Source: a virus. Taken from it: a DNA stretch of 64,000 nucleotides. Shown here in pieces: positions 1 to 64,000 of this stretch. The stretch lies in IMG/VR virus record IMGVR_UViG_3300025151_000020, positions 1-64,000 of that record; one strand, 5' to 3'. How positions within the stretch are numbered: the first letter of the stretch is position 1; each line of letters opens with the position of its first letter. The position numbers were made by a program, and so were the translations under genes. The notes below the pieces were generated by a model, which had not been told where the DNA came from, searched no databases, and was given only the letters and a program-made list of their open reading frames with translations.

Positions 1-10
1 ATACTCAACC

Positions 11-24
11 GTATAACTTATACA
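11..24 (+). promoter_or_regulatory. TATA-like palindrome before the first gene
   Basis: GTATAACTTATAC (11-23) is a perfect inverted repeat around a central C and is AT-rich. It lies 28 nt before the ATG at 52, so it could be an archaeal TATA box, an operator, or both. The sequence differs from the GAGAGTGTTCATAAT element used further along this arm. Only the palindrome is seen directly; promoter function is inferred. Confidence 0.35.
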
Positions 25-51
25 ACACAACAAACAACGAGGGAACAAACA

Positions 52-753
52 ATGAATAATGTTTTACCAAACGAAAAAGACGTAGCACGATTAGTATCTG
101 AGATCCAAGAGCAAGGTTTCGACTTCAATGAGGATGAGGACACCTGTGAGGACTGTGGTGGTCAAATGACTCCCGAACATCCAACCTATGCACCAGATGG
201 CCCAGACAATGGCAATTGCTCTTGTCATGAGGTTGTAGAAGATGAGTTTCGAAAAGCATTCGATCATGTTGATTCATACCTGGATGCAGTATCCGATGGA
301 AGAAGTGCAGAGGACTTTGACGATGATGACGATGATGATTCATGGCGTATGGGTGCAGAGGCTAACGATGCATGGAAGGTACTCAAAGAACACATCATGA
401 TGTACACGGAGTTGAAGGAAGCACTCGTTGGTGACTCTCCGAATTGGACTCACAAGGAATTGATTGAGAAAGCAAAATTGGATCATGAAATGGAGAATCT
501 TCACCGGATAGCGGAAGTGGAAGCAGAGCGAAAGGAAAGAGAATCTGACCAGATTGATGACTCAGAGGACTTGGTAATCAAGTGGTCTGTTGGTGATGTT
601 CTAGTTGGTTGCCCCTGGTTATCTCGTGACCAGGCTAAAGAGGTGATTGACTTTGCTAGAGGAAATCATAACCCAGAAATAGGTATTAGTTGGGGTGTGA
701 TAGAGGACTTTGCAGACATTCTATATCCAGGTCGCAATGGAGGTGATGAGTGA
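52..753 (+). CDS. acidic hypothetical protein with a putative zinc knuckle
   Basis: A 233-residue protein that I do not recognise. Near residues 31-60 it has CEDCGG followed by CSCH, a plausible zinc-binding knuckle. A run of seven Asp residues follows around residue 90. The middle is predicted mostly helical and rich in Glu/Lys. The start at 52 is the first ATG after a GAGGGA purine stretch. Its stop overlaps the ATG of the next small gene (TGATG), so the two are probably cotranslated. The strong acidity and metal site would fit a DNA-mimic or regulatory protein, but that is speculation. Confidence 0.7.
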   Translation: MNNVLPNEKDVARLVSEIQEQGFDFNEDEDTCEDCGGQMTPEHPTYAPDGPDNGNCSCHEVVEDEFRKAFDHVDSYLDAVSDGRSAEDFDDDDDDDSWRMGAEANDAWKVLKEHIMMYTELKEALVGDSPNWTHKELIEKAKLDHEMENLHRIAEVEAERKERESDQIDDSEDLVIKWSVGDVLVGCPWLSRDQAKEVIDFARGNHNPEIGISWGVIEDFADILYPGRNGGDE

Positions 754-929
754 TGCCGAAGTGGAAGGTAGTCAAGACTGTCACCGAGTACCACTCGTAC
801 ATAATTGAGGCAGATACAGAGCAAGAAGCCTGTTCAAAGGCCGATTTAGAATATCCTGATCCTGATTGTGCAGACCACACGGTAGTTGAGATTGAATCCT
901 CAGAGTTGGTAAAGGAGGAGGAATCATGA
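753..929 (+). CDS. small hypothetical protein (58 aa)
   Basis: Reads MPKWKVVKTVTEYHSY and continues with an acidic tail ending VKEEES. The N-terminal half looks like a short beta-alpha unit (WKVVKTVTEYHSYIIEA, then a helix with EQEA), the kind seen in small phage proteins of unknown role. The ATG overlaps the stop of the upstream gene (TGATG), and its own stop overlaps the next ATG (ATGA). Spacing and consistent coding are the only support; function is unknown. Confidence 0.6.
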   Translation: MPKWKVVKTVTEYHSYIIEADTEQEACSKADLEYPDPDCADHTVVEIESSELVKEEES

Positions 930-1057
930 GTTTGTTGAATCGGAAAACATGGAAACCGGAATATGCAGATTTAATCTGTGAAGTGTGTTGTGTTCCCCTC
1001 CATGCTCCTGTGTATGAGCGAGCTGACGATTCTCTCGTTTGCTCTCTATGTGCATGA
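926..1057 (+). CDS. small zinc-ribbon protein (43 aa)
   Basis: A 43-residue protein with CEVCC near residue 18 and CSLCA at its very end. This gives two CxxC pairs, about 20 residues apart, forming a minimal zinc ribbon. The start overlaps the previous stop (ATGA) and an AAGGAGGAGG purine tract precedes it, a strong Shine-Dalgarno-like site. The gene ends right at the promoter-like element 1056-1070. One of about a dozen mini zinc proteins in this window; role unknown. Confidence 0.6.
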   Translation: MSLLNRKTWKPEYADLICEVCCVPLHAPVYERADDSLVCSLCA

Positions 1058-1070
1058 GAGTGTTCATAAT
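1056..1070 (+). promoter_or_regulatory. left-arm promoter element GAGAGTGTTCATAAT
   Basis: A full match to the recurrent 15-mer of this arm. The TATA-like core TTCATAAT (1063-1070) ends 25 nt before the ATG at 1096. That is the spacing expected for an archaeal TATA box on a leaderless mRNA. The same 25 nt is found at 9697/9723 and 20574/20600. Confidence 0.6.
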
Positions 1071-1095
1071 GAATCCTCATAGTGACTACAATCTC

Positions 1096-3333
1096 ATGGC
1101 GACAGACATACACCCCGCAGTACCAGACGACACACCCTGGTCTGATGAGCAATTGCAGATTCTGAATGACTTTGCAAATGGTCTTGAGGAGTGGATTCTG
1201 GGCAAGAGGAAATCTGGCCCACGCATGGTTATTCAGGCGGTTGCGGGATCAGGAAAGACGACTGTACTCAAGGCCATGCTGACCATCGTGAGAAAGATAT
1301 GCCCTCATGAGAAGACCCTAGCCTCTGCATTCAATGTCCATATTGCGACATCCCTCAAGGAGGAATTGCTTGAGCAACAGAGAGCAGGTATGTCTGGTGC
1401 GACAATACTTGGTCGCAACAATACCATGAATGCAGGAGGATATCACATCTTGAGATCCGAATCAAAAAGGCAAGGGAAAGTCATGAGCATGGAATCACAA
1501 TCATGCCCAAAGTATCGTGTTCTTTCCAGGCAGGTATGGTCTGAGGAATTAGGTAGAGATGCCTATGAACGAGGATACCAGGGTGGGTTTGATTGGCCTA
1601 TGCTAGATGCAATCAACGATGTATTGCCTAAACCACTATCATTCCGTCAGTTGTGGTACAAAGTCGCCCGTGATCTTGAGAAACTATCAACGGTCTTGCA
1701 GGATGAGGGGTTCGTACCACATCATCCGGTCAATCATCACCACAACAGAGAGGAGATAACGAGGATTGTATCAAGAGTCATGGTCGCACGAGGACTTGAG
1801 GAATCCGTATTGTGGTTGTTCCCTGGAAGCCATGTGCCTATTGACATGGCCTGTGAGGTATTACGCAGAGGGATGACTCATGCATTTGATTCAGAGCATT
1901 TGCTACCGTTCCACTCTGATGAGGAGTTATGCTCAGAGGATGCAATCATACCACGAGCTTCTAATCACCCTGCCACACAAAGCACGAATAGTGAAGGGAG
2001 ATACGATGTTGCATTATACCCTGCATGGAGGATGGAAACGAGAAGGAATCGTGAAACCATCAAGTATTGGTTGAACAAGAGCCAAGTCGTGTGGCCTCCC
2101 ATGAAGGAGGATTACCGTTCTCATACTGTTGAGGCCAACCAACTCGATCAGGTATCATTCTCATTCAGCGATCAGATTTGGTTGCCGTATGCGTTGAATC
2201 TATCCCTTGAGGATGATGCATTTCAGATTGCTTTCATTGATGAAATCCAAGACCTCTCATACACGAAAGGGGAATTGTACAGGAGGCTCTTGACTACTGA
2301 TGGGTCTGCTACTGTTATCCTGGTGGGAGATACCAGGCAAAGCATCATGGGATGGAGTGGGGCAACCCCCGATTCCGTCTTGTTGAATGCAGAAGCATCC
2401 GATTGCAAATTGTATGACATGACCTACTGTTGGAGAGGAGGACATCATGTTGCTAACAATGCAAGAGAGGTCATGGAGAAATCCTCTGATATTATTAGAT
2501 TCAAATATCCAGGGGAAACATTACCTGCATACGAGGAACATCGTAGCCCTGATCATATTGATGGTTGGCATGATGGGAAGAAAGAGATTACAATCACAGA
2601 GGATGAGGTAGCATACCATGTTGAGAGGATCAGAAATGAAGACCCCGATGCATCCATTGCAGTAGTGTCTAGGTTGAATGGTGCATTGTCACCAATCATC
2701 CATCAATTGGTATCAAGAGGAATACCAATAGCCACACCAGATAACAAAGAGATTCTATCCTCGATTGATTGGGTTCTGAACAATGAGGATTCACCGCCAA
2801 AGAATAAGTTTCAGAAATCTGGTCTTGGTTTGAGTAAGCCACAGAACATCAATGGTTATGGTATGAAAAGAAGATGTGCGATGCTTGAGAAGTGGTGTCT
2901 ATCTCAAGCAGAGGACAGAGCAGGTGGTGATGCAGAGGTGGCAAAGATGTCTGATAGATACATCAAGGAGAGAGATGCAATAGACCTAGCTGAATCCTTG
3001 CTCATGTTATACATTGAGAGAAAGACTCAGTTAGTTGAGGCTAAAGCATTCAAGAAGTGGGTATCCGAGGAATTGTTTGGCAACTATGGCAACCCCGTGT
3101 ATCTCACATCCGTTCATAGATTCAAAGGTGCAGAGGCTGATTATGTGTTCCTGTTGCGATCCGTTTCTGCACTCAACAGACAATCACAAACGATTGAATC
3201 ACGAGAGATATTCCTATTGCCCCACCATGTTGGCAATTCATTTGAAACGGCACGAGAGGAATGCAACATCCTCTATGTCGCAACAACAAGGGCGAGGATA
3301 CAGAACATACACGTAAAAGCAGGTGAAAGATAA
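1096..3333 (+). CDS. UvrD/Rep-family superfamily 1 DNA helicase
   Basis: A 745-residue ATP-dependent DNA-unwinding enzyme of the UvrD/PcrA/Rep type (SF1A). Motifs in order: Q-motif-like WSDEQLQIL (residues 15-23), Walker A VAGSGKTT (49-56), Walker B AFIDEIQDLSY, motif III GDTRQSIMGWSGA, motif V TSVHRFKGAEADYVFLL, and motif VI LYVATTRAR near the C-terminus. A long segment of about 300 residues between Walker A and B has no motif I recognise. In-frame starts also exist at 1039 and 1069. I prefer 1096 because it lies exactly 25 nt from the TATA-like element. The stop overlaps the next ATG (TAATG). Likely role: replication or recombination-linked unwinding. Confidence 0.85.
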   Translation: MATDIHPAVPDDTPWSDEQLQILNDFANGLEEWILGKRKSGPRMVIQAVAGSGKTTVLKAMLTIVRKICPHEKTLASAFNVHIATSLKEELLEQQRAGMSGATILGRNNTMNAGGYHILRSESKRQGKVMSMESQSCPKYRVLSRQVWSEELGRDAYERGYQGGFDWPMLDAINDVLPKPLSFRQLWYKVARDLEKLSTVLQDEGFVPHHPVNHHHNREEITRIVSRVMVARGLEESVLWLFPGSHVPIDMACEVLRRGMTHAFDSEHLLPFHSDEELCSEDAIIPRASNHPATQSTNSEGRYDVALYPAWRMETRRNRETIKYWLNKSQVVWPPMKEDYRSHTVEANQLDQVSFSFSDQIWLPYALNLSLEDDAFQIAFIDEIQDLSYTKGELYRRLLTTDGSATVILVGDTRQSIMGWSGATPDSVLLNAEASDCKLYDMTYCWRGGHHVANNAREVMEKSSDIIRFKYPGETLPAYEEHRSPDHIDGWHDGKKEITITEDEVAYHVERIRNEDPDASIAVVSRLNGALSPIIHQLVSRGIPIATPDNKEILSSIDWVLNNEDSPPKNKFQKSGLGLSKPQNINGYGMKRRCAMLEKWCLSQAEDRAGGDAEVAKMSDRYIKERDAIDLAESLLMLYIERKTQLVEAKAFKKWVSEELFGNYGNPVYLTSVHRFKGAEADYVFLLRSVSALNRQSQTIESREIFLLPHHVGNSFETAREECNILYVATTRARIQNIHVKAGER

Positions 3334-3725
3334 TGGCAAGATATGAAGAAATAACATTGAAACAATTTGATGATTTTATGGAGGCTCAAGGCTTTGATAG
3401 AATAGACCAGGATGAGAGAAGGGATATGCATATCCAACAGGGAATCCCGTTTGTGGAATCAGGGGAGCATATCTATGAGATGGACATGGATCAGGACTAC
3501 GCCCCTGGATGTCGCATCAGAATATACTCATCAATCTCCATACGAAAAGGAGAGGGTAGAGGAACAGGTACTGATGCTATTCGAGTGGTAATTGTTGATG
3601 AGAATGGGAAGGTTTGCAACAATTCCTTCAAGAGGGTTCATAGGACAAAGAATTGGCGACTCAATTTACTCAAGCGGTACGAGCCTGTCATTTACAATCC
3701 ACAGGATTACGCACCGATTGAATAG
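3333..3725 (+). CDS. hypothetical protein (130 aa)
   Basis: Not recognised. An N-terminal helix (EEITLKQFDDFMEAQGF) is followed by a beta-rich half with charged strands (GCRIRIYSSISIRKGEGRGTGTDAIRVVIVDENGKV) and a C-terminal RVHRTKNWRLNLLKRYE helix. The layout recalls small phage proteins with an alpha/beta sandwich and a basic face, possibly nucleic-acid binding. It is coupled to the helicase through TAATG, so it belongs to that operon. Confidence 0.6.
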   Translation: MARYEEITLKQFDDFMEAQGFDRIDQDERRDMHIQQGIPFVESGEHIYEMDMDQDYAPGCRIRIYSSISIRKGEGRGTGTDAIRVVIVDENGKVCNNSFKRVHRTKNWRLNLLKRYEPVIYNPQDYAPIE

Positions 3726-3736
3726 GAGATGAAAAT

Positions 3737-3997
3737 ATGGAGATAGAAGAGATAAATGCAACAGACCTTGAAGATGGCACGGAGATATCATACATAGAGA
3801 GGATTTACCTCGCAGATGGAAGGCATCTTCTCATCAATGTTGAAGATTACATCACTACTATGGCTCATCCTCTGAATGGAAGATTGGTCACAGGCCCATC
3901 AACCATCGTGGCCAAACTATTCGCACGATGGGATCATGTCATAGGCCATGAGAACATGGCAGAACACATTACCAGAACTATGGAGGATATTGAATGA
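3737..3997 (+). CDS. hypothetical protein (86 aa)
   Basis: An 86-residue acidic protein of unknown function. Strands alternate with helices (YIERIYLADGRHLLINVEDYITTMAHPL), with no recognisable motif. The ATG at 3737 has a good Shine-Dalgarno-like TAGGAGATG six to ten bases upstream. The stop overlaps the next start (ATGA at 3994), so it shares an operon with the HCD-motif protein. Confidence 0.55.
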   Translation: MEIEEINATDLEDGTEISYIERIYLADGRHLLINVEDYITTMAHPLNGRLVTGPSTIVAKLFARWDHVIGHENMAEHITRTMEDIE

Positions 3998-4497
3998 ATA
4001 TCTTCGTTCTTGACCTTGACCCTAAGATAGCTGCAATCATGCATTGTGATCGGCATCTGCCAAAAATGGTCGTGGAGATTTACCAACAATGTGGCTCTGC
4101 GGTTATCCGTCATGGTGCTACACCTGACATGATGCCAATTTCAAAAACCTCTGGTCGCCCACTCAAAGGGGGATACCATCGGCATCCATGTACGATTTTT
4201 TGCGGTGATTCACGAGAGAATTATGATTGGGCGATTGAGCATGGCCTGGCTTTGGCTAAGGAATACACCAAGAGATTCGGCAAGGTTCATGCTTGTGAGA
4301 ATGGTTTGCATCATCTAGCATCCATGAGGACAATTGTTCCTCCAGGGCAACTTACAGACTTCGCTCAAGCGATGCCTGATTGTTATCGCAACCAAGATCC
4401 TGTCAAGGCATACCGTGATTACTACTTGAATGAGAAAGCATACTTTGCTAAGTGGGAGAAAGGAACACCTGCTCCATATTGGTGGGTTGCCGTATGA
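3994..4497 (+). CDS. conserved phage protein of the 'HCD+H..KM..E' family
   Basis: A 167-residue protein that begins MNIFVLDLDPKIAA, followed by HCDRHLPKMVVEIYQ (about 18-32), HPCTIFCGDSRENYDW near residue 63, GPLT-like PPGQLTDFAQAMPD, and a C-terminal AYRDYYLNEKAYFAKWEKG and PYWW. From memory this arrangement of conserved His, Cys, Asp, Lys and Trp recurs in many marine tailed phages, always as a protein of unknown function. The invariant polar residues suggest an enzyme, possibly metal dependent. Its presence in a probable archaeal virus would mean a wide host range for the family. Coupled to both neighbours through ATGA overlaps. Confidence 0.75.
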   Translation: MNIFVLDLDPKIAAIMHCDRHLPKMVVEIYQQCGSAVIRHGATPDMMPISKTSGRPLKGGYHRHPCTIFCGDSRENYDWAIEHGLALAKEYTKRFGKVHACENGLHHLASMRTIVPPGQLTDFAQAMPDCYRNQDPVKAYRDYYLNEKAYFAKWEKGTPAPYWWVAV

Positions 4498-4613
4498 TCA
4501 GGGATACTGTTTCTAAGATAGTGCCTGAGTGGGTAAAGGTCGCATTAGGTATCCTGGGCATGGACATTGACAAGAGTGTTCATAATGAAATGCTATATTC
4601 TGAGGATGAATGA
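4494..4613 (+). CDS. small hypothetical protein (39 aa)
   Basis: Reads MIRDTVSKIVPEWVKVALG and ends MLYSEDE. It starts by ATGA overlap with the upstream gene. A short amphipathic helix is plausible (KIVPEWVKVALGILGMDI). The promoter-like element 4572-4586 lies within its 3' end, so part of its coding sequence may be constrained by the DNA element. Real translation is likely from the coupling but not certain. Confidence 0.4.
   Translation: MIRDTVSKIVPEWVKVALGILGMDIDKSVHNEMLYSEDE
4572..4586 (+). promoter_or_regulatory. left-arm promoter element AAGAGTGTTCATAAT
   Basis: Matches the arm consensus at 14 of 15 positions. The core TTCATAAT (4579-4586) is 23 nt before the ATG at 4610. It sits inside the end of the small gene 4494-4613, showing that the DNA element, not the reading frame, is what is conserved. 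Confidence 0.5.
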
Positions 4614-4702
4614 TAGATAAGCCGAGTTTGAACATATACACAACGACAATTGATTGGGAGATAGCATACATACAAGGAGAGATGTTTCATGGAAGTAATT
4701 GA
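4610..4702 (+). CDS. possible small protein (30 aa)
   Basis: A 30-residue frame (MIDKPSLNIYTTTIDW, ending EMFHGSN) starting 23 nt after a TATA-like core. It overlaps the stop of the preceding gene (ATGA) and the start of the next gene by 14 nt. It may be a genuine small protein or simply the leader of the operon. No motif seen. Confidence 0.3.
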   Translation: MIDKPSLNIYTTTIDWEIAYIQGEMFHGSN

Positions 4703-4829
4703 ATCATCAGAACCCATTGATTTTGATAAACTAATTCAACCAACTCCCGCATCCTGTGATGTACCAGGATGCAACAAACCTCATCATTTGATGGGGCTAT
4801 GTTGGTATCACTTTACCTTCCAGGACTGA
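4689..4829 (+). CDS. small zinc-binding protein (46 aa)
   Basis: Contains CDVPGCNKPHHLMGLCWYHF (about residues 23-42). This is a C-x4-C...C-x2-H pattern, common in phage proteins with short treble-clef-like or HNH-associated zinc knuckles. The start at 4689 has an AAGGAGAG tract about 9 nt upstream, which decides it. Function unknown; it may be a small DNA-binding or adaptor protein. Confidence 0.65.
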   Translation: MEVIESSEPIDFDKLIQPTPASCDVPGCNKPHHLMGLCWYHFTFQD

Positions 4830-4834
4830 TTGGC

Positions 4835-4948
4835 ATGATAATAGAATTGTACGCTTTAGGGTGTGTTTCTTTCATATTGGTGCTTGCTTCTGGTCTTCTT
4901 TATCGTATGTTGATGGAGCTGAAAACGATGGCAGAGGATGGTTTCTAA
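4835..4948 (+). CDS. single-pass membrane peptide (37 aa)
   Basis: MIIELYALGCVSFILVLASG followed by LLYRMLMELKTMAEDGF. One hydrophobic helix spans about residues 2-22, followed by a short charged cytoplasmic-looking tail. It could act at the host membrane, for example as a holin-like or superinfection-related peptide, but nothing shows which. It lies 5 nt after the preceding gene and 1 nt before the next, so it is part of the same operon. Confidence 0.5.
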   Translation: MIIELYALGCVSFILVLASGLLYRMLMELKTMAEDGF

Positions 4949-4949
4949 C

Positions 4950-5087
4950 ATGGCGACTTCATATGATGTTGGTTTCATTGATGGTATGAAAAAGGCGAAG
5001 GAGATGATGTTGAGGAGAGATGTTAATCCTGCTACAATTCGCTGGATTGCTGAAACTATTAAGAAATTACAAGAGGAGATGGCATAA
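4950..5087 (+). CDS. small helical hypothetical protein (45 aa)
   Basis: MATSYDVGFIDGMKKAKEMM, then a positively charged helix (LRRDVNPATIRWIAETIKKLQEEMA). It is likely all-alpha and may be a small coiled-coil protein. Its stop overlaps the next ATG (TAATG). No family recognised. Confidence 0.5.
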   Translation: MATSYDVGFIDGMKKAKEMMLRRDVNPATIRWIAETIKKLQEEMA

Positions 5088-5389
5088 TGAGAAGATACAA
5101 CCCTAATTTTGATCCAAACAAAATTGAAGACCCAGATTTGAGAAGGAGATTCCAAAGACCACCTCCCGCAGATGGATACATGAGAGGTGCTGACCTAATC
5201 CCTAGAATGAAGATAGATCCAGAAACAAAAAAGCCTCCTGTACCTAAAGAAGGGGATGATTTGAGTCCATTTACTTGTGATGTTTGTCATTACGAACACA
5301 ATATGCAATGGAAAGATATTATGAAGGATGGAGAAAAGACGGGTAAGCGACTTCTGGTTTGCTACGCTTGCGACAATTTTCGCCTGTGA
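5087..5389 (+). CDS. zinc-finger hypothetical protein (100 aa)
   Basis: The N-terminal 60 residues are basic, Pro-rich and probably disordered (NPNFDPNKIEDPDLRRRFQRPPP). The C-terminal 40 hold a zinc ribbon with CDVCHYEH and CYACDNF, two CxxC pairs 29 residues apart. A basic arm plus a ribbon suggests nucleic-acid or transcription-factor binding, but the function is unknown. Coupled to the upstream gene through TAATG; it is the last gene before the chaperonin. Confidence 0.65.
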   Translation: MRRYNPNFDPNKIEDPDLRRRFQRPPPADGYMRGADLIPRMKIDPETKKPPVPKEGDDLSPFTCDVCHYEHNMQWKDIMKDGEKTGKRLLVCYACDNFRL

Positions 5390-5403
5390 AGGTTGTCAAT
5401 CAT

Positions 5404-5418
5404 GAGAGTGGTTAAGAA
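5404..5418 (+). promoter_or_regulatory. possible divergent promoter element before the chaperonin
   Basis: GAGAGTGGTTAAGAA keeps the GAGAGTG half of the arm element but has a changed TATA-like half. It ends 23 nt before the ATG at 5442 and 26 nt before the second in-frame ATG at 5445, close to the spacing of the clear copies. Weak on sequence alone. Confidence 0.3.
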
Positions 5419-5441
5419 GGGTCTGCGTTCTTGCGAGGCAC

Positions 5442-7025
5442 ATGATGACAGGGCCGAATGGAGAACCCATCTATATTTTGAAAGAAGGTGCAAGCAACAG
5501 AAGCGGTAGAAACGCTCAATCGAATAACATAATGGCGGCTAAAGCAGTTGCCGAATCCGTGAGATCCACTCTTGGCCCTCTCGGATTTGATAAAATGCTT
5601 GTTGATGGAGGCGGAGGAGTCCTCATTACTAATGATGGTGCTACCATTTTGACTGAGATAGACGCAGACCATCCTGCCGCAAAAATAGTGATCGAGATAA
5701 GTCAGACCCAGGATGCACAATGTCATGATGGTACGACAAGTGCAGCCGTTCTTTCTGGTGCTTTACTTGAGCAAGCGGAGGAATTGATTGACAAACAAAT
5801 CCATCCAGCAACTATCACAAAAGGATATCACTTCGCAAAGAAAATCCTAATGGAAGAATTAGAAAACATGGGATGGGAATGTTCAGAATCTGACTTGCTT
5901 GATGCAGCTCGCACATCCATTACAGGAAAGAGTGCGGAGTCTGCGATTGATGTTCTTGCAGATATTTGTGTGTCAGCCCTGGATGCTATCAGAGATGATG
6001 ATGGTGTTGATTTGGATAATGTGAAAGTATCAACCTTTGAAGGTGGTTCATATGAGCAGAGTGAATTGCTACCAGGATTGGTAGTTGAGAAAGAGAAGAT
6101 TCACTCACAAATGCCAAGTGCATACAAAGATGCTAAGGTTCTCCTTCTGAAAACTCCTATTGAACCAAAGGAAACTAAGATAGAGTCCAGGTTAAATATT
6201 AACGATCCAAGTATGTTAGAGGCATTCCTAGAGCAAGAAGAACAAGCGATACAGGATTTATGCACCGACATAGCAAAGAGTGGTGCTGATGTTGTGTTCT
6301 GTCAGAAAGATGTGGATGCGTTAGCTGCACACTATCTCTCACAAGCGAACATCATGGTATTGAAGCGTGTCAAGAATAGCGATATGGAGGCACTTCGCAG
6401 GATCACAGGTGCAAACCTCGTAAGCAATCTCAAGGAGTTATTACCAGATGACTTGGGTTCAGCAGAGTCTGTGTTAGAGAAGAAGTTTGGAGAGTACCCC
6501 TGCGTATGTGTTAGCGATAGCAGAGCAAAGAGTGTGACCGCAATTCTGAGAGGAGCAACAGGTCACACCGTTGATGAATTAGAAAGAGCATTCGATGATG
6601 TCATTGGAGTAGTCACCCTATCAGAAGAAAGCAGAATCATGGTTGCTGGCGGAGGTAGTGCCTATGCACACTTGGCTCGTGTTCTAAGAAACAAATCATC
6701 AGATGCACCTGGTCGCCAGGCTATGGCGGTTGAGTCATTCGCCAATGCATTAGAATCAATCCCCTGGACTTTAGCAGAGAATGCAGGTGTTGATCCGGTT
6801 GATGCGATATTAGAGTTGAAAGGAGCAGGGGTGAATGATGGCATATCTATTGATGGTGATGTCAAAGACATGAGAGAACTTTCCGTAGTTGAACCGAGAA
6901 GAATCATTCGTACTGCTATTTCATCTGCCGTTGAAGCATCCACTCTGATTCTAAGAATAGATGATGTGATCTCCATGAAGAAAGTTGGAGGTGACATGAT
7001 GCCTCCTCCGATGATGGGGATGTGA
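5442..7025 (+). CDS. group II chaperonin (thermosome/CCT family)
   Basis: A 527-residue, full-length archaeal-type chaperonin subunit that would form a double-ring ATP-driven protein-folding chamber. Landmarks: [15 protein letters not shown] and [19 protein letters not shown] at the N-terminus, [22 protein letters not shown], the ATPase signature [29 protein letters not shown] in the second equatorial part, [35 protein letters not shown], and [10 protein letters not shown]. The tail MMPPPMMGM is like the Gly/Met-rich tails of thermosomes. The usual GDGTT is HDGTT here: the catalytic Asp is kept and the first Gly replaced by His. The [10 protein letters not shown] region is slightly shortened. 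It is probably made for folding virion proteins or replacing host chaperonin. Related genes are, from memory, reported in viruses of marine euryarchaea. Confidence 0.95.
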
Positions 7026-7303
7026 TAGGATTGCCTACTAAGCAATTGTTTGTTGGCCGGACTAAACGGTTGCGTAGGAAAATCATCAAGTTTCTTGAAG
7101 AGAAAGGTCAAGCAGATACTGCCGATGTCTATGAGTTTCTAAAGCACAACACATATTGGGGTGCATCTCAGAACCAAGTTGGCAACATACTAGCCAAAGA
7201 CCCAAGATTCGTTCTGGTTGGCAATACTCGCAGAGCGATGGGAATGCATTCTCTACAAATCTATCAACTGTCTTCTGATTACAAGGAGTACGAAGAGGCA
7301 TGA
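7022..7303 (+). CDS. small winged-helix-like protein (93 aa)
   Basis: Starts at a GTG overlapping the chaperonin stop (GTGA). Residues 15-75 read as three helices and a wing: RLRRKIIKFLEEKGQADTAD, YEFLKHNTYWGASQNQVGNI and LAKDPRFVLVGNTRRAMG. This fits a winged helix-turn-helix DNA-binding fold like those in archaeal small regulators. Directly behind the chaperonin, it could regulate it or act on virion-stage transcription. Fold assigned by eye. Confidence 0.55.
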   Translation: MIGLPTKQLFVGRTKRLRRKIIKFLEEKGQADTADVYEFLKHNTYWGASQNQVGNILAKDPRFVLVGNTRRAMGMHSLQIYQLSSDYKEYEEA

Positions 7304-7416
7304 GAGGGGCTAACAATAGGCCAACGGTTGGATGGATAACATCAAAGAAAATCAAACTGTACTTTCCAGGTAATGAAGACAATGCAAAGATTTGGATCTT
7401 GCAGGAGGAGGAGTAA
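7300..7416 (+). CDS. small hypothetical protein (38 aa)
   Basis: MRGANNRPTVGWITSKKIKL followed by a short beta-like stretch (YFPGNEDNAKIWILQEEE). It starts with an ATGA overlap to the previous gene and ends with a TAATG overlap to the next. No motif. Coupling at both ends is the main evidence. Confidence 0.45.
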   Translation: MRGANNRPTVGWITSKKIKLYFPGNEDNAKIWILQEEE

Positions 7417-7655
7417 TGCCCTGGGTCTGTGATCATCCAAGATGTGATCGTGTCACAAAGGGTTTCAGAAACGGAAGGAAACTATGCCATGTTTGTCGAA
7501 TGGCAGAACAACGGCATGAAAGAAGATGGGGGAGGAGATGTACCGAACCAGGTTGTGCTAAACCCATAGCATCTAGTGCAAGCACTTCAATCATCAGATG
7601 TGCTACTTGTGCTAGAAAATCAAGAGAGTGTTCATTAACAGATTCCGATTTGTAA
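7416..7655 (+). CDS. double zinc-knuckle protein (79 aa)
   Basis: Contains CDHPRCDRVTKGFRNGRKLC with CHVC, then CTEPGCAKPIASSASTSIIR with CATCARK. This gives two C-x4-C...C-x2-C knuckles in tandem, separated by an Arg-rich helix (RMAEQRHERRWGRR). Such modules usually bind nucleic acid. I start it at 7416 (TAATG overlap) rather than the in-frame ATG at 7392. A promoter-like element lies in its 3' end. Confidence 0.65.
   Translation: MPWVCDHPRCDRVTKGFRNGRKLCHVCRMAEQRHERRWGRRCTEPGCAKPIASSASTSIIRCATCARKSRECSLTDSDL
7624..7638 (+). promoter_or_regulatory. left-arm promoter element GAGAGTGTTCATTAA
   Basis: Matches the consensus at 12 of 15 bases, with core TTCATTAA (7631-7638). It lies within the end of the preceding coding region. 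The next ATGs are 7659 (20 nt on, a 16-codon frame) and 7709. The promoter may serve 7809-9115. Confidence 0.4.
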
Positions 7656-7708
7656 GGTATGGGAGTCATCACCGTAATGGCATCACAAGAGCTGGGCATA
7701 GGTTCGTG

Positions 7709-7828
7709 ATGGCAGGGGGGGAAGCGACTCCCATAGCGTATGTTTGGCTACGTGCGTTCATTGGCTTCCCTCCCACCATTTTATCAATGATTGAATCAAT
7801 CGAGAGTCATGCCCTTCAAATGTCCTGA
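7709..7828 (+). CDS. possible small protein (39 aa)
   Basis: MAGGEATPIAYVWLRAFIGF followed by PPTILSMIESIESHALQMS. Its middle is moderately hydrophobic. No Shine-Dalgarno-like site is obvious, and it overlaps the well-supported next gene by 20 nt. Region 7656-7808 holds no better candidate. Treat as doubtful. Confidence 0.2.
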   Translation: MAGGEATPIAYVWLRAFIGFPPTILSMIESIESHALQMS

Positions 7829-7949
7829 TTGCAAAGCCGAGTTAAACAGTAGAAACACATTTTCAGTAATCAGAGAAGGACTCAGATGTGGATCATGTTA
7901 TCTAGCCTGGAAGCGGGCTGAGAGAGCAAAGCGTGAGCGAACTGTTTAA
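7809..7949 (+). CDS. small zinc-ribbon protein (46 aa)
   Basis: MPFKCPDCKAELNSRNTFSV, then CGSC, then a strongly basic helix (YLAWKRAERAKRERTV). One zinc ribbon with CPDC and CGSC about 20 residues apart plus a basic tail suggests DNA or RNA binding. Missed by length-based gene finding but with clear motif support. Confidence 0.6.
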   Translation: MPFKCPDCKAELNSRNTFSVIREGLRCGSCYLAWKRAERAKRERTV

Positions 7950-7997
7950 TAACCCCTATCACCACCCATAGACCCCCAATGAGGCAACGGTGATATT

Positions 7998-9026
7998 ATG
8001 AGCAAAAAAAATGTACAAGAGCAGATTGAGAAAGCACGAGAACAAGGAGTTAGTTTTCCTCCACACATGGGGTATGTCCTCAAGGCGTTGGGTGAATCAC
8101 TAATCAATGACTTCCAGGGAGAACATGGAGTCTTCATGGACAAGGAGTCAAGAAAGGCTAGAGGCAATGAGCCATTGTCAGCAGTTGGTGAAGGCGATAT
8201 CAAGATCGAGTGTCTTGGTGGCACACTTACAATTGGCAGAGAAAGAGATGACCGCCCTATGTGGTCTGTTCCTGTTGGTCAATCTGACAAGGTGACTACT
8301 GCTACTATACCCTGGCAGAAGATTACAGGATATCTGTATCAGACAATCATATCATGCGTAGGTGTTGATTACGCTCAAGACCTCATCATGCCACTCATCA
8401 ACGAGTGGATAGACATGGGCATGGAAACGACTGATGATGGCAAAGTCAAGATCAATCAAGACAAACTACCAGAAGTCACCAACCCAATTGAGGTTGCAAT
8501 ATTCAATGAATCGCTCAAGAGGCAATTCACATCAAAGAGCAGAGGCACATCATCTCTCAATCTATCTCTTGAATTAGGTGTTGCAGATGTACCTGTCACG
8601 CCTCCTTCTCGTGAAGATATGGTGGAGGCAGAATTGCATACAAGGCGTATGCAAGCTGCTCAGAACATCATAGGAGTATCCAATTCCCCGCCCACACAAA
8701 TGTCGGCTACCGTTGTTGAGTGCATCCCAAAATCCTCTGCAACAAGTTTCACCGTACCTATGAAATCGGACACGGGGATATCGGAGGTGGCTTCTGGTAG
8801 CCAAGCCACTTCCACCTTACTAGATGACAGAGCCAATCTGTCAAGGATGATCACAAAGACATTGGGCAATGACAAGAGAACCATCGGTTTCCTCAAGAAG
8901 CATATGCCAATGGATGAGAAGGCATGGAGAGCCAGGCTTGAGGCTATGATAGAAACAGGAGAAGTCCTCAAGGAGGGCGAGCGAAGATCGTGCCGATACT
9001 TCCTACCAGAGGGAGTGATTGCTTGA
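7998..9026 (+). CDS. hypothetical protein, possible C-terminal winged helix (342 aa)
   Basis: Not recognised. Residues 1-70 are helical and charged. Residues 70-100 form strands (GDIKIECLGGTLTIGRERDD), followed by helices (ITGYLYQTIISCVGVDYAQDLIMPLINEWIDMGM). Residues 190-265 are Ser/Thr/Pro-rich and probably disordered. The last 70 residues (LSRMITKTLGNDKRTIGFLKKHMPMDEKAWRARLEAMIETGEVLKEG) resemble a winged helix. The ATG at 7998 is preceded by GGTGATATT. A multidomain regulator or replication accessory protein is possible. Its stop overlaps the next TTG start. Confidence 0.6.
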   Translation: MSKKNVQEQIEKAREQGVSFPPHMGYVLKALGESLINDFQGEHGVFMDKESRKARGNEPLSAVGEGDIKIECLGGTLTIGRERDDRPMWSVPVGQSDKVTTATIPWQKITGYLYQTIISCVGVDYAQDLIMPLINEWIDMGMETTDDGKVKINQDKLPEVTNPIEVAIFNESLKRQFTSKSRGTSSLNLSLELGVADVPVTPPSREDMVEAELHTRRMQAAQNIIGVSNSPPTQMSATVVECIPKSSATSFTVPMKSDTGISEVASGSQATSTLLDDRANLSRMITKTLGNDKRTIGFLKKHMPMDEKAWRARLEAMIETGEVLKEGERRSCRYFLPEGVIA

Positions 9027-9115
9027 GTGATCGCTTTATCCCATACTGTCAGGGTTGTGGCTATCTTCTATGGCCTGGAGAGAATGATTGCACCTGTGAT
9101 GACGAGGTGGCTTAA
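9023..9115 (+). CDS. tiny zinc-ribbon protein (30 aa)
   Basis: Starts at TTG overlapping the previous stop (TTGA) and reads LSDRFIPYCQGCGYLLWPGE then NDCTCDDEVA. CQGC and CTC give a minimal three- or four-Cys metal site. Very short, but in phase with its neighbours and followed at once by the next TTG start. Confidence 0.4.
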   Translation: MSDRFIPYCQGCGYLLWPGENDCTCDDEVA

Positions 9116-9367
9116 TTGCCTGGCCCAATCACTACTACATTCACACGCAGACCAAAGACAAAGAGGGCTAAGTTGGTATGGGCAGGAGCTCAACACGCCA
9201 TAGGAAAGCCCCCACATTCAATCAAGATGATTCCTAACAAGAGATTCGGTGGTGTTAGAACCACTCGTTGGATCATAAGCAGGTACGAGCAAGACCTCAA
9301 TCCGATAGTGGTTGATGCACCTGCAAAGAAGGCGTATGATTTATTGCTCGATATGGTGGTCGCCTGA
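9116..9367 (+). CDS. basic hypothetical protein (83 aa)
   Basis: TTG start directly after the stop of the previous gene. The N-terminal 50 residues are very basic (TTTFTRRPKTKRAKLVW, IKMIPNKRFGGVRTTRW). A short helix (APAKKAYDLLLDMVVA) ends it. Charge suggests nucleic-acid contact. No family recognised. Confidence 0.5.
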   Translation: MPGPITTTFTRRPKTKRAKLVWAGAQHAIGKPPHSIKMIPNKRFGGVRTTRWIISRYEQDLNPIVVDAPAKKAYDLLLDMVVA

Positions 9368-9369
9368 TC

Positions 9370-9681
9370 ATGAAGGAGATAGACGATACCAAGTGGTTGA
9401 TTCGTATCCTGCTTCCAGGAGGACAGGCTACTAACCTAACTACTGACTTGTTCTTAGTTGAGCGAAGATCCAATTATGTATTCCCTATGTCATTTGAAGT
9501 GGATAGAGGCACTACATTTAGGAGATGGCACATCAATGAGGATGACATACCTTTGAAGTATGTCAAGACCCCGTATGAGGAATCTTTGGAACAATGGTGC
9601 GAGGATGTGATACCAGATGGATTATCCTGGTCATGTCATGCGGGCAATACTTGGAGAAAACCCGAAATAGACTTCTTTTGA
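9370..9681 (+). CDS. hypothetical protein (103 aa)
   Basis: An alpha/beta protein with strands IRILLPGGQATNLTTDLFLVE and YVFPMSFEVDRGTTFRRWHIN and a helix YEESLEQWCEDVIPDGLSW. Four Trp residues and a C-terminal SCHAGNTWRKPEIDFF. Not recognised. Two nt after the preceding gene; it is the last gene before a 41-nt gap holding a promoter-like element. Confidence 0.5.
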   Translation: MKEIDDTKWLIRILLPGGQATNLTTDLFLVERRSNYVFPMSFEVDRGTTFRRWHINEDDIPLKYVKTPYEESLEQWCEDVIPDGLSWSCHAGNTWRKPEIDFF

Positions 9682-9682
9682 G

Positions 9683-9697
9683 TAATGTGTTCATAAT
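9683..9697 (+). promoter_or_regulatory. left-arm promoter element TAATGTGTTCATAAT
   Basis: In the only true intergenic gap of this part of the arm (9682-9722). The core TTCATAAT (9690-9697) ends exactly 25 nt before the ATG at 9723. This is the clearest case, since no coding sequence overlaps it. Confidence 0.6.
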
Positions 9698-9722
9698 CTA
9701 AACCGCAATCGGATAGAGCAGT

Positions 9723-10040
9723 ATGACTGACTACAAGCAGAAAGCATATGCTCGTGAGAGGGCATTTAGATTACTCTCACATCCCTGGTTTGAGATGATT
9801 GCTGAGATCAGGGCAGAAAGAAGTGCTTTGCTCAATGCACCGGAATATCAAGAGATGGCGGGCGTTGAGAAAGCAGAGAGATTGAACATCATGGATTCCA
9901 GGCTAAAGATAGCCCAGGATTGGGTGCATCACTACGAGGCTGAAAGGATCGCTACCGCAGGTATCCGTATGAGGAAATGGCTAAGAGAAGCCATGACATT
10001 ATCAGATGCAGAGCTAGGTCTAACAGGAGAGGGAATGTGA
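9723..10040 (+). CDS. helical hypothetical protein (105 aa)
   Basis: First gene after a promoter-like element, with its ATG where a leaderless start is expected. It is almost all helix and charged (YKQKAYARERAFRLLSHPWF, AERLNIMDSRLKIAQDW, RIATAGIRMRKWLREAM), so probably a coiled-coil dimer. Unknown function. The stop overlaps the next ATG (TGATG). Confidence 0.55.
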   Translation: MTDYKQKAYARERAFRLLSHPWFEMIAEIRAERSALLNAPEYQEMAGVEKAERLNIMDSRLKIAQDWVHHYEAERIATAGIRMRKWLREAMTLSDAELGLTGEGM

Positions 10041-10564
10041 TGATTAACGAAGAAGAAGTTGAATGGGCTTTACGCCTTTGGAACAGTTTAGTTGTGGGAG
10101 ATGAGAAAGACCCAATAAAATCTGGAGGAACATGGCAGTTAGAAGGTGTGGGCAAATATGTTAGAACCGCATTAAAGGAATTGACTTTGATTGAGATTCA
10201 CCTGGATCGGCATACTCCGAGTGAGGAATCGAGGAGTTTGTTTGACGAGCATGACTACATCGCAACTCTTGGTAGAGAGATAGGATGGAGTGTCAAGACT
10301 CAAGTTAGCAAGGCATACAATTACGAGGGAGAGTTCAGCATACCAGAAGATCGAATAGGTGATGTCATGGCTTGTCAATCAAGATGTGGTGCTATTGCTA
10401 GAGTTGAGCCTTTGGATCATGGAGTTGTCTATTACAAGTTAGAAGACGGACAATGCCCTGTTTGTGGAGAGCCTGGTTTTGTTGATGATGATTGGTTGGG
10501 GCTTCATGTTGTTATTGACGATAGAGGTGCGACTCTGAAAAGACTTAGACAGGAGGAGGAGTGA
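10040..10564 (+). CDS. zinc-ribbon hypothetical protein (174 aa)
   Basis: Start chosen at 10040 (TGATG overlap) over the in-frame 9977. The first 75 residues are helical and acidic. The C-terminal third has CQSRCGAIARVEPLDHGVVY and CPVCGEPGF: two Cys pairs about 30 residues apart, as in zinc ribbons of the TFIIS/rubredoxin-like class. The gene at 11020 has the same type of C-terminal ribbon. A transcription or adaptor role is possible but unproven. Confidence 0.6.
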   Translation: MINEEEVEWALRLWNSLVVGDEKDPIKSGGTWQLEGVGKYVRTALKELTLIEIHLDRHTPSEESRSLFDEHDYIATLGREIGWSVKTQVSKAYNYEGEFSIPEDRIGDVMACQSRCGAIARVEPLDHGVVYYKLEDGQCPVCGEPGFVDDDWLGLHVVIDDRGATLKRLRQEEE

Positions 10565-10566
10565 TC

Positions 10567-10716
10567 ATGAAGAAAGGAGAAAGAGCAAGGTATCGTATGA
10601 AGTACAAAGCAAGAGCAAGAGCATTGCCTCCGCATGAAATGAGAGCCAAAGCACTAGCAGAGAATAAAGCTGCAAAGGCGTTGGCAGAGGCATTGGCCAG
10701 GCAAGAAGAGGAGTGA
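10567..10716 (+). CDS. small basic Ala/Lys/Arg-rich helical protein (49 aa)
   Basis: MKKGERARYRMKYKARARAL followed by a helix built of Ala, Lys and Glu (ALAENKAAKALAEALARQEEE). It is strongly basic at the N-terminus and acidic at the end, so a single amphipathic helix. Could bind nucleic acid. Two nt after the previous gene, which ends in a GAGGAGGAG tract that would serve as a ribosome-binding site. Confidence 0.5.
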   Translation: MKKGERARYRMKYKARARALPPHEMRAKALAENKAAKALAEALARQEEE

Positions 10717-10723
10717 ATCGATA

Positions 10724-11020
10724 GTGCCACGCACACATGACTACAACAACAAAGTGCATGATGAAATAGAAACATCATGTCATCTTGGTGAATGCCTTCA
10801 TGTAGTCACTTCAAATGCTTTTGATAGCAGAGTCTTGAATCTGAGAATGTTTCGTGTTCAGCCGTCTAAGACGGGTCATACAGGATATACTAAGATTGGA
10901 TTCTTTCTTTCCAGGGATGAAGCACGACAACTCAGAGATTCATTGTCAGAAGTTGTTGAGGATGAGAATGCCTGGGATACAGACATTAGAGATACACTCA
11001 TTGACATGGAGGATGTTTGA
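10724..11020 (+). CDS. hypothetical protein (98 aa), weak resemblance to PC4-like fold
   Basis: GTG start; no in-frame ATG is available. The middle reads strand-strand-strand-helix: SRVLNLRMFRVQPS, GYTKIGFFLSRDEARQLRDSL, then an acidic tail. The order of strands followed by 'LSRDEARQLRDSL' recalls PC4/YdbC-like ssDNA-binding proteins, but the match is only general. The stop overlaps the next ATG (TGATG). Confidence 0.45.
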   Translation: MPRTHDYNNKVHDEIETSCHLGECLHVVTSNAFDSRVLNLRMFRVQPSKTGHTGYTKIGFFLSRDEARQLRDSLSEVVEDENAWDTDIRDTLIDMEDV

Positions 11021-11580
11021 TGCCAAGATGGGAAACTTATGATGACTTCATGTACGAATACATGACTTTGGCACACGATATCTGTAAGAGATGTATCATT
11101 ACCGATCCAATAGCAATTGGCAATTTTGCTTTTGATTTGTGGAATCATGCAAAGGAGTTTGCATCTCGATCTCACACTACTCTCTTGTTTGATTGCGTTT
11201 ATATCGTTGGAAATGCCACAGGAAATAAGGTTTCGATTCCTTTACTCCAAAGCATTTCTTCGGATTTACTAGACGGAAGGAGAATCAAGGCAATGGCATC
11301 TTACGAGAAAACCGATAAGTGGTTTCTCACACCAAAAGGAAAGCAAGCAATCATGGAAATCTTATCAGGAGATGAGGATTTGTTCAATGATGTTGCGAGT
11401 GCATGGATTGATGGCAAGACTGTAAATATGTCTGGAGAACAAAGCGATTATTGGTGTGAGCCATGTGGTGTTAGAAGCATAAGTGGGCAAGAGCGTTTAG
11501 ACCTCATCAATGAAACGACTAAACCCATACTGATGTGTCCAGGTTGTAAGAAATGGGAATGGGATGAACGGAGTGTTTGA
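11020..11580 (+). CDS. zinc-ribbon hypothetical protein (186 aa)
   Basis: ATG at 11020 overlaps the previous stop. Mostly helical for 140 residues, with a possible winged-helix-like segment (KTDKWFLTPKGKQAIMEIL). It ends in a zinc ribbon with CEPCGVRSI and CPGCKKWEW, 33 residues apart. Helices plus a terminal ribbon could be a transcription-factor-like arrangement. I do not recognise the family. Its stop overlaps the TTG start of the ligase-like gene. Confidence 0.55.
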   Translation: MPRWETYDDFMYEYMTLAHDICKRCIITDPIAIGNFAFDLWNHAKEFASRSHTTLLFDCVYIVGNATGNKVSIPLLQSISSDLLDGRRIKAMASYEKTDKWFLTPKGKQAIMEILSGDEDLFNDVASAWIDGKTVNMSGEQSDYWCEPCGVRSISGQERLDLINETTKPILMCPGCKKWEWDERSV

Positions 11581-13025
11581 CTTTGCTATCATACCGATCA
11601 CTTGCAGAATCTTGGCGAGTCATGGCCACATACAAGTTAAGGAATCGTGGCGAGATAGTTGCTAACAATCTTAGAGCTGCACCAGGAGATGCTTGGTCTG
11701 TAATATCATTCTTCTACCCTATGAGTTATCACAATGACAGGTTGAGCGATGAAGACTTGAGGGAGATTTACTTCTTGCTTACAGGTGCATTTCCAGAGGA
11801 GATAGAAAAGAATGCAGATCCCATTCAACAACTCACTATGCTTTCTGAAACACCGAGCACAACAGGGTCTGCAAAGAGCGTATCTGATCGCATATCAAAG
11901 ATATTAGAGGCAGATGATAATGAAGTGAGGTCTTGGTTGATTAGACCCTTGTTTGAAAGAATTAACAGTCGTGATCTTCATCCTTTCTTCATGAGGCTAA
12001 GTGTCCGTTCAGCTCCTGTTAGAAGGAGAGATGTCATTTCGGCATTGGCTTTGGCTTACGAGCAACCCTATCATCATGTTAGGACATCTGTGAATCTATT
12101 AGGTTTGAGAAACACATTGAATGATTTATCTCTTCATTCCTTTGATTACACGAAGGTTAGACCTATTCTTGGTGAATCAATGGTCATACCCACACCAACC
12201 CTGGTTGAGTCCTCTAATGTTGTTGCATTTACCAAGTGCCTTCTTGAAACAGTTGAAGGTGCGTGGGTGACTATTCATCGTATGCAGAACAAGACAATTG
12301 GATTCACCGCTTCTGGTAATGAATTGCCCGATGATGATGATTGGATACATAATTGGGCTAACATAATCAATCTCCAGGAAGGAATATATCTCTGTGATTA
12401 TGCAGAGATGCGAGATAACCCTTTGTTGTTGGTAGATTGGCTAAACCCAGATGATCCGAAAATGACTCTTGCAAAACGCAGAGATAGATTCAATGGCATA
12501 TCTGAATGGGCAATCAAACCCATGATTGCTTTAGACAGACCATATGATAGTGAGAAATACCAAGATACAGGGTTGCCTTTCTTGATCAGGAATGCTAGAG
12601 GCATATTGACATATCAGAACACCGTTGAAGAAGTGGTCCTGTTGAATCCTGTGTCTAAGCATAGGATACTTCGAGTATTGTCTGGGCGTGTTCATCAGAA
12701 TCTAAGTCAGAGCGATACATTGTTTGTACTTTGGAAGTTGGGTGTTCGTGATGGATATGATTACTTCCCAATAGTTGAGATGCCTTCTGGTGAATTAGAA
12801 GATATTGATTTCAAACAATACTGTTCGCCCTGGAAATGGTTGCCAGGAGAAGCAATAAAAATAGAGAATCCTTTGTTCGTAAAGGTGGATATCATGACTT
12901 CTGGTTGGGGGGAAGTTGGAGCATATGTCAATGGCAGAATTGTGGGCATAGATGGTAGTGCGGGGATCGCAGACACAATGGGTGTGGAGGAGATAGGCTA
13001 TGTCGGGGATTCTCAATCAGGATGA
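11577..13025 (+). CDS. divergent ATP-dependent DNA ligase-like protein, catalytic lysine motif not found
   Basis: A 482-residue protein with the plan of an archaeal DNA ligase. The helical N-terminal domain ends in ALALAYEQPYHHVRTSVN and LLG. A central part has VRPILGESM (compare 'RPMLA'), GAWVTIHRMQNKTIGFTASG (compare the GxRxQIHK...LFSR segment), and MTLAKRRDRFNG. A C-terminal OB-like part includes YDYFPIVEMPSG. In true ligases the segment before 'GxRxQIH' is KxDG with the adenylated Lys. Here it reads ETVEGAWV, with no Lys. Either the enzyme is inactive and structural, or my alignment is off. TTG start by TTGA overlap; the ATG at 11622 is an alternative. Confidence 0.45.
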   Translation: MTLLSYRSLAESWRVMATYKLRNRGEIVANNLRAAPGDAWSVISFFYPMSYHNDRLSDEDLREIYFLLTGAFPEEIEKNADPIQQLTMLSETPSTTGSAKSVSDRISKILEADDNEVRSWLIRPLFERINSRDLHPFFMRLSVRSAPVRRRDVISALALAYEQPYHHVRTSVNLLGLRNTLNDLSLHSFDYTKVRPILGESMVIPTPTLVESSNVVAFTKCLLETVEGAWVTIHRMQNKTIGFTASGNELPDDDDWIHNWANIINLQEGIYLCDYAEMRDNPLLLVDWLNPDDPKMTLAKRRDRFNGISEWAIKPMIALDRPYDSEKYQDTGLPFLIRNARGILTYQNTVEEVVLLNPVSKHRILRVLSGRVHQNLSQSDTLFVLWKLGVRDGYDYFPIVEMPSGELEDIDFKQYCSPWKWLPGEAIKIENPLFVKVDIMTSGWGEVGAYVNGRIVGIDGSAGIADTMGVEEIGYVGDSQSG

Positions 13026-13419
13026 TAGAGATATCATAATCTTAGCCTCATTGATTAGGGGCAAGATTCGTTGTGAGAGAACACGGGAAAGAAAATGTGG
13101 TTATCTCATTAGGGCGGAGTTGGGAATACCAACTATGAAGGATGGAGCTAGTCGTGCATTGGAAAGTCATGGATTACCTGTTAGGCTAACATACACGGAC
13201 ACCATTGAGATCACAAAAATACTGAACATGATAAATGGCCTGGAAGACCTATCAAAAACTACTGATGATTTGTTTCTAGTCAAAAAACTCAATGGAGTGT
13301 TGAAACAACCACGAACTCACAAAGAGGTTCTATCTGCCCTTGAGTTGATTCAAGAGTATGAGAGTGTTCATAACCCAAACCACACTCCCACAAAGCCCAA
13401 AAGAATGGAGAGTGAATGA
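13000..13419 (+). CDS. hypothetical protein (139 aa)
   Basis: Overlaps the ligase-like gene by 26 nt. Mostly helical with a basic first half (SLIRGKIRCERTRERKCGYL) and helices LSKTTDDLFLVKKLNGVLKQ and TRTHKE-like EVLSALELIQEYES. No family recognised. A promoter-like element lies within its last 60 nt, so the end of the gene may be shaped by it. Confidence 0.5.
   Translation: MSGILNQDDRDIIILASLIRGKIRCERTRERKCGYLIRAELGIPTMKDGASRALESHGLPVRLTYTDTIEITKILNMINGLEDLSKTTDDLFLVKKLNGVLKQPRTHKEVLSALELIQEYESVHNPNHTPTKPKRMESE
13360..13374 (+). promoter_or_regulatory. left-arm promoter element GAGAGTGTTCATAAC
   Basis: Matches the arm consensus at 14 of 15 bases; core TTCATAAC at 13367-13374. The next long gene starts at 13423, 48 nt on, so this copy would give an mRNA with a leader of about 20 nt containing GGAGAGTGA. 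It precedes the recombination/methylation/primase operon. Confidence 0.5.
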
Positions 13420-13422
13420 AAT

Positions 13423-14754
13423 ATGGCAGATGCATTGAAGAGATTGGAAGATGAAATGGGGTGGACACCTCAAGAAACGGTAGAGAAACTACATGAGTGG
13501 TGGAAGGAGGTGAATCCAGAAGAGTTCGCCCGCTATGATGGTGACTTCTCAAAGATAGAAGATGAGAGCGAAACAGAATGGATACTTTCAGGCTTTGAAT
13601 CCACATGGAGGAGAAGAGGCACGGCAAGCGGACCAGGTGACAGATATGTTGGATTCGTTATCGGATACAACGGGCAACAGGATCTAATGGGAAGGCAGAG
13701 AGAGAAGGCAATTGAAGCAATTCAATTTCATGGCATTGATTCAGTATTGAAGAATGGAATACAACCATACCAGGATGATCGAGTAGTGAGAATTGGCCGT
13801 GCAGGATATGTAGAAGGTGCATGGAGAGTCTTTGACGCAACTGATCGTGAGATATACACAGATGAGGGTGATGAGTCTGAATTACCAAAGTGGGCTATTG
13901 CAGTACCTGGTCAGAAATACTTCCTTGCAATCATGGGAGGGGCTAAAGGACCAAAGACGGCATACTCTTACAAGAAGAATTGGCTAGTCGTGGCTAACAA
14001 AGAATCTGATTTCTTTAGCAAAGGTCCATCAGCACCTATGACTCTTGAATGCTCATGGGATGCGGCAGACCTTGACCTAAGAATGAATGAGCCAATTTCT
14101 TTTACGGCAGAAGAAGGTACTGCATTCTATGATGAGTCAGTAAAGATTCTGAAAGCGGGTGGTGGTCTTAATCCAACATATGGTTTAGAGCAATTCTCTG
14201 ATGAGCAGAAGCCTCTGTTTGAGCAACTAACAATTGATCAAGTATTGGCACAGTTTGCAAACTTCCAACCTGATCTATCATTGATTCAAGAATACCATGA
14301 AGACAACAAGACCACACTTGCAAGTGGCCGTGATGTCGGACCGATATTCGCCATGAGAGGTGTAGTGGATTACATGGATTATGATGGAAAGGACAACATC
14401 AAGTTCGGCTTATCCGCAGAAGGAGGAGCTCAGCACAAGTTGGCAATATACAGTCAAAGTCTTAGAAATGAGAATCCAGATGCATCGGTGTGGATATCCG
14501 TATCAAGGACACTCATTGAGAAGCACCATGCCTTCCAGGTAAAGAAGAATGGAGAGTGGTATGATTTCGTAAAGCCAACTCAAGTATTCATTGTAGTAAG
14601 GTCAAGGACATGGCAGAACAACGATGGCGATACTAACTATGACTACGATGCATTGAATGTAGTCGCACCATACCCCAACAGATCATCAATAGCACAAACA
14701 ACAACAGAAGATGCAAACGATATGGGGAGTCTAGGCAATTTCAGAGGTGATTAG
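13423..14754 (+). CDS. putative ssDNA-binding (RPA-like) protein
   Basis: A 443-residue protein placed directly before a Sak4/RecA-like ATPase and a RecB-like nuclease, where viruses often keep their ssDNA-binding protein. It starts with a helical segment (ALKRLEDEMGWTPQETVEKL). It continues as beta-rich blocks that could be OB folds: DRYVGFVIGYNGQQDLMG, and near residue 305 GPIFAMRGVVDYMDYDGKDN followed by FGLSAEGG. The C-terminal 40 residues are acidic and disordered, as is usual for proteins that recruit partners. The fold assignment is inferred from layout and context, not from a clear signature. Confidence 0.4.
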   Translation: MADALKRLEDEMGWTPQETVEKLHEWWKEVNPEEFARYDGDFSKIEDESETEWILSGFESTWRRRGTASGPGDRYVGFVIGYNGQQDLMGRQREKAIEAIQFHGIDSVLKNGIQPYQDDRVVRIGRAGYVEGAWRVFDATDREIYTDEGDESELPKWAIAVPGQKYFLAIMGGAKGPKTAYSYKKNWLVVANKESDFFSKGPSAPMTLECSWDAADLDLRMNEPISFTAEEGTAFYDESVKILKAGGGLNPTYGLEQFSDEQKPLFEQLTIDQVLAQFANFQPDLSLIQEYHEDNKTTLASGRDVGPIFAMRGVVDYMDYDGKDNIKFGLSAEGGAQHKLAIYSQSLRNENPDASVWISVSRTLIEKHHAFQVKKNGEWYDFVKPTQVFIVVRSRTWQNNDGDTNYDYDALNVVAPYPNRSSIAQTTTEDANDMGSLGNFRGD

Positions 14755-14756
14755 GG

Positions 14757-14966
14757 TTGGATGAGGTAGTTATAGGCACATTCCTTGACTACGTTGCCTG
14801 GCTCAGACGAGATGGATCTGTTGAGCAATTACAAGTACCTCAACAAATAGCAATGTTTGGACACTTGCAGGTGGATTATTCCAATCTTCATGTAGTAGCT
14901 GCATTATTGACTCAATGCGAATTGAATCGAGCAGAGCAGACTCCTTTGATACAGGTGGTGGAGTGA
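14757..14966 (+). CDS. small hypothetical protein (69 aa)
   Basis: TTG start 2 nt after the previous stop; the ATG nearby is out of frame. Mostly helix with strands: VIGTFLDYVAWLRRDGSVEQ and HLQVDYSNLHVVAALLTQCE. No motif. The stop overlaps the next ATG (TGATG), putting it inside the recombination operon; possibly an accessory to the ATPase. Confidence 0.45.
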   Translation: MDEVVIGTFLDYVAWLRRDGSVEQLQVPQQIAMFGHLQVDYSNLHVVAALLTQCELNRAEQTPLIQVVE

Positions 14967-16345
14967 TGTCGGATGGATCAGGATTTGAGTGGTTCAAGAA
15001 GGTGGATACCAACACAGGACTAGCGGATGGACAAGCACCTCCTCCAAAGAAGGAGAAGCCACCTCCCAAGAAGAAGAACATCTGGGGAGAGGAAGTGGAT
15101 GAACCCGATTTTGATACCACAGGTATGTCTGCTCAAGAGATTGAAGAAAGGATGTATCCAGAGATCGTGGAGGATAGGAATCCTCCACCCCCATTGGACA
15201 AGGGGGCATCATTACCCTGGCAAACTAAAGATGAGCCAAAGGAAGAACCCATAGTGACTGACAATTGGCCTCAGAATGACCCTAGTGAAGAACCGCTACC
15301 AATAATGAAGCAAGCACCTCAAGCACCCCCTCAACCTTCTGCCGTTCCTAATAAGAAGGTGGCAGAGCCTGTTGCTCGTAGCAACAATCCCTATTGGGAG
15401 TTGGTTGATCATGAAAGAGCAGGTGGTGATGCATTCCTATCTGGTTTGGATAATTTCGTACTCTGTGGTATAGCAGGTCCTCCTGGATGCGGTAAGACAG
15501 GCATGGTTCTTGATTCGCTTACGGATGAGGAAATAGCCAATGGTGCAGAGATATGGCACATTGACTTTGACAGAGGTGGCAAGACCTCCAAACACGCTCA
15601 TCACAGAGGAAAGACCAATATTTTGACATTCGATCCCTGGGTTTTCAAGAGAGAATCAGGCAATAGAGTGCCAACAGATTACGAAGCGTCTTATCTCAAG
15701 ACGATGGATCTATTGAGCCTAGCCATAGAGCAGATGCACAGTCAGACTGAGTATTACAGGCAACATGGAAAGATGCCCGAAAGATATCTCAAGACATTGT
15801 TGTTTGATGGTTCTGATAAGTGGGAAAGCATTTGCAGGACACTCATGAAGGTACAAGACCTCGGTTTAGGTGCTGATGGCATAGGAGCTGCAAAGAAGCG
15901 TGTGACGCATTTTAGTTGGCACGTTAGAAAGACTCGCTACACCTCTGCATCAGAGTGTTGGCAGGGTTTGATGACAGGCGGAGTTCATGTCTATACTATT
16001 GCACACATGAAATCCACATATGATGGTGAAGGCAACATCGTTGAGGGTCAGGAGATACCAGGATGGCTCAAGGATAGCGATGGCGATCTTCAACAAGTCG
16101 TACTCATGGAATTGATTGAGGAGAGAGATGAGTTGGGCAGAAGGACAGGAGTCATAGATTCATATGCAGTTCTAACAAAGAACAGAACATCACTTGACCT
16201 TCCAGGCAGACACCAAGTCTTTCACAGAGCACCACCAGAATTAGGTGGTTCAACATGGTATGGTTGGCCTAGCCTCAAGTATGGAAAGTTTGAAACAGAT
16301 CAGGGGCAGGGTTTGAATGGTACTCAAACTGAGATTTCCTCGTAA
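14966..16345 (+). CDS. Sak4/RecA-like recombination ATPase
   Basis: A 459-residue protein with a long disordered, Pro/Glu/Lys-rich N-terminus (about 1-140). Then a RecA-fold ATPase: Walker A GPPGCGKTG (171-179), DFDRGGKTS (200-208), and Walker B LKTLLFDGSD (275-284). Phage single-strand annealing ATPases of the Sak4 group, related to RadA/Rad51, have this plan. They work with an ssDNA-binding protein, which fits the gene at 13423. The nuclease behind it overlaps by 29 nt. The disordered arm may tether partners. Start at 14966 by TGATG overlap rather than the in-frame 14915. Confidence 0.65.
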   Translation: MSDGSGFEWFKKVDTNTGLADGQAPPPKKEKPPPKKKNIWGEEVDEPDFDTTGMSAQEIEERMYPEIVEDRNPPPPLDKGASLPWQTKDEPKEEPIVTDNWPQNDPSEEPLPIMKQAPQAPPQPSAVPNKKVAEPVARSNNPYWELVDHERAGGDAFLSGLDNFVLCGIAGPPGCGKTGMVLDSLTDEEIANGAEIWHIDFDRGGKTSKHAHHRGKTNILTFDPWVFKRESGNRVPTDYEASYLKTMDLLSLAIEQMHSQTEYYRQHGKMPERYLKTLLFDGSDKWESICRTLMKVQDLGLGADGIGAAKKRVTHFSWHVRKTRYTSASECWQGLMTGGVHVYTIAHMKSTYDGEGNIVEGQEIPGWLKDSDGDLQQVVLMELIEERDELGRRTGVIDSYAVLTKNRTSLDLPGRHQVFHRAPPELGGSTWYGWPSLKYGKFETDQGQGLNGTQTEISS

Positions 16346-17342
16346 TTCTTATCCTATTCCAATTGAGGAGTACAAAGGATATCAGTCATCATACGGATGG
16401 TGGCCAGGCTCGCCCACGAACATTTTGCCAAGATTCACTAAATCATCGGTTGGAGCTTCCAACTTCTGCCCTCAACAGTATTTCATCAAATACCCGCTAG
16501 GAGTAAAGGAACCAGAAAATGACAACATGATTAGAGGAACTAATGTCCATGATGCAGTAGAGCAATTCTATCATGATGTTGATTTGGATGTCATTGATGA
16601 ATTGAATGGTGTTGGAAATGATTTGCATGAAATGCATAATTATTTCATGAGCATAATACCCAACATGGATCGTTATGAGTTAGGAGAAGAAGAACACATT
16701 CGAAAGTACCTCTTGGCAGAGGCTATGAGGGCGATGGATTGTGATCTTGATTTGTTTCTTCCTGTTGGTAATGAGATTACATTACACGGAGTAGTTGAGA
16801 TTCAAGATCAAAAAATACACATTACAGGCATGATTGATAGGCTCTTTGTTGATAACGAAGGCAGATATCATGTTCATGAGTTGAAGACGGGTGTGTTCAA
16901 TCCTAAGAAGGACAGAAAGTGGGAGCATATGCGTCAAGAGTTGGCTTACTATGTATTTCTGATGAAGCATTGTGATAACAAGTTGTATGACCGAGATAAC
17001 AATGTAATTGGGGAATTGCCACTATCAGATGCCAATGTCGCTTGGTGGGGATGGGATCACACAGGAGGCGAGGGAATATACAGAGGCAAGGAATCTGTTC
17101 GGACCAGGGAGATGGCACTTATGCTTAGGAGTTTAGAAGACCTTCTAAGATATCATAGGAATTACAATGGAGATACAGACGGCATTCAATTCCCATTGTT
17201 GCATCCAAACAAAACTAACTTTCTCTGCGAACCCTGGTGTGCCTTGAAGGGATTCTGCCCCCGTTATGATAAGCCACTCATGCCTTACAACGCCAGAGTG
17301 TTCAAAAGCGAAAGCCTGTCTGAGGGAGGTGAGAGTGGATGA
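16317..17342 (+). CDS. PD-(D/E)XK nuclease of the Cas4/RecB/AddB iron-sulfur type
   Basis: A 341-residue nuclease. Catalytic residues in family order: H78 in GTNVHDAVE, D174 in GMIDRLF, E188 and K190 in HELKTG, and Q207 in MRQELAYYVF. Four cysteines frame the domain: C51 in FCPQQYF, then C304, C308 and C314 in CEPWCALKGFC. This is the pattern that binds a 4Fe-4S cluster in Cas4 and AddB. It would trim DNA ends for recombination alongside the ATPase and ssDNA-binding protein. It overlaps the ATPase by 29 nt and the methyltransferase by 4 nt. Confidence 0.8.
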   Translation: MVLKLRFPRNSYPIPIEEYKGYQSSYGWWPGSPTNILPRFTKSSVGASNFCPQQYFIKYPLGVKEPENDNMIRGTNVHDAVEQFYHDVDLDVIDELNGVGNDLHEMHNYFMSIIPNMDRYELGEEEHIRKYLLAEAMRAMDCDLDLFLPVGNEITLHGVVEIQDQKIHITGMIDRLFVDNEGRYHVHELKTGVFNPKKDRKWEHMRQELAYYVFLMKHCDNKLYDRDNNVIGELPLSDANVAWWGWDHTGGEGIYRGKESVRTREMALMLRSLEDLLRYHRNYNGDTDGIQFPLLHPNKTNFLCEPWCALKGFCPRYDKPLMPYNARVFKSESLSEGGESG

Positions 17343-19438
17343 AGTATGTCAGTCTGTTTGCAGGAATTGAAGCCGCATCACAAGCATGGCACGTACTTGG
17401 ATGGCAACCATTGGCATTCGCAGACATTGACAGATTTCCCTCTGCCGTGCTTGCACATCATTATCCCGATGTGCCAAATGTTGGAAATGTAGAGGAGGTA
17501 GATTGGAGTGAGTACAAAGGAAAAGCAGATCTCGTTGTCGGAGGAAGCCCATGTCAGTCGTTTTCCGTTGCGGGAAAAAGACTCGGAATGGATGACCCTC
17601 GTGGTAACTTGGCCCTCGAATACCTCAGAGCTGTTAAGGAGATTCAACCGACGTGGTTCGTCTTTGAAAATGTGCCAGGACTTTTGTCATCTGAGGGGGG
17701 ATCGGACTTTGGTAAGTTCCTCGGAGAGGTGGCAAGTATCGGGTATGGGTTCGCCTGGAGAGTTTTGGACTCTCAATTCTTCGGAGTGCCGCAAAGACGT
17801 AGAAGACTCTTTGTTGTCGGACATATTGGAGGAGATTGGCGAAGTGCCGCAGCGGTATTATTTGAGTCCGAGAGCTTGCAATGGCATACTGAGGAGAGCA
17901 CAGAGGAGGGGCAAAGCCTTGCCGCCTTCTTTGGAAGCGGCTTTGCAGGAGAGAGCGAAGCATTACCAGGAGGAGGAGGAGTAAGTGAATCCTCACAAGA
18001 GAATTGGGATGGAACACAAAAAACAGGCACTCTAACTACAAGAAGCCTAGATCAATCCATGCCCGATAAATCAAACTTCATGGGCATTGTTGAGCGTGAT
18101 CTGCATGAACCAGATAATATCTTTGAAAGTTCAAAGAGTCGTAAGGACTTGAGTCCTCCATTAGATGCAAGAGATCAGGGCAGTACAGGCAAACCTGTAC
18201 TTACAGAGAGAGTCATACCAATTCATGATAAGGCCACTCGATACAAGGGTGGCGGAGATACTAGAAACAATGATGGTGCAGGTAATGGATTAGGAATCGG
18301 CAAAGATGGCGATCCAATGCCGACATTAGACACGGCATCAAATCATGCCGTAGCCCAAGCAGTTGATGTTTGGAATCAAGTCATAGACGGAGAAAAGGCC
18401 GCCACTTTAACAGAGGCATCTGGCGGAACTAACACATCTGGTCCAAAGGTCATGACTACATTTCGTAAATCAAGAAGGGCACAAAGCACGGAAGATAACG
18501 AAACATGGGTTGAAGATGAAGTCAGCAATACTCTAAACACATTTGACATAGGAGATGCGAGAACTACTCAGATTATACAAGAACCAATTGCCTTTGAGCA
18601 GAATCAAAGATCCGAGATTAGAGAACTTGGCACGAAATCAACATCTCTCAAGGCACAACCAGGCACTAACCAACAGACATTCATTGCACATGGAGAACAA
18701 ACTCCGTTGCATGGCGAGGATGTATCTCCAACTTTGGATGCGAGTTATGGGAAGGGACCAGGAGAAAGAGCAGGTATTGAAAGACAAGTCATTGGGGAAG
18801 TCATAGGATTCTCTCATACTCAAGGTCTTGATGCTCAACCATCAACAGAGCATTTTCCCACTCTGAGAGCCGAAGGCCAGGGTCATGCTATTGGTTTTGA
18901 TTGGAAAAATACGGGGCAGACTAATTTTTCAGAATCAAATACAGGAGCTCCTTTGACGGCAGAAGGGGGTCTTGCAGTTGGCATCGATCAACAAGTGTAT
19001 GAGAATCACCCATCTGATGGCAGAATCAACGAAGTGCATACTAGCCCCACCATAACTGCAAAGGCGGGTACGGGCGGGGGAAATCTCCCATTGGTAAAAG
19101 AAAACGAGGTAGCACCCACATTAACGGCAAGAGATATGTACGATGGTCAAGCAAGTCACACGGTTCAGCAACAACACATGGCAGTTAGGAGGCTGACTCC
19201 TCTTGAGTGTGAGAGGTTACAGGGTTTCCCTGATAATTACACTAAGATACCATACAGAGGCAAACCTGCTGAGAAATGCCCCGATGGTCCGAGATACAAA
19301 GCACTAGGCAATTCAATGGCAGTACCTGTTATGAGATGGATAGGGGAGGGCATACAACAGGTAGATGAGATTCTTCAAACATTAGAAGAAAGACCAGAGC
19401 CTCAAGAAGTCATCCAAAAATCTATTTTTGATTTCTGA
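17339..19438 (+). CDS. DNA (cytosine-5) methyltransferase with a 450-residue repeat-rich insertion
   Basis: A 699-residue C5-cytosine methyltransferase. Motif I SLFAGIEAA (5-13), motif IV GGSPCQSFS with catalytic C72, motif VI ENVPGL (110-115), motif VIII QRRRRLFVVGH (152-162), motif IX RRLTPLECERLQGF (617 on) and motif X GNSMAVPV (657-664). Between VIII and IX, where a target-recognition domain belongs, lie about 450 residues carrying around ten degenerate repeats of the form 'PTL-A--G'. No restriction endonuclease is adjacent, so it probably protects viral DNA from host restriction or marks it for packaging or regulation. ATGA overlap with the nuclease gene. Confidence 0.92.
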   Translation: MKYVSLFAGIEAASQAWHVLGWQPLAFADIDRFPSAVLAHHYPDVPNVGNVEEVDWSEYKGKADLVVGGSPCQSFSVAGKRLGMDDPRGNLALEYLRAVKEIQPTWFVFENVPGLLSSEGGSDFGKFLGEVASIGYGFAWRVLDSQFFGVPQRRRRLFVVGHIGGDWRSAAAVLFESESLQWHTEESTEEGQSLAAFFGSGFAGESEALPGGGGVSESSQENWDGTQKTGTLTTRSLDQSMPDKSNFMGIVERDLHEPDNIFESSKSRKDLSPPLDARDQGSTGKPVLTERVIPIHDKATRYKGGGDTRNNDGAGNGLGIGKDGDPMPTLDTASNHAVAQAVDVWNQVIDGEKAATLTEASGGTNTSGPKVMTTFRKSRRAQSTEDNETWVEDEVSNTLNTFDIGDARTTQIIQEPIAFEQNQRSEIRELGTKSTSLKAQPGTNQQTFIAHGEQTPLHGEDVSPTLDASYGKGPGERAGIERQVIGEVIGFSHTQGLDAQPSTEHFPTLRAEGQGHAIGFDWKNTGQTNFSESNTGAPLTAEGGLAVGIDQQVYENHPSDGRINEVHTSPTITAKAGTGGGNLPLVKENEVAPTLTARDMYDGQASHTVQQQHMAVRRLTPLECERLQGFPDNYTKIPYRGKPAEKCPDGPRYKALGNSMAVPVMRWIGEGIQQVDEILQTLEERPEPQEVIQKSIFDF
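18140..19165 (+). repeat. degenerate protein repeats within the methyltransferase
   Basis: About ten copies of a motif around 'SPTLDA-xx-G' at 25-60 residue spacing: SPPLDARDQG, MPTLDTASN, AATLTEASGG, SNTLNTFDIG, TSLKAQPG, SPTLDASYGK, FPTLRAEGQG, APLTAEGG, SPTITAKAG, APTLTARD. The DNA copies differ widely, so these are old protein repeats rather than recent duplications. Confidence 0.7.
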
Positions 19439-19447
19439 GGTGAATAC

Positions 19448-20548
19448 ATGGGGCATCTGTTCAATGACTTCCCTCGTGAAATTGACATGAAGGCAAGAAA
19501 GGTCATCAGAAACATGAAACAATTGCAGAGATATGTTGAGAAGACAAATGGTCGAGATAATCTCACAACTACTGTATATGGTTTCAGAGATCTCAAGACG
19601 AAGGGCAATCGTTGTGAGTATAGCACCGCAATCATACCTCACTTCGTAGTTGATTTGGATAAGGGCAGAGCTAGTGAGATACTAGACATGGATGGAGATG
19701 CAGGTGGCCAACGATGCACAGATGATACCTTGATTCTAGTCAGATACCTGGAAGAAAGAGAAATACGCCATGCTACTTGGATGAGTGGCGGAGGATATCA
19801 TGTATGGATTATGTTAGATCAGGTGTACAACTTAGAGCCTAGAGATACCAATGACCTGTTATTCTCTGGTCGTGCGATGATTAACAAGTGGATTAACGAC
19901 ATGAGTTTAGTCACGATAGATCCTGTTGTTTCTTTCCGCCCTGATCGTCACATAAGGATACCAAACACATACAACACAAAGAGAGAGTTATGGAGCATAC
20001 CTGTTGATTCAGATGATTTAGAAAAGGGTTGGAAGTATATCACAGACAAAGCAAAGAATCCATCTGGTGGTATGAAAGTAAAGGGCAAAAAGGGTTTGAA
20101 GATTGATATTGTTGAGAGCGACCCAGGCAATCAGTATATGTCAAGTATGACAGGATTTTTCGGGAAGTTTGAGGCGGCGGAAATATCTGTATCGTCAAGG
20201 AACATAGCAGGTATTCCGATGTTGCCATGTCTTGATGCGGCTTGTTGCACCAAAGGAGATAACCCCCCTCATTTGCCTCGTTCCTATCTGTCCATGTATC
20301 TCTTGGATTACTTTCACAACTTTGCAAGACCTCGAAGCTCAAGCAAAGTAAAGCCGTATGATGCAGTTGCAAAGGCTCATGCTTTCATCCGTGATTTGGA
20401 ATGGGCTGACTACAACCCTAAGATTACTCAAGAGCAATTGATTCATGCATCAAGCCGTGAATATCTCACACCCACCTGCCCCACTATATTTAGACAAGGA
20501 CTGTGTATTGGGAGATGTCCATTTTACGATCAGAAGGGAGTGAAATGA
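19448..20548 (+). CDS. archaeo-eukaryotic primase with PriL-like C-terminal Cys domain
   Basis: A 366-residue replicative primase. The catalytic PriS-like half shows HFVVDLDKG with the metal-binding DLD (69-71), SGGGYHVWI (113-121), and DPVVSFRPDRHIRIPNTYN with D158 and the basic nucleotide-binding end. The C-terminal 110 residues resemble the iron-sulfur domain of PriL: C261 in MLPCLDAACC, then C344, C353 and C357 in TPTCPTIFRQGLCIGRCPFY, separated by helices and DYFHNFAR. The two subunits of archaeal primase thus seem merged in one chain. Start supported by GAGGTGA upstream. It would prime DNA synthesis with the helicase at 21689. Confidence 0.82.
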   Translation: MGHLFNDFPREIDMKARKVIRNMKQLQRYVEKTNGRDNLTTTVYGFRDLKTKGNRCEYSTAIIPHFVVDLDKGRASEILDMDGDAGGQRCTDDTLILVRYLEEREIRHATWMSGGGYHVWIMLDQVYNLEPRDTNDLLFSGRAMINKWINDMSLVTIDPVVSFRPDRHIRIPNTYNTKRELWSIPVDSDDLEKGWKYITDKAKNPSGGMKVKGKKGLKIDIVESDPGNQYMSSMTGFFGKFEAAEISVSSRNIAGIPMLPCLDAACCTKGDNPPHLPRSYLSMYLLDYFHNFARPRSSSKVKPYDAVAKAHAFIRDLEWADYNPKITQEQLIHASSREYLTPTCPTIFRQGLCIGRCPFYDQKGVK

Positions 20549-20559
20549 TGCTCATGAGA

Positions 20560-20574
20560 AAGAGTATTCATAAT
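20560..20574 (+). promoter_or_regulatory. left-arm promoter element AAGAGTATTCATAAT
   Basis: Matches the arm consensus at 13 of 15 bases. The core TTCATAAT (20567-20574) ends exactly 25 nt before the ATG at 20600. It overlaps a possible 23-codon frame at 20545-20616, which I regard as non-coding. It opens the last operon of the arm. Confidence 0.55.
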
Positions 20575-20599
20575 GAAAGCGTTAGTGTGGAGGCTTACT

Positions 20600-20881
20600 A
20601 TGACAGAGGACATTGAGGAGATCAGGAAACAAAGACAGTTGAAACTTGCTCAAACTCTGAGTAAATTGGATGGAAACGATGAATCCGAGCGTAAGGAAGT
20701 ATTGGATTCATTACCCTGGTCTTTTCGTTATAACACTAATACAGGGTTCTGCGAAATATTGCAACAAGGCAACATGGTTGCCATCACTCAAGATGAGAAG
20801 TTTGCCGATCAGGTATGCGAGGTTTTCAATCGTATGACATTGATTAGCGAATACACGGAGGGATTAGATGACAATCAATAA
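20600..20881 (+). CDS. small hypothetical protein (93 aa)
   Basis: Start at 20600 chosen by its 25-nt distance from the TATA-like core; an in-frame ATG at 20573 lies inside the element. Helical N-terminus (EDIEEIRKQRQLKLAQTLSK), then a compact half with FRYNTNTGFCEILQQGNMVA and a helix KFADQVCEVFNRM. Not recognised. First gene of the operon with the ERCC4 nuclease and AAA+ helicase. Confidence 0.5.
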   Translation: MTEDIEEIRKQRQLKLAQTLSKLDGNDESERKEVLDSLPWSFRYNTNTGFCEILQQGNMVAITQDEKFADQVCEVFNRMTLISEYTEGLDDNQ

Positions 20882-21005
20882 GTATCAACAACTTACTTGT
20901 GTGGATTGCAAACGCAGAAGGAATCTCGTTTGGGATCCAGAACACGAGAGGTGTTATGATTGCTTCATGAAAAGGAGGGCTGAAAATGAAAATCATGTTC
21001 ATTGA
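20868..21005 (+). CDS. small zinc-ribbon protein (45 aa)
   Basis: MTINKYQQLTCVDCKRRRNL continuing to CYDCFMKRRAE. Two CxxC pairs about 18 residues apart with basic residues around them: a minimal nucleic-acid-binding ribbon. Overlaps the previous gene by 14 nt and the nuclease by 20 nt. The overlap with two good genes lowers confidence slightly, but the Cys pattern is clear. Confidence 0.5.
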   Translation: MTINKYQQLTCVDCKRRRNLVWDPEHERCYDCFMKRRAENENHVH

Positions 21006-21687
21006 TTATAGAGAGCGTTCCGGTTTAGAAAAATTAGTCATGAAGTATCTTGACAAAAATGAACTCAAGTATCAAATGAAAGAGAACATGATTACTGATT
21101 ATGCATTTGCGAATGTGGGAATTGAGGCCAAGACAATTCAAGATTACATGGGTAGTCTGTATAGTGGCCACCTGGAGAAGCAATTGCAGAACCTTGATGA
21201 TAATTACACGCAGATGTACCTCGTGGTTCATGGTAGTTTAGATTCATACATAGCAGGTGCAAGGAGAGGAGGTAGAAAGATACCGTATGCAAAGGCATTC
21301 AATGTGTTTCTTGGATCGCTTGCAAGATTCTCAACGGATTACGATATCAACATCTGTCATTTCCAAACTCCCTCCGAAGCTGCTCGATTTATTTGTAAGC
21401 GATTTGAGAAGGATGGAACTCTTGGTAAATCATCTGCTTATCGTTTGATGAGAAAAACCGCATCAGAAGATAAGAGAATAGATGTGTTAAGAACGGCAGG
21501 TTGTACAGAAGCAGTAGCCAAGATACTCTTGAAAGAATACGGTTCAATTAGTGAAATTGTATCTGTTTCTCCGTCAGAATTACAAACCTTACCAGGCATT
21601 GGAAAGATTACCGCAACGAAGATTCTCAATTGCTTCATCAGCGAGAATCCTATTGTGGATGAGAAAATAAAAATGAAGAGGGCGTAA
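20986..21687 (+). CDS. XPF/ERCC4-family structure-specific nuclease with HhH domain
   Basis: A 233-residue nuclease like archaeal XPF/Hef and Mus81, which cut branched DNA. The nuclease domain has DYRERSG (7-13) and GIEAKTIQDYMGSL (45-58). The family signature ERKxxxD appears here as EAKxxxD, with the Arg replaced by Ala. The C-terminal tandem helix-hairpin-helix reads LRTAGCTEAVAKILLKEYGS and LQTLPGIGKITATKIL. Preceded by AAAAGGAGGGC, a strong ribosome-binding site. Likely resolves forks or recombination intermediates. Archaeal ancestry is probable. Confidence 0.85.
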   Translation: MKIMFIDYRERSGLEKLVMKYLDKNELKYQMKENMITDYAFANVGIEAKTIQDYMGSLYSGHLEKQLQNLDDNYTQMYLVVHGSLDSYIAGARRGGRKIPYAKAFNVFLGSLARFSTDYDINICHFQTPSEAARFICKRFEKDGTLGKSSAYRLMRKTASEDKRIDVLRTAGCTEAVAKILLKEYGSISEIVSVSPSELQTLPGIGKITATKILNCFISENPIVDEKIKMKRA

Positions 21688-21688
21688 T

Positions 21689-23140
21689 ATGGTAATCGCA
21701 AAGGAGCAAAGAGATACCACTAGGAAGTGGCATGACTACCAAGTTGTAACTAGCCCTTATGACGGAAGCAAGTTCCTTCGACAGTATGTTGAGCGTTTCA
21801 GCACGGTCAGTTTCTTCAATGAGTATGCAGGTCTGTTGTCATACTATTACATCCTAGCTGCATCCTTAGCCCCTTATGTTCGTATCCCAATTCATGGTTC
21901 TTTCATTGATTGCAGACTTCATGTCTTTTGGATACAACCTGCTAGATCAGGGAAGTCAATTGCTTACGAGTTCATGTCTAAGATTCTAAAACTACTAGAG
22001 ATTGACACGGAGAAGTTTAGTGCGGGTTCAGATAGCAGATTGATTGGATCTGTCGAAACGATCCAGAAGTTGAATGACAAGGGCAAGCCGACAGGAGAGG
22101 TGGAGAACAAGATTATTCCAGGTCTATTGAATGGATACAAGACCCTTCTCTTTGACGAGGCAAGTATATTGCTCAACGACAAGAAGGCTTACTTCTCTGA
22201 CAAGATTCTATTTCTCCAACAATCTATGGCCCCGATTGGTTCAGAAACAAATGTGCTAGTCAATCACTTGAAGGGTGCTTCGGTTCATACTCCATCGGGA
22301 ATATCGTTGTGGGCTACGACATTCCCTCCAAAAGATATCATGGCTCATGTTCTTGACAAAGGATTCTTTCAGAGAGTATATCTTTTCCAAAACGATGTCA
22401 CTCCCGAAACCAGGCAGACAACGAGTGAGCATAGAGTATCTGGTGCCTATCAGCCTGTTCCATCAAGGATATGGTCTTACGAAGACATAGCAGGGGAGAT
22501 TGATGCGATACGAACAGAGGTCAAGCAGAGGTTGCTTGACTCAGCAGGGCTAACCGAAGAAGAATGGGATAACTTATCAGATGAAGAAAGAGAGATTACA
22601 TCTCAAGAACACGCATATGACATATTCACTCCTGGTCCTAATTATCTACCTGCTTTACTGAATGCAGTTGATGATTACTACTCCTTAGTTCATTCAATAC
22701 AGGATGAAAACATAAGGTCTGTTGCCATAGGCTTCATTCCGAACATAGAGAATTACACTATGATTTTTGGCAATCTAATTGCTGCTACTATGAGATCATC
22801 AGTAATTACTGCCGAGCATATACAGATGGCTAGTGAGATGATTTACGACAATTTTAGCAATCTAATCATATGGCTAGAGCAGAAGCAAGACCTCAAGTCT
22901 GGGAAGAAAAGAGCTGCTGAATTGCGTGGATGGAGAGAGGCATATAACAAGTGCAACAGAAGTGTTCATGACAGGACACAGAGAGAGGTCGTAAGAAAGT
23001 CTGATTTAGAAAAGGTGTATTCCCAATTACATGGCGTTAGTCCAAAGACGGCAAGGAGAAGGTTGGACAACATATTGAAATCAGGTGTTGCTACAAGAAT
23101 TGCAGAGGGAAGAAACGCATACATAGCATTGGATGTATAA
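21689..23140 (+). CDS. AAA+ replicative helicase-like ATPase
   Basis: A 483-residue P-loop ATPase. Walker A QPARSGKS (83-90); Walker B KTLLFDEAS (151-159); a sensor-like SLWATTFPP; a conserved LDKGFFQRVYLF arginine-finger region. The C-terminal 70 residues (VRKSDLEKVYSQLHGVSPKT, RRRLDNILKSGVATRIAE) form a winged helix. Neighbours (primase, nuclease, exonuclease) and size fit a replicative helicase of the MCM/DUF3987-like class, but no diagnostic MCM signature is seen, so the family is open. One nt after the nuclease gene. Confidence 0.6.
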   Translation: MVIAKEQRDTTRKWHDYQVVTSPYDGSKFLRQYVERFSTVSFFNEYAGLLSYYYILAASLAPYVRIPIHGSFIDCRLHVFWIQPARSGKSIAYEFMSKILKLLEIDTEKFSAGSDSRLIGSVETIQKLNDKGKPTGEVENKIIPGLLNGYKTLLFDEASILLNDKKAYFSDKILFLQQSMAPIGSETNVLVNHLKGASVHTPSGISLWATTFPPKDIMAHVLDKGFFQRVYLFQNDVTPETRQTTSEHRVSGAYQPVPSRIWSYEDIAGEIDAIRTEVKQRLLDSAGLTEEEWDNLSDEEREITSQEHAYDIFTPGPNYLPALLNAVDDYYSLVHSIQDENIRSVAIGFIPNIENYTMIFGNLIAATMRSSVITAEHIQMASEMIYDNFSNLIIWLEQKQDLKSGKKRAAELRGWREAYNKCNRSVHDRTQREVVRKSDLEKVYSQLHGVSPKTARRRLDNILKSGVATRIAEGRNAYIALDV

Positions 23141-23142
23141 CT

Positions 23143-23907
23143 ATGGAAGGATTAGGCAGTTGGATGCAACAGTATGGCATAGTGGCATACAAAGTGTTCT
23201 CTTCAACTGATGCGAGTGATCTTCCATTGGGTTGGATCGAGCCGAGAGAGTTCAGCCTGGATGGTGTAGTATTCTATGATGGGGTGGTTATGACTGTCTT
23301 CACCGATGTTGTCCATTCGGTTCTTGTAAAGGATAAGAAGACTCAAACAAGGGATATCGGACAACTACAAGATTGGATTGATAATAGATTTACAGATAAC
23401 AACGCACCCTATACATTGGTCAGTTATGGTTCAAGGACATTTGATGCACCCCTCCTTCATAACGAATATGAGATACCCAATACTGTTGGCCAGGTTGATT
23501 TGAGAGAAATGGTTGCAGACGCTTCTATGGAGCATCATGGTGAATCATATGGTAGAAGATACGACATCAGAACATTAGCATCAATCAACAGAACAAAACA
23601 AACTGCCATACCTCATCTTTCATTCTTGTTGAAACCGATTGAACTGTTAGCAGAATGGCAAAGAGGAATGGAGAGAAATGTGCTGAAGACATTAGCGGCA
23701 GAAGTTGAGTTGATCGCACAATTATATTGCAGTATGGTAGTCAGAGAAGAACTTAGAATAATTGACAGGAGAACGGAAAGAGCTGCAACCGTTCAATGTG
23801 ATTTCGTTAGAGATATGACAAATTACAGATTCGTGCCTGATCCCGAAGAATTGGATAAAGCCGTAAAGGAGCACAAAGAGAAACTAATAGTTGAGGAGGA
23901 TAAGTAA
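23143..23907 (+). CDS. RNase H-fold 3'-5' exonuclease-like protein
   Basis: A 254-residue protein with landmarks of the DnaQ/YprB-like exonuclease group: TLVSYGSRTFDAPLLHNEYE (compare 'sYNGxxFDxPlL'), then VDLREMVADA, and RYDIRTLASINRTKQ. The first DxE motif of active exonucleases is not obvious (GVVFYDGVVMTVF is the only candidate), so activity is uncertain. Location behind the helicase suits proofreading or primer processing. No DNA polymerase is seen in the window; it may lie outside or be supplied by the host. Confidence 0.45.
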   Translation: MEGLGSWMQQYGIVAYKVFSSTDASDLPLGWIEPREFSLDGVVFYDGVVMTVFTDVVHSVLVKDKKTQTRDIGQLQDWIDNRFTDNNAPYTLVSYGSRTFDAPLLHNEYEIPNTVGQVDLREMVADASMEHHGESYGRRYDIRTLASINRTKQTAIPHLSFLLKPIELLAEWQRGMERNVLKTLAAEVELIAQLYCSMVVREELRIIDRRTERAATVQCDFVRDMTNYRFVPDPEELDKAVKEHKEKLIVEEDK

Positions 23908-24120
23908 ATGGTAAATGTAGCTGACGAGTTAAATCGGATTTGTGTTCTTCAAGAGTTTGAGATTCTAATACTCAGTCAGGGGCTAAAGAAGTCATTATCG
24001 GGTGAATCCATTGAAGGAGAAGTGAAGGAGAAGATTCAGAAGATAATCAAACATATTGAAGAAAGAACCTCTCAGAATCACCCTTCAAGAAAAATGGCGG
24101 AGGAATGGTGGAAGGAGTAA
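23908..24120 (+). CDS. small helical hypothetical protein (70 aa)
   Basis: Acidic-basic helical protein (ADELNRICVLQEFEILILSQ, KEKIQKIIKHIEERTSQ) of coiled-coil type. ATG immediately after the previous stop with a GAGGAGGATAAG purine tract. It is the last gene of the + arm; its stop at 24118-24120 abuts the stop of the - strand gene. Function unknown. Confidence 0.55.
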   Translation: MVNVADELNRICVLQEFEILILSQGLKKSLSGESIEGEVKEKIQKIIKHIEERTSQNHPSRKMAEEWWKE

Positions 24121-24381
24121 TCATCTCTTAGTTTCCATACGACTACCGCCCGCACCGAGTTGTCTTCTCATCTTAGGTCGGACATTGCCTCTAGTCTTGT
24201 TCCTAGCATATCGCTTACGAGTCCTGCCACGCTTGACCTTGCGACTCTGATTCCATGCTCTAGCCTTGCTTGCCCTCTCAGACCTGCCACTTACAGTATT
24301 CTTTGAATAGCCCTGGAACTTGCCTTTCTCCTCGGCCTTTTCATCCTTAGCCAATGTCCAAGCAATCTCAAATATACTCAT
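24121..24381 (-). CDS. small strongly basic protein (86 aa)
   Basis: Starts MSIFEIAWTLAKDEKAEEKG and continues as a Lys/Arg-rich chain (ARAWNQSRKVKRGRTRKRYA, NKTRGNVRPKMRRQLG). The basic tail would bind DNA and could be a condensing or internal virion protein. The N-terminus matches that of the gene at 25986-26717 (MIFEKAWDLVKD), so both may carry the same short targeting or interaction signal. Last gene of the late arm; ATGA overlap with the upstream zinc-ribbon gene. Confidence 0.6.
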   Translation of the reverse strand: MSIFEIAWTLAKDEKAEEKGKFQGYSKNTVSGRSERASKARAWNQSRKVKRGRTRKRYARNKTRGNVRPKMRRQLGAGGSRMETKR

Positions 24382-24554
24382 GATGCCACCTTCAATCTAG
24401 GCTTGAGTTTCTTCCATACCTCGTGACAAACAGGACACTCCCACAGGAAGACCCTATCTCTTGAACCTGCATAGAAACCATTGATTCGAATGGCGAGAAC
24501 ACGAGTATGGCAATGAGGACAGTCTTGACTAATCTTATCCTGGTAATGCTTCAC
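24378..24554 (-). CDS. zinc-ribbon protein (58 aa)
   Basis: Starts at GTG overlapping the upstream stop (GTGA), reading MKHYQDKISQDCPHCHTRVL and later WECPVCHEVWKKLKPRLKV. CPHCH and CPVCH, each with a following His, are a clear zinc ribbon. It sits in the tail gene set, so it might be a small structural or late regulatory protein. Function unknown. Confidence 0.6.
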   Translation of the reverse strand: MKHYQDKISQDCPHCHTRVLAIRINGFYAGSRDRVFLWECPVCHEVWKKLKPRLKVAS

Positions 24555-25645
24555 GGGGATACATCTCCTGTATGACCTGCATGAGTATATGTTATCTGAA
24601 CATGAGTTGGTGTTCCTGTGTAACCAAGACTAGCATTGATTGTTACTTCATTGTTTGAAACGGTATAATCCGAACCCTGTACGAGGGTGGCTATGTGTCT
24701 AGGAGTTCCAGACTTGTACATCTGAACGCTAATGAGTTTCGTTGTCGCTTCGTCTTGAGATTCTAATGGACTGTATGCTAAGGTGATGGTCTTCTGAGAA
24801 CCTGTGTATGTGTCGGTCTTGATTGATTGCCTGTGAGTAGGAGTAATCTGGTATGCACCACCCATGCCCGATTGATTGATTCTAAGATCGGATTGGTAGA
24901 ATAGGTGTGTAGCACCTCTGCCGTCTGCGTATGAGCCAAGCCCTTCGGGATCACGGGCGAATATGAATCCGAGATCAGTTATTGGAAGATTAGCATTATT
25001 GCCGGAGAGCATATTGTTGGCGGGCATGGCTGCGGCAGACCCATCAATCAGCGAAGATACAGGGTACGGACCAGGGCGAACAAACACTCTCTTGTCTTCA
25101 AGAGATGCAATCTCAACTTGGCTATTGTTGTAATGCAAGCGAGCTGATGCCAACACTATTGTTTGATTTGCTAAGTGTGCAGATGGACTTTGAGGATATG
25201 CACCGGATGATGTATCAATGGCATTTCCATATATGAATCCGATATTGTTGGTGATTGCAGGATCGAAATAAACTAACAGTATGCGTTCTTGATTCGCAGA
25301 CAATGTGGGTGCGGTGCTTGAGTTGTGAGTTGCATACTGTGCAGTTACAGTTGCGGCATTGAGTGTAGCCGTAGTGATGGAATAGAACTGTCCATCAACA
25401 CATACTGTACCTGCCGCTATGACAATTGATTGAGAGCCGGATGTGGAACAAGCACAGTTTCCAGATGTTGAGTTATTACGACTACCAGAATCGTAATCAT
25501 TGCTGATGATTGGCACTACGCCATTCAACAATCCTCTCTCATTGAAGTTGGTTAGAGTGGGGCTTGCAAGCACATCTGTATCTCTCAAGCCGTCAGTCTG
25601 ATATGATTGAAAGGCGGTTTCATGTCCTTGTCCTAGTCCTGCCAT
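24551..25645 (-). CDS. tail fibre/baseplate-associated structural protein
   Basis: A 364-residue Ser/Thr/Asn-rich beta protein. Segments such as GQFYSITTATLNAATVTAQY, NQERILLVYFDPAI and ASARLHYNNSQVEIASLEDKR resemble phage receptor-binding or baseplate-wedge proteins that describe a fibre attachment surface. CACSTSGS and further Cys are unusual in such proteins. It is downstream of the giant baseplate proteins. Start taken at the ATG 25645 (TGATG overlap) rather than the TTG one codon earlier. Confidence 0.5.
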   Translation of the reverse strand: MAGLGQGHETAFQSYQTDGLRDTDVLASPTLTNFNERGLLNGVVPIISNDYDSGSRNNSTSGNCACSTSGSQSIVIAAGTVCVDGQFYSITTATLNAATVTAQYATHNSSTAPTLSANQERILLVYFDPAITNNIGFIYGNAIDTSSGAYPQSPSAHLANQTIVLASARLHYNNSQVEIASLEDKRVFVRPGPYPVSSLIDGSAAAMPANNMLSGNNANLPITDLGFIFARDPEGLGSYADGRGATHLFYQSDLRINQSGMGGAYQITPTHRQSIKTDTYTGSQKTITLAYSPLESQDEATTKLISVQMYKSGTPRHIATLVQGSDYTVSNNEVTINASLGYTGTPTHVQITYTHAGHTGDVSP

Positions 25646-25986
25646 CAACGCACCTCCATCAATACATCAACTCTGATTTCGTTTGTGCTGCCCTTATCAA
25701 TGGGTAAGAATGTTGCCCGATAAGCAGGTGTGTCTAAGGCAGTATCCCCATGTAACGCTACTTCCTTGATAGCCTGGGATGAGGTTTGCTGAGTATCAAA
25801 GTTAGCAGTTATGGCTATGGTTCTGTCATCTATCTTAGTGACTTGTGGTGTGACTGTGATTTGAGGAGTACCTGCACCACCATCTCTGCTTGATGCATCT
25901 CCTCCGCTAGATCCAAGAGTCATGCGAGTAACCAATGTGGATAAGTGATCGGTCAATGCAGATTTGAGTGAGTCAAGGACAGGCAT
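25645..25986 (-). CDS. small tail-associated protein (113 aa)
   Basis: Begins MPVLDSLKSALTDHLSTLVT, followed by a Gly/Ser/Asp loop, then strands (TPQITVTPQVTKIDDRTIAI, EVALHGDTALDTPAYRATF). It resembles the short baseplate or fibre-connecting proteins of siphoviruses, but no family is recognised. ATG at 25986 overlaps the upstream stop (TAATG). Confidence 0.45.
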   Translation of the reverse strand: MPVLDSLKSALTDHLSTLVTRMTLGSSGGDASSRDGGAGTPQITVTPQVTKIDDRTIAITANFDTQQTSSQAIKEVALHGDTALDTPAYRATFLPIDKGSTNEIRVDVLMEVR

Positions 25987-26717
25987 TAAGCATCTTCCTC
26001 CCATCCTTGTCTATCCCAAAGGTCTGGATCAACATCCAAATCATCGCCACCTAATCTATTAGTCCTATACGCCCCATCTATGGTTGTTTGGAACGGTGTT
26101 CTTGAGTTGTATTCACCTCTCATTTGAGCATGAGCTATTTCATCTAAAGCGGTTTCCATAATTTCTTTATCTGTGATTCCCGCATTCATTATAGCTCTAA
26201 CTAAACTTGCTCTTTCTATTTCGTCTAACAACTCAGTCTTTCCTGATGCAGGTTGCAGGAAAAATGACTCTGTGAAATCTCGTTGTGAATCTGTAAAGTC
26301 ACCTATGTCGTAATCCATTTTAGGAGGAACTATGATTTTTCCTTCTTTTACATCTTTCTTGAACTTGGCTGCATCCATCAATGCCCTCATTGTTGGAATA
26401 TATTCGCCCGTTAAAGGATCATACTCAACCGAAGATTGAAACTCGTCATTGTAAAAATCCTCCTTTGGGCCACCCATTCCTCGGTAGTTTGATGTTTCGT
26501 AACCTCTTTCCGAATCAACTCCGAATCTATCTCCTGTTCGTGGGTTAATCATTGGGTCATTACTAAACGGGTGAAGGTAATTGTACCAATGAGGAATCCT
26601 TGAGCCACGAAATGCTAGTTGGGCATCCTTGTCTGTATATGTAGGTGGTCCATCTGTTGCTTTTGGCAACTTGAAATCAACATCTTTAACGAGATCCCAA
26701 GCCTTTTCAAAAATCAT
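25986..26717 (-). CDS. hypothetical late protein (243 aa) with IFExAW N-terminal motif
   Basis: MIFEKAWDLVKDVDFKLPKA opens a 243-residue hydrophilic protein with many Asp, Asn and aromatic residues and little regular structure before about residue 110, then helices (MRALMDAAKFKKDVKEGK, EIERASLVRAIMNAG, EIMETALDEIAHAQM). The N-terminus matches that of the small basic protein at 24121-24381. Coupled to the giant upstream gene by TAATG. Function unknown; perhaps a minor virion component. Confidence 0.5.
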   Translation of the reverse strand: MIFEKAWDLVKDVDFKLPKATDGPPTYTDKDAQLAFRGSRIPHWYNYLHPFSNDPMINPRTGDRFGVDSERGYETSNYRGMGGPKEDFYNDEFQSSVEYDPLTGEYIPTMRALMDAAKFKKDVKEGKIIVPPKMDYDIGDFTDSQRDFTESFFLQPASGKTELLDEIERASLVRAIMNAGITDKEIMETALDEIAHAQMRGEYNSRTPFQTTIDGAYRTNRLGGDDLDVDPDLWDRQGWEEDA

Positions 26718-29700
26718 TATTTCACCTCGTAGTACAGACTCTTGCTCGCACCAATTGGCCGACTCCGCTTATTCCCATCACGAACCCCTATTTTCCCCAT
26801 TCCATTAGTGTGTTTCGCCCCGATAATAAATCCGGTGTTGCTTACATTGCGAACAAATACTTTGTGAACTGCTACTATGTTGATGCCACTTGACATGGAT
26901 ATCTCTGCCACATCAACTACTGTTCCCGCAGCTTGATCCAGGGGAGATGAGTTACCAGAAACCGCTTGTAGGTCTGATAGTATGCCTTCAATTCCCTTAT
27001 CATACTGTGCGACTATGAAATTGCTCATCATAGTTCCATAGTTGTGCATTGCCTCGAATACTGCAAAGTCACCTCTTAGGCCATGCGTTGGCAGATCGAG
27101 TTTGATTATCTCTCCTGGTTGAATAGTTGAGGCTTTGAATGCACCTTCTAATGTGACTAGAGGAGCACCATTTTCTGCACGGGCTAGAATGGCCTTTGCC
27201 AAACGCAATGCTTCTTTGTTAGTCTTGAGTCCTGGAATGTCTTGGCGTAGTGTTCTGACCATGTTTGACTTCGCACCTTTGCTCGCCTCATTCTTCATTC
27301 TCTCTAAGTCCTTGACAACAACAAAGACTCTCTCGTTGTTAGCCAATCCATCGCCAACTACGACTATCTCATTAGGAGAGTCCAACATCTTGCTCACGCT
27401 TACTGATCGGATTGCACTTCCTAATCCTAGAACATTTCCTCTGCTATTGAAACTGTCCGAAGCATAGACCAAAGCACCATTGCTTTCATTCACAAGTTGC
27501 TTTCCATCAATCTGAGTTAGATTCCTAATTATCTCCATGATGTTTAGACCTCTTGTCTTACGGGCAGTATATACATTTGAGTGATCGGTAATTAGGCGAA
27601 GCGATGGATGTGCATCCAATGTGGATGATACTTCTCTATCCTTACCGAGAAGTGATTTTGTTGGCGTTACATTGAATCCTGCCAACTCTGAACCTGCATC
27701 ATTCAATAGATTCATAGCTGCATCGCTTGTCCTTATTCCAACGAATCCCAATTGACCCATTAGTATGTGTCCTTGCGTGAGTCCTGCATCTGCTAGACTA
27801 TCTGCTTCTATGTTCCTAAATTGTAGGAATGTGGATAACTCATCTGTTTCAACTCCTGCAACCCTCAACACGAATCCTTTGGAATCATATACATATGGTG
27901 GGAAGTATGATGAAGATATTTCTTTTCCATCAAACCGAATAGCATTGATTGAAGATGAAGATGTTTTGATCTGAGCAGTTGTCTTTCCGTTCTCAATCAA
28001 TATCGGGCGTTGGTTAATCATCATGAAATCACCAGGGTCATACTCTAGCAATCCTCTGAATGATAGCGTGGTTTGTTTCACCTTATCGTTAGTCGCATCA
28101 TATCTATTCCATAGAGAAGATACCTGTTTAGCAAGAACTACGGTGTTGTCTATGTATGTGGGAGATATTAGATGAGGGAGAGTTAAGGAACGCATATCTG
28201 ATAATGCAGACGGGCTACCCTCTGTCGTATAACGAAGTATCTGACCTTCCAAATCTCCTATGCCTGTGCTATTGGTGACTCCTGTTAGTTTGTTCTTTGT
28301 TTTGCCTGTGTATGTGATCTTTCCTTTGCCTACAACAAACATAGTACCGGATGCAGGAAGCAAAGAGCCGTCTTCCAAATATACATTAGTGCTAACGTGC
28401 TTTGTTACTTTGAACTGAGGATATAGCCTCATTGCAGTATCCATGTGAGTGTGCGTCACTCCATCAGGAGTTGTTTGCTTTACGAAGTCACCCGATATTC
28501 CTGTACCTTCTGCCCTGTATCGTGTTTCTGATTGATGTAGGCTCTCTCCTCCTCCTGGATGAGTCGTTTGAGAATATCTAGCTTCAATTTCTGGGTTGAA
28601 CTCTCCATCTACTGTTTTCCTTACTGCATCTGATTTGAAGAATTGCAACATAGATGTGCTTGGCAACAGATGGAATACCGAATCTAATTCATTGGCATCA
28701 GGCCAAGTCATCTCAAAGACTCCCTCTGCCGTGCTGATGAACTCAAGAGTGCCAAGCGTTTGTTCCATGTCAGACTCAAACACACCATACCTGTTGTCAC
28801 GAGTGAATGGCTGATACTCTGTGTCAGAATCTCCTAATGACGACCTTGCTCCTAACACCCATCCATCCTGTAATAGATCTGATGCGAAGCCATACAGTTT
28901 CAATGGCCTCACAGGTCTTACGAAATAATCAATTGACCTTCTCTTTTGATTGGATGTCGTAGCATTTCCTTCTGTTCCAAATACATCAGTAGTAAGACTC
29001 CCCTCCTCCGTTCTGTTTAGGTATGTCTTTCGAAGAATGTATGTGCCTCCCCATGCAGGTAGGTCTGCTGAACCTCTGACTGACCAGATGTCCTTAGCAT
29101 GGGTCTTCTGAGCGTTTATGACAGGAGGATTGGTCGGCAGGGTTACTGTTGCAAGTATTACTGCACTTGAACCGCTTCCACTCAAAGTTATGGTTGGGGC
29201 GGTTGTATATCCTGAACCACCAGCACTTATGCTAACCGATGCCACAGGACCCGTAGTATTGAGAACCGCAGTAGCAGTACCTGCACTTCCGCCTCCTGAT
29301 AAATGAGTAGTTGGTATAGTGATGGCAGGAACAGAGGTATAGCCACTACCTCCACTTGTAATAGTAACCGCAGTTAGGCTTCTCGTAGTGGCATGACCTG
29401 TATTGATGGTAGCAGTTACCGTAGCGTTACCGCTTGCAACAGTTACTGATGGAACACTCGTATATCCATCGCCATCATTAGTTATTACCGCATATGCAAG
29501 ACTACCATTGTTAGTCAATATGATATCGTTATTGGCATTTGTTTGATCTTGACTTGAGTTCATTGTAATTGGATTGCCGTTAGTCTGTTGAAGGAGTTGA
29601 AAGGTGGGGCTATCCTCGGATGTGTAACCGACTCCTTGTGTTACAGTACCATAACTTGTAATGAATCCATTGGAATCGGTAGTGGCATTCACTCCCGATA

Positions 29701-32700
29701 GAGTAGTGGTAGGATTTACAGTTACATCTCCTGGTACGGTAGTCCAATTAAATGTGGCATTAACGGCATTGGTTCTTACTTGTGCAGGAGTATCCATAGT
29801 GGCATTCTTTGAGCGATAAGCAACTCCTGTGGCGGCATCGCTATTGTTGTGAGATGCCTGTGGTGAGGCTATGGTTAGTGCTATCGTATCCCCTGATCCT
29901 GTGCCGTAGTTGTTGTTAGTTCCCCCTATCGTAAGTGCAGACAATGGTTTTCCATCTGCGGAGAGAGTGTATGTTCCTGTTGCATTACCTGCAATCGTTA
30001 CCGTATATGATGCAGTTGTTGTTCCTGTATATTGTTGAGCACCACCACTTACACTCGCACTTGCTACACTTGTGGTTGTGGTGTATGTACCGGAGAATCC
30101 TGTACCTCCTCCGCCTCCTGAAAAGCCCAATGTGCCACTTGGATATGTATATCCCGTTCCTGCATTAGATATTGAAAGAGCAGATACGGCAGCTCCTCCA
30201 TCTCCTTTATCATCCTTTGAATCAGGACTCCATGTTGGCAAGGTGTATGGATTGGATATGGTTTGAGAATCTGCACTACTTGGATCAAGCGTCATGTTCT
30301 CCGTTGTAAATCTAGTATTGACTGACCAGGAAGGCAATACGGGGAAGTGTTGCCCTACAATCAGATCGCTATGTAACGATGCCGCTTTGGTTGATAGGAC
30401 TGAATATTGAATGCTCTTATTGTCTATTCTTTCACTTTCTGTTTCAATAACGAATCCTAATCTTGGCTCGGTTCTCGCCTGGACTTGCCTATGATCACTT
30501 ATCTCGGACAGAGGAATGGGAGTAAGACTGTTGATTGTGGCATTTGAATGAGTTGCTAATCCCCAACCTGTGGTGGGATAATGAACATAAGATGTGTTTG
30601 AGTGATCTATTGCAGATGCGTTTGTATGAAGGGCATTTCCTCTAAGGTGATGGAATCCGCCACTCACTCCAAACTGTGTGGAACTAACGGCAGAGGGTGA
30701 ATTGGATTGACTATATGTGTTTGACCCTGTATATTGAACCAAATCAACAAACGGGTCTGAACCCTTATTCATAGGTACGGCTTTCAACGGTAGATTGGAG
30801 TTTGTGTTATTTGGGTCTAATTTAGATTCCCAATTACCTGCGGGCAAAGCAGTAGGATCAACAAGACCTGCTGATTCCATTCCAAGTGTCAAACCGAATC
30901 CAATAGGTTGCTCTGATGCGAGTGGTTTTGAGTTGCTTCTTCGAACAACGCTTGTGAAAGGAGTGGCCTCTGCCGTATGTGCAGTTAGGATTGCTCCGAT
31001 TGGCATTGTCCTCTCAACACCATTGTAGTCTGAGGGGAATACCCATGAATCGCCATATGTTGTGGCATTGGGTAGTTTATTCATGGAGTCGTGGATACCG
31101 CCATCAAATCGGCCTTTCCCATATATTGGTTGATTAGCAGATTGATTCTCATTTGGATCACCTGCGAGCATATCCAAAGCATCAGAACTTGTTCTAAAGC
31201 CCCATGCTCTAACGGGCAACCTTCTGCTCAAATCATATGCGACCATACTATCTAATATGGACACATATTTTGTGAAGGACACGCCATCTGTATCGGTATC
31301 ATAAGATATGGTCACTCCTGTTCTTTCTGGATTCAACCCATCGCCTATACCTTCTCCTCTAGTATGTCGTATATTCTCAAACTCTTTTGGTAATCGGAGA
31401 GTACCATGTGCCTCTCTCACAGTAGTATGACCCATAAGAACAGAGTTGGCAGACTTGAGTCCGACTATATTCCCATGCCCTCCCGCATTCAATCCGTTGT
31501 ATCCATAGTTCTGTAACCATTGTGTGACATATATTCTTTCAAAGGGTAATGCATTCTCTGCTTGTGCAGTAGTGGTTGGGTTAGAGTGATTGCGTAGGTA
31601 CAATCCTCTAGTGGGTGGGTAGTTTAGTGATCTCGGACCACCTGCTTCTCTGTATCGGAAGGTCATGTAGTGTTCTCGACTCGTTCCGAGGATGGCAGGA
31701 TGGCTATACTCAGCCAACCAATGACATAGGAATGCGTCTGGAACGCACCCTGTACCTGTGTTGGCCTTGTCTAGTAGTGCAAAGTCACCGTTTGTAGCCG
31801 TTATACCACCACTACCTCCTGGTGTAAGGGCAGCTAGATTGAGATATTCGGGGTCGTGGCACAAGAGAGGAGGCACAGTAGCCAATTCAGTACCAGAACG
31901 GGGTACTGCGACCCCTTCTTCAAGTCCAATCATGAAGTAAGCAGACGATCCAACATCAATTACAGGGGCGATTGGGCGACCTCCTGAGAGTGAATAGTCG
32001 CCAATCATAAATCCATTCGTTATGATTTCAGAACTCGTGTTATATCGGCTTCCCCCACTCAAAGCATTGGCAAAAGTGAGCCTAGTTGCACCCGAATTAG
32101 TGCTAGTTGTACGGCTTGGAGATGCCCTTCTGACGAGATGACCTGCTCCTATCGTTGCAGTTTGTTCCTGTCCAGGGGCTACGAGGTAGTCAATGTCCGT
32201 TCTCGGAGTCACACCAGAATAAACTGCTTTCACATCTGGTAGCCTAAATCCGCTTAATTCACTCATTGGGATACCGTCTGAGGAAAATGAGCCATTTGCT
32301 CGATATCCACTTTCATCTTTGACTTCTAATGTGTCCAATTCAAAGACAGTTGAAGAATTAGTGGATCTAGCAGAACCAAAGCCATGATGCTTGTGTTCTG
32401 TTTCTGCCTCAAACAACAAAGAATAGGAAGAACCGTGAGAACGGTGCAATTGTCGCCTCATAGAGGCAGGAGTACCCCTCTGGGTCATAGGAGTCACGAA
32501 AGAGTGTCCTTGCCTTGCAAAGCGTATTCTATGGTGTGGAAACGGGTATCCTGTGGATGTGCCGTTGTTAGTTTGAGTAAGCACAGAACCTCGCTCTGCG
32601 TGGTCAGTAATTCTGTGAGCTGCAAATAAGCGTGTTGTACCGCTTGGAACTGCACCAGCAGTAGTGTGGGGGGTTAGACCCTGTTTCGTGGCCATATCGG

Positions 32701-34498
32701 GATGCAGAAGCCTCTGTACATGGAAAATTAACATCCTGTCGTGAGTATCAAACTGAGATGCACCTCCTGACGCTTCTGCAACGCCTGGTTTGCGAGGATC
32801 AGGAGCAGTTAGCCCTCCCAACCCCCAAGTCATGTTTGAGTAGGCTTGAATGCGGTCATGGCTACTTCTAACAAATACCTCTCCAGGTATCTCTGATGGA
32901 TCAGGAAGTTGAATCTGCATATTTGGAGTCAATCTTCCATCCGTTGTGGATGGTCCTGTAATCTCTTCTCCCGTTGTTGGATCTATTCGGGTATTCTGTA
33001 TTGAGTAGTCTTTGATTACAACTCCCAATGGCGATTTACCGAAAAGAGTCAGCCTGTTACCCTGGTCGTCTGTTGTGATAATATCTTCAAACACTTTTTC
33101 TTCATTACTGATTTGAAGTCCTGTGACTCTTGTTGAGTTAATCGTCTTTGATGAGAATATGGGGCGAGGCACATTTACACTATCATCTCCATCAATTCCA
33201 GCAGTTTCAAAATTGCCAACATATGTGATGTTAGTCAAATTGTCACGAGAATCGGAGAGCATATTATTGGAATTGCTTGTTGCCGTTGCCCTATATCCGT
33301 TACTTAGGTGGAACATATCTCCCGATGTGGCAGGAAAGTCAGTACCATATTCCATTTCTGCTAATTTTATGTTGCTTGATCCCGTAGTATCTGAATCAAC
33401 TTTGGTAATATGGGCAAGCGATGGTTTTGTCACCGCATAATCGGGTGGAGGTATCTCTGGAAGGTTGCAAGAATTGAGTCCTTCTATACTAAAACGAACA
33501 TAACCATGACCGGAACTGTGAGCCACCGCAGTTGAACCTCTTGAGTCGTAATTAGGAGCAGGGATACCCATGTTGCCTCCATCCATCGGTTTTGCAGTTA
33601 GATACCAAGTAGGTACTGATGCTCCTAAGCCTTGAATTACAGGTCCTGCATTTGCCGCCGCCCAATATCCACCTGCTGAGTTAGGTGTTGTAGCCTCCCA
33701 TGTGAGAACAACGGTATGTTTTGCAGGTTCAGCAGGAATAGTAACCGTTGCAGTTGAAGCATTCAATTCTTCGGGATAAGAACCTGTATTCACTTGACTT
33801 ATTTGAGATTCTAGCGTTCCTCCACTTATTGTGAAATCAACAAAGGACTCAGAAGTAACGGGTAGTCCATTCAATCTTTTTGGGCCGTATCTAAATGTGT
33901 TAATGGCGGTGTATGATAAGGAAAGACCTGTGTGATCCCCATCCGTGTAAGATATTGTTCCTGACTGAGGTAAATCAGAAGGGTATCCATTTTTGAAAGT
34001 ACCATTCAACGCAACCCTCAGAGTTTGAGCTGCCTTTGCCAAAGTAGCCGTTCCCGTGTATTCCGGCCTTCCCGACATCCTAACATACCTTGCTCGAAGA
34101 TAACGAGTCTTGCTATGCTCTCCGATTTGCTTGACCCTTCTGCTATTTATTTTGGCCGCTATGAGTCTAGTCGCTTCCTCTGTTCCTAGATTGTAGGTCT
34201 TGCTATTGGTATCATCTGTTGCGGCTTGTTTGAGATCCACTATGATGACGTTCTTAGCCTCAGACGGAGCAGATGCGGTTGCTAATGGTGTTCTTATGAT
34301 TACAGTCAAACCCTGCCCCCATTGGTCGCCTGTGTTCGTTCCATACTCCCAATCGGTTACGGCATCACCGTATTCAGTATCGGGGTATGTGATGTGCATA
34401 GCAAAGAATCCACTTGCAGGATAACCTACCGTGCTTGATGCGTCTTCACCCATTGGAACTACCTTAGCAGGGTATATCTGCTTCGTATAACGAGTCAT
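26717..34498 (-). CDS. giant tail-tip/baseplate hub protein (2593 aa)
   Basis: Very large Ser/Thr/Gly/Asn-rich beta protein. Residues about 1440-1790 hold five 'GGSGYTSVPAITI' repeats seen in surface adhesins. The last 450 residues look like a baseplate hub: MEIIRNLTQIDGKQLVNESN, EIVVVGDGLANNERVFVVVK, LVTLEGAFKASTIQPGEIIK, and TLPTHGLRGDFAVFEAM-like strands, as in phage late-control D / T4 gp27-type hubs. Tail-tip hubs that also carry receptor-binding regions are usual in siphoviruses. ATG at 34498 (TAATG overlap) is preferred to the GTG at 34504. One of three giants in the arm. Confidence 0.65.
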   Translation of the reverse strand: MTRYTKQIYPAKVVPMGEDASSTVGYPASGFFAMHITYPDTEYGDAVTDWEYGTNTGDQWGQGLTVIIRTPLATASAPSEAKNVIIVDLKQAATDDTNSKTYNLGTEEATRLIAAKINSRRVKQIGEHSKTRYLRARYVRMSGRPEYTGTATLAKAAQTLRVALNGTFKNGYPSDLPQSGTISYTDGDHTGLSLSYTAINTFRYGPKRLNGLPVTSESFVDFTISGGTLESQISQVNTGSYPEELNASTATVTIPAEPAKHTVVLTWEATTPNSAGGYWAAANAGPVIQGLGASVPTWYLTAKPMDGGNMGIPAPNYDSRGSTAVAHSSGHGYVRFSIEGLNSCNLPEIPPPDYAVTKPSLAHITKVDSDTTGSSNIKLAEMEYGTDFPATSGDMFHLSNGYRATATSNSNNMLSDSRDNLTNITYVGNFETAGIDGDDSVNVPRPIFSSKTINSTRVTGLQISNEEKVFEDIITTDDQGNRLTLFGKSPLGVVIKDYSIQNTRIDPTTGEEITGPSTTDGRLTPNMQIQLPDPSEIPGEVFVRSSHDRIQAYSNMTWGLGGLTAPDPRKPGVAEASGGASQFDTHDRMLIFHVQRLLHPDMATKQGLTPHTTAGAVPSGTTRLFAAHRITDHAERGSVLTQTNNGTSTGYPFPHHRIRFARQGHSFVTPMTQRGTPASMRRQLHRSHGSSYSLLFEAETEHKHHGFGSARSTNSSTVFELDTLEVKDESGYRANGSFSSDGIPMSELSGFRLPDVKAVYSGVTPRTDIDYLVAPGQEQTATIGAGHLVRRASPSRTTSTNSGATRLTFANALSGGSRYNTSSEIITNGFMIGDYSLSGGRPIAPVIDVGSSAYFMIGLEEGVAVPRSGTELATVPPLLCHDPEYLNLAALTPGGSGGITATNGDFALLDKANTGTGCVPDAFLCHWLAEYSHPAILGTSREHYMTFRYREAGGPRSLNYPPTRGLYLRNHSNPTTTAQAENALPFERIYVTQWLQNYGYNGLNAGGHGNIVGLKSANSVLMGHTTVREAHGTLRLPKEFENIRHTRGEGIGDGLNPERTGVTISYDTDTDGVSFTKYVSILDSMVAYDLSRRLPVRAWGFRTSSDALDMLAGDPNENQSANQPIYGKGRFDGGIHDSMNKLPNATTYGDSWVFPSDYNGVERTMPIGAILTAHTAEATPFTSVVRRSNSKPLASEQPIGFGLTLGMESAGLVDPTALPAGNWESKLDPNNTNSNLPLKAVPMNKGSDPFVDLVQYTGSNTYSQSNSPSAVSSTQFGVSGGFHHLRGNALHTNASAIDHSNTSYVHYPTTGWGLATHSNATINSLTPIPLSEISDHRQVQARTEPRLGFVIETESERIDNKSIQYSVLSTKAASLHSDLIVGQHFPVLPSWSVNTRFTTENMTLDPSSADSQTISNPYTLPTWSPDSKDDKGDGGAAVSALSISNAGTGYTYPSGTLGFSGGGGGTGFSGTYTTTTSVASASVSGGAQQYTGTTTASYTVTIAGNATGTYTLSADGKPLSALTIGGTNNNYGTGSGDTIALTIASPQASHNNSDAATGVAYRSKNATMDTPAQVRTNAVNATFNWTTVPGDVTVNPTTTLSGVNATTDSNGFITSYGTVTQGVGYTSEDSPTFQLLQQTNGNPITMNSSQDQTNANNDIILTNNGSLAYAVITNDGDGYTSVPSVTVASGNATVTATINTGHATTRSLTAVTITSGGSGYTSVPAITIPTTHLSGGGSAGTATAVLNTTGPVASVSISAGGSGYTTAPTITLSGSGSSAVILATVTLPTNPPVINAQKTHAKDIWSVRGSADLPAWGGTYILRKTYLNRTEEGSLTTDVFGTEGNATTSNQKRRSIDYFVRPVRPLKLYGFASDLLQDGWVLGARSSLGDSDTEYQPFTRDNRYGVFESDMEQTLGTLEFISTAEGVFEMTWPDANELDSVFHLLPSTSMLQFFKSDAVRKTVDGEFNPEIEARYSQTTHPGGGESLHQSETRYRAEGTGISGDFVKQTTPDGVTHTHMDTAMRLYPQFKVTKHVSTNVYLEDGSLLPASGTMFVVGKGKITYTGKTKNKLTGVTNSTGIGDLEGQILRYTTEGSPSALSDMRSLTLPHLISPTYIDNTVVLAKQVSSLWNRYDATNDKVKQTTLSFRGLLEYDPGDFMMINQRPILIENGKTTAQIKTSSSSINAIRFDGKEISSSYFPPYVYDSKGFVLRVAGVETDELSTFLQFRNIEADSLADAGLTQGHILMGQLGFVGIRTSDAAMNLLNDAGSELAGFNVTPTKSLLGKDREVSSTLDAHPSLRLITDHSNVYTARKTRGLNIMEIIRNLTQIDGKQLVNESNGALVYASDSFNSRGNVLGLGSAIRSVSVSKMLDSPNEIVVVGDGLANNERVFVVVKDLERMKNEASKGAKSNMVRTLRQDIPGLKTNKEALRLAKAILARAENGAPLVTLEGAFKASTIQPGEIIKLDLPTHGLRGDFAVFEAMHNYGTMMSNFIVAQYDKGIEGILSDLQAVSGNSSPLDQAAGTVVDVAEISMSSGINIVAVHKVFVRNVSNTGFIIGAKHTNGMGKIGVRDGNKRSRPIGASKSLYYEVK
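29130..30200 (-). repeat. GGSGY-type repeats in the baseplate giant
   Basis: Five copies of a 25-70 residue unit with signature (G)GxGYTxxPxxT: NAGTGYTYPSGTLGF, TQGVGYTSEDSPTFQL, NDGDGYTSVPSVTV, SGGSGYTSVPAITI and AGGSGYTTAPTITL. Spacer sequences are Ser/Thr/Ala-rich. Such units build extended beta structures in secreted adhesins. Confidence 0.7.
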
Positions 34499-37400
34499 TA
34501 CCACACCGCCCTCGCTGCAAACATCTCTTGGACATCTGCCAAACTGAATACATAATCAAAGACTCCAATCTCACCCATCGTCATGTTCCATGCCCAAATC
34601 TGGTCATTGTTCGTGTTAGTTGTGGTGTATGCAGTTGCTCCATCCGTGCAACCACAGGCCATGTTGTATGTTGAGCCATTGATTGTATAGATTGACATCG
34701 GACCGTTGGTGGCCGTTGGTGCTTGGTCAATAGCACCTGCCGCAGATAAGCCAATGAAACACATACCTGTCTGTGTTAGATCTCCGAGATACTTAGGCAG
34801 TTTCCCCTGGATTGGTGTGCCTGTGCCACCTACTAATGTATTTACTGACGATGATGTGAATGTGTGAGTGGTGTCTATCTTCTGCGTACTGCCTACATAG
34901 AACTCTTCACCACTAAGTCTGAAAGTCACATTCGTTCCTGATTTAGACATCGTGAGGTTATGCCATTTGCCCCTATGGATTCTAACTCCGTCTGCTTGAG
35001 CTGCATTTGTCACCGACCTTATGTTTGAGCCATCATGGAAAAGGAAGAAGAAGCAAGCCTGTTGGTAATTATTTCCTGTACCATCTCCCGTCACCGAGTT
35101 TTGCCCTGCTAGGTACAATCCCCAATACCTTCCGGCGGCATCACGACCTGTGATCAACGGACCGGATGCCGCTTCCACATTCGCATTGCCAAAGTTAGAA
35201 CCAAAGTTCGGTTTGAACCAGACGCTTATTGTGTAATCTCCTGTGCAATCAAAATCTCCCATCGGCCCGTACTCTTTATTCACGGCAGAGCCTGTCCAAT
35301 AGTGGGTTGCCACAGTTTGCAAACCATGAAAGTCAAGCCCTTTAGATGTAGTATCAACTGAGTAAGCAGGACCATTCTGCACATCCATTGTTGCGTGAGC
35401 ACCTGTTTTTATTGATGCCACCTCAACACCTGCATCAACTGCCGCTAATCCACTTACACCCGTCAAAGTGTGAGGACTACCGCCTGTACTCTTTCCTGTG
35501 TATGTGAAGAAATCTCCACCTGCAATTGCATTGTTCGTGCCACTTGATTCAAAGTCAGTAGCATCAACAACATTGAGTGTGCTTCCACTTGAGTAATTAC
35601 TTTGCACAGTCGTTGCGGCCTTCCCTCTTGATACTCTTAGAGGAGAGGCATAAATCGCTTCCGTCAGATCCTGTCCTTGATTGTATGATGCGTTGGCATA
35701 ACCAACCTCCTGATCCAATCTAGCATACAGAAGACATCTTTTGAGAGAATTGCCTTCCTCCTTCAAACGATGATGTATTCCTTGCAATGTATCCTCATTG
35801 ATGGTGTCGTTGTTCGTTATATCTGTGAAGTCCAATACCGCAGAAGCCGTGCTTACCTCATGTAGGTTTTGAAAGCCGGAGAACCCTGTTGGCCCTTTGG
35901 AATAGTGATGAAGGAAATCATCGCTATAATCATTTGATGTTCCATCGCTTATGTCAAAGGTGACTCCTGTGTGTCCTCCTCCAAAATACACAATGCCCTC
36001 CTCTTCTGTGCCAGGATATAACAATTCAACTTCTATTCCGTCTATTGCGTTACCATCCGAATCATAGAACAACTCAATGAAATCAGTAAGACTACCATAT
36101 GGCACTATACTCCTAATCATAAAAGCATTAGTCACTACATCTGACGATAAGGTAGTTCTCTGTTGGTCTATTCCTTGAAACGATGCTAATGCACCCTTGA
36201 CTCTAAGCACACCCTGCATCAATGGACCAGGAGTCTTTGTAATACGCTTGAGGTAATCAGTTGCCGTGATGCTAACTGCAAGGTGATTTATGTCTGTATC
36301 ACTTGAGGGGTTAAATGCTGACAGGGTAGGAGATGTCATATCTGGAGCAGTTGCACTTGCACCAAGCAATGTTTCTGCGGTAGGGCTTGATACTGTCGTA
36401 ACCGTAAATGATCCGCCTAGTCCGTTATAAGACCTCAAATTATTAGCAGAATCAAGGGTACTGCCCGCAACAGCTCCTTTGAATGTACTAATTGGAACAA
36501 ATGTTTCTCCGTCTGCACCGATTGGCATAGGAGCTGCGAATGAGTTGGTCTGATACAACCTACTGTTAGTGGTTATAGGAGCACCGTATCCTACTACCTG
36601 TGCGGGCTTGTAGGCATATGGTGTTCTATTGCTAAGTCTAACATTGAAATTACGCCCCGATGCACCAGGGATTGTGCTATGGATCACTATTGAGATTCCC
36701 GATTCACCATCTCTGCTTTCAGTAGCAGTTCCTACGAATGCTCGGACATAACCCATGTGCGTTCCTGTATTCGTGTCAGTTGCAGATACAGGGAATATCG
36801 CAGGAGGGTCAAAGGCACTACCTCCTGTACTATTCTTCGCTTGAGGATGACCAGCCATGTTGATTCTCCTTATGACCTCCTCTACACAGACATTGAAATC
36901 AGAGGTGGTATTTGCTATTGAGTTGAAATCAATATCCAACGGCCTAACATATTCTAGTGCAGAACCATCGGATTTCTTTCCCTTCAATGAAAGATAACTT
37001 GTCTGACAGAGTATGGGATGCAAGGATTGCCTGTCATTTGCCGACTCGTGTGCCGATTGTACATCCCACTCAAAAGCCTCCATGTTCGGTCCGTCTAGGA
37101 TTAGTATTCTCGCACTATTATTCGGATCTGCATGAACTGCATCTGCATTCAATCCTATGATAGCCTTTACAGACTCCCCCAATGCTTCGGCTACAAGTAT
37201 TCGATCTGATAGTCCTAAAGGCGTTTCACCCGAAATTATTCCTGGTATATCCACTACTGACAATATGATCGGAGAAGAGTCATTGGCAACGGTAGTATTG
37301 GTATCCACCACTATGAATCCGCCAAGCGTTACAGTCATACCTGCATCTATGTTTCCTAGATTGCTACTTTCATTGCTTGATGTATCAAGTGGATTCCAGG

Positions 37401-40400
37401 TTTCAGAAGTTGTGATGGTCAGAGAAGTTCCGTTGTTGTATGCGGCTTTGGCGACAATACCATATCCACTATTCAAGACACCTTCTCCTATTGTGACATA
37501 GAAGTTGGTAGCACAATTGGCTTGAAGCCCTCTTTCTCCTGTGCTATTCAAGAATGCAGAGGCATCATCCACATTCAATGTACCACTACTGTACGAAGTG
37601 ACTACTGCTTGAACGGATGGTCTTTGACACCTTATGAGTGTCCTAGACGCAGCTAGCCAATCATACAGTTGGTCTGTAACCTCAAGGGATGCTATGGGGC
37701 TATGTTGCCCCCAATCAACCGCAAACCTAGATTCGTTCTCTCTCATCTCTGGTCGGTTTATCGCCATTGTACAATCAATACTCATCTTGAATGATTTGTC
37801 TGATGGTATTGGCGTTCTCGCATCGTTATCAGAAGCCAACAAACTATCCACATCATAGAACATAGAAGGGAATAATGGCAATTCAGTCAAGGCTCTAGTG
37901 GATGCGTAGTAAGTTGAAGTCTGCTTATCATTACGGACAGACGCATTTCCTGATCCTACAATCTTGTCCTTCCAACCAGGCATGAAAGGATGCTCCGCAA
38001 AGACGGGTTGGATATCCACTCCTCCTTGACCCAAGCCTCCCAAAGTCATTGTAACTGTGGGAGTTCCAAGATCGCCAATCTCTTTCACAGGTGTTCCTTG
38101 ACCTAAATTAAAATCCCTTGTAGAGCGATGGTCTATGATATCCATCAAAAGAGAACGGCCTTTGATAGATACCTTTGATTCATCTTCACCGCCTAATTGA
38201 GGAGTTATCTCTTCGACCCTGCCTCTCATCAATACTTTCTCAACAGTTGCTTGGAGAACATCAAGAGGGGAGTTTGAAGAATGCGACACATCATCAAGCA
38301 TAGCAAAACTTGTTCTCTTTGCTGGATGAACTAAAACGAAGTTGGCATTCCCCGTCAGCTCATTGTCAATGACATCCATAAATGAAAGATTGGATCGTCT
38401 AAATGATGAGGGAGTAACTTTGTCATCAGTATGCGTCTTCCTATTACTGCCACCCCCTCCTACTATGTGCATGATGTGGTAATCAGAGTTGCTTGTATCA
38501 TCAGGAGTGTTTGTGCTTGGTATCGCCTTTGGTATGGAATATCCTCCTATTCCTGTGCCTAAACCATATACTGTGTCCTCAATATTGATGAAGGGAGAAG
38601 GAGTGATGTCACCTGTTGGATTGGATGACAGGGTGTGTGATGCAGGTTTATCGTTGAAACTGCTTGTAGGAAGGCTCACAAGACCTCCAGGTGCAGTTAC
38701 TGTGAGAGTTATAGCAGAGGCATCTGTCTGATTGCCCGAATAAGGCCGTCTAAGCCAATCTGAGAGTGTTCGGCCACCAAAGACGGCACTACCACAAGGA
38801 ACGGTCTTAGACACGACTAGATAGGCCGCATTTCCCGTAGCATGATCAGGTTGGAACTTAGTGCTAACATCTGCCGTTGCTAGGCTTGTACCTGCGACCA
38901 CTTCTCCTGTCAAGTCTATCGCATTGTAATGAACTTGAACCTGCCTCGGACCACCTGCACTAATCAATACAGAAGGGGAGTCAATTATGGCAATTCTGCT
39001 AGTGTCTTCGGGAGTTAGGTGTCTAATGTAATTATCATTTGTTGGCGAGCCATTTACGAAATCAGCAGTATGGTCTGTATCCAAACCTTTCAACATGAAT
39101 GGTTTTACATTGCTAACTGCAATAGCGACTATCTCATCCCTTGTTGAGGCATACACATTCTGACTGAGTGAATTGTCATAGAAACCAACGCCCGCCTCAG
39201 TCACTATTCGATTGAATACGTTTGAGCTACTACTGCCCGAATCAGTTGCACCGATTGTTGATGCTTTGTTGATTACCTTTGATATCTCTCCATGAAATAC
39301 CGATTCTGTGACTTTTACTCTTTCATTCTCTGTGATAAGAGTATGGATATTTACATCCTCATTAACATAATCAAAGGTGTTTGCGATCCCCTGCACCGTT
39401 TGTTTTACCACTTGTTCATCGGGTATGGGTAGCATTTTCAAAAAGAAATCTCCTTCAATCAAGTTGTATGCAGTTACCGCCCCCATGCCACCGTATGTTT
39501 CGCTTGGAGCATACAATGTGTCAGCATCCGTTGAATCTGTGCTACGACTTTTGGTTGAGAAAAAGAATGCATCATTTGAAAATCCAGAACTGTCTTCAAA
39601 TCTTTGACCCTGTGTATAATGTGCTAGAGTGAATGTATCTCTCTTTCTCTTTCTTTGTCCTGTGACTGAATCAGAAACTTCTTTGTTGCCTGGATCAATG
39701 AATAAGTCTGCCCTTCCAATTGTAAAATAAACAGGGGTGTTGTCTGTATGTGCAAATATATGTCCTTGTGTCGTTGGCAGATTATCCACCGTTCCATTTG
39801 CCGCATCGTTAGCCAAATGTACAGATGTACAATTTAGACGACTATTAGCAAAATCAATTCCGGTTATTCTAATTCGTTCTATACGATTGATAGATGGATT
39901 AAGGGTTGATGTGCTTGAAGTGGAGAGTACAGAATTATCTGAAAACCTCACATTCTGCGAATCTGGGGGCGTTATAACGCCTGTGGAGGGGCTTGTTCCT
40001 GCTTGATTGATTACCGCATTAAGCACCGTTGATTTCACACTTGAGAAATACGCTTGGTCTGTTAAGTCAAGAGTTGAAGAATACCAGGATTGGTCTTTCA
40101 CCTCTTCCAAAGGTATGCCTTGAGTCAGAGATGCTAGTTTCTCTAAAGCAGAATACCTGTCAGTAACTCCCCCTGGATTTGCAGGGTAATCTCTAATCTT
40201 GAAGTGAGTGGTGCTGAAACTATGCCCTATTGCCACCATAGGTATATCCAACAATCCATCAAGTCTGTCCGTTCCATCTCTGCCTTGATTGGTAGCTCCT
40301 GATCTTGCATGGTCAAAGAAATACACTTCGGGAATATCATAATCATCGTCAAATCTCCACAAGCCAAAGGTGTTCTGCATCTTCGTCAAGGGTTCTATTT

Positions 40401-41061
40401 TTGGATCAACAATTCCTTGAGTGATACGAATGCTCTCAATAGCACCTCGAAACTCTCCTCCTCTCCCTCCAATAAATATGTCAGATGATGATTCTTGCAG
40501 TAATCCTCCTTCCCCTCCAAGATTGAGTTCGGCTACTATATCTCCATTGATGAAACACTTAATTTCAGATTGAGTGTATTGTGCAGTTACTAGAACTAAT
40601 CCTTGTTGCCCGAATGTCAAATCTTGAGGGCGATGGGCATTTGATGAAGATGAATAGACTCCCGAATTGCTTACAGTATGAACAGGAGCATTGAATGAGG
40701 TGGATAGAGTATAGGGTCTATCGGCAGTATATACTTCAAACAGTAGTTTGCCATTAGCGAAAGGTTCTCCATACTTCAATCTAAACGATCCTGGTTTCTC
40801 AACAATCACTCCTCCATAATCAGGAACAATATATGCATCTATTGTGAAAGAGCCTCTGAGTGCGTTCAATGGATTTGATTGTGAATCAATATGTTTTCTT
40901 CCAACTTTAGTTGCATGGCTCTTTGTTGATTTGACTGTTCCTGAGAATTGCTTTGGTCTAAGGTCTATTCCCGATTCTCTATTTCTCCCCGTAGGAACAA
41001 CCAACCCATCGGTGAAACCGTTTAGACGAAGTGCTTTGCCATGAAATCTTACAATGCCCAT
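34498..41061 (-). CDS. giant tail protein with LamG-like ends (2187 aa)
   Basis: Concanavalin A/LamG-like domains at both ends. N-terminal: RGSFTIDAYIVPDYGGVIVE, LVLVTAQYTQSEIKCFINGD, SSDIFIGGRGGEFRGAIESI. C-terminal: GDYTISVWFKPNFGSNFG, RGKWHNLTMSKSGTNVTF, QIWAWNMTMGEIGVFDYVFS. Such domains bind glycans, so contact with the archaeal S-layer or surface sugars is plausible. The centre (about 300-1850) is mixed beta with no repeat I can name. It lies between the distal tail candidate and the hub giant. Its start is 2 nt beyond the upstream stop. Confidence 0.6.
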   Translation of the reverse strand: MGIVRFHGKALRLNGFTDGLVVPTGRNRESGIDLRPKQFSGTVKSTKSHATKVGRKHIDSQSNPLNALRGSFTIDAYIVPDYGGVIVEKPGSFRLKYGEPFANGKLLFEVYTADRPYTLSTSFNAPVHTVSNSGVYSSSSNAHRPQDLTFGQQGLVLVTAQYTQSEIKCFINGDIVAELNLGGEGGLLQESSSDIFIGGRGGEFRGAIESIRITQGIVDPKIEPLTKMQNTFGLWRFDDDYDIPEVYFFDHARSGATNQGRDGTDRLDGLLDIPMVAIGHSFSTTHFKIRDYPANPGGVTDRYSALEKLASLTQGIPLEEVKDQSWYSSTLDLTDQAYFSSVKSTVLNAVINQAGTSPSTGVITPPDSQNVRFSDNSVLSTSSTSTLNPSINRIERIRITGIDFANSRLNCTSVHLANDAANGTVDNLPTTQGHIFAHTDNTPVYFTIGRADLFIDPGNKEVSDSVTGQRKRKRDTFTLAHYTQGQRFEDSSGFSNDAFFFSTKSRSTDSTDADTLYAPSETYGGMGAVTAYNLIEGDFFLKMLPIPDEQVVKQTVQGIANTFDYVNEDVNIHTLITENERVKVTESVFHGEISKVINKASTIGATDSGSSSSNVFNRIVTEAGVGFYDNSLSQNVYASTRDEIVAIAVSNVKPFMLKGLDTDHTADFVNGSPTNDNYIRHLTPEDTSRIAIIDSPSVLISAGGPRQVQVHYNAIDLTGEVVAGTSLATADVSTKFQPDHATGNAAYLVVSKTVPCGSAVFGGRTLSDWLRRPYSGNQTDASAITLTVTAPGGLVSLPTSSFNDKPASHTLSSNPTGDITPSPFINIEDTVYGLGTGIGGYSIPKAIPSTNTPDDTSNSDYHIMHIVGGGGSNRKTHTDDKVTPSSFRRSNLSFMDVIDNELTGNANFVLVHPAKRTSFAMLDDVSHSSNSPLDVLQATVEKVLMRGRVEEITPQLGGEDESKVSIKGRSLLMDIIDHRSTRDFNLGQGTPVKEIGDLGTPTVTMTLGGLGQGGVDIQPVFAEHPFMPGWKDKIVGSGNASVRNDKQTSTYYASTRALTELPLFPSMFYDVDSLLASDNDARTPIPSDKSFKMSIDCTMAINRPEMRENESRFAVDWGQHSPIASLEVTDQLYDWLAASRTLIRCQRPSVQAVVTSYSSGTLNVDDASAFLNSTGERGLQANCATNFYVTIGEGVLNSGYGIVAKAAYNNGTSLTITTSETWNPLDTSSNESSNLGNIDAGMTVTLGGFIVVDTNTTVANDSSPIILSVVDIPGIISGETPLGLSDRILVAEALGESVKAIIGLNADAVHADPNNSARILILDGPNMEAFEWDVQSAHESANDRQSLHPILCQTSYLSLKGKKSDGSALEYVRPLDIDFNSIANTTSDFNVCVEEVIRRINMAGHPQAKNSTGGSAFDPPAIFPVSATDTNTGTHMGYVRAFVGTATESRDGESGISIVIHSTIPGASGRNFNVRLSNRTPYAYKPAQVVGYGAPITTNSRLYQTNSFAAPMPIGADGETFVPISTFKGAVAGSTLDSANNLRSYNGLGGSFTVTTVSSPTAETLLGASATAPDMTSPTLSAFNPSSDTDINHLAVSITATDYLKRITKTPGPLMQGVLRVKGALASFQGIDQQRTTLSSDVVTNAFMIRSIVPYGSLTDFIELFYDSDGNAIDGIEVELLYPGTEEEGIVYFGGGHTGVTFDISDGTSNDYSDDFLHHYSKGPTGFSGFQNLHEVSTASAVLDFTDITNNDTINEDTLQGIHHRLKEEGNSLKRCLLYARLDQEVGYANASYNQGQDLTEAIYASPLRVSRGKAATTVQSNYSSGSTLNVVDATDFESSGTNNAIAGGDFFTYTGKSTGGSPHTLTGVSGLAAVDAGVEVASIKTGAHATMDVQNGPAYSVDTTSKGLDFHGLQTVATHYWTGSAVNKEYGPMGDFDCTGDYTISVWFKPNFGSNFGNANVEAASGPLITGRDAAGRYWGLYLAGQNSVTGDGTGNNYQQACFFFLFHDGSNIRSVTNAAQADGVRIHRGKWHNLTMSKSGTNVTFRLSGEEFYVGSTQKIDTTHTFTSSSVNTLVGGTGTPIQGKLPKYLGDLTQTGMCFIGLSAAGAIDQAPTATNGPMSIYTINGSTYNMACGCTDGATAYTTTNTNNDQIWAWNMTMGEIGVFDYVFSLADVQEMFAARAVW

Positions 41062-41062
41062 A

Positions 41063-42292
41063 TCATATACCCACCAATTGCTCCACCGCAGTAAAGGTCA
41101 TCTCATATGACCAAAAGCCATCACCTGCACTATATGATGGGCTAAACATTGTCAGAACAACAGGTATTGCGACACCTTGTTCCAGGTATGGATTTGGCCT
41201 AATGGTTTCATTATTTACTACTATTGTTGGATCGAAAGACTTTGTATTTTGATCGGAGGAGAAGTCTGTTCCTATTCCTGATGGTATGAGATATTGCCTC
41301 AATACCTTGTTGCCATCTGTGGATGAGGCCAATGACTCATATGGAACACGAAGCCCTACGATATACTTCTTGACGACATTTGCATTATCCACTCTAAGGA
41401 ATCTTGAGGCATCTAAGGAAGCAACCCCTTCTGGTATATCCACAACTGAACCGCCTAATGCATTTGGCGAAATCAATGCCCCTCCTGCACTCATATTTGA
41501 TAGATTCAACAAATCCTGTACCTTATCTTCCATAGTCAGTTGAGTAGCTGCAACTCCTCCTACTGCATTTGTCACAAGGAATTGCTTTGTCCAATCCTGT
41601 CCTGCATTATCTTTTGATACGGTTACTGTGTGGTTGCCCGCAGAACCTACGGTCTTGTTTGTAATAGTGATTTTCTCTCCGTTGAATCCTGATCCACTCT
41701 GAGAATCTTGAGAGAGGGTTTCAAGTTGGCCGGATGATTGGGATGTGGTGAATATGTCTGAGAAGTTAGTAGTAGTTGTATCCACTTTGACTTGAGCACT
41801 TCCTAATGCAGTTGCTATTGTGTCGGAAAGGCTATCGCTACTTGTGGTTGAAGATATATTCACCACGATGATACTGTTCGTTGCAACTGTGGATGAACCG
41901 CTACCATTCTTCAACTGTATTGTAATGTCTTCTCCTAATCCTGCGTTGATTTGACCAATGCTCTTGAAGTTAATTTCAACTCCGTCTAATTCAGTTTTGA
42001 CAGTATTCCAACTACTAAACAATTCATACCAAGTTGCTTCTAATGATTGGCTACCGTTGATTGATGTGTCAATGGTGAATGCTGAACCAACACCTGGAGT
42101 CTGTTGGTCATCGTCTGTAAATATGCCTTGAAGAGTTATGCCAATCTGTGTTTGATTGAGATCAAGTGCAACACGAGTATTGAGTATTGGAAGGGGATAA
42201 GCAGTAATTATCCTGGTCAAATCAAATGTTATACTGTCTGCATCTAATTCCATGATGCTACTATCTCTTCGAATGAGTTGTATTCTTGGCAT
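41063..42292 (-). CDS. distal tail/baseplate structural protein (409 aa)
   Basis: Follows the tape measure gene directly (ATGA overlap), the usual place of a distal tail protein. Residues 1-60 (IQLIRRDSSIMELDADSITF, LTRIITAYPLPILNTRVALD) and the last 130 (VKKYIVGLRVPYESLASSTD, EQGVAIPVVLTMFSPSYSAG, EMTFTAVEQLVGI) are beta-rich. The middle has Ser/Thr-rich strands that look like an inserted Ig-like domain. Role inferred from gene order. Confidence 0.5.
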   Translation of the reverse strand: MPRIQLIRRDSSIMELDADSITFDLTRIITAYPLPILNTRVALDLNQTQIGITLQGIFTDDDQQTPGVGSAFTIDTSINGSQSLEATWYELFSSWNTVKTELDGVEINFKSIGQINAGLGEDITIQLKNGSGSSTVATNSIIVVNISSTTSSDSLSDTIATALGSAQVKVDTTTTNFSDIFTTSQSSGQLETLSQDSQSGSGFNGEKITITNKTVGSAGNHTVTVSKDNAGQDWTKQFLVTNAVGGVAATQLTMEDKVQDLLNLSNMSAGGALISPNALGGSVVDIPEGVASLDASRFLRVDNANVVKKYIVGLRVPYESLASSTDGNKVLRQYLIPSGIGTDFSSDQNTKSFDPTIVVNNETIRPNPYLEQGVAIPVVLTMFSPSYSAGDGFWSYEMTFTAVEQLVGI

Positions 42293-43899
42293 CAGATTCC
42301 TCTCCCATATCCACCTGATCTTGACCGTGATTTGAATACACGCTGAACTTCTTTGCTAACCGCCTTTGCAATATCTTGAGGATTGCCATTCGCACCACTA
42401 ACTGTGATATTGACTGTGTTTTCATTTAGGGTGTTATCGTTGGTTATGTTTGTAGTGCCTCCACCACCCATTCCTTCTCCTTGTATTGCAACAGGTATGC
42501 TCCTGCCATCGGGGAGTGGCACTACTGCCTCAGTACCGTGTAATATGGCAGGAAAACCACTTGATGGTCCTGATACTACTCCTCCCTTTGAGAAGCCGAG
42601 AGCACCACCAATAGATCCTCCAATAGAACCTACGAAATCAGATACGCCTCCTATTACATCTCCAAAGTCAGGAATCATGTCAAATATTTCTTGTACGGTA
42701 TCAAGAAAGCCTTCAAAGATACCTACTATTCCATCAATCGCCCATTGAATTGCATCCCCTGCTCCGTCTAACATAGTAGAGAAAGCATCGCCAACTGCCT
42801 CAATTGGAGGTGTTATGAACTCAAATATTGCATCTTTAATGCCTATCATTTTATTTATTATCCAATCAACTTTGTTGCCCGCTACTTCGGCCAATGCGTC
42901 AAATGGATTCTCTGCCGTGAATATGTAAAGGAGATCGTTTAGGAATGTATTTATCCAGGAAAGAAGTCCTGTAAAGATACTAAAGATGCCTGTTATAACC
43001 CACTCTATTAAGCCTAAGAATGTCATGAAAGCACCTCCTGCACCCGCATCTCCTAAAGCCCCGCCAATCTCCACCGCAAGCCAAACGACTAACTCAATCA
43101 ATTTGCCGAATATGACACCTGCTACTTCAAACAACAGACCGAGAGTTTCTATGAATAGCACTATGAAATCAACTATTCCACTATCAACTAAGAAACTTCC
43201 AAACCTGTTGAATGCAGAGGTTAGACCGGATGTCACACTACCTCCTGTTATACCTAAATCTTCAAACGCCTTTTGGAATGAACCAAATATTGCACTTATA
43301 CCTGCCCAGATGCCCATAAATACCGCAAGCAATGCATGGAAAACTCCGTGATCGTACATTGCTTCAACCACACTCAACCATGTTGATATCCACCAAGTAA
43401 TTATTTCCACCATCAAAGTGACTACTGATACGAAGAATGTTCCAAACTCGGTAAGAACCGACTTCGCCATTTCAATAGCTGGTCCGAAATCAAAAGCCAT
43501 TATCTGTTGAATGACTCCTATGAGGATGTCTTTCAAACCGCTTAAAGCGGATATCAATTCGCCTGTACCACCACCTGCCGAACCAACAGATGAAGTGAGA
43601 TATGCAAAGACGGATATTACTGTGAATAATATTCCAATCATCCCTAGAAAGGACATTCTTATGCCATCAACTGTCTTCTCCATAATTCCTAAAGGAACTA
43701 ACAGACCCTTCATCGGAGCGAGAACTGCTCCAATTCCTGTTTTTAGTTTGAGCCATAGATTGTAAAACGGGCCAAGAAGTTTATTGAAGATTACAACTTT
43801 AGTATAGGATTTTGTCATGGCTTTGCCAAAGTCTTTGTCCAAAGCCATACCTGCGGCAGAAACTTGTTTTGTCCAATCCGCTAAGTTTGTATCAGCCAT
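42292..43899 (-). CDS. tape measure protein
   Basis: A 535-residue protein with many hydrophobic helices (RMSFLGMIGILFTVISVFAY, FFVSVVTLMVEIITWWISTW, FHALLAVFMGIWAGISAIFG) and the C-terminal signature FSKGGVVSGPSSGFPAILHG, TEAVVPLPDGRSIPV, known from siphovirus tape measure proteins. It sets tail length and reaches the host membrane during DNA delivery. At about 1.5 angstrom per residue, its length implies a tail near 80 nm if all of it is extended. It overlaps the tail assembly chaperone extension by 8 nt, as expected. Confidence 0.85.
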   Translation of the reverse strand: MADTNLADWTKQVSAAGMALDKDFGKAMTKSYTKVVIFNKLLGPFYNLWLKLKTGIGAVLAPMKGLLVPLGIMEKTVDGIRMSFLGMIGILFTVISVFAYLTSSVGSAGGGTGELISALSGLKDILIGVIQQIMAFDFGPAIEMAKSVLTEFGTFFVSVVTLMVEIITWWISTWLSVVEAMYDHGVFHALLAVFMGIWAGISAIFGSFQKAFEDLGITGGSVTSGLTSAFNRFGSFLVDSGIVDFIVLFIETLGLLFEVAGVIFGKLIELVVWLAVEIGGALGDAGAGGAFMTFLGLIEWVITGIFSIFTGLLSWINTFLNDLLYIFTAENPFDALAEVAGNKVDWIINKMIGIKDAIFEFITPPIEAVGDAFSTMLDGAGDAIQWAIDGIVGIFEGFLDTVQEIFDMIPDFGDVIGGVSDFVGSIGGSIGGALGFSKGGVVSGPSSGFPAILHGTEAVVPLPDGRSIPVAIQGEGMGGGGTTNITNDNTLNENTVNITVSGANGNPQDIAKAVSKEVQRVFKSRSRSGGYGRGI

Positions 43900-44263
43900 C
43901 CTGCTCCCTCAATTTCTGGTTCATCAGATCGAAACTATCTTGTAGGGTGGCACTATCACTTGTTGTCCGTATATGCCTCCCTTTATTTTGATTTCCTTGA
44001 GCGTTATAACGAGATCTTTGTTTTTCAAGCCGTTTTGACTCCTCTGCTTGCTTTTCTTGATGTGCCCGAACAAAGTTATACAGAAAATATACACGCTCAG
44101 GTGGTTGGTCATCCCAAGAGTGTGGAGGGCAATTAAAATGACTACCCAATACATAGGTTATAGCCTGGTAAGAGAGCATGATGCTCTGTTTAGGAGTGAA
44201 GTGACCTACCCTGCCATCTGAATTGAGAAACCTTCGGAGTTCAGGGTAGGTTATTCCAAAGGG
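43892..44263 (-). CDS. tail assembly chaperone, T-type extension made by -1 frameshift
   Basis: This frame is open from the slippery site at 44257-44263 to 43892 with no stop. It starts GITYPELRRFLNSDGRVGHF after the slip, then TPKQSIMLSYQAITYVLGSHF and a charged C-terminus (HQEKQAEESKRLEKQRSR). An ATG at 44179 lies inside it, but residues before that ATG are also coding-like, so the fused product (about 239 residues with the G part) is the likely form. The layout is that of lambda G and G-T. Such chaperones hold the tape measure protein before tail tube polymerisation. Confidence 0.72.
   Translation of the reverse strand, partial: PFGITYPELRRFLNSDGRVGHFTPKQSIMLSYQAITYVLGSHFNCPPHSWDDQPPERVYFLYNFVRAHQEKQAEESKRLEKQRSRYNAQGNQNKGRHIRTTSDSATLQDSFDLMNQKLREQDG
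44204..44251 (-). promoter_or_regulatory. frameshift-stimulating stem-loop
   Basis: ACCTACCCTG (+ strand 44204-44213) and CAGGGTAGGT (44242-44251) form a perfect 10-bp stem with a 28-nt loop in the mRNA. The stem begins 5 nt after the slippery heptamer, the usual distance for a -1 frameshift stimulator. The G-frame stop TAA (44251-44253) falls at the stem base. Confidence 0.7.
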
Positions 44264-44610
44264 GCTTGCTCACCGCCAGCGAATGCTTCCATCAAAGATT
44301 CAAGTGATGGCAATACCTTGATTAGTTCCTTGCCCACTTCAGGACTTAATTTTAGAATGTCTTTCTTGGATATTGCAGGATCGGTTTTCTCTATGCAATT
44401 TGTAAGAACATACGAATAGTATCCTCCAAAATCAATTGAAGGAGCAGGTTCGCCATCAACCATTTGGAAATCAACAAACCTGGATATCGCTTCTTGTTGC
44501 TGAATCCAAGTGAGTGGTTTTACGAAAACCACTAGAACGCCTTTTTCTGTTTCAACCTCGTGCCTAACCGAACTTGATACGGTTAGAAAATCATTCGCCT
44601 TCAACGCCAT
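44251..44610 (-). CDS. tail assembly chaperone (G-type, 119 aa)
   Basis: Begins MALKANDFLTVSSSVRHEVE, then VLVVFVKPLTWIQQQEAISR, FGGYYSYVLTNCIEKTDPA, and ends SLESLMEAFAGGEQAPLE. Helical with a strand pair at the start, like many siphovirus G-type chaperones. Position between the tail tube candidate and tape measure, plus the frameshift site, decides the call. The ATG at 44610 is preferred because AAGGAGATG lies at a good distance; the ATG at 44619 sits on that tract. Confidence 0.75.
   Translation of the reverse strand: MALKANDFLTVSSSVRHEVETEKGVLVVFVKPLTWIQQQEAISRFVDFQMVDGEPAPSIDFGGYYSYVLTNCIEKTDPAISKKDILKLSPEVGKELIKVLPSLESLMEAFAGGEQAPLE
44257..44263 (-). promoter_or_regulatory. -1 ribosomal slippery heptamer C CCT TTG
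   Basis: In the G frame the codons are GCC CCT TTG GAA TAA. The heptamer C-CCT-TTG fits X XXY YYZ exactly. After slipping, tRNAs re-pair on CCC TTT and translation continues in the T frame with GGA ATA ACC. It lies two codons before the G stop. Confidence 0.75.
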
Positions 44611-44998
44611 CTGTTTCATCTCCTTCTGTTAGAGGCGTTTCGTCTGTGGCACTTGCCTCTGTTGCGGTATCTGCTTCAACTAGGGTTTCAACCTGGTCTG
44701 AGCTAGTTGTGGAATTGGTGGCATCCCATGCCCTCAATCTATCGATCAACTGTTGTTTGTTTCCATAGATTGGCTCTCCCGCCTGTTGTAATAAGACCTT
44801 TAATTCGGTGACAGACATCTCTTCGTAACCATCTGTATAGACAATTTCTTCTTCTTCCTGTACTAATGGCGTGTAAGCACCTTCAACTGCTATTTCACTT
44901 GAAGATAGCCCTGGTCCATCAGTTATCTCATCGCCATTGATTGTCCAATCAATCCTTGCTCTTGTGCCATTGACCGAAACGAATCCCGTTAGCCTCAT
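44591..44998 (-). CDS. tail-module protein with SAP domain (135 aa)
   Basis: The first 60 residues are beta-rich (TGFVSVNGTRARIDWTINGD). Residues about 60-90, MSVTELKVLLQQAGEPIYGN plus KQQLIDRLRAW, form a SAP motif, usually a DNA- or RNA-binding helix pair. The last 45 residues are acidic, Thr/Glu-rich and disordered. A SAP domain between tail tube and chaperone genes is unexpected; it may act as a protein-protein module here. It overlaps the chaperone gene by 20 nt. Confidence 0.6.
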   Translation of the reverse strand: MRLTGFVSVNGTRARIDWTINGDEITDGPGLSSSEIAVEGAYTPLVQEEEEIVYTDGYEEMSVTELKVLLQQAGEPIYGNKQQLIDRLRAWDATNSTTSSDQVETLVEADTATEASATDETPLTEGDETDGVEGE

Positions 44999-45012
44999 TA
45001 TAACTCCCTCAT

Positions 45013-45030
45013 GTTCAATGGTTATTCAAG
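45013..45030 (-). promoter_or_regulatory. late-arm promoter-like motif CTTGAATAACCATTGAAC
   Basis: Upstream of the SAP-domain gene. The TATA-like TTGAATAA ends 23 nt before the ATG at 44998 and is followed by CCATTGAAC. It shares its layout with the copies before 47209 and 60894. Confidence 0.35.
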
Positions 45031-45037
45031 CATTCCC

Positions 45038-47209
45038 TCATAATATGAAATATGGATTGTTTTCTGTCACCTTCATGTGGCGAACCACCAACTCAACATC
45101 AGCGAATATTGGCCCCTTGTCTGATGGTATCTGATGATCCGCTTTTGTGATGGTGTAATCCTCCAAAGTTATAGTAGCGGTTTGCCGAGTAGTTGCACTA
45201 CCTGCTTTGGTCATTGTGAATGTAATGTCGTTTGTGTTCTGGTGATGCCTTCGAGTTCTGACTTCATCCCATAGTCTATCATCCTCAACTAAAGCCTTGA
45301 ATGAGAATGTGTATTCCCTCACTCCTTCTGTGATATCCAATGGAGTCTGCGTTGCTCCGTGTTGAACCTGATCTGTATCGGATGTTGCACCTTCAAAGCC
45401 TCTAATGTACCATCTAGCCGTGTTAGTGTTTGCTAGTCCTAGACTAAACTCTGTTGCTCTAAGCACAGGTCTTCCAAATATCTGTATGCTTATATCTTGG
45501 AATAGATATGGTTTTTCACCATCAACCGCTATACCGCTAACCTTTCTGTTCGCTGCGGTGTTTGCAGTATTGTCAAACATTCGGTGCGGGGAGAACATAT
45601 CGCCTGTATCAGTATAGTGTCTTGCAGCTTGATACTCACAACTAATCTTCAATTCTCCCTCAGTATCTGCTGATATATTTGCAGATCCAACCTTGCAACC
45701 GCTATACAATCTAAGCAGTTGTTCTCCACCAGGAGTAGTATCGCTATTCCTAAACGATTGCTCAACGGTGAAAGAGGGTACAACATTGTGTCCGAAGAGT
45801 GTATGTGTGACTCCATTTTGAAGTTCTTTTGTTGATGCTACAATGTTTGGACTACCTTTTGATGCATCAGATGTGTATCTCAATCTATCAACACCACAAG
45901 AAGCAACTGCGTGAGCAAAGGTAAATGGTTCTTCAACATGAACATGATCTCCACCAACTGCAATTACTCTCCTGATCTCATGCTTGAATATTGTGGGTGG
46001 CGTTCCATCTTGACCTGGAATCTGGTGTGTGTCTTTGTCAATAATCTGAATGTAATCTCCCACCGTGAACATTGCACGGACTGTCGCCCCCACATCCACT
46101 CTTGTATCTCCAATGGATACTGCACCTGCAAGTGGTGGCATGAGAACAACACACTTGTTAGAAGCAAGAGCCAATGTAGCTGCACCAGAATCAATGTCTG
46201 CTATGCCTTGAACATCATTGGAAGATATTGATGCGTATGATGCGTATTTCGTAGTGCCACTATCATTCACTTTGAGGACACCTGCGGCAGTTCCGCTTGT
46301 AACTTTGAAGACGGCTTTTGAAGTCAGAGTAACATCATCGCTACTTGTTGATGCTACCTTAGCACCAATCATGAAGTTAGTTCCTGTTGTAGTTGAGAGG
46401 CTATCTAAGCCCGTAAGAACAGTTCCTGATGATGCTATTGCAGTATAATCGCCCGCAGTTCCAGAAGCCGATTGTAATTCTGCTCTACCCGTTACGGTTG
46501 CATCATCGCCTAAATTGAATAATTTCTCAGAAATAGTGTTACTCCCGCTTGCTAGGGTGGCTAGAGAACCGTTGCTCTTTGCGGTATGACCTCCTAATGC
46601 GTACTTCAACCACCTCATACTGTGAGCATTTACCTCTATTGAACCCCCTTCTAAGGTTTCACGCCCACTTGTAATTACATTGACATCCCTGCCCATGCCA
46701 ATAACGTGTTGTTGCCTAACATCAATTGATGGCTCAGGCAGAGCAAACTCGTTTAGTAATCCTAGAAATTGATCGGTTCGTACTTTTTGACTGTTGGTTG
46801 CATCACTCATAGATGAATCAAAAGTGGGGCAACGGTATGCCTCTATCACTAAACTATCTGATGAACCTGCCGCTTGGCTTGCAGATGTAGCCAAAGCGGG
46901 TTGAACGGTAATTGTTCCAGCAGTTGTGTCATTTGCCGTTATGTAGTATGTTCTTCTAGTTGAAGCGTAATCATCAGAAGCGAAATTAGTGCCTCCTGTA
47001 ATCTTAACAACACAACCGACCAATATATTATCAGGGATTTCAACATCAGTTCCTGATCCTGTGTGCCAATAAGCTCCTGTTCCTACTGTAATTAGACTCG
47101 TACTATTGGTGCTTGAAGTGAGTGTCCAGGTAGCACCATCACACCGTAGCCCTGTTTCTTTACCGAATGATACTTCGGCCAAATCTCCTTTGTATAGTGC
47201 ATTCGCCAT
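45038..47209 (-). CDS. putative major tail (tube) protein with added domains (723 aa)
   Basis: In the place of a major tail protein, just ahead of the chaperone/tape measure genes. Residues about 145-200 (LLNEFALPEPSIDVRQQHVI, GRDVNVITSGRETLEGGSIE, NAHSMRWLKYALGG) look like the core of tail tube proteins, and so does the C-terminal GVREYTFSFKALVEDDRLWD. At 723 residues it is about twice the usual size. The extra parts are Ser/Thr/Ala-rich strands, probably decoration or Ig-like domains on the tail surface. A structural protein is near certain; tube identity is moderate. Confidence 0.6.
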   Translation of the reverse strand: MANALYKGDLAEVSFGKETGLRCDGATWTLTSSTNSTSLITVGTGAYWHTGSGTDVEIPDNILVGCVVKITGGTNFASDDYASTRRTYYITANDTTAGTITVQPALATSASQAAGSSDSLVIEAYRCPTFDSSMSDATNSQKVRTDQFLGLLNEFALPEPSIDVRQQHVIGMGRDVNVITSGRETLEGGSIEVNAHSMRWLKYALGGHTAKSNGSLATLASGSNTISEKLFNLGDDATVTGRAELQSASGTAGDYTAIASSGTVLTGLDSLSTTTGTNFMIGAKVASTSSDDVTLTSKAVFKVTSGTAAGVLKVNDSGTTKYASYASISSNDVQGIADIDSGAATLALASNKCVVLMPPLAGAVSIGDTRVDVGATVRAMFTVGDYIQIIDKDTHQIPGQDGTPPTIFKHEIRRVIAVGGDHVHVEEPFTFAHAVASCGVDRLRYTSDASKGSPNIVASTKELQNGVTHTLFGHNVVPSFTVEQSFRNSDTTPGGEQLLRLYSGCKVGSANISADTEGELKISCEYQAARHYTDTGDMFSPHRMFDNTANTAANRKVSGIAVDGEKPYLFQDISIQIFGRPVLRATEFSLGLANTNTARWYIRGFEGATSDTDQVQHGATQTPLDITEGVREYTFSFKALVEDDRLWDEVRTRRHHQNTNDITFTMTKAGSATTRQTATITLEDYTITKADHQIPSDKGPIFADVELVVRHMKVTENNPYFIL

Positions 47210-47231
47210 GTTCTATCAAAGGTCGCTAAAC

Positions 47232-47248
47232 GGTCAATGCTATTTAGC
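47232..47248 (-). promoter_or_regulatory. late-arm promoter-like motif GCTAAATAGCATTGACC
   Basis: In the gap before the tail tube candidate. CTAAATAG ends 30 nt before the ATG at 47209 and is followed by CATTGACC. It shares TAAATAG-ATTGA with the copy before 60894. Confidence 0.4.
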
Positions 47249-47253
47249 AACTA

Positions 47254-47535
47254 TCACTCAGAATCCGTATCTGCGTCTTTTGACTTAGTTTTGGACTTGG
47301 TTTCCTCTTTAGGAGGCGTTATAATGGCTTGAGATTGCCTTTGTGCCCTTATTTTCTGAGCCTCTGCAACTTCTGCTAGATCTCTTGAAAGTTGAGCAGT
47401 TCTCTGATTGATGTAATTAACGATGTCTTGAGTGCAAGCCTGGTGTAGCCTGAATAAAACCAATCGATCTGCTGATTGTTCTTGTAAGGCTAGTAGTGCT
47501 TGTTCTGGGGTAAGAGTCACTTCTTCGGAGGTCAT
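47254..47535 (-). CDS. small coiled-coil protein (93 aa)
   Basis: The N-terminal 65 residues form a long helix (PEQALLALQEQSADRLVLFR, TAQLSRDLAEVAEAQKIRAQ), followed by a Lys/Glu/Asp-rich disordered tail. GAGGAAG supports the start. A virion or assembly component is likely from position. The gap upstream (47536-47585) contains ACTTTATG at the TATA distance, a weak promoter candidate. Confidence 0.5.
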   Translation of the reverse strand: MTSEEVTLTPEQALLALQEQSADRLVLFRLHQACTQDIVNYINQRTAQLSRDLAEVAEAQKIRAQRQSQAIITPPKEETKSKTKSKDADTDSE

Positions 47536-47585
47536 TATGCTTCCTCAGATGTATCTGGTTCATAAAGTTGTCAATTCTGTTAGGT

Positions 47586-48155
47586 TTATTCTGTCCAATT
47601 CCAACCACCTATATCTGTTACGATAGATCCATATTTTTCCTGTATTAGATTCTTGTAGGCTTCAATTCCTATTATGTTTCCATCCTCATCGTAATCTGTT
47701 GTGAGCCATGTGTCAAACCACCCCACATCCCAAGTTCTATCGGGAGTCCAGGTGTGAATATCAGCATGGACAATTGTAAATCTGTCATCCTTAGCACAGT
47801 TATCCCATACCAAATCTATGACATCTTGCTCACTTTCAACTACTGTTACGCTAGTCACATCGTCTGACTCAAGCAATGGAATGTGGATCACACCTAAACC
47901 AAGACCTGCAATTAGGATATCACCGGACATACGAGGCATGAGCCATTGATGTTCAACATACTCTTGTTCCGTGTCCTGCATGATATTAAGCCATGATTCA
48001 CCAAACTTTCTATACAGTACAGTATAATCCCCCTCTGCTATGTTTCTATAATTGACATAGTTTAACCAAGATGGTTCTCCGGTGGTAGCGGTGCATCGCT
48101 CAACCTTGTAGTCGCCACTCTCCCCATCAGGTATCCCTGTCACTTCCCATCTCAT
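47586..48155 (-). CDS. SAM-dependent methyltransferase, spermidine synthase-like fold
   Basis: A 189-residue Rossmann methyltransferase. Motif I GDILIAGLGLGVIHIPLL; the acidic end of strand 2 VTVVESEQDVIDLV; DDRFTIVHADIHTWTPD; and WDVGWFDTWLTTD. The GLGLG plus VESExDVxxLV pattern is typical of small phage proteins annotated as spermidine-synthase-like. The substrate is unknown; their setting in tail fibre gene groups suggests modification of a fibre or host factor, not polyamine synthesis. ATGA overlap with the upstream gene. Confidence 0.72.
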   Translation of the reverse strand: MRWEVTGIPDGESGDYKVERCTATTGEPSWLNYVNYRNIAEGDYTVLYRKFGESWLNIMQDTEQEYVEHQWLMPRMSGDILIAGLGLGVIHIPLLESDDVTSVTVVESEQDVIDLVWDNCAKDDRFTIVHADIHTWTPDRTWDVGWFDTWLTTDYDEDGNIIGIEAYKNLIQEKYGSIVTDIGGWNWTE

Positions 48156-48748
48156 GGTATCAATATCCTCGGTGTTACTGTTGGAGATGACGAAGTAGTG
48201 CCATTAGAATTGGAAGCCTCACAATTTACATCCCAACTGAATCCATCGCCAGAAGCAGAAAGTAATAGATATCCTCTTCCGCCCGAATTGTGTGTTATTT
48301 TCACCTCAATTCCAATGTCATTAGAAGTACAGTCTTGGTTAGTTGAACCCGAACCGCTTTTGGCAACGCTAGATACTGCACCAAAGGTGTCTTGCACTTC
48401 CTGCACATTGCCTAAGCCCCATGAGAAGGATGTTGCTGATGTCGCTCTGCAATATCCATAGGTTTCGAATGTAAGGGTCCCGCTATTGAGGTTCACCGCA
48501 TTAGAGTAATTAATGCCATAAATCAACTCAATATCTCCTGTGCCACTACTGAATGTATTACCTGCATTTGCAGGTATTACTCCTGATCCCGATGTACAAT
48601 CAACTATCACGGCATCGTCAAAGTTGCCACTAGATGTAGTAGCCACGCTAACATTGGATGGTGCAGAACTACCACCACCACCGCCACCGCCACCACTACC
48701 TGCTTGTCCTTGTTGTGCGACTGTTCCTAAAACGGCTGGCATTGGCAT
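48152..48748 (-). CDS. Gly-rich fibre-like structural protein (198 aa)
   Basis: After a short head (MPMPAVLGTVAQQGQAGSG) comes an eight-Gly run, then a beta-rich domain of about 160 residues (SSGNFDDAVIVDCTSGSGVI, DIELIYGINYSNAVNLNSG, RGYLLLSASGDGFSWDVNCE) with five Cys. It looks like a small fibre-tip or decoration domain on a flexible hinge. The partner may be the giant fibre ending 4 nt upstream. Confidence 0.5.
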   Translation of the reverse strand: MPMPAVLGTVAQQGQAGSGGGGGGGGSSAPSNVSVATTSSGNFDDAVIVDCTSGSGVIPANAGNTFSSGTGDIELIYGINYSNAVNLNSGTLTFETYGYCRATSATSFSWGLGNVQEVQDTFGAVSSVAKSGSGSTNQDCTSNDIGIEVKITHNSGGRGYLLLSASGDGFSWDVNCEASNSNGTTSSSPTVTPRILIP

Positions 48749-48752
48749 AAAA

Positions 48753-51700
48753 TCACCCTAATACTATCCACTCGCTACTATCAACTGCAATGAAGGTCTT
48801 CGCTTCGTATCTTGTAGTGATTGTTTGGTTGCTAGTTGAACCATTCATTGTATCCGATCCGTTTGCTGAGATAGTCACAGTTCCTGTTGTGTTGCTAATG
48901 ATGACATACTGTTCGCCTCTGTTTGGAGAAGCAGGTAGGGTAAATGTCATTGCACTTGTTGCTACTAAATACAATCCGGCATAGTCGTCATAGTCTAATG
49001 TTTGGTTGCTTGAGAATGTTCGCATCTGCCCTGCCTTTGCCGCAACACCCGCAGCAGGAGTGTCACCATGAGCGAACTTATTGACACCTACTGACAGAAT
49101 CTCTCTTTGACTATCATTGACCATAATCCTGAATCGCATCTCTCCATCTGCATTGCCACTTGTTTGATCACGAATTGTCATTATGATATTTCCATAATCT
49201 CTGTAATCGTGTATCGCTTCTACACTACCTACATCCAACATACTTGAGTCTGCACCTGTAAATCTGATATTTCCAATATCGTCATCATCAGAAACGTCAC
49301 CTTGATCAATGTATCTGATAAGATGCATTATTGGTCCTCTTGCAGTTGTAGTATCATCGTTAGTGAATACGAAATGCCCTAACCCCTTCGTCTTGAATGA
49401 CAACCCAACGTCTGTTTCATCCCCTGTTGCCTCAAGTCCTGGTCCGGTTATGCGACCTGCTGAAGTTGTGTTGTTTGAGTTATGGACTACATCTGTTCCA
49501 AACAGAGTACCAGCAGTAGTATCAGAGATACCATTCCATATCTTGATGTACGAGTTTGCACTTGTTGTCTTACCAAACAGTAGTTGCTCGTTGCTAGAAT
49601 CATCAAGAATACCATGATTATCATCAATTATGATGTTTTGACTGTTAGTATCCAAGTTTCCTCCGATTGTGACTCCTGCATTGAAAGTGGCAGCTCCCGC
49701 TTCTGAACCATCTAAAATGAGGGCATTGACATTGGAGTTGTTGTCCTTGACCATGAAATACATATCTGCATCATTTACAACTGCTTTAATCTTGAAATGA
49801 CCGCTATCATGTGCAAGGTTTGCATAAGTCGTTCCAGCATCTTTGAGTCTTATATCTGCACCATCAGCATCAAGAGATATATCTCCCGAAGAATCTATTG
49901 TGAAGTTACCGACAACGAGTGTGTCAAGGCTCGATATAGTCAAATCCCCACTTGAGTATGTGACATCCGATAGATCGTTGAGTGCAGAAGCACCACCACC
50001 ACCTGCATTTGCATCCACATATGCCTTGATGGATTGCTGAGTTGCTAGAGCAGTATCGGAGTCAGAAGCCATGTTATCCTCATCTAGGATTGTGGTGACT
50101 CTACTGTTAGCACCGCCTAATCTGACACCGCTATCGCTTATGTCCAAGCGTGATGAACCGCCCGTTTCGAATGTCTGTGTATCTGTGCCGAATGCTATTG
50201 AGTTGTTCGTATCGTTCGAATGCCTAATCTCACCAGGGATTGTTAGATTGCCACTAAATATTGCCTCACCTGCATTAGATGCGTCAAATCGCAAGAAGTC
50301 AGTAGTGACACCACCATCAATCCCTCTGAGATAGAGGTCTTTGTCGTCAGTTGTGTTCTGCAAGACAATATCGCCCGAAGATATCATTGCGATACGGAAG
50401 TATTCTGTTCCTGCCGATTTGAATCTCCAGGTGGGGCTACCTGCATCAAAGGATATGTCGCCTGATCCATCAATGGTGAAATTGCCTGTAACATCAATCT
50501 CTGGTGTGGAATCTAAGTTGAATTGGAATCTCGTAGTTCCATCGTCTTTGAAGTATATCTGATCTCCGGCGGCATCAAATGTGAGATCACCAGACGAATC
50601 TATTGTGAAGCCACCGACAACGAGCGTGTCTAAACTGCTAATTGTTAGATCACCACTTGAATAAGTCACATCGGATAAGTCGCCAAGAGCAGAAGCACCA
50701 CCTGCATTGTTATCCACATAATCCTTGACGGCGGCAGAAGTAGGCAAAGTGGTGTCGTTGTCATTTGAACCGATGCCTTCTGATTCTGTGACTACTGCTG
50801 ATGCAGCTAAGTCTGATACTGTTAGGTCTGCAATATCGCTTGTGTATGCAAGAGTAGAGGCAGTTCCCCAATCCGTATCATCTTGGTCTGCTCGGTAGTG
50901 ATAGATTCTCTTTGTACTGTTCTTAGCGAATGCCAATAAGTTTGCATCTCCACCTGTATGTCCTGTGAATGTGTCCAATACCAAAACATCAACATAATCA
51001 GATGCGTTAGTAGTAGAGCCATCTTCCAAACCTGTCTTTGTTGAGAATCTTCCTGATATTTCTCTAAGCGTATTTGCCAAGTCTTCAGGAGCAAAATCCC
51101 TATCATCATCTGTTTTCAAGTATGGAGCGTGTATAGTTCTGAAGTCTAAGTCAAACGGATCTGCGTCTGATCCAGGGGAAATATCGGAGTAGTTGATGTC
51201 TATACTCGTATCTCCACTAAGGAACTTGATTTCTTCCGAGTTGGAGATAGATACTTCTGTTCCATCATCATCCTCAATTACGAAGGTCATGCCCGTAGTA
51301 TATCCGTATGATAGAATCTTATCCTCAATAGCGGCAGAAGTCATTATCGATGTGTCATCGTTAGAGAAGGATTCGCTACTCAATTGAATACTACCTGCGG
51401 CTATTTCAGATACAGTCAAACCGCCTACATTGAGGGTATCTCCGCTAAGACTAATCCCTGTTCCAGCAACTAAATTGGTATCGTCACTAATATCTATTTC
51501 ACCGAGCGTAATCGCTTGGTTTGATATGCTAAGGTAATCGTGACTAGAAGTAACCAATGTTACATCCGTTGAGTTATCCGTACCTGCCGCATCAACACCG
51601 AGATTGCTTCTTGCAGTTGCTGCATTGGCCAAGTCGGACAAATTGCTAGACTTGGCTAGTTTAGTGCCTATGCTAGTAGTAATTGTTGTTGAGAATGAGG

Positions 51701-54700
51701 CATCATCACCTAATGCGGCTGCCAATTCATTCAATGTGTTCAAAGCCGCAGGTGCGGAATCAACAATTCCTGCAACTTCCGCATCCACATATGCCTTGAT
51801 TGACTGTTGCGATGCAGCAGCGGTGGCACTATTGGAACTCATATCATCTTGATCTAACAGAGTCAATTGTGTGTTGGTATCCGTTGAAGCAATGGTTACT
51901 GCTCCTCCTGATTCAGTTATTGTTATGTTACTACCTGCGGTAAATGCAAGAGTTTCGCTTGATCCTAATGTGTTGCCTCCCGCAGTTACTGTTCTGAATG
52001 TGTTAGTATCGGTTTGATTTTCCCAAGTTACTGTTCCACTACCATTTGTTCTCAATACTTGATTTGCTGAACCGTCTGCGGTTGGGAATGTAAATGCGTC
52101 ATTAAATGTAACTGCACCTGTTTCCAAAACTTTGAATATCTGAGTATGACTACCTGCATGACTTGTTTTTCCATTTTTGGTTATAGCAAAGAAAGTATTA
52201 TCGCTATTGTTATTGTTAGAATCTAATTGCATATAGATTTCTTCGGGTGCTTTAATTAGAATAGAATAGTTTTCCTCAAACATACCTAAGTCTTGTCTAT
52301 CTCTAAATTGATAGCCGTCATAGGGTGGTGTGTTGTCATTAGCCCCACTTACGCCAGGAATATTTAGCCCGCCTGTGAATGTTGCTATATTGTCGCTTTG
52401 CGTTCCTATGGTAAAATTACCACCTAAGTCAGCGTTAAGAGCAGTTTTAACATCAGCAGTAGTTGTAGTGTTAGTATCGGTAGCAGCGAGTGTCAAAGTT
52501 CCTGCGGCATCATCATAAGTCTTAGTGATGTTAGACCCTGCCGTAATTACTCCTGCTACAAAGTCTTCAACCTGCTCTTGTGATAATTGTGTATTGGTGT
52601 CTGTTGAGGCAATAGTAACTGCTCCACCTGATTCTGATATGCTGACATTGCTTCCTGCCGTGAAAGCAAGAGTTTCACCTGATCCAAGAGTATTGCCACC
52701 AGCAGTTACGGTTCTAAATGTGTTAGTATCGGTTGATGCAAATGTAATCGTGTCATTACTTGCATTCGTTGTAATGGTAACATTTGACCCCTCGGCAAAG
52801 GTTAGCGTGTCTGCGGCGGCATCGGCTACAACATCAGATTGACCGCTAACTGAAATAGTCTTGAATGCCTCTCCTGCCCCACCCGATGCAGTAGTGTCAA
52901 TGGAATCCTGCAAGTTATCAAGAGTCATGTACTTCCAGGAGGAAGCAGACTCATCCCAAAGCAGAATCTTATCATCAGTAGCATCCGTGCTTTCATTCAA
53001 CTCAGACAAGTTTGCAGGGTCGTCTAACTTGAGGCCACTTGCCTCTTGAGCCAAACCATTACCTGCCGCAACGCTGAAAGTGGTAGAGGATAGGGCTATA
53101 CCACTACCTGCTGAATACTCGGTGTTAGTATCGGTTGATGCAATAGTCACCGCACCGCCACTTTCTGTAATGGTGACATTACTACCTGCCGTAAATGCGA
53201 GAGTTTCACCACTTGCTAATGTATTTCCGCCAGCAGTAACCGATCTAACGGCAGTAATGTATGAACCGAGATCACTAATTTGTGACTCCGTAATTGATAG
53301 TGCTGCTTGATGCTGAGTTACGCTTCCCTCAGATATTCTTCCATTGGCAAAAGTTCCGCTTGTAATCTTCGAAGTTGCCAAAGAGGGTATGTCTGATGCA
53401 GATAAACCACCGTCTAGTATGTTTATCTCCGCTAATGATGCAGTTATACCTAGATTCGTAAGGGCGTTTCCTTGTTGTGTTGAGTTCAATCCCTGGTTGC
53501 TAACATCAACTCTCAACCTGTTGCCCAATGATGTTGCGGTTGTTGTTGAGAATGACGCATCATCTCCAAGAGCTGCAGCGAGTTCGTTTAGAGTATTCAA
53601 TGCACCAGGAGCAGAATCAACAAGACCCGATACTTCTGCATCAACATATGCTTTGATGGATTGCTGAGAGGCGGCCGCAGTAGCACTATTGGAAGCAAAG
53701 TTGTCCTCATCAAGAAGAGATAATTGTGTATTAGTGTCGGTGGATGCAATAGTTACTGCACCTCCACTCTCCGTTATCGTCACATTAGATCCCGCAGTAA
53801 AGGCAAGAGTTTCAGTTGAAGCAAGAGTGTTGCCACCTGCGGTTATGGTTCTAGGAGTCATGTCATCCACTACCAAATCAATAGTGCCGTCACCATCCTC
53901 ATAGGTAGCAGATATTCTCGTTTCGGTATTTCCAGAGAACATTCCGCCTACTATGTCTTGAACCTGTTCGGTGGAGAGTTGTGTGTTAGTGTCGGTGGAA
54001 GCAATGGTAACGGTATCGCTAGATGCATTAGTCGTAAGTGTCACATTAGAACCCGCTGCAAATGTTAGCGTATCGGTTGTTCCATCTGCAACTACATCGC
54101 TTTGCCCAGATACTGATACGGTGCTGAAAGCGTTCTGATTGTTCTCTCCACCTGCACCTGCGGCAATCCAGGTAAATCCACCACTAGCCGAGTCGTAACT
54201 CAAAATGTAGTTATCAACAGGGGAGTTCGTTGCATTGAGGTGCGATTCATCAACTGCACCGTCTTTCAATTCAGAACTATCAACTGCATTTGCATCAATC
54301 TGTCCTGCGGCAACTGAGTCAAGAGTAGCCAATGCACCAAGAGCCGTGCCGTTCAATGTGATAGCATCTGCTTCCACCGTACCATCAAAGTAAGCATTCT
54401 TGAATTGTAGCGATGCCGTTCCAAGATCTATGTCGTTATTCGTCACGGGTTGTATTGCACCATTGGCGAAATCAACCTGGTCCTCACCATCAACAACGAC
54501 TCGTAATACATCAGCACTACTTACTTGTGAGAATCGCAAGCCTATATCGGTATTACCATGAAATGAGTAGGCAGGGAAGGTGTTTGAACCGCTACCAACT
54601 CGTACTATTTCTCCTACTTTCAAAATCTCATTAGCCGAATCAAAGGTAAAATTAGCATCGCCCGCTATGTTCGTGCTATTGCCAAACGCTACTTGTGTAT

Positions 54701-57700
54701 CGGCTATGCTTCCTCCAATACCTCCCGCAGCTCCTGTGATAGTTACTGCACCTCCGCTTTCTGTAATCGTGATATTACTACCTGCGGTGAATGCAAGCGT
54801 TTCACCGTTGGCTAATGTATTGCCACCTGCGGTGACTGTTCTAGGTGCAGTAATGTACGATCCAAGATCACTAATTTGTGATTCTGTTATGGAAAGGGCG
54901 GCTTGGTGTTGAGTTACGCTTCCTTGAGATATTCTAGCATTGGCGAATGTACCAGATGTGATTTTGCTCGTTCCTAAACTAGGTATGTCGGATGCGGATA
55001 ATCCGCCATCAAGAATATTGATTTCTGCTAAGGATGCAGTAATACCCAAGTTGGTCAGACCTTGTGCTTGTTGTGTGCTATTGAGGGATTGATTGTCATC
55101 AATTCTCAATCTGTTGCCCAAAGAGGTAGCAGTTGTTGTTGAGAAACTAGCATCATCGTTCAGAGCCGCAGCCAACTCATTCAGAGTATCTAGGGCGGCA
55201 GGAGCAGAATCAACTATGGATGCGGTTTTACTGTCTATGTATGCCTTGATTGATTGTTGTGTTGCTAAGTTAGTGGCCGAGTTAGAGGCCATGTTGTCTT
55301 CATCCAATACAGGAACAACGAAGTCTATGTTGCCATCAGTATCATCATAACTTACAGAAATGAATGTTTCAGTACCATCAAGCATACCTCCAACGAAATC
55401 CTCCACTTGCTCTTGTGTTAGTTGAGTGTTAGTATCGGTAGAAGCAAGCGTTAGTGTTCCTGCCGCATCATCGTAAGTAGCGGTAACATTTGTACCACCT
55501 ACAATAAGACCATTGACATAATCTTCAACTTGTTCTTGAGTTAGTTGGGTATTAGTATCGGTTGATACGAAGTTCAACTTGCCTCCTGTATCATCATAGG
55601 TTACTGCAATGTTGGTTTCTGTTCCTCCATCCACCATCGCCCCTACTATGTCTTGGACTTGTTCAGTTGTTAGTTGCGTATCTGTATTGGTAGTAAATGT
55701 CAGATTGCTTTGCAGGTAACTCTGCAACACAGATGTATCCATTCTTTTGAGATTGCCACCATCATTTATGACGAACTCATCTGTTGATGCAAGCCCGCTT
55801 GTTAGAGCCGTTTGCCCTGTGATATCTCCTATTACAAAGTTAGATGCTCCTGAAGTAGCAAAGTTTTGAGCTGCAATGTAATCAAATACGGCATTACCCG
55901 TTACCAAATCGCCTTCGCCATCAGCAACACCACCCGAACCATCGGTAGCAACGCCCTTTACTGCCGCAGCCCCTAATCCCAAGTTTGTTCGAGCAGTTCC
56001 TGCATTGGCTAGATCTGAAAGATTGCTTGCCTTTGCAAGTTTAGTTCCTATGCTTGTGGTAATGGTTGTTGAGAAACTAGCATCATCTCCTAATGCTTCC
56101 GCTAACTCATTCAATGTATTCAATGTACCAGGGGCTGAATCCACCAACCCTGCAACTTCTGCATCCACATATGCTTTGATGGATTGTTGGCTTGCCGCAG
56201 CAGTAGCACTATTTGATGACATATCATCCTGATCGAGCAGGGTCAATTGCGTGTTAGTATCTGTTGAAACAAAGTCTAGTTTTCCATTGGTGTCATCATA
56301 TGTAACTGCAATATTTGTTTCAGTATTACCGGAAACCATCGCTCCGATTATGTCCTGGACTTGTTCAGTTGTTAGTTGAGTATTCGTATCCGTTGAGGCA
56401 AGAGTTAGAGTACCTGCGGCATCATCATATGTCTTCGTTATGTTACTGCCCGCTACTACTAAACTAGCCACGATATCTTCTATTTCTTCTTGCGTCTTCC
56501 CGCTAGATGAAATTGTCACCGCACCTCCCGATTCAGAGATAGTGACATTTGTTCCTGCGGTAAAGGCAAGAGTTTCGCTATTTGCTAGGGTGTTGCCTCC
56601 TGCGGTAATTGTTCTAGGAGCAGTAATGTATGAACCAAGATCGCTAATTTGTGATTCAGTTATTGACAATGATGCTTGATGTTGTGTGATATTTGATGCA
56701 GCAATCCGTGCATCTGCAAAAGTACCAGATGTTATCTTTGAAGTTGCTAGGTTGGGTATGTCTGATGCACTTAGGTTCGCACTAATTGTATCTCCCGATA
56801 ATGCAAGTCCTGATCCTACGGATAGATTAGTATCGTCACTAATGTCTATTGTACCCAATGTGATTGCTTGGCCGGATATTGAGAGGTAATCGTGGCTAGT
56901 GGTGACGAGAGTGACATCGGTTGAGTTGTCAGTTCCTGCTGCATCTACTCCTAGATTGCTTCTTGCAGTTGCGGCATTTGCCAAATCGGATAGGTTACTT
57001 GCCTTTGCAAGTTTAGTTCCAATGTTAGTAGCAATGGTCGTGGAAAACGAAGCATCATCGTTTATTGCTGCAGCTAATTCATTCAAAGTGTCTAACGCAC
57101 CAGGGGCAGAATCAACTAATGCAGAAACCTCTGAATCAACATAGGCTTTGACGGATTGTTGTGATGCTGCATGAGTAGCGGAATTAGATGCCATGTCGTC
57201 TTCATCTTTCAGATCAAGATTCAATGTAGCCGCACCGCTTGTTGCCCCACCGGATAGCCCTGTTCCTGCTACTACTGATGTGATATCTCCTGTGTTTGTA
57301 GTGTAGCCATACGAGAGTATCTTATCCTCAATTGCTGCCGATGTCATCAGAGATGTATCGTTATTTGCAAACGATTCACTACTGATTTGCAAACTGTCTG
57401 CTGCTAATTCAGATACTGTAATCCCGCTAACATTCAATGTAACCGTTCCACTTGCACCTCCTCCTGACAATCCTGTTCCTGCGGTAACTCCTGTGATATC
57501 GCCCGTATCAGTTGTGTATCCATAAGAAAGAATCTTGTCTTCAATTGCGGCTGAAGTCATCAAGGAAGTATCATTGTCAGTAAATGATTCTGCACTCGTT
57601 TGAATACTGCTACCTGCAAACTCAGAGATGGTTAAACCACCTACATTCAGAGTAACTGCACCTTCTGTTGCACTTCCTGTTATCCCCGTTCCGGCAGTTA

Positions 57701-58391
57701 TGCTTGAAACTAAACCAGAAATACCCGATAGTGATCCTCCTGTGATGCTAACATTGTCTGATGCTTGAGTGGCCATAGTGCCTAAACCAAGCGATGCTCT
57801 TGCCGTTGCTCCACTCTCAGATACCCATGTGCCTCCATCTCCGACAATAAATGCACTATCAGAGGGAGTAAGATTGGCCAAAGCCGTCAAATCACCATCA
57901 AGTGTTTGATATACATTAGAGCCAACAACTGAACCATCTGCCGGATTTACAACAGGGTCGTCTGCTCCTGCTACCAAACTGAATGTAATTACCTCAACCT
58001 GGATGGTGTATCTGAATAGTTTCTTAGAGCGATCTGAAAGGTCGGTCCTAGTCTTGTAAATCAAACGGTCAAAGTTGTTGTTGTCACCTTTTCTGAATGC
58101 CTGTACAATCCTTCTAACCTCATTACGCATCTCAGACAGTCTTTCTCGACTCTGTACTGTTCTGCAATCTATGGTGATATTGACGTGTTCATTAACGAAA
58201 TCATAGACAAGTTCTGGTTGAGCCTCGTTGTGTGCCGTTTCAAATATACGGATAACATCGGTATCAAGTAGTCTGACTCTTTTTGCATCCCCCTTATCCA
58301 CATCTGCAATATCCTCTATGGATGGTGCAGGTGGCTTAGACCAATTTGTTGCGAGAATATCCCGTAATGCACCTATTGCATCTTTAGCCAT
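48753..58391 (-). CDS. giant repetitive fibre with tail-terminator-like N-terminus (3212 aa)
   Basis: Residues 1-145 form a separate alpha/beta domain (RLLDTDVIRIFETAHNEAQP, NITIDCRTVQSRERLSEMRN, KKLFRYTIQVEVITFSLVAG) resembling small tail-terminator/completion proteins. The rest is a fibre of repeated units: five 'DDASFSTT' blocks with SDLANA-ARSNLG joints, six 'TAGGNTLxxxETLAFTAGSN' blocks, and several 'EQVQDIVGAMV...TYDDTxGKLxFVSTDTNTQLT' blocks. It ends with SSGDLTISSLDTLVVG units and a terminal domain (FTLPASPNRGEQYVIISNTT). Gene order puts it where a tail terminator is expected, so it may form neck or collar fibres. Ca. 9.6 kb, the longest gene here. Confidence 0.75.
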   Translation of the reverse strand: MAKDAIGALRDILATNWSKPPAPSIEDIADVDKGDAKRVRLLDTDVIRIFETAHNEAQPELVYDFVNEHVNITIDCRTVQSRERLSEMRNEVRRIVQAFRKGDNNNFDRLIYKTRTDLSDRSKKLFRYTIQVEVITFSLVAGADDPVVNPADGSVVGSNVYQTLDGDLTALANLTPSDSAFIVGDGGTWVSESGATARASLGLGTMATQASDNVSITGGSLSGISGLVSSITAGTGITGSATEGAVTLNVGGLTISEFAGSSIQTSAESFTDNDTSLMTSAAIEDKILSYGYTTDTGDITGVTAGTGLSGGGASGTVTLNVSGITVSELAADSLQISSESFANNDTSLMTSAAIEDKILSYGYTTNTGDITSVVAGTGLSGGATSGAATLNLDLKDEDDMASNSATHAASQQSVKAYVDSEVSALVDSAPGALDTLNELAAAINDDASFSTTIATNIGTKLAKASNLSDLANAATARSNLGVDAAGTDNSTDVTLVTTSHDYLSISGQAITLGTIDISDDTNLSVGSGLALSGDTISANLSASDIPNLATSKITSGTFADARIAASNITQHQASLSITESQISDLGSYITAPRTITAGGNTLANSETLAFTAGTNVTISESGGAVTISSSGKTQEEIEDIVASLVVAGSNITKTYDDAAGTLTLASTDTNTQLTTEQVQDIIGAMVSGNTETNIAVTYDDTNGKLDFVSTDTNTQLTLLDQDDMSSNSATAAASQQSIKAYVDAEVAGLVDSAPGTLNTLNELAEALGDDASFSTTITTSIGTKLAKASNLSDLANAGTARTNLGLGAAAVKGVATDGSGGVADGEGDLVTGNAVFDYIAAQNFATSGASNFVIGDITGQTALTSGLASTDEFVINDGGNLKRMDTSVLQSYLQSNLTFTTNTDTQLTTEQVQDIVGAMVDGGTETNIAVTYDDTGGKLNFVSTDTNTQLTQEQVEDYVNGLIVGGTNVTATYDDAAGTLTLASTDTNTQLTQEQVEDFVGGMLDGTETFISVSYDDTDGNIDFVVPVLDEDNMASNSATNLATQQSIKAYIDSKTASIVDSAPAALDTLNELAAALNDDASFSTTTATSLGNRLRIDDNQSLNSTQQAQGLTNLGITASLAEINILDGGLSASDIPSLGTSKITSGTFANARISQGSVTQHQAALSITESQISDLGSYITAPRTVTAGGNTLANGETLAFTAGSNITITESGGAVTITGAAGGIGGSIADTQVAFGNSTNIAGDANFTFDSANEILKVGEIVRVGSGSNTFPAYSFHGNTDIGLRFSQVSSADVLRVVVDGEDQVDFANGAIQPVTNNDIDLGTASLQFKNAYFDGTVEADAITLNGTALGALATLDSVAAGQIDANAVDSSELKDGAVDESHLNATNSPVDNYILSYDSASGGFTWIAAGAGGENNQNAFSTVSVSGQSDVVADGTTDTLTFAAGSNVTLTTNASSDTVTIASTDTNTQLSTEQVQDIVGGMFSGNTETRISATYEDGDGTIDLVVDDMTPRTITAGGNTLASTETLAFTAGSNVTITESGGAVTIASTDTNTQLSLLDEDNFASNSATAAASQQSIKAYVDAEVSGLVDSAPGALNTLNELAAALGDDASFSTTTATSLGNRLRVDVSNQGLNSTQQGNALTNLGITASLAEINILDGGLSASDIPSLATSKITSGTFANGRISEGSVTQHQAALSITESQISDLGSYITAVRSVTAGGNTLASGETLAFTAGSNVTITESGGAVTIASTDTNTEYSAGSGIALSSTTFSVAAGNGLAQEASGLKLDDPANLSELNESTDATDDKILLWDESASSWKYMTLDNLQDSIDTTASGGAGEAFKTISVSGQSDVVADAAADTLTFAEGSNVTITTNASNDTITFASTDTNTFRTVTAGGNTLGSGETLAFTAGSNVSISESGGAVTIASTDTNTQLSQEQVEDFVAGVITAGSNITKTYDDAAGTLTLAATDTNTTTTADVKTALNADLGGNFTIGTQSDNIATFTGGLNIPGVSGANDNTPPYDGYQFRDRQDLGMFEENYSILIKAPEEIYMQLDSNNNNSDNTFFAITKNGKTSHAGSHTQIFKVLETGAVTFNDAFTFPTADGSANQVLRTNGSGTVTWENQTDTNTFRTVTAGGNTLGSSETLAFTAGSNITITESGGAVTIASTDTNTQLTLLDQDDMSSNSATAAASQQSIKAYVDAEVAGIVDSAPAALNTLNELAAALGDDASFSTTITTSIGTKLAKSSNLSDLANAATARSNLGVDAAGTDNSTDVTLVTSSHDYLSISNQAITLGEIDISDDTNLVAGTGISLSGDTLNVGGLTVSEIAAGSIQLSSESFSNDDTSIMTSAAIEDKILSYGYTTGMTFVIEDDDGTEVSISNSEEIKFLSGDTSIDINYSDISPGSDADPFDLDFRTIHAPYLKTDDDRDFAPEDLANTLREISGRFSTKTGLEDGSTTNASDYVDVLVLDTFTGHTGGDANLLAFAKNSTKRIYHYRADQDDTDWGTASTLAYTSDIADLTVSDLAASAVVTESEGIGSNDNDTTLPTSAAVKDYVDNNAGGASALGDLSDVTYSSGDLTISSLDTLVVGGFTIDSSGDLTFDAAGDQIYFKDDGTTRFQFNLDSTPEIDVTGNFTIDGSGDISFDAGSPTWRFKSAGTEYFRIAMISSGDIVLQNTTDDKDLYLRGIDGGVTTDFLRFDASNAGEAIFSGNLTIPGEIRHSNDTNNSIAFGTDTQTFETGGSSRLDISDSGVRLGGANSRVTTILDEDNMASDSDTALATQQSIKAYVDANAGGGGASALNDLSDVTYSSGDLTISSLDTLVVGNFTIDSSGDISLDADGADIRLKDAGTTYANLAHDSGHFKIKAVVNDADMYFMVKDNNSNVNALILDGSEAGAATFNAGVTIGGNLDTNSQNIIIDDNHGILDDSSNEQLLFGKTTSANSYIKIWNGISDTTAGTLFGTDVVHNSNNTTSAGRITGPGLEATGDETDVGLSFKTKGLGHFVFTNDDTTTARGPIMHLIRYIDQGDVSDDDDIGNIRFTGADSSMLDVGSVEAIHDYRDYGNIIMTIRDQTSGNADGEMRFRIMVNDSQREILSVGVNKFAHGDTPAAGVAAKAGQMRTFSSNQTLDYDDYAGLYLVATSAMTFTLPASPNRGEQYVIISNTTGTVTISANGSDTMNGSTSNQTITTRYEAKTFIAVDSSEWIVLG
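49880..57760 (-). repeat. protein-level fibre repeats
   Basis: Families of repeats within the giant fibre, listed by their signatures: TAGGNTL...ETLAFTAGSN (six), DDASFSTT...SLGNRL or IGTKL (five), EQVQDI/EQVEDF...TYDD (about nine), ASNSATAAASQQSIKAYVD (about seven). Protein copies are near identical while the DNA differs mostly at third codon positions. Confidence 0.8.
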
Positions 58392-58650
58392 TCATCAACA
58401 CCTCCGAAAAATTGTCTTTTGCGGCCTTCAAAGCCACCCTGAAGGCATTATTTTCAATTTGTTTCATTACATTTGCTTCTATTTCTTCATCTGTGAAGCC
58501 AAGTCCATCTGCGGTAGCCATTTGCCTTTCTTGGGATAAGAGCATCTTATACATGGCTGGCTCGTTTTGCTCAACGGCCTTCAAAGCCCTTGACACTTGC
58601 CTCTCTGCGTCTTGCAGGGATTTCAAATACTTCACTAAATCTGAAACCAC
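58384..58650 (-). CDS. small helical protein in the head-tail joining region (88 aa)
   Basis: GTG start. Nearly all helix (DLVKYLKSLQDAERQVSRAL, EIEANVMKQIENNAFRVALK). It lies between the connector candidate and the giant fibre, where stopper or neck proteins are encoded in siphoviruses. Overlaps the giant fibre by 8 nt. No family recognised. Confidence 0.5.
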   Translation of the reverse strand: MVSDLVKYLKSLQDAERQVSRALKAVEQNEPAMYKMLLSQERQMATADGLGFTDEEIEANVMKQIENNAFRVALKAAKDNFSEVLMNG

Positions 58651-58653
58651 AGC

Positions 58654-60249
58654 TCAACCACCCATACCTGCGACTATTATTCCTTCTTGGTATGGGATCA
58701 GGATTCTCTTTACTTCTTCTTCTAACTTTTGAATCTTAGAAGGGAGATCCACATTCTGCGTACCTTCTGGAAACATAGCAGTATAATCGTCAGTCATCAT
58801 GATGTCCAAAGCAACTAACTTGGTACAAGCATCTTCTATTGCCTTGTCAAGATATCTTTCGCCATAAATATAGCATATCTTGAGGCTATGATTCTCAAAG
58901 AATGGATATTGATTGTTGAACATGATTGCACCATTGTCTTCCATTGACCACCAATCCTTTTGCCTTTGTTCATCGGTAGCATCACTATCAAACCTGGTTT
59001 GATATACTTCGGTGCTTGCAGATATGTTTGCTACGAAATCAGATGTCAAATCATCTGCAACCGTTATTGTGTTGCCACTTCTAGTGCATCTTGCCACTCG
59101 GATGGTAGTTCCTGTACCGTAGTAGTATAGACCATTTCCTTGAACAAACGCAGAGGCATCATCCAACACAAAACTACTGCCATTTACTGATGAAACTGTG
59201 GCATTTATTGTATTTGATAATCCAAATGTGAATGTACTGAGATTAGTAACTGCTATTGTTGTATCCTCTCCTTCATCGGTTGATCTCATACTACTGATTA
59301 GTACAACCCCATCGCCCTCATCGCTATTAGCGGTAGCCAAGAACTCATGACTAACATTGAGGGCTTTGCTATCTTCAGTCATAGTTCCTATCTGAATAGC
59401 AGTTTTTCCTGTTGCATCGTCTTCATTGATTAGATTGCCAATTTGACTTGCAATAGTTTTGACTCCGAAATCCTTTGCCCATGTGGTAGCAGTAGTTCCA
59501 CTTGTCAAAGTTGCAGTATGTCCTATGTTTGGACATAGGAATATTTTGTCTGTATTGTTGAATAGATGAGGATCACTAACAGTTAGTTCCACACGGGATG
59601 AGGCTAACTCACGATAGTGATCCCCCTGCCATACACCCATTCGCAATATCCTTTGGATTGAACGGTTTCTAAGATATACTGCTCCAACATAATCAGTATA
59701 GTATCTTCTTCGGTATGGCTTGAATGTAGTAAAGTTTTGATATTCATCGGTGACAAGTCTTGGCCTCCATGCCATTCTAGTAATCTTGTCAATGTAATCC
59801 TGCCTTCTTTGGATTAGTAATTCAACTTGTGATTTGCTTATCCCTCTCTGCGAGGAGTTGGAAAGTATGGAACTAGGTTGAACATACGCACTATTGGATT
59901 TGGTATATGCCGTTCCAGGGTCAGTAGCTTTGAGGACAACACCTCCACTTGATCCTAACGATGCAACTCCTGTGAGAGTCAATGTACTGCCCAATGCATC
60001 CACATCATCATAGACAGTAACCGAATCTCCACTTGCGAATCCCCATCTTCTGTAATCAGCTCCTGCTATTGGTATCTTGATTATAGTGACACCACTTTCA
60101 GTTGCCGTGCTAGTATCAGCAATGAGTTCTGTTGGTTTAGCATCGGGTAGTTGTAGGTAAGATTCAACCTTTGCAACAGTAGTATATACTAATTCGGAAG
60201 GATACAGAGGTTGGTCGGGTCTATGCCCTGGTGTGAATACTCGTGGCAT
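58654..60249 (-). CDS. putative head-tail connector/adaptor protein (531 aa)
   Basis: The outer parts look like a head-tail adaptor: residues 20-45 (SELVYTTVAKVESYLQLPDA), 130-180 with helices (ISKSQVELLIQRRQDYIDKI), and the C-terminal LKICYIYGERYLDKAIEDAC, TKLVALDIMMTDDY. A beta-rich insertion of about 200 residues (TAIQIGTMTEDSKALNVSHE, TTIAVTNLSTFTFGLSNTIN) enlarges it well beyond the usual 100-150 residues. Role inferred from order and the C-terminal helices. Confidence 0.45.
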   Translation of the reverse strand: MPRVFTPGHRPDQPLYPSELVYTTVAKVESYLQLPDAKPTELIADTSTATESGVTIIKIPIAGADYRRWGFASGDSVTVYDDVDALGSTLTLTGVASLGSSGGVVLKATDPGTAYTKSNSAYVQPSSILSNSSQRGISKSQVELLIQRRQDYIDKITRMAWRPRLVTDEYQNFTTFKPYRRRYYTDYVGAVYLRNRSIQRILRMGVWQGDHYRELASSRVELTVSDPHLFNNTDKIFLCPNIGHTATLTSGTTATTWAKDFGVKTIASQIGNLINEDDATGKTAIQIGTMTEDSKALNVSHEFLATANSDEGDGVVLISSMRSTDEGEDTTIAVTNLSTFTFGLSNTINATVSSVNGSSFVLDDASAFVQGNGLYYYGTGTTIRVARCTRSGNTITVADDLTSDFVANISASTEVYQTRFDSDATDEQRQKDWWSMEDNGAIMFNNQYPFFENHSLKICYIYGERYLDKAIEDACTKLVALDIMMTDDYTAMFPEGTQNVDLPSKIQKLEEEVKRILIPYQEGIIVAGMGG

Positions 60250-60264
60250 TGCTATTCATCCTCC

Positions 60265-60567
60265 CTATCTCCCTAAATTGTAATCCATATCACACCCGCA
60301 TCCCGCACAACTTGGTGTCCAACAGAAATGGAGCAGACCGCACTCTTTGCATCGTGTGCCTGATCCAATGTTTTGAATGTCATATCTTTCTCTACCTCGA
60401 ATCTTCACACGGATAGTTTCGGCTTTGGCCAGGTTCTCCTTACTAAACGGAGAATCGTCTGTTTTTATTGACCCTTCGTTTGTAGCAATCTCTGCCATCC
60501 GTGTTTTACGGCGGCGTTCTATCGCATGGGCTTCTTCAAAGCAAATCTCGTCAAGTTCTAAGGCCAC
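60265..60567 (-). CDS. zinc-finger protein in the head module (100 aa)
   Basis: GTG start. The N-terminal 60 residues are helical and charged. The end has CKECGLLHFCWTPSCAGCGC with six Cys, a zinc ribbon plus extra Cys. A zinc protein among head genes could be a minor capsid component or a late regulator. Unknown function. Confidence 0.55.
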   Translation of the reverse strand: MALELDEICFEEAHAIERRRKTRMAEIATNEGSIKTDDSPFSKENLAKAETIRVKIRGRERYDIQNIGSGTRCKECGLLHFCWTPSCAGCGCDMDYNLGR

Positions 60568-60582
60568 ACGGCAAGCCCCCTA

Positions 60583-60894
60583 TCAGGCTCGCCCACCTGT
60601 AACTGTGACATATGTTACGGTTGAAGAAAGGTTAGTTGCATTTGCGACCTCATCTAATGCCGCACTATCCGCTCCTGCTTCATACGCCAAAACCTTCTTG
60701 TTGGATCTATCGTATTGGAATACATATCCTCCACTTACTTCAATCCCAACGGTTTCTATGTTTGATACATATGTCGTCAAGTCAAGTGCTTCTCCACCCG
60801 TTGGATACGAGCTATCAAATGTGATCTTCAGAGCAACAGTCAAGCGGTTGCCTGTTACGTTTGTTCTTCCCAATTGCTCTACTGTCAATGCCAT
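60583..60894 (-). CDS. small virion-associated protein (103 aa)
   Basis: MALTVEQLGRTNVTGNRLTV, then ALKITFDSSYPTGGEALDLT and VSNIETVGIEVSGGYVFQYD. This compact beta protein recalls small structural proteins encoded beside the capsid gene in many marine phages. A virion role is likely. A late-arm promoter-like motif lies just upstream. Confidence 0.55.
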   Translation of the reverse strand: MALTVEQLGRTNVTGNRLTVALKITFDSSYPTGGEALDLTTYVSNIETVGIEVSGGYVFQYDRSNKKVLAYEAGADSAALDEVANATNLSSTVTYVTVTGGRA

Positions 60895-60909
60895 ACTGAA
60901 CTCCCCTTT

Positions 60910-60927
60910 GGTTCAATCCTATTTAAC
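60910..60927 (-). promoter_or_regulatory. late-arm promoter-like motif GTTAAATAGGATTGAACC
   Basis: In the gap 60895-60934. TTAAATAG ends 24 nt before the ATG at 60894, and is followed by GATTGAACC. The best late-arm copy, because its spacing fits a leaderless start. Confidence 0.45.
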
Positions 60928-60934
60928 TACTATT

Positions 60935-61462
60935 TTACTCATGAAGTATGACTATGCGGGCAGTTCCGCCCGAAAAAGTGCCATTAGAGGTCGCTAGGGT
61001 GAATCTTACCCTCCCACAGACCAATCCGTTCCATGCAGCGGGTTCGTCAATTGTTACGCCACCGACAGTAGCACTCGCAGGTGCGGTTACTGTGAAATGA
61101 AGACCACTCGTATTACCCCCATCTGCATTCATGTTCCCACCTTCTGATGTTTGGAAATTGTAAGGAACAGTTACTGCGGTCCTAACATCAAAGTTTGCAA
61201 GGGTGTCGCAGTAAGGATACTCAACTCCTTCGCTATCTTCAACATCCATAGTAATCTTCAATGAACCTGTTGTACCTGCATTTGCATTGCAAGTTAGCCT
61301 GGAACAATCTAATACGAGTCTTCCTATCTTGCCATTAAGATCCAAAGTTCCACTCAATGAGTTGGTGCTATCAGCAGTTAGAGTTAGCACTCTGCGGTTT
61401 GCACGAACACGGCTCGCATATCGGCCTGATCCATCGTCAATGTCTGCGAATGAATCAGTCAA
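60935..61462 (-). CDS. beta-rich head structural protein (175 aa)
   Basis: TTG start overlapping the upstream stop (TTGA). Strands throughout (RRVLTLTADSTNSLSGTLDL, GSLKITMDVEDSEGVEYPYC, GRVRFTLATSNGTFSGGTAR). Likely a decoration or minor head protein. No family recognised. Confidence 0.5.
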   Translation of the reverse strand: MTDSFADIDDGSGRYASRVRANRRVLTLTADSTNSLSGTLDLNGKIGRLVLDCSRLTCNANAGTTGSLKITMDVEDSEGVEYPYCDTLANFDVRTAVTVPYNFQTSEGGNMNADGGNTSGLHFTVTAPASATVGGVTIDEPAAWNGLVCGRVRFTLATSNGTFSGGTARIVILHE

Positions 61463-61938
61463 GCACTAGCCCCCGTGATGTACTCACGGGCTAGGTCAGT
61501 CATGGATGCTTTGGTTGATCTGTTATTCACAGGCAATCCTTTCTCTGAACACCATGCCATCATTTGTGCCCGTGTTAATTGACTATCGAATCCGGCTGCA
61601 GCTAAGAGAATATCCACATCAACTTCCTGGTCAGTTACGGCAGGAGTTGGTTCGGGTTCTTCTTCAACCACAGGTTCGGGTTCGGGTTCTGGTTCAACTA
61701 CAACAGGTTCAGGCTCAGGAGTTATTGCTTTGAGCATCTTCTCTGCTTGGACATCATCGCTTCCGATAACTTTCCAGGCAGTTCCTCCATTCTCGATCAG
61801 GGGTATGATTTTGTTACGGATTATGTCTTGTGGAACGTCATCCCTAACCATGCCTCTTGAGAACCCAAGAACCTGGTGTCTGCCTACTGTGATCTCACAG
61901 TAAGGTCTTGCCCCAATGTATTGAAGGCTAAGAGCCAC
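61459..61938 (-). CDS. head-module protein with Glu-Pro linker and SAP-like tail (159 aa)
   Basis: GTG start. The N-terminal 65 residues are a small folded domain (QYIGARPYCEITVGRHQVLG). A linker of alternating Glu, Pro and Val (about residues 73-100) follows, and then a helical pair LTRAQMMAWCSEKGLPVNNR, STKASMTDLAREYI of SAP/HeH type. Domain-linker-domain proteins of this plan occur next to capsid genes; a bridging role is plausible. Confidence 0.5.
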   Translation of the reverse strand: MALSLQYIGARPYCEITVGRHQVLGFSRGMVRDDVPQDIIRNKIIPLIENGGTAWKVIGSDDVQAEKMLKAITPEPEPVVVEPEPEPEPVVEEEPEPTPAVTDQEVDVDILLAAAGFDSQLTRAQMMAWCSEKGLPVNNRSTKASMTDLAREYITGASA

Positions 61939-61951
61939 TTAAGCCACCGCC

Positions 61952-62329
61952 TCACCGATACAAGAATGTAATCCTAACCGTGTCGCCATCCTGACCAGCA
62001 GATGCTGGTGTCAGTTTTAGCAGGGTGTTGGTGGATACATTACCTGCAACCGTGAAAGCATTCCCGCCCGCAGTTGTTATGTTGTGTGCGGATAGAATAC
62101 CGATCAATGCTGATCCTGTCACGGCATTTGATTCTAGGGCTAAGTCGTATGCGAAAGCTGCATCTCCATCTGTCACTACAACATCAACAGTTGCCATGCT
62201 GATTGTTCCTGTAACCGAATTGCTTCCCACAGGGCTTTGTAGCCATGATGTGTCCGACTCTCCAACACCACCCCATAGGCGGGAGTTGAAGACTACTGTT
62301 CCGTTTCCTGTTAGATTTGTGTTTGCCAT
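61952..62329 (-). CDS. putative capsid decoration protein (125 aa)
   Basis: Immediately downstream of the capsid gene. Beta-rich and Thr/Ser/Gly-rich (LTGNGTVVFNSRLWGGVGES, SVTGTISMATVDVVVTDGDA, NTLLKLTPASAGQDGDTVRI). Size and position fit a head decoration or stabilising protein. AAGGTGAC upstream of the ATG. Confidence 0.5.
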   Translation of the reverse strand: MANTNLTGNGTVVFNSRLWGGVGESDTSWLQSPVGSNSVTGTISMATVDVVVTDGDAAFAYDLALESNAVTGSALIGILSAHNITTAGGNAFTVAGNVSTNTLLKLTPASAGQDGDTVRITFLYR

Positions 62330-62372
62330 ATCTTTGTCACCTTACCTTTTTTCTCCATTATTCTCCGTGCAT

Positions 62373-63530
62373 CTAAGCAGCGATATCCCTCACTTTCCCG
62401 TGTGCTCGGTAGAATAGTTGCCATAGTTCGCCCATTGTGTGGAACATACCCATCTGTCCTAGCCTGTTGATACCGAATGGATCTCCGGTTTCGATACCAG
62501 ACTCGTGGTATAGGGTTGGTTTTGCGGTGCAGAAGTAAATGTAATCGGAGTCTATGAAGTACATTCTTGATAGTTCTCCTGAATCTGCCTTAACATCCTT
62601 AGATGGAATGAGAGGTACGCCATTGTATGTTGCGACAACGAATCCGGCTTCCATACCTGGAACACCCTTAACGCCATTCACACCAGGAACAACTCTCTTC
62701 ATCTCTGTAAATCTCTGTTGTGGTTGCAATAGTTGCTGAACCTTCTCAAGAGTATCGTAGCCTGTTAGGATTACCTTTGGCTGACCTCCCTTCTCCCATA
62801 CGCTTCTGAACATTCCGTCAATGACATTCAGACTGAGAGCACGAGCTGCCCCTGCCGAACCTGCATCAACATTAGCATCATACCATTGTTGTGCTGACCC
62901 AACACTTCTTGTGATGTTGTACTGATTGTGATCTGCTGCTGCTGATACGAAATCAGTTGCAGTTTCAACGAAGGAAGAAGATAGACACCTGTCAAGGGAT
63001 TCGAAATCATTCCCTGCGGTAGTATCAACATCTTCTAAGAGCATGACGTTGATGTGCTCTGCGTGGTGCTTTGCCATCTCCATCTTCATTACTGCCCTTG
63101 CATCTCCAAGACCGTCATCTTTGTCGGCTAGGAACATTGCAGTTTCGCTGAGATCAAATGTGTGAGCCACAGTCTTTGGCTTTGTGCTGACCTCTGCGAA
63201 AGTAGGCTTGGTAGTTTCTGGTAGAGTTCCGTTCTCAGGAAGACCGCCACCCTTTGTCCTGTCCGGCTTATCGGTGACGACTCTCCAACCACTCTTCTCC
63301 CAGGGTTTCTTTGGCAGAATTGAGAAGGCGTTGAACTCCTGGTTGAGTTGCGACCACACCTTTCGGCCAAATATTGCCTGATAAGTTCCGGTTGTACTGC
63401 TAACCAAAGGCGAATCGGCCTTTAGCAAGTCAGTTCCAGAGTATGCCCATGCGTTAGCACCAGCACCTGCACCGTAGTACAGTCTTTCCATGTCTTCAAT
63501 TGTTCTAATGTATCCTTTTGATCCACTCAT
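62373..63530 (-). CDS. major capsid protein, HK97-type fold
   Basis: A 385-residue protein with the outline of HK97-fold capsid proteins. N-arm; AIFGRKVWSQLNQEFNAFSI; a P-domain-like stretch TKPKTVAHTFDLSETAMFLA; a long spine helix ARAVMKMEMAKHHAEHINVM; LNVIDGMFRSVWEKGGQPKV; and an A-domain LTGYDTLEKVQQLLQPQQRF, later KVDADSGELSR-type loop and YFIDSDYIYFCTAKPTLYHE. Flanked by a scaffold-like gene and small head genes, which supports the call. AAGGAAGTG precedes the ATG. Confidence 0.8.
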   Translation of the reverse strand: MSGSKGYIRTIEDMERLYYGAGAGANAWAYSGTDLLKADSPLVSSTTGTYQAIFGRKVWSQLNQEFNAFSILPKKPWEKSGWRVVTDKPDRTKGGGLPENGTLPETTKPTFAEVSTKPKTVAHTFDLSETAMFLADKDDGLGDARAVMKMEMAKHHAEHINVMLLEDVDTTAGNDFESLDRCLSSSFVETATDFVSAAADHNQYNITRSVGSAQQWYDANVDAGSAGAARALSLNVIDGMFRSVWEKGGQPKVILTGYDTLEKVQQLLQPQQRFTEMKRVVPGVNGVKGVPGMEAGFVVATYNGVPLIPSKDVKADSGELSRMYFIDSDYIYFCTAKPTLYHESGIETGDPFGINRLGQMGMFHTMGELWQLFYRAHGKVRDIAA

Positions 63531-63567
63531 TTTTTCACTTCCTTTATCTCCATGTCACCCAAGACGA

Positions 63568-64000
63568 TTACTCGCCTGTTAGTGCCCTCCTTGCTAGTTG
63601 CTCGGTAGCCCTCCAGGACTCAAGGTCGCTGCCCATAGCTGCGAACTCTTCATTGGTTGGTACACGAATATCTGTTGTTGGAACTGCGGATGCAGATTTC
63701 TGAATCTCTGTGTTCTCAGAGCGTAGTCCTGCAATCTCTGCTTGTAGTGCAGCGATTTGGCCACCGAAATCATTAGCCTTGTTAATCTCAAGAGCCTTAG
63801 CGGTTTCTGCCTCGTAGCGGGCTTCCCACTCTGCCTTTACGAGAGCCTTCATGCCTTCCTCATCTCTAAGGGATGCGTATGCTCTGTATCCACGCTCTAG
63901 TCCTTCAGGAGTAATCGATCCAGGGGATTTGATGACATTTTTGTTGCCGGATGGCTCGTTGTATGCCATGTTGCCAACTCCTGGTTGCTTGATAACATAC
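63568..64000 (-). CDS. scaffold-like protein, possibly extending past the window edge
   Basis: From the ATG at 63969 it is 133 residues. A coiled coil (YEAETAKALEINKANDFGGQ, IAALQAEIAGLRSENTEIQK) and a charged helical end (DLESWRATEQLARRALTGE), directly before the capsid gene, are the mark of capsid scaffolds. Upstream of that ATG the frame stays open to the window edge (YVIKQPGVGN precedes the Met), so a longer protein, such as a protease-scaffold fusion, is possible. AGGAG 9 nt before the ATG favours the short form. Confidence 0.6.
   Translation of the reverse strand, partial: YVIKQPGVGNMAYNEPSGNKNVIKSPGSITPEGLERGYRAYASLRDEEGMKALVKAEWEARYEAETAKALEINKANDFGGQIAALQAEIAGLRSENTEIQKSASAVPTTDIRVPTNEEFAAMGSDLESWRATEQLARRALTGE

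Follow-up and report, generated by a model that had tools for sequence, protein, structure and literature searches.

A 15-bp sequence, GAGAGTGTTCATAAT, that recurs across the left arm of this genome is very probably the early-gene on-switch of an ocean archaeal virus, and we estimate a probability of about 87% that it is the core promoter of the early (left-arm) gene class, of the BRE-TATA type. The window, i.e., the whole stretch of DNA that was analysed, covers the leading 64 kb of record G000 (93.3 kb in full), which looks like a magrovirus, a virus of marine Poseidoniales. Magroviruses are described as ubiquitous in the surface ocean (PMC10160649) and are known from metagenomes only (PMC12999244). 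The clade of G000 includes four close relatives (G002, G046, G047 and G049) and G045, which is a strain of G000 itself at 99%; since G047 also lies near G002, the relatives are not independent and some of the site-lineage cases counted below are near-duplicates. Recurrence, spacing, placement at orthologous sites and exchange of the TATA half together make a BRE-TATA core promoter the best reading of the element.

Element copies and the genes that follow them

Seven copies, all in the left arm and on the + strand, begin at 1056, 4572, 5404, 7624, 9683, 13360 and 20560, and they coincide with the unit starts of that arm, which were themselves inferred partly from the elements. The coordinates that the initial annotation gave for six of them hold, and its weaker copy at 5404 proved real. 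The exact 15-mer occurs only at 1056; the copies at 4572 and 13360 carry one mismatch, those at 7624 and 20560 two, and that at 9683 three. Allowing at most one mismatch, three matches were found versus 0.007 expected, and allowing two, five were found versus a mean of 0.24 (maximum 3) in 300 approximate dinucleotide shuffles, an enrichment that favours the initial annotation, which had named its absence as a refuting result. At three mismatches, the window holds eight matches versus 3.09 expected, a number reached in 2 of 100 shuffles. The three-mismatch matches at 5875 and 17294 were set aside as copies because they lie in coding sequence and lack the spacing; the latter was seen again in relatives, still without the spacing. 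A matrix built from 18 sites scored six G000 sites at 16.5-25.6 and the rest of the 93.3-kb record, on both strands, at no more than 12.0, a separation that is partly circular since the matrix includes the G000 sites. No full copy was found in the right arm of the record, in agreement with the initial annotation. By itself, GAGAGTG is unremarkable: of its 18 exact occurrences in the record, 11 fall in the right arm. The element failed to emerge from a de novo 10-mer enrichment, whose top-ranked words came mostly from the right arm, and an 8-mer/position test gave nothing for G000 and pointed to TGAGGCTT in G035/G037. The copies do fall in differing reading frames or non-coding DNA: the one at 13360 encodes ESVHN, that at 7624 lies in another frame, and that at 1056 overlaps a stop codon.

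The exact copy (1056-1070) stands 25 nt before the ATG of a UvrD-type helicase (1096-3333; Pfam UvrD-helicase), and its orthologs show gaps of 24 nt in G002 (4218) and 25 nt in G046 (L165:4767). The helicase N-terminus varies in length among relatives, and the proposed start at 1096 is backed mainly by spacing. The second copy, AAGAGTGTTCATAAT (4572-4586), lies 23 nt before a 29-aa ORF (4610-4699, MIDKPSLNIYTTTIDW...); the gap is the same in G002, G046 and G047, and TTTI(D/E)W is present in 4/4 orthologs including G000. The third, GAGAGTGGTTAAGAA (5404-5418), which reads GAGAGTG-GTTAAGAA with the TATA half TTAAG, precedes the thermosome operon, with ATG 5442 at 23 nt. That operon encodes the thermosome itself (Cpn60_TCP1; 5442-7025; Pfam E 1.2e-149) and a DUF3860 protein (7022-7303; Pfam 5.6e-12; PDB 2od5, E 3e-6; model mean pLDDT 74). 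Three close relatives (G002, G046 and G047) have GAGAATGATTAAAGG, i.e., GAGAATG-ATTAAAGG, in the corresponding position, again 23 nt from the ATG. The copy GAGAGTGTTCATTAA (7624-7638) lies ahead of a structured RNA discussed below.

Further right, TAATGTGTTCATAAT (9683-9697) stands 25 nt before the first gene of an operon (9723-10040, MTDYKQKAYARER...); its orthologs, TAAYGTGTTCATAAC in G002, G046 and G047 and the canonical GAGAGTGTTCATAGC in G049, have gaps of 22-23 nt. The copy GAGAGTGTTCATAAC (13360-13374), inside the 3' end of ORF 13000-13419, precedes a 443-aa gene (13423-14754) with a GGAG Shine-Dalgarno-like leader, and orthologous copies occur in G002, G046, G047 and G049. The last copy, AAGAGTATTCATAAT (20560-20574), corresponds to AAGAGTGTTCATAAT with a 23-nt gap in G002, G046 and G047. 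The gene behind it, MTEDIEEIRK... (20600-20881), takes the proposed start at 20600 in place of 20573, and its G046 ortholog, MTEDIDEIRK, begins at the matching ATG, which lies 23 nt past the element of G046; in G002/G047 the downstream ATG opens another ORF, MSDELEHW.... The starts at 4610 and 9723 are well supported by orthologs, and that at 20600 by the N-terminus of the G046 protein.

The 25-nt spacings to 1096, 9723 and 20600 and the 23-nt spacing to 4610 had been reported correctly. Among genes of the leaderless type, an ATG opening an ORF of at least 25 aa lies 22-25 nt past the element in 21/21 site-lineage cases. The proposed leaderless spacing does not extend to the 13360 copy (48 nt; 43-48 nt in 5/5 cases) or to the 7624 copy, which precedes the structured RNA and no ORF. 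Shine-Dalgarno-like purines near the ATGs at 4610, 20600 and L165 7909 also count against the leaderless reading, since such purines would be absent from a truly leaderless message.

The RNA behind the 7624 copy (7658-7735, + strand) is a structured non-coding RNA whose terminal stem begins 19 nt past the element in 4/4 cases. The segment 7655-7745 folds with a z of -5.7, and 6 of the 10 terminal-stem pairs change on both sides among four sequences, with stem arms delimited by eye and one of the six covarying pairs observed in two sequences only. No Rfam match reached the gathering threshold, and a strict scan for the stem and G-tract found the RNA in none of 13 other record sets, some of them partial. 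It is a new structured RNA. Pairing between the G-tract and a downstream C-tract was rejected, as it was at best slightly above shuffles (G000, G047, G046) and in G002 fell below the best shuffle. The orthologous elements read GAGAGTGTTCAATAA in G002 and G047 and, by eye, GAGAGTGTATAATAA in G046, where the 18-site matrix missed the copy.

Conservation in relatives, distant magroviruses and hosts

As far as contigs reach, the element is found at orthologous operon starts in G002, G046, G047, G049 and G045, where the initial annotation had looked for it to recur. The TATA half has been exchanged at two sites while GAGA(G/A)TG was kept: TTAAGAA/TTAAAG replaces TTCATAAT at the thermosome, and TATAATAA replaces it before the RNA in G046, which supports the assignment of the two halves as TATA box and BRE. 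At the 9683 site, four of five lineages keep TTCATAA with TAATGTG upstream, so GAGAGTG is not invariant. The upstream half sits directly against the TATA half, as a purine-rich BRE would (GAGAGTG in the clade, TAATGTG at one site), and the same element serves several units and recurs at orthologous places in relatives, as in viral early-promoter repeats. The departure of TTCATAAT from the textbook TATA box counts against the promoter reading.

The exact sequence is the property of one clade. Distant magroviruses carry other, genome-specific BRE-TATA versions at 3 of 5 compared sites, mostly a GTGAG-type BRE with a TATA box (GGCGGG in G003); at the other two, the helicase and 20600 sites, no BRE-TATA element was seen upstream of the distant orthologs shown. 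Elements differ on average by 3.33 of 16 positions within genomes (n=18 pairs) versus 6.12 between genomes at the same site (n=64), a difference matched by 0/2000 label shuffles. The test used 21 elements chosen by eye from 8 lineages; it omitted G002, G029 and G036, as well as any row in which no element could be seen, and this choice may bias the result towards likeness within genomes. A generic GTGAG-TATA-ATG pattern gave 28 matches in 13 virus sets and none in G002, G003, G019, G022 and G032. Among 40 records outside the clade, there were 14 isolated matches at up to two mismatches versus 1 in a reversed control, which counts against the promoter reading. A scan of viral_contigs for the element followed after 22-26 nt by ATG returned 12 stretches, 4 from the clade (L169, L170, L177, L179); the other 8 are taken as chance. 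The first 49 kb of HVTV-1, the nearest named virus by capsid, contain one match at up to two mismatches and no visible common element.

In 145 genomes of the host order, the element occurs at chance level (31 matches at up to one mismatch, none exact, versus 34 in the reversed control). Host tRNA rows contain TTAAATAG in 2 of 11 instances, and four pre-selected TATA-like cases among 226 host genes comprise three TTAAAT and one TTTATATG before GTG, thin evidence on host promoters that counts against the promoter reading; a host promoter profile by first ATG was too noisy to read. The view of the element as a virus-specific promoter class for replication genes is supported, but its regulon is wider, taking in the thermosome and the structured RNA, and its exact sequence is not shared by distant magroviruses. 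The right arm yielded no common element, only single conserved sites. One of these, at 64950, reads TTCATATA in three of four listed relatives and TTGATATA in the fourth, and is promoter-like in lying 24 nt before the second ATG, although GAGAGTG is missing from it. CTGTCATGTTGTCA was rejected as a repeated motif because it is not repeated.

Candidate readers of the GAGAGTG half

In the core-promoter reading, TBP would bind TTCATAAT as the TATA box, and GAGAGTG, directly upstream where TFB contacts the BRE, would confer class identity. An archaeal TATA box lies about 25 nt ahead of the transcription start; here RNA polymerase would start about 19-25 nt past the element, and with such a start most first genes would be carried on leaderless or near-leaderless messages. 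One gene would have a Shine-Dalgarno-like site in a short leader, and the structured RNA would be the product of one further unit. We infer transcription, its start sites, its early timing and the factor that binds GAGAGTG from these patterns.

GAGAGTG could instead bind an activator or repressor that the virus itself encodes, rather than TFB, with the binding site overlapping a TATA promoter of the usual host kind. We consider this possible but improbable. The right-arm site shares the TATA core without GAGAGTG, and six of the 12 other long records encode orthologs of the DUF3860 protein, which is a candidate DNA-binding protein; on the other hand, GAGAGTG abuts the TATA box without a spacer, at the BRE position, and drifts jointly with the TATA half in distant lineages.

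Somewhat less likely still is that a viral TFB-like protein reads the BRE half and sets each lineage's promoter version. The candidate (11020-11580; 186 aa) has a single cyclin box, with the fold seen in a predicted model (blocks 11-90 at pLDDT >=90), and a C-terminal zinc ribbon. This combination of cyclin-box fold and linked ribbon resembles archaeal/eukaryotic TFB/TFIIB (Pfam PF00382), but those proteins have two cyclin boxes and an N-terminal ribbon, whereas the viral protein has one box, its ribbon is C-terminal or on a separate ORF, and it scores below the Pfam cut-off. Of the 12 other long records, 11 encode a similar single-box protein, G036 being the one where none was seen, and orthologs occur also in L167, G046, G047 and G049; the ribbon is fused to the box in G000 and G049 and has its own ORF in G046. 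In a PDB sequence-profile search, the top five matches were all TFIIB (E 0.011-0.039). By description, cyclin-box proteins made up 49 of the 50 Foldseek matches shown, with a best E of 0.057 and none at 0.001, and all 50 shown by VIA, including Pyrococcus woesei TFB on BRE-TATA at Z 9.3, although a Z of that size is possible by chance for helical bundles. Pfam TFIIB matched 5 of 16 members at E <=1 (best 0.0013) and, when whole genomes were searched, three of the 14 records (best E 9e-5), in both cases below the curated cut-off. The G000 protein itself gave no TFIIB match, the likeness surfacing only via relatives, and hhalign against host TFBs gave only 20.9%. The likeness of promoter versions within genomes favours this reading, in which the version would turn over in concert genome-wide as factor and BRE coevolve. 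As an early product, the protein could not initiate the first round by itself; for that, host TFB would also have to act at these promoters. We offer only tentatively, as an unlikely but coherent scheme, that magroviruses might encode their own early-operon TFB-like factor, fused or split, which reads a private BRE after a first round by host TFB.

A translation signal, with a Shine-Dalgarno sequence and the start codon in TTCATAATG (ATG 1069, 4585, 20573), is very improbable: three G000 copies are followed by a G that makes ATG, and GAGAGTG also lies near other starts, e.g., 17331, but 19 of 26 copies lack that G, protein likeness starts at the downstream ATG, and an RNA gene, not an ORF, follows one of the copies. 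That the copies are chance repeats, or serve some other function such as an origin, packaging or recombination site, can practically be dismissed: the element is short and degenerate and only modestly above chance at three mismatches, but it is enriched at one and two mismatches and keeps its orientation, its spacing and its place at orthologous sites.

Related systems and implications

Viral promoters of the repeated BRE-TATA type have been described before. According to PMC11065993, rudivirus SIRV2 and other archaeal viruses also have a near-identical core promoter at many early genes, with a purine-rich BRE upstream of TATA and a virus-dependent surrounding consensus. Those promoters mostly drive single anti-defence genes and their TATA/BRE is also found in host housekeeping genes, whereas the element here, in a tailed virus, precedes replication operons, a chaperonin and a structured RNA, and the 15-mer is at chance in the searched hosts. 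The intergenic repeats of halovirus HF2 (PMC8707807) likewise have AT-rich/TATA-like motifs whose place and orientation are conserved among related viruses, but they are 58 and 29 bp rather than 15 bp, and reporter assays showed them to be promoters. According to PMC5569661, archaeal viruses probably make use of the TBP and TFB of their hosts. A search of a literature library that covers a minority of subscription papers found no paper on magrovirus promoters, on Poseidoniales TATA promoters or marine group II virus leaderless promoters, or on cyclin-box/TFIIB-like proteins of archaeal viruses or magroviruses, and the word 'promoter' is absent from the text of PMC10160649.

Once this promoter is defined, operons can be mapped and gene starts corrected straight from sequence; the definition also aids the separation of early from late units and flags a new structured RNA. 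Lineage turnover of the promoter version, alongside a widely conserved TFB-like gene, makes the idea of an own initiation factor testable. If that idea were true, archaea would have a general initiation factor encoded by a virus, with which the virus would redirect transcription to its own promoters after the first round.

Genome layout and the repeated left-arm element

The full IMG/VR record (G000), of which the window represents bases 1-64,000, is 93,310 bases long. The plus strand of its left arm encodes a UvrD-type helicase, a thermosome, a PD-(D/E)XK nuclease, a C5 methylase and an ERCC4 nuclease, and the minus strand of its right arm encodes capsid and tape-measure-like proteins. For the capsid, 148 relatives were detected in candidate viral contigs, and the nearest named viruses by capsid are the Druskaviridae haloviruses (~33%). 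Because this layout and kinship agree with the ICTV description of magroviruses (PMC12999244), we infer that G000 is a magrovirus. The minus strand at 26717-58391 encodes three proteins of very large size (2595, 2187 and 3212 aa), and a DUF3860 protein related to PDB 2od5, a candidate winged-helix DNA-binding protein, is encoded at 7022-7303. HMGL-like (PF00682), which is unusual in a virus, was matched by 1 of 59 proteins scanned, taken from sequence to be ORF L005:13590-14495 (record ~91.6-92.5 kb, minus strand).

The initial annotation had described a 15-bp element, composed of GAGAGTG, read as a BRE-like or regulator-binding half, and a TATA-like half, at 1056, 4572, 7624, 9683, 13360 and 20560, with a doubtful copy at 5404. 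A motif search bore out these coordinates and revealed that the 5404 copy is real. The proposed restriction to the left arm also held, as every copy lies on its plus strand; six of the sites score 16.5-25.6, compared with at most 12.0 in the rest of the record. At ≤2 mismatches, five copies were observed versus 0.24 in shuffles; the bare 7-mer GAGAGTG is common (18 copies).

The close relative G002, which shares 51% identity with G000 in the helicase and 74% in the thermosome, contains the element at orthologous gene starts. Such elements are also present at these starts in G046 (contigs L160 and L165), G047 (L161 and L164), G049 (L177) and strain G045 (L159), scored only where contigs extend that far. 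Across 26 site-lineage cases, which are partly non-independent, the ATG of leaderless-type genes lies 22-25 nt downstream of the element in 21/21 cases, some with an additional nearby ATG at 16, 26, 27 or 42 nt, and that of the 443-aa gene (13423) lies 43-48 nt away (5/5). At the 20560-type site, the ORF opened by the ATG in G002 and G047 differs from that in G000 and G046.

Turnover of the element between lineages

The thermosome site reads GAGAGTG-GTTAAGAA in G000 versus GAGAATG-ATTAAAGG in relatives, and the G046 element ahead of the structured RNA described below reads GAGAGTG-TATAATAA, which indicates that at these two sites the upstream half is kept and the downstream half is interchangeable with TATA boxes of the ordinary kind. 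The 9683 site displays the opposite pattern, with TAATGTG or TAACGTG preceding TTCATAA in four lineages and a canonical element in G049. Readable host promoters were few, with TTAAAT-type boxes among them, and one conserved right-arm site has TTCATATAC and lacks GAGAGTG. Most of these observations are accounted for by a TATA box joined to a BRE-like half that is specific to the promoter class. Past the window, at L004:1951-1990 on the minus strand (record ~64,951-64,990), the conserved right-arm promoter-like sequence CTGTCATGTTGTCATTCATATAC sits 24 nt by our count upstream of a second in-gene ATG; the gene concerned, which ends at this locus, probably begins at MANAEM.

A search of 145 host-order genomes at ≤1 mismatch found the 15-mer at control level (31 versus 34, zero exact). 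Of the 37 matches at ≤2 mismatches that we counted in 49 virus records, 20 fall in the clade's six records, 3 in records chosen for the motif and 14 in a further 40 records. The 14 matches outside the clade are isolated, compared with 1 in the reversed control.

Left-arm orthologs were found in eleven further long records besides G002, and BRE-TATA elements at their gene starts were assessed by eye. Such an element precedes the thermosome start (5442) in 7/9 records (G003, G015, G017, G020, G029, G036 and G037), with no clear element in G019 or G022. It precedes the ortholog of the operon-first gene at 9723 in 5/8 (G003, G015, G017, G035 and G037), plus contig L167, with none seen in G019, G020 or G029, and the 443-aa gene in 7/10 (G003, G015, G017, G020, G029, G035 and G037), plus L167, with none seen in G019, G022 or G032. 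No such element was seen ahead of either the helicase or the 20600 orthologs among the distant rows listed (5 and 4, respectively; G032 without a start). For 21 elements from 8 lineages, picked by eye, the element distance (of 16) was 3.33 within a genome versus 6.12 at the same site between genomes (0/2000 shuffles). A generic GTGAG-TATA-ATG pattern yielded 28 matches in 13 virus sets versus 1 in reversed sequence; for 400 kb of host DNA the corresponding counts were 2 and 0.

A structured RNA and a TFB-like protein

Site 7624 is followed, at the distance where an ORF would be expected, not by an ORF but by an RNA at 7658-7735, whose folding far surpasses that of shuffled sequence (z -5.7) and which starts 19 nt past the element in 4/4 records (G000, G002, G047 and G046). 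Its terminal stem differs in sequence among these records with pairing kept, and both sides changed in 6/10 pairs, a count from four records that include the closely related pair G002 and G047. The RNA has no Rfam match at gathering thresholds. Present in four records of the clade, it contains an internal GCUGGGCA and also a G-tract, which could pair with a downstream C-rich stretch.

The gene at 11020-11580 encodes a cyclin-box protein that resembles TFIIB repeat 1 and has a C-terminal zinc ribbon; it is read as sharing one operon downstream of element 9683. When 14 virus records were searched for TFIIB, three gave a sub-cut-off match (E 9e-5 to 7e-4), each at an ortholog of this protein, and the remaining 11, among them G000, gave none. 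Of 12 other long records compared, 11 carry an ortholog (none was seen in G036), as do L167, G046, G047 and G049, and a sixteen-sequence alignment has invariant W41, R50, D58, C59, Y61 and G68 and two more positions. TFIIB accounts for the five best PDB matches of the family profile (E 0.011-0.039), with RsfS next (0.14). The AlphaFold model has a confident helical core, and cyclin-box proteins, by description, account for 49/50 Foldseek and 50/50 VIA matches listed, including cyclins, Rb, TFIIB, Brf1 and archaeal TFB 1d3u. The model aligns with 1d3u over 102 residues (Z 9.3, rmsd 3.5). These statistics are modest, and helical bundles can reach high scores by chance; hhalign against host TFBs gave only 20.9%. 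Zinc ribbon and cyclin box are fused in G000 and G049 and split in G046, where a separate ORF (L165:13120-13284) upstream of the cyclin-box gene shares 44% identity over 39 residues with the CxxC...CxxC ribbon of G000. The protein is not classified here as a TFB because it has a single box and falls below the Pfam cut-off. Among host-order genomes, 29/40 have four TFIIB repeats, which is consistent with two TFBs, and both were read in one host genome.

Proposed promoter mechanism

In the first round at least, the factors binding TTCATAAT and GAGAGTG would most likely be the host's TBP and TFB, and RNA polymerase would then most likely start ~19-25 nt downstream of the element. From the restriction of the element to the left arm and the gene content there, we infer early timing of the element-led genes. 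Viral early genes that share BRE-TATA promoters are already known (PMC11065993, PMC8707807). As far as the literature searched shows, what is new is the promoter set of magroviruses and its turnover between lineages, together with the covarying RNA and the TFB-like gene.

What the first reader, a model, noticed from the sequence alone, without database searches (positions are those of the whole stretch)
44204..44263. Textbook -1 frameshift signal joining tail assembly chaperone genes
Seen directly: the heptamer C-CCT-TTG in frame (X XXY YYZ), two codons before the TAA stop of the upstream gene; a 5-nt spacer; then a perfect 10-bp stem (ACCTACCCTG / CAGGGTAGGT) with a 28-nt loop. The -1 frame is open from the heptamer to 43892 and makes a charged T-like extension. 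Known: lambda-type G/G-T chaperones use this strategy. Inference: the virus makes a 119-residue and a fused product of about 239 residues. A complete heptamer-spacer-stem signal in a likely archaeal virus is a good test case for archaeal frameshifting.
Basis: partly seen in the sequence, partly recalled or inferred. Interest (0 to 1): 0.78.

Follow-up and report, generated by a model that had tools for sequence, protein, structure and literature searches.

The report
Conserved frameshift signal in marine magroviruses
A probable virus of ocean archaea makes two versions of a tail-building helper protein by letting some ribosomes slip back one base at a fixed seven-base signal, which is unchanged in every one of the 56 distinct related sequences found and is followed in most of them by a hairpin at a fixed distance; this known phage trick had previously been described for archaeal viruses mainly in salt-lake viruses.

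Summary
By itself the heptamer is chance-level (9 copies in the window, 7.7 expected), but comparison settles it. All 122 related loci fetched through the flanking proteins (56 distinct sequences, 39 clusters) keep CCCTTTG exactly 10 nt before the upstream stop. The zero frame is conserved up to the heptamer and the -1 frame from it (dN/dS about 0.13 before the candidate ATG, which many relatives lack). The hairpin exceeds a codon-preserving null, with its 5' arm at a fixed 6-7 nt (a minority about 10) after the heptamer; a same-register group shows five pairs with double changes. A distant clade has weak or no hairpin. The genes lie between tail-tube and tape-measure genes, and G folds like annotated tail assembly chaperones. 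The virus is magrovirus-like (group II chaperonin, tail tube homologous to HVTV-1/HCTV-5), so an archaeal, probably Poseidoniales, host is likely but unproven. Frameshifted chaperones were already predicted in haloarchaeal viruses, so this is a new member of a known kind, with an unusually clean signal. Not shown experimentally.

The parts
44251..44619 (-). G-like tail assembly chaperone gene (zero frame; 122 aa from ATG 44619 or 119 aa from ATG 44610, the start matching relatives)
   Evidence: fold match to tail assembly chaperones; weak PHROG chaperone matches
44257..44263 (-). slippery heptamer C CCT TTG
   Evidence: invariant in 56 distinct sequences, always 10 nt before the zero-frame stop
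44251..44253 (-). zero-frame stop TAA, one codon after the heptamer
44252..44256 (-). 5-nt spacer GAATA
44242..44251 (-). 5' arm of the putative stimulatory hairpin, ACCTACCCTG
44204..44213 (-). 3' arm of the putative stimulatory hairpin, CAGGGTAGGT
43892..44263 (-). T-like extension in the -1 frame (PFGITYPEL..., 123 codons), fused to G by the frameshift
42292..43899 (-). tape measure protein gene; its ATG overlaps the end of the T frame (ATGGCTGA)
   Evidence: (PHROG tape-measure families, best E 1.1e-11)
45038..47209 (-). tail tube protein; residues 475-714 match HCTV-5, 470-714 match HVTV-1

Best explanation
This is a programmed -1 ribosomal frameshift site between the G-like and T-like parts of a tail assembly chaperone in a magrovirus-like tailed virus. 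Most ribosomes translate G and stop at TAA one codon after the heptamer. A minority, with tRNA-Pro on CCU and tRNA-Leu on UUG and delayed by a hairpin whose base is about 5 nt downstream, slip back one base to CCC UUU and continue GGA AUA ACC..., making a G-T fusion of about 239 residues. By analogy with lambda, G coats the tape measure protein and the T part recruits the tail tube subunit. Shown: anatomy, conservation, coding constraint, hairpin covariation in relatives, synteny, fold match of G. Inferred: that slippage happens, its efficiency, that the hairpin stimulates it, and the protein roles.
For: Heptamer in all 122 fetched loci (56 distinct sequences, 39 clusters at 85% nucleotide identity), always 10 nt before the zero-frame stop, although the loci were found through protein stretches away from the heptamer. 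The codon ending in heptamer base 1 encodes six different amino acids but always ends in C (39 of 39; C is about 22% of third bases in G), and Pro CCT plus Leu TTG are always used although these are 34% and 25% of their codons elsewhere in G. Zero-frame conservation ends and -1-frame conservation begins at the heptamer. Third-position excess in the T frame from +15; dN/dS about 0.13 before the ATG. Many relatives have no ATG before codon 52-61 of T. Hairpin: codon-preserving null, mean z -1.55 over 39 clusters, Stouffer -9.7; stem score peaks for 5' arms starting 6-7 nt (and 10) after the heptamer, Stouffer 9-10, falling to 1.2 by 14 nt; covariation in 14 sequences, 5 of 9 pairs with double changes, exceeding shuffles and slid registers. 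Synteny: tail tube, tape measure. G fold matches annotated chaperones.
Against: No protein or ribosome data. The distant LDED-type clade (L099, L108, L112, L113, L126, L131 and others) has no strong hairpin, so it may not be essential. Clusters are related, so summed z-scores overstate significance. T has no recognised family or confident fold match. No match of G to a solved chaperone structure.
Confidence: 0.93

Rival explanations
1. T is a separate protein started inside its own frame (ATG 44179 or a TTG/GTG near the overlap), with no frameshift.
For: The window has an in-frame ATG at 44179, and coupled re-initiation is common in prokaryotes.
Against: The 28 codons before that ATG are under purifying selection (dN/dS about 0.13). 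Many relatives have no ATG before codon 52-61. No strong Shine-Dalgarno sequence is visible before the candidate starts printed. It does not explain the invariant heptamer.
Confidence: 0.04
2. The frameshift occurs, but the hairpin is incidental: its complementarity is a by-product of the protein sequences encoded in both arms, and the heptamer alone suffices, as may be so in the distant clade.
For: The distant clade lacks a strong hairpin; the pairing register changes between subclades (sum 49 to 61).
Against: A codon-preserving null rejects it across the set. The excess is confined to 5' arms starting about 6-12 nt after the heptamer. Covariation in the same-register group exceeds shuffled and slid controls.
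Confidence: 0.2
3. The two frames are joined by transcriptional slippage rather than ribosomal slippage.
For: It would also give a fusion.
Against: C CCT TTG has no run longer than the 3-4 C and 3 T bases, and such slippage typically needs long homopolymer runs (general knowledge). The hairpin position fits ribosomal spacing.
Confidence: 0.02
4. The record is a bacteriophage, so the signal is an ordinary bacterial-host G/GT site.
For: No archaeal PolB, MCM or PCNA found in the record with Pfam models; no provirus or host genome match.
Against: Group II chaperonin, best match archaeal thermosomes; a TCP-1/cpn60 chaperonin is also present in 11 of 15 relatives (group assigned only in the window). 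Tail tube matches only haloarchaeal Druskaviridae among 50,697 phage records. ERCC4-type nuclease and HMG-CoA lyase-like gene, the latter and a chaperonin also reported in Aoguangviridae (PMC10768690).
Confidence: 0.1

Closest known systems
Tail assembly chaperone (gp128/gp129) of haloarchaeal virus HCTV-5 and its counterpart in HVTV-1 (Druskaviridae)
   Same: Same gene order (tail tube, chaperone, frameshifted chaperone, tape measure), frameshifted CDS annotated as a join, tail tube homologous, weak G similarity (hhalign E 0.0007, probability 27%).
   Different: HCTV-5 heptamer is GGGAAAG, 34 nt before the stop; no detectable similarity of T.
Phage lambda gpG/gpGT and the general dsDNA-phage pattern
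   Different: Different heptamer; here the heptamer is followed by a position-conserved hairpin in most lineages and the stop is always one codon away.
alpha-L-fucosidase fucA1 of Saccharolobus solfataricus
   Same: The demonstrated cellular archaeal -1 frameshift, with a heptamer and putative stem-loop (PMC8211752).
   Different: Cellular enzyme gene, A AAA AAT heptamer, not widely conserved.
Aoguangviridae / Magrovirales (e.g. Aobingvirus yangshanense)
   Same: Genome size near 92 kb, chaperonin, HMG-CoA lyase, and a gene labelled TAC (PMC10768690).
   Different: The held papers searched contain no mention of a frameshift in these viruses; the reference genome was not available for comparison.

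Membership tests
Frameshifted tail assembly chaperone (lambda G/GT type) | Two overlapping frames located between tail tube and tape measure genes | tested here: met
Frameshifted tail assembly chaperone (lambda G/GT type) | Conserved slippery site in the overlap, second frame in -1 | tested here: met
Frameshifted tail assembly chaperone (lambda G/GT type) | Second frame under coding selection before any likely own start | tested here: met
Frameshifted tail assembly chaperone (lambda G/GT type) | G part has the tail assembly chaperone fold | tested here: met
   E 8.2e-6 to HHTV-2 chaperone, 9.4e-4 to a Bacillus phage chaperone (predicted structures); best PHROG E 5.8e-4; no solved structure matched
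Frameshifted tail assembly chaperone (lambda G/GT type) | T part resembles known T domains | tested here: inconclusive
   no significant match; T domains are generally divergent
Frameshifted tail assembly chaperone (lambda G/GT type) | Fusion product made at low ratio and needed for tail assembly | not testable with these tools
   needs proteomics or genetics
Canonical -1 frameshift signal with stimulatory RNA structure | Hairpin 5-9 nt downstream of the heptamer, supported beyond coding constraint | tested here: met
   absent or weak in one distant clade
Magrovirales / Poseidoniales viruses | Chaperonin, approximately 90-110 kb genome, oppositely transcribed morphogenesis and replication modules | tested here: met
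Magrovirales / Poseidoniales viruses | Virus-encoded PolB replisome with PCNA/MCM | tested here: inconclusive
   no match in this record, 2 of 12 relatives with PolB, none with PCNA_C; record may be incomplete or proteins divergent

The most novel reading that the evidence does not exclude
Magroviruses use a lineage-wide fixed recoding module, C CCU UUG plus one codon plus stop plus a hairpin starting at or near the stop codon, in which ribosomes of Poseidoniales respond to a downstream hairpin as bacterial and eukaryotic ribosomes do, possibly with termination at the adjacent stop acting as part of the stimulus. It would be the most strongly conserved hairpin-stimulated -1 frameshift known in Archaea.
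Probability: 0.5. Interest if true: 0.65.

Novelty: new member of a known kind. Interest (0 to 1): 0.5.

Why it matters
In Archaea one cellular -1 frameshift has been studied experimentally (fucA1) and a handful predicted in haloarchaeal viruses (PMC8211752, PMC5009743). An invariant heptamer with a position-fixed, covarying hairpin across about 39 divergent marine virus clusters is strong comparative evidence that archaeal ribosomes use the classical heptamer-spacer-structure signal, and gives many natural variants, including hairpin-poor ones, for testing it. It also means that magrovirus annotations that list the two frames as separate genes, or only one, should be corrected to a joined product.

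Tried and rejected
Pfam and PHROG scans of the window's G and T alone gave no strong hits. blastn and tblastn of the region and of G against named phages gave nothing. Solved-structure fold search for G was uninformative, as was the T fold search. The genome-contig scan gave no provirus. Named magrovirus references were not held and several key papers (Pietila 2013, Sencilo 2013, Philosof 2017, Prabhu 2025) could not be read. The literature searches for CCCUUUG and CCCTTTG as a frameshift site found no prokaryotic use of it. Three loci (L082, L083, L133) first seemed to lack the site; that was a frame error in the match start, and one search finds the site in each. Independent start at ATG 44179 and transcriptional slippage were rejected (see rivals).

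Full report
Observation. The heptamer alone is expected by chance (9 copies in the window against 7.7 expected), so its presence proves nothing alone. The local fold is -20.9 kcal/mol, z -2.86.

Context. The T frame ends inside the start of a 535-residue tape measure gene. Upstream lie a SAP-domain protein and a 723-residue protein whose C-terminal third matches the tail tube of haloarchaeal viruses HCTV-5 and HVTV-1, the only kind of hit among 50,697 phage records. In HCTV-5 and HVTV-1 the next genes are an annotated frameshifted tail assembly chaperone pair and the tape measure: the same order. The HCTV-5 site is GGGAAAG, 34 nt before the stop.

The virus. The window is part of a 93,310-base virus record. 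It carries a group II chaperonin closest to archaeal thermosomes, an ERCC4 nuclease, an HMG-CoA lyase-like gene, and MCP, portal, protease and terminase genes. Eleven of 15 relatives also carry a TCP-1/cpn60 chaperonin (that model does not separate group I from group II). This fits magroviruses, in particular the published description of Aoguangviridae (PMC10768690). No PolB, MCM or PCNA was found in this record, so family placement is tentative and the host is inferred.

Conservation of the signal. Using profiles of G and T separately, scans of viral contigs fetched 53 and 69 loci. All 122 loci examined (these plus the window) carry CCCTTTGG-N-N-stop with an open G frame upstream and an open -1 frame downstream; they comprise 56 distinct sequences and 39 clusters at 85% nucleotide identity. 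Many loci are two fetches of the same contig, so 56 and 39 are the meaningful numbers. In all 39 clusters the heptamer starts 10 nt before the zero-frame stop. The codon whose last base is heptamer base 1 encodes S, D, G, N, A or R but always ends in C; Pro and Leu always use CCT and TTG. If both peptides PL and PFG were required at the protein level the heptamer would be forced, but the -1-frame P and F are read only if slippage happened earlier, and the -1 frame is closed by a stop 1-10 codons upstream of the heptamer in the relatives and, in nearly all others, only slightly further upstream. The conservation is therefore best read as a slip site.

Coding of the -1 frame. G is conserved up to PL-x-stop and T from the heptamer on. 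Substitutions fall mainly in G-frame third positions before the heptamer and in T-frame third positions after it. Many relatives have no ATG before codon 52-61 of T.

The hairpin. Against a null that keeps the T peptide and codon usage, folding downstream of the heptamer is stronger than expected: mean z -1.55 over 39 clusters. The excess of stems is confined to 5' arms starting about 6-12 nt after the heptamer, with peaks at 6-7 and 10. Clusters share ancestry, so the summed scores are not probabilities. The pairing register differs between subclades (window group sum 57, the largest group 54, others 49-61). In the 14-sequence same-register group, 83% of cells pair, 5 of 9 pairs have changes on both sides (including U-A to A-U and C-G to U-A), and all measures exceed shuffles and slid registers; the group was chosen by its register, which favours the paired percentage but not the shuffled comparison of changes. 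RNAalifold finds the same stem unprompted. In the window's own close group the core CCUACCC/GGGUAGG is invariant. A distant clade with an LDED insertion has only a weak short hairpin or none.

Protein identity. AlphaFold gives G a fairly confident model (pLDDT 79.6) that matches annotated tail assembly chaperones in BFVD: HHTV-2 (E 8.2e-6), Bacillus phages, and weakly Mu gp41. Eight of 14 G proteins weakly match a chaperone PHROG (best E 5.8e-4). T is helical and unrecognised.

Prior knowledge. Reviews state that -1 frameshifting of the G-T type is proposed for HVTV-1 and HCTV-1, -2 and -5, with +1 in HSTV-2 (PMC5009743, PMC8211752), and a -1 site G GGA AAT in Hardycor1 (PMC7911831). A tail assembly chaperone is already labelled in Aoguangviridae. 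No held paper mentions a frameshift together with Poseidoniales viruses and tails, but several key papers could not be read. I therefore file it as a new member of a known kind, with a heptamer not listed among the archaeal-virus sites I could read and unusually good comparative support for a stimulatory hairpin.

Noticed in passing
44591-44998 (-): Gene between tail tube and chaperone encodes a SAP domain (Pfam E 4.7e-9), a nucleic-acid-binding motif unexpected in a tail module; a similar protein sits there in the relatives.
   Followed up: partly
45038-47209 (-): Tail tube protein has about 470 residues before the part that matches HVTV-1/HCTV-5 tail tubes, which are much shorter proteins.
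   Followed up: no
43892-43899 (-): T-frame stop and tape measure start overlap as ATGGCTGA, suggesting translational coupling.
   Followed up: no
44251-44263 (-) and all relatives: The zero-frame stop is always exactly one codon after the heptamer in 39 of 39 clusters; no requirement known to me explains this.
   Followed up: partly
L099, L108, L112, L113, L126, L131 (downstream of the heptamer): The clade with a 3-residue insertion (LDED) in T lacks the strong hairpin, though several members have a short CGAGGA/TCCTCG hairpin starting 10 nt after the heptamer.
   Followed up: partly
5442-7025 (+): Group II chaperonin (thermosome-like) encoded by the virus.
   Followed up: yes
26717-34504, 34498-41061, 48753-58391 (-): Three giant open frames (2595, 2187 and 3212 aa); the last matches tail-fibre families, the second has no PHROG match.
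   Followed up: partly
L025:16277-17185 (-): HMG-CoA lyase-like gene, also reported in Aoguangviridae.
   Followed up: no
17339-19438 (+): Large C-5 cytosine methyltransferase (699 aa) with two matched stretches.
   Followed up: no
whole record G000: No DNA polymerase B, MCM or PCNA detected by Pfam models, unlike published magroviruses; PolB in only 2 of 12 relatives tested.
   Followed up: partly
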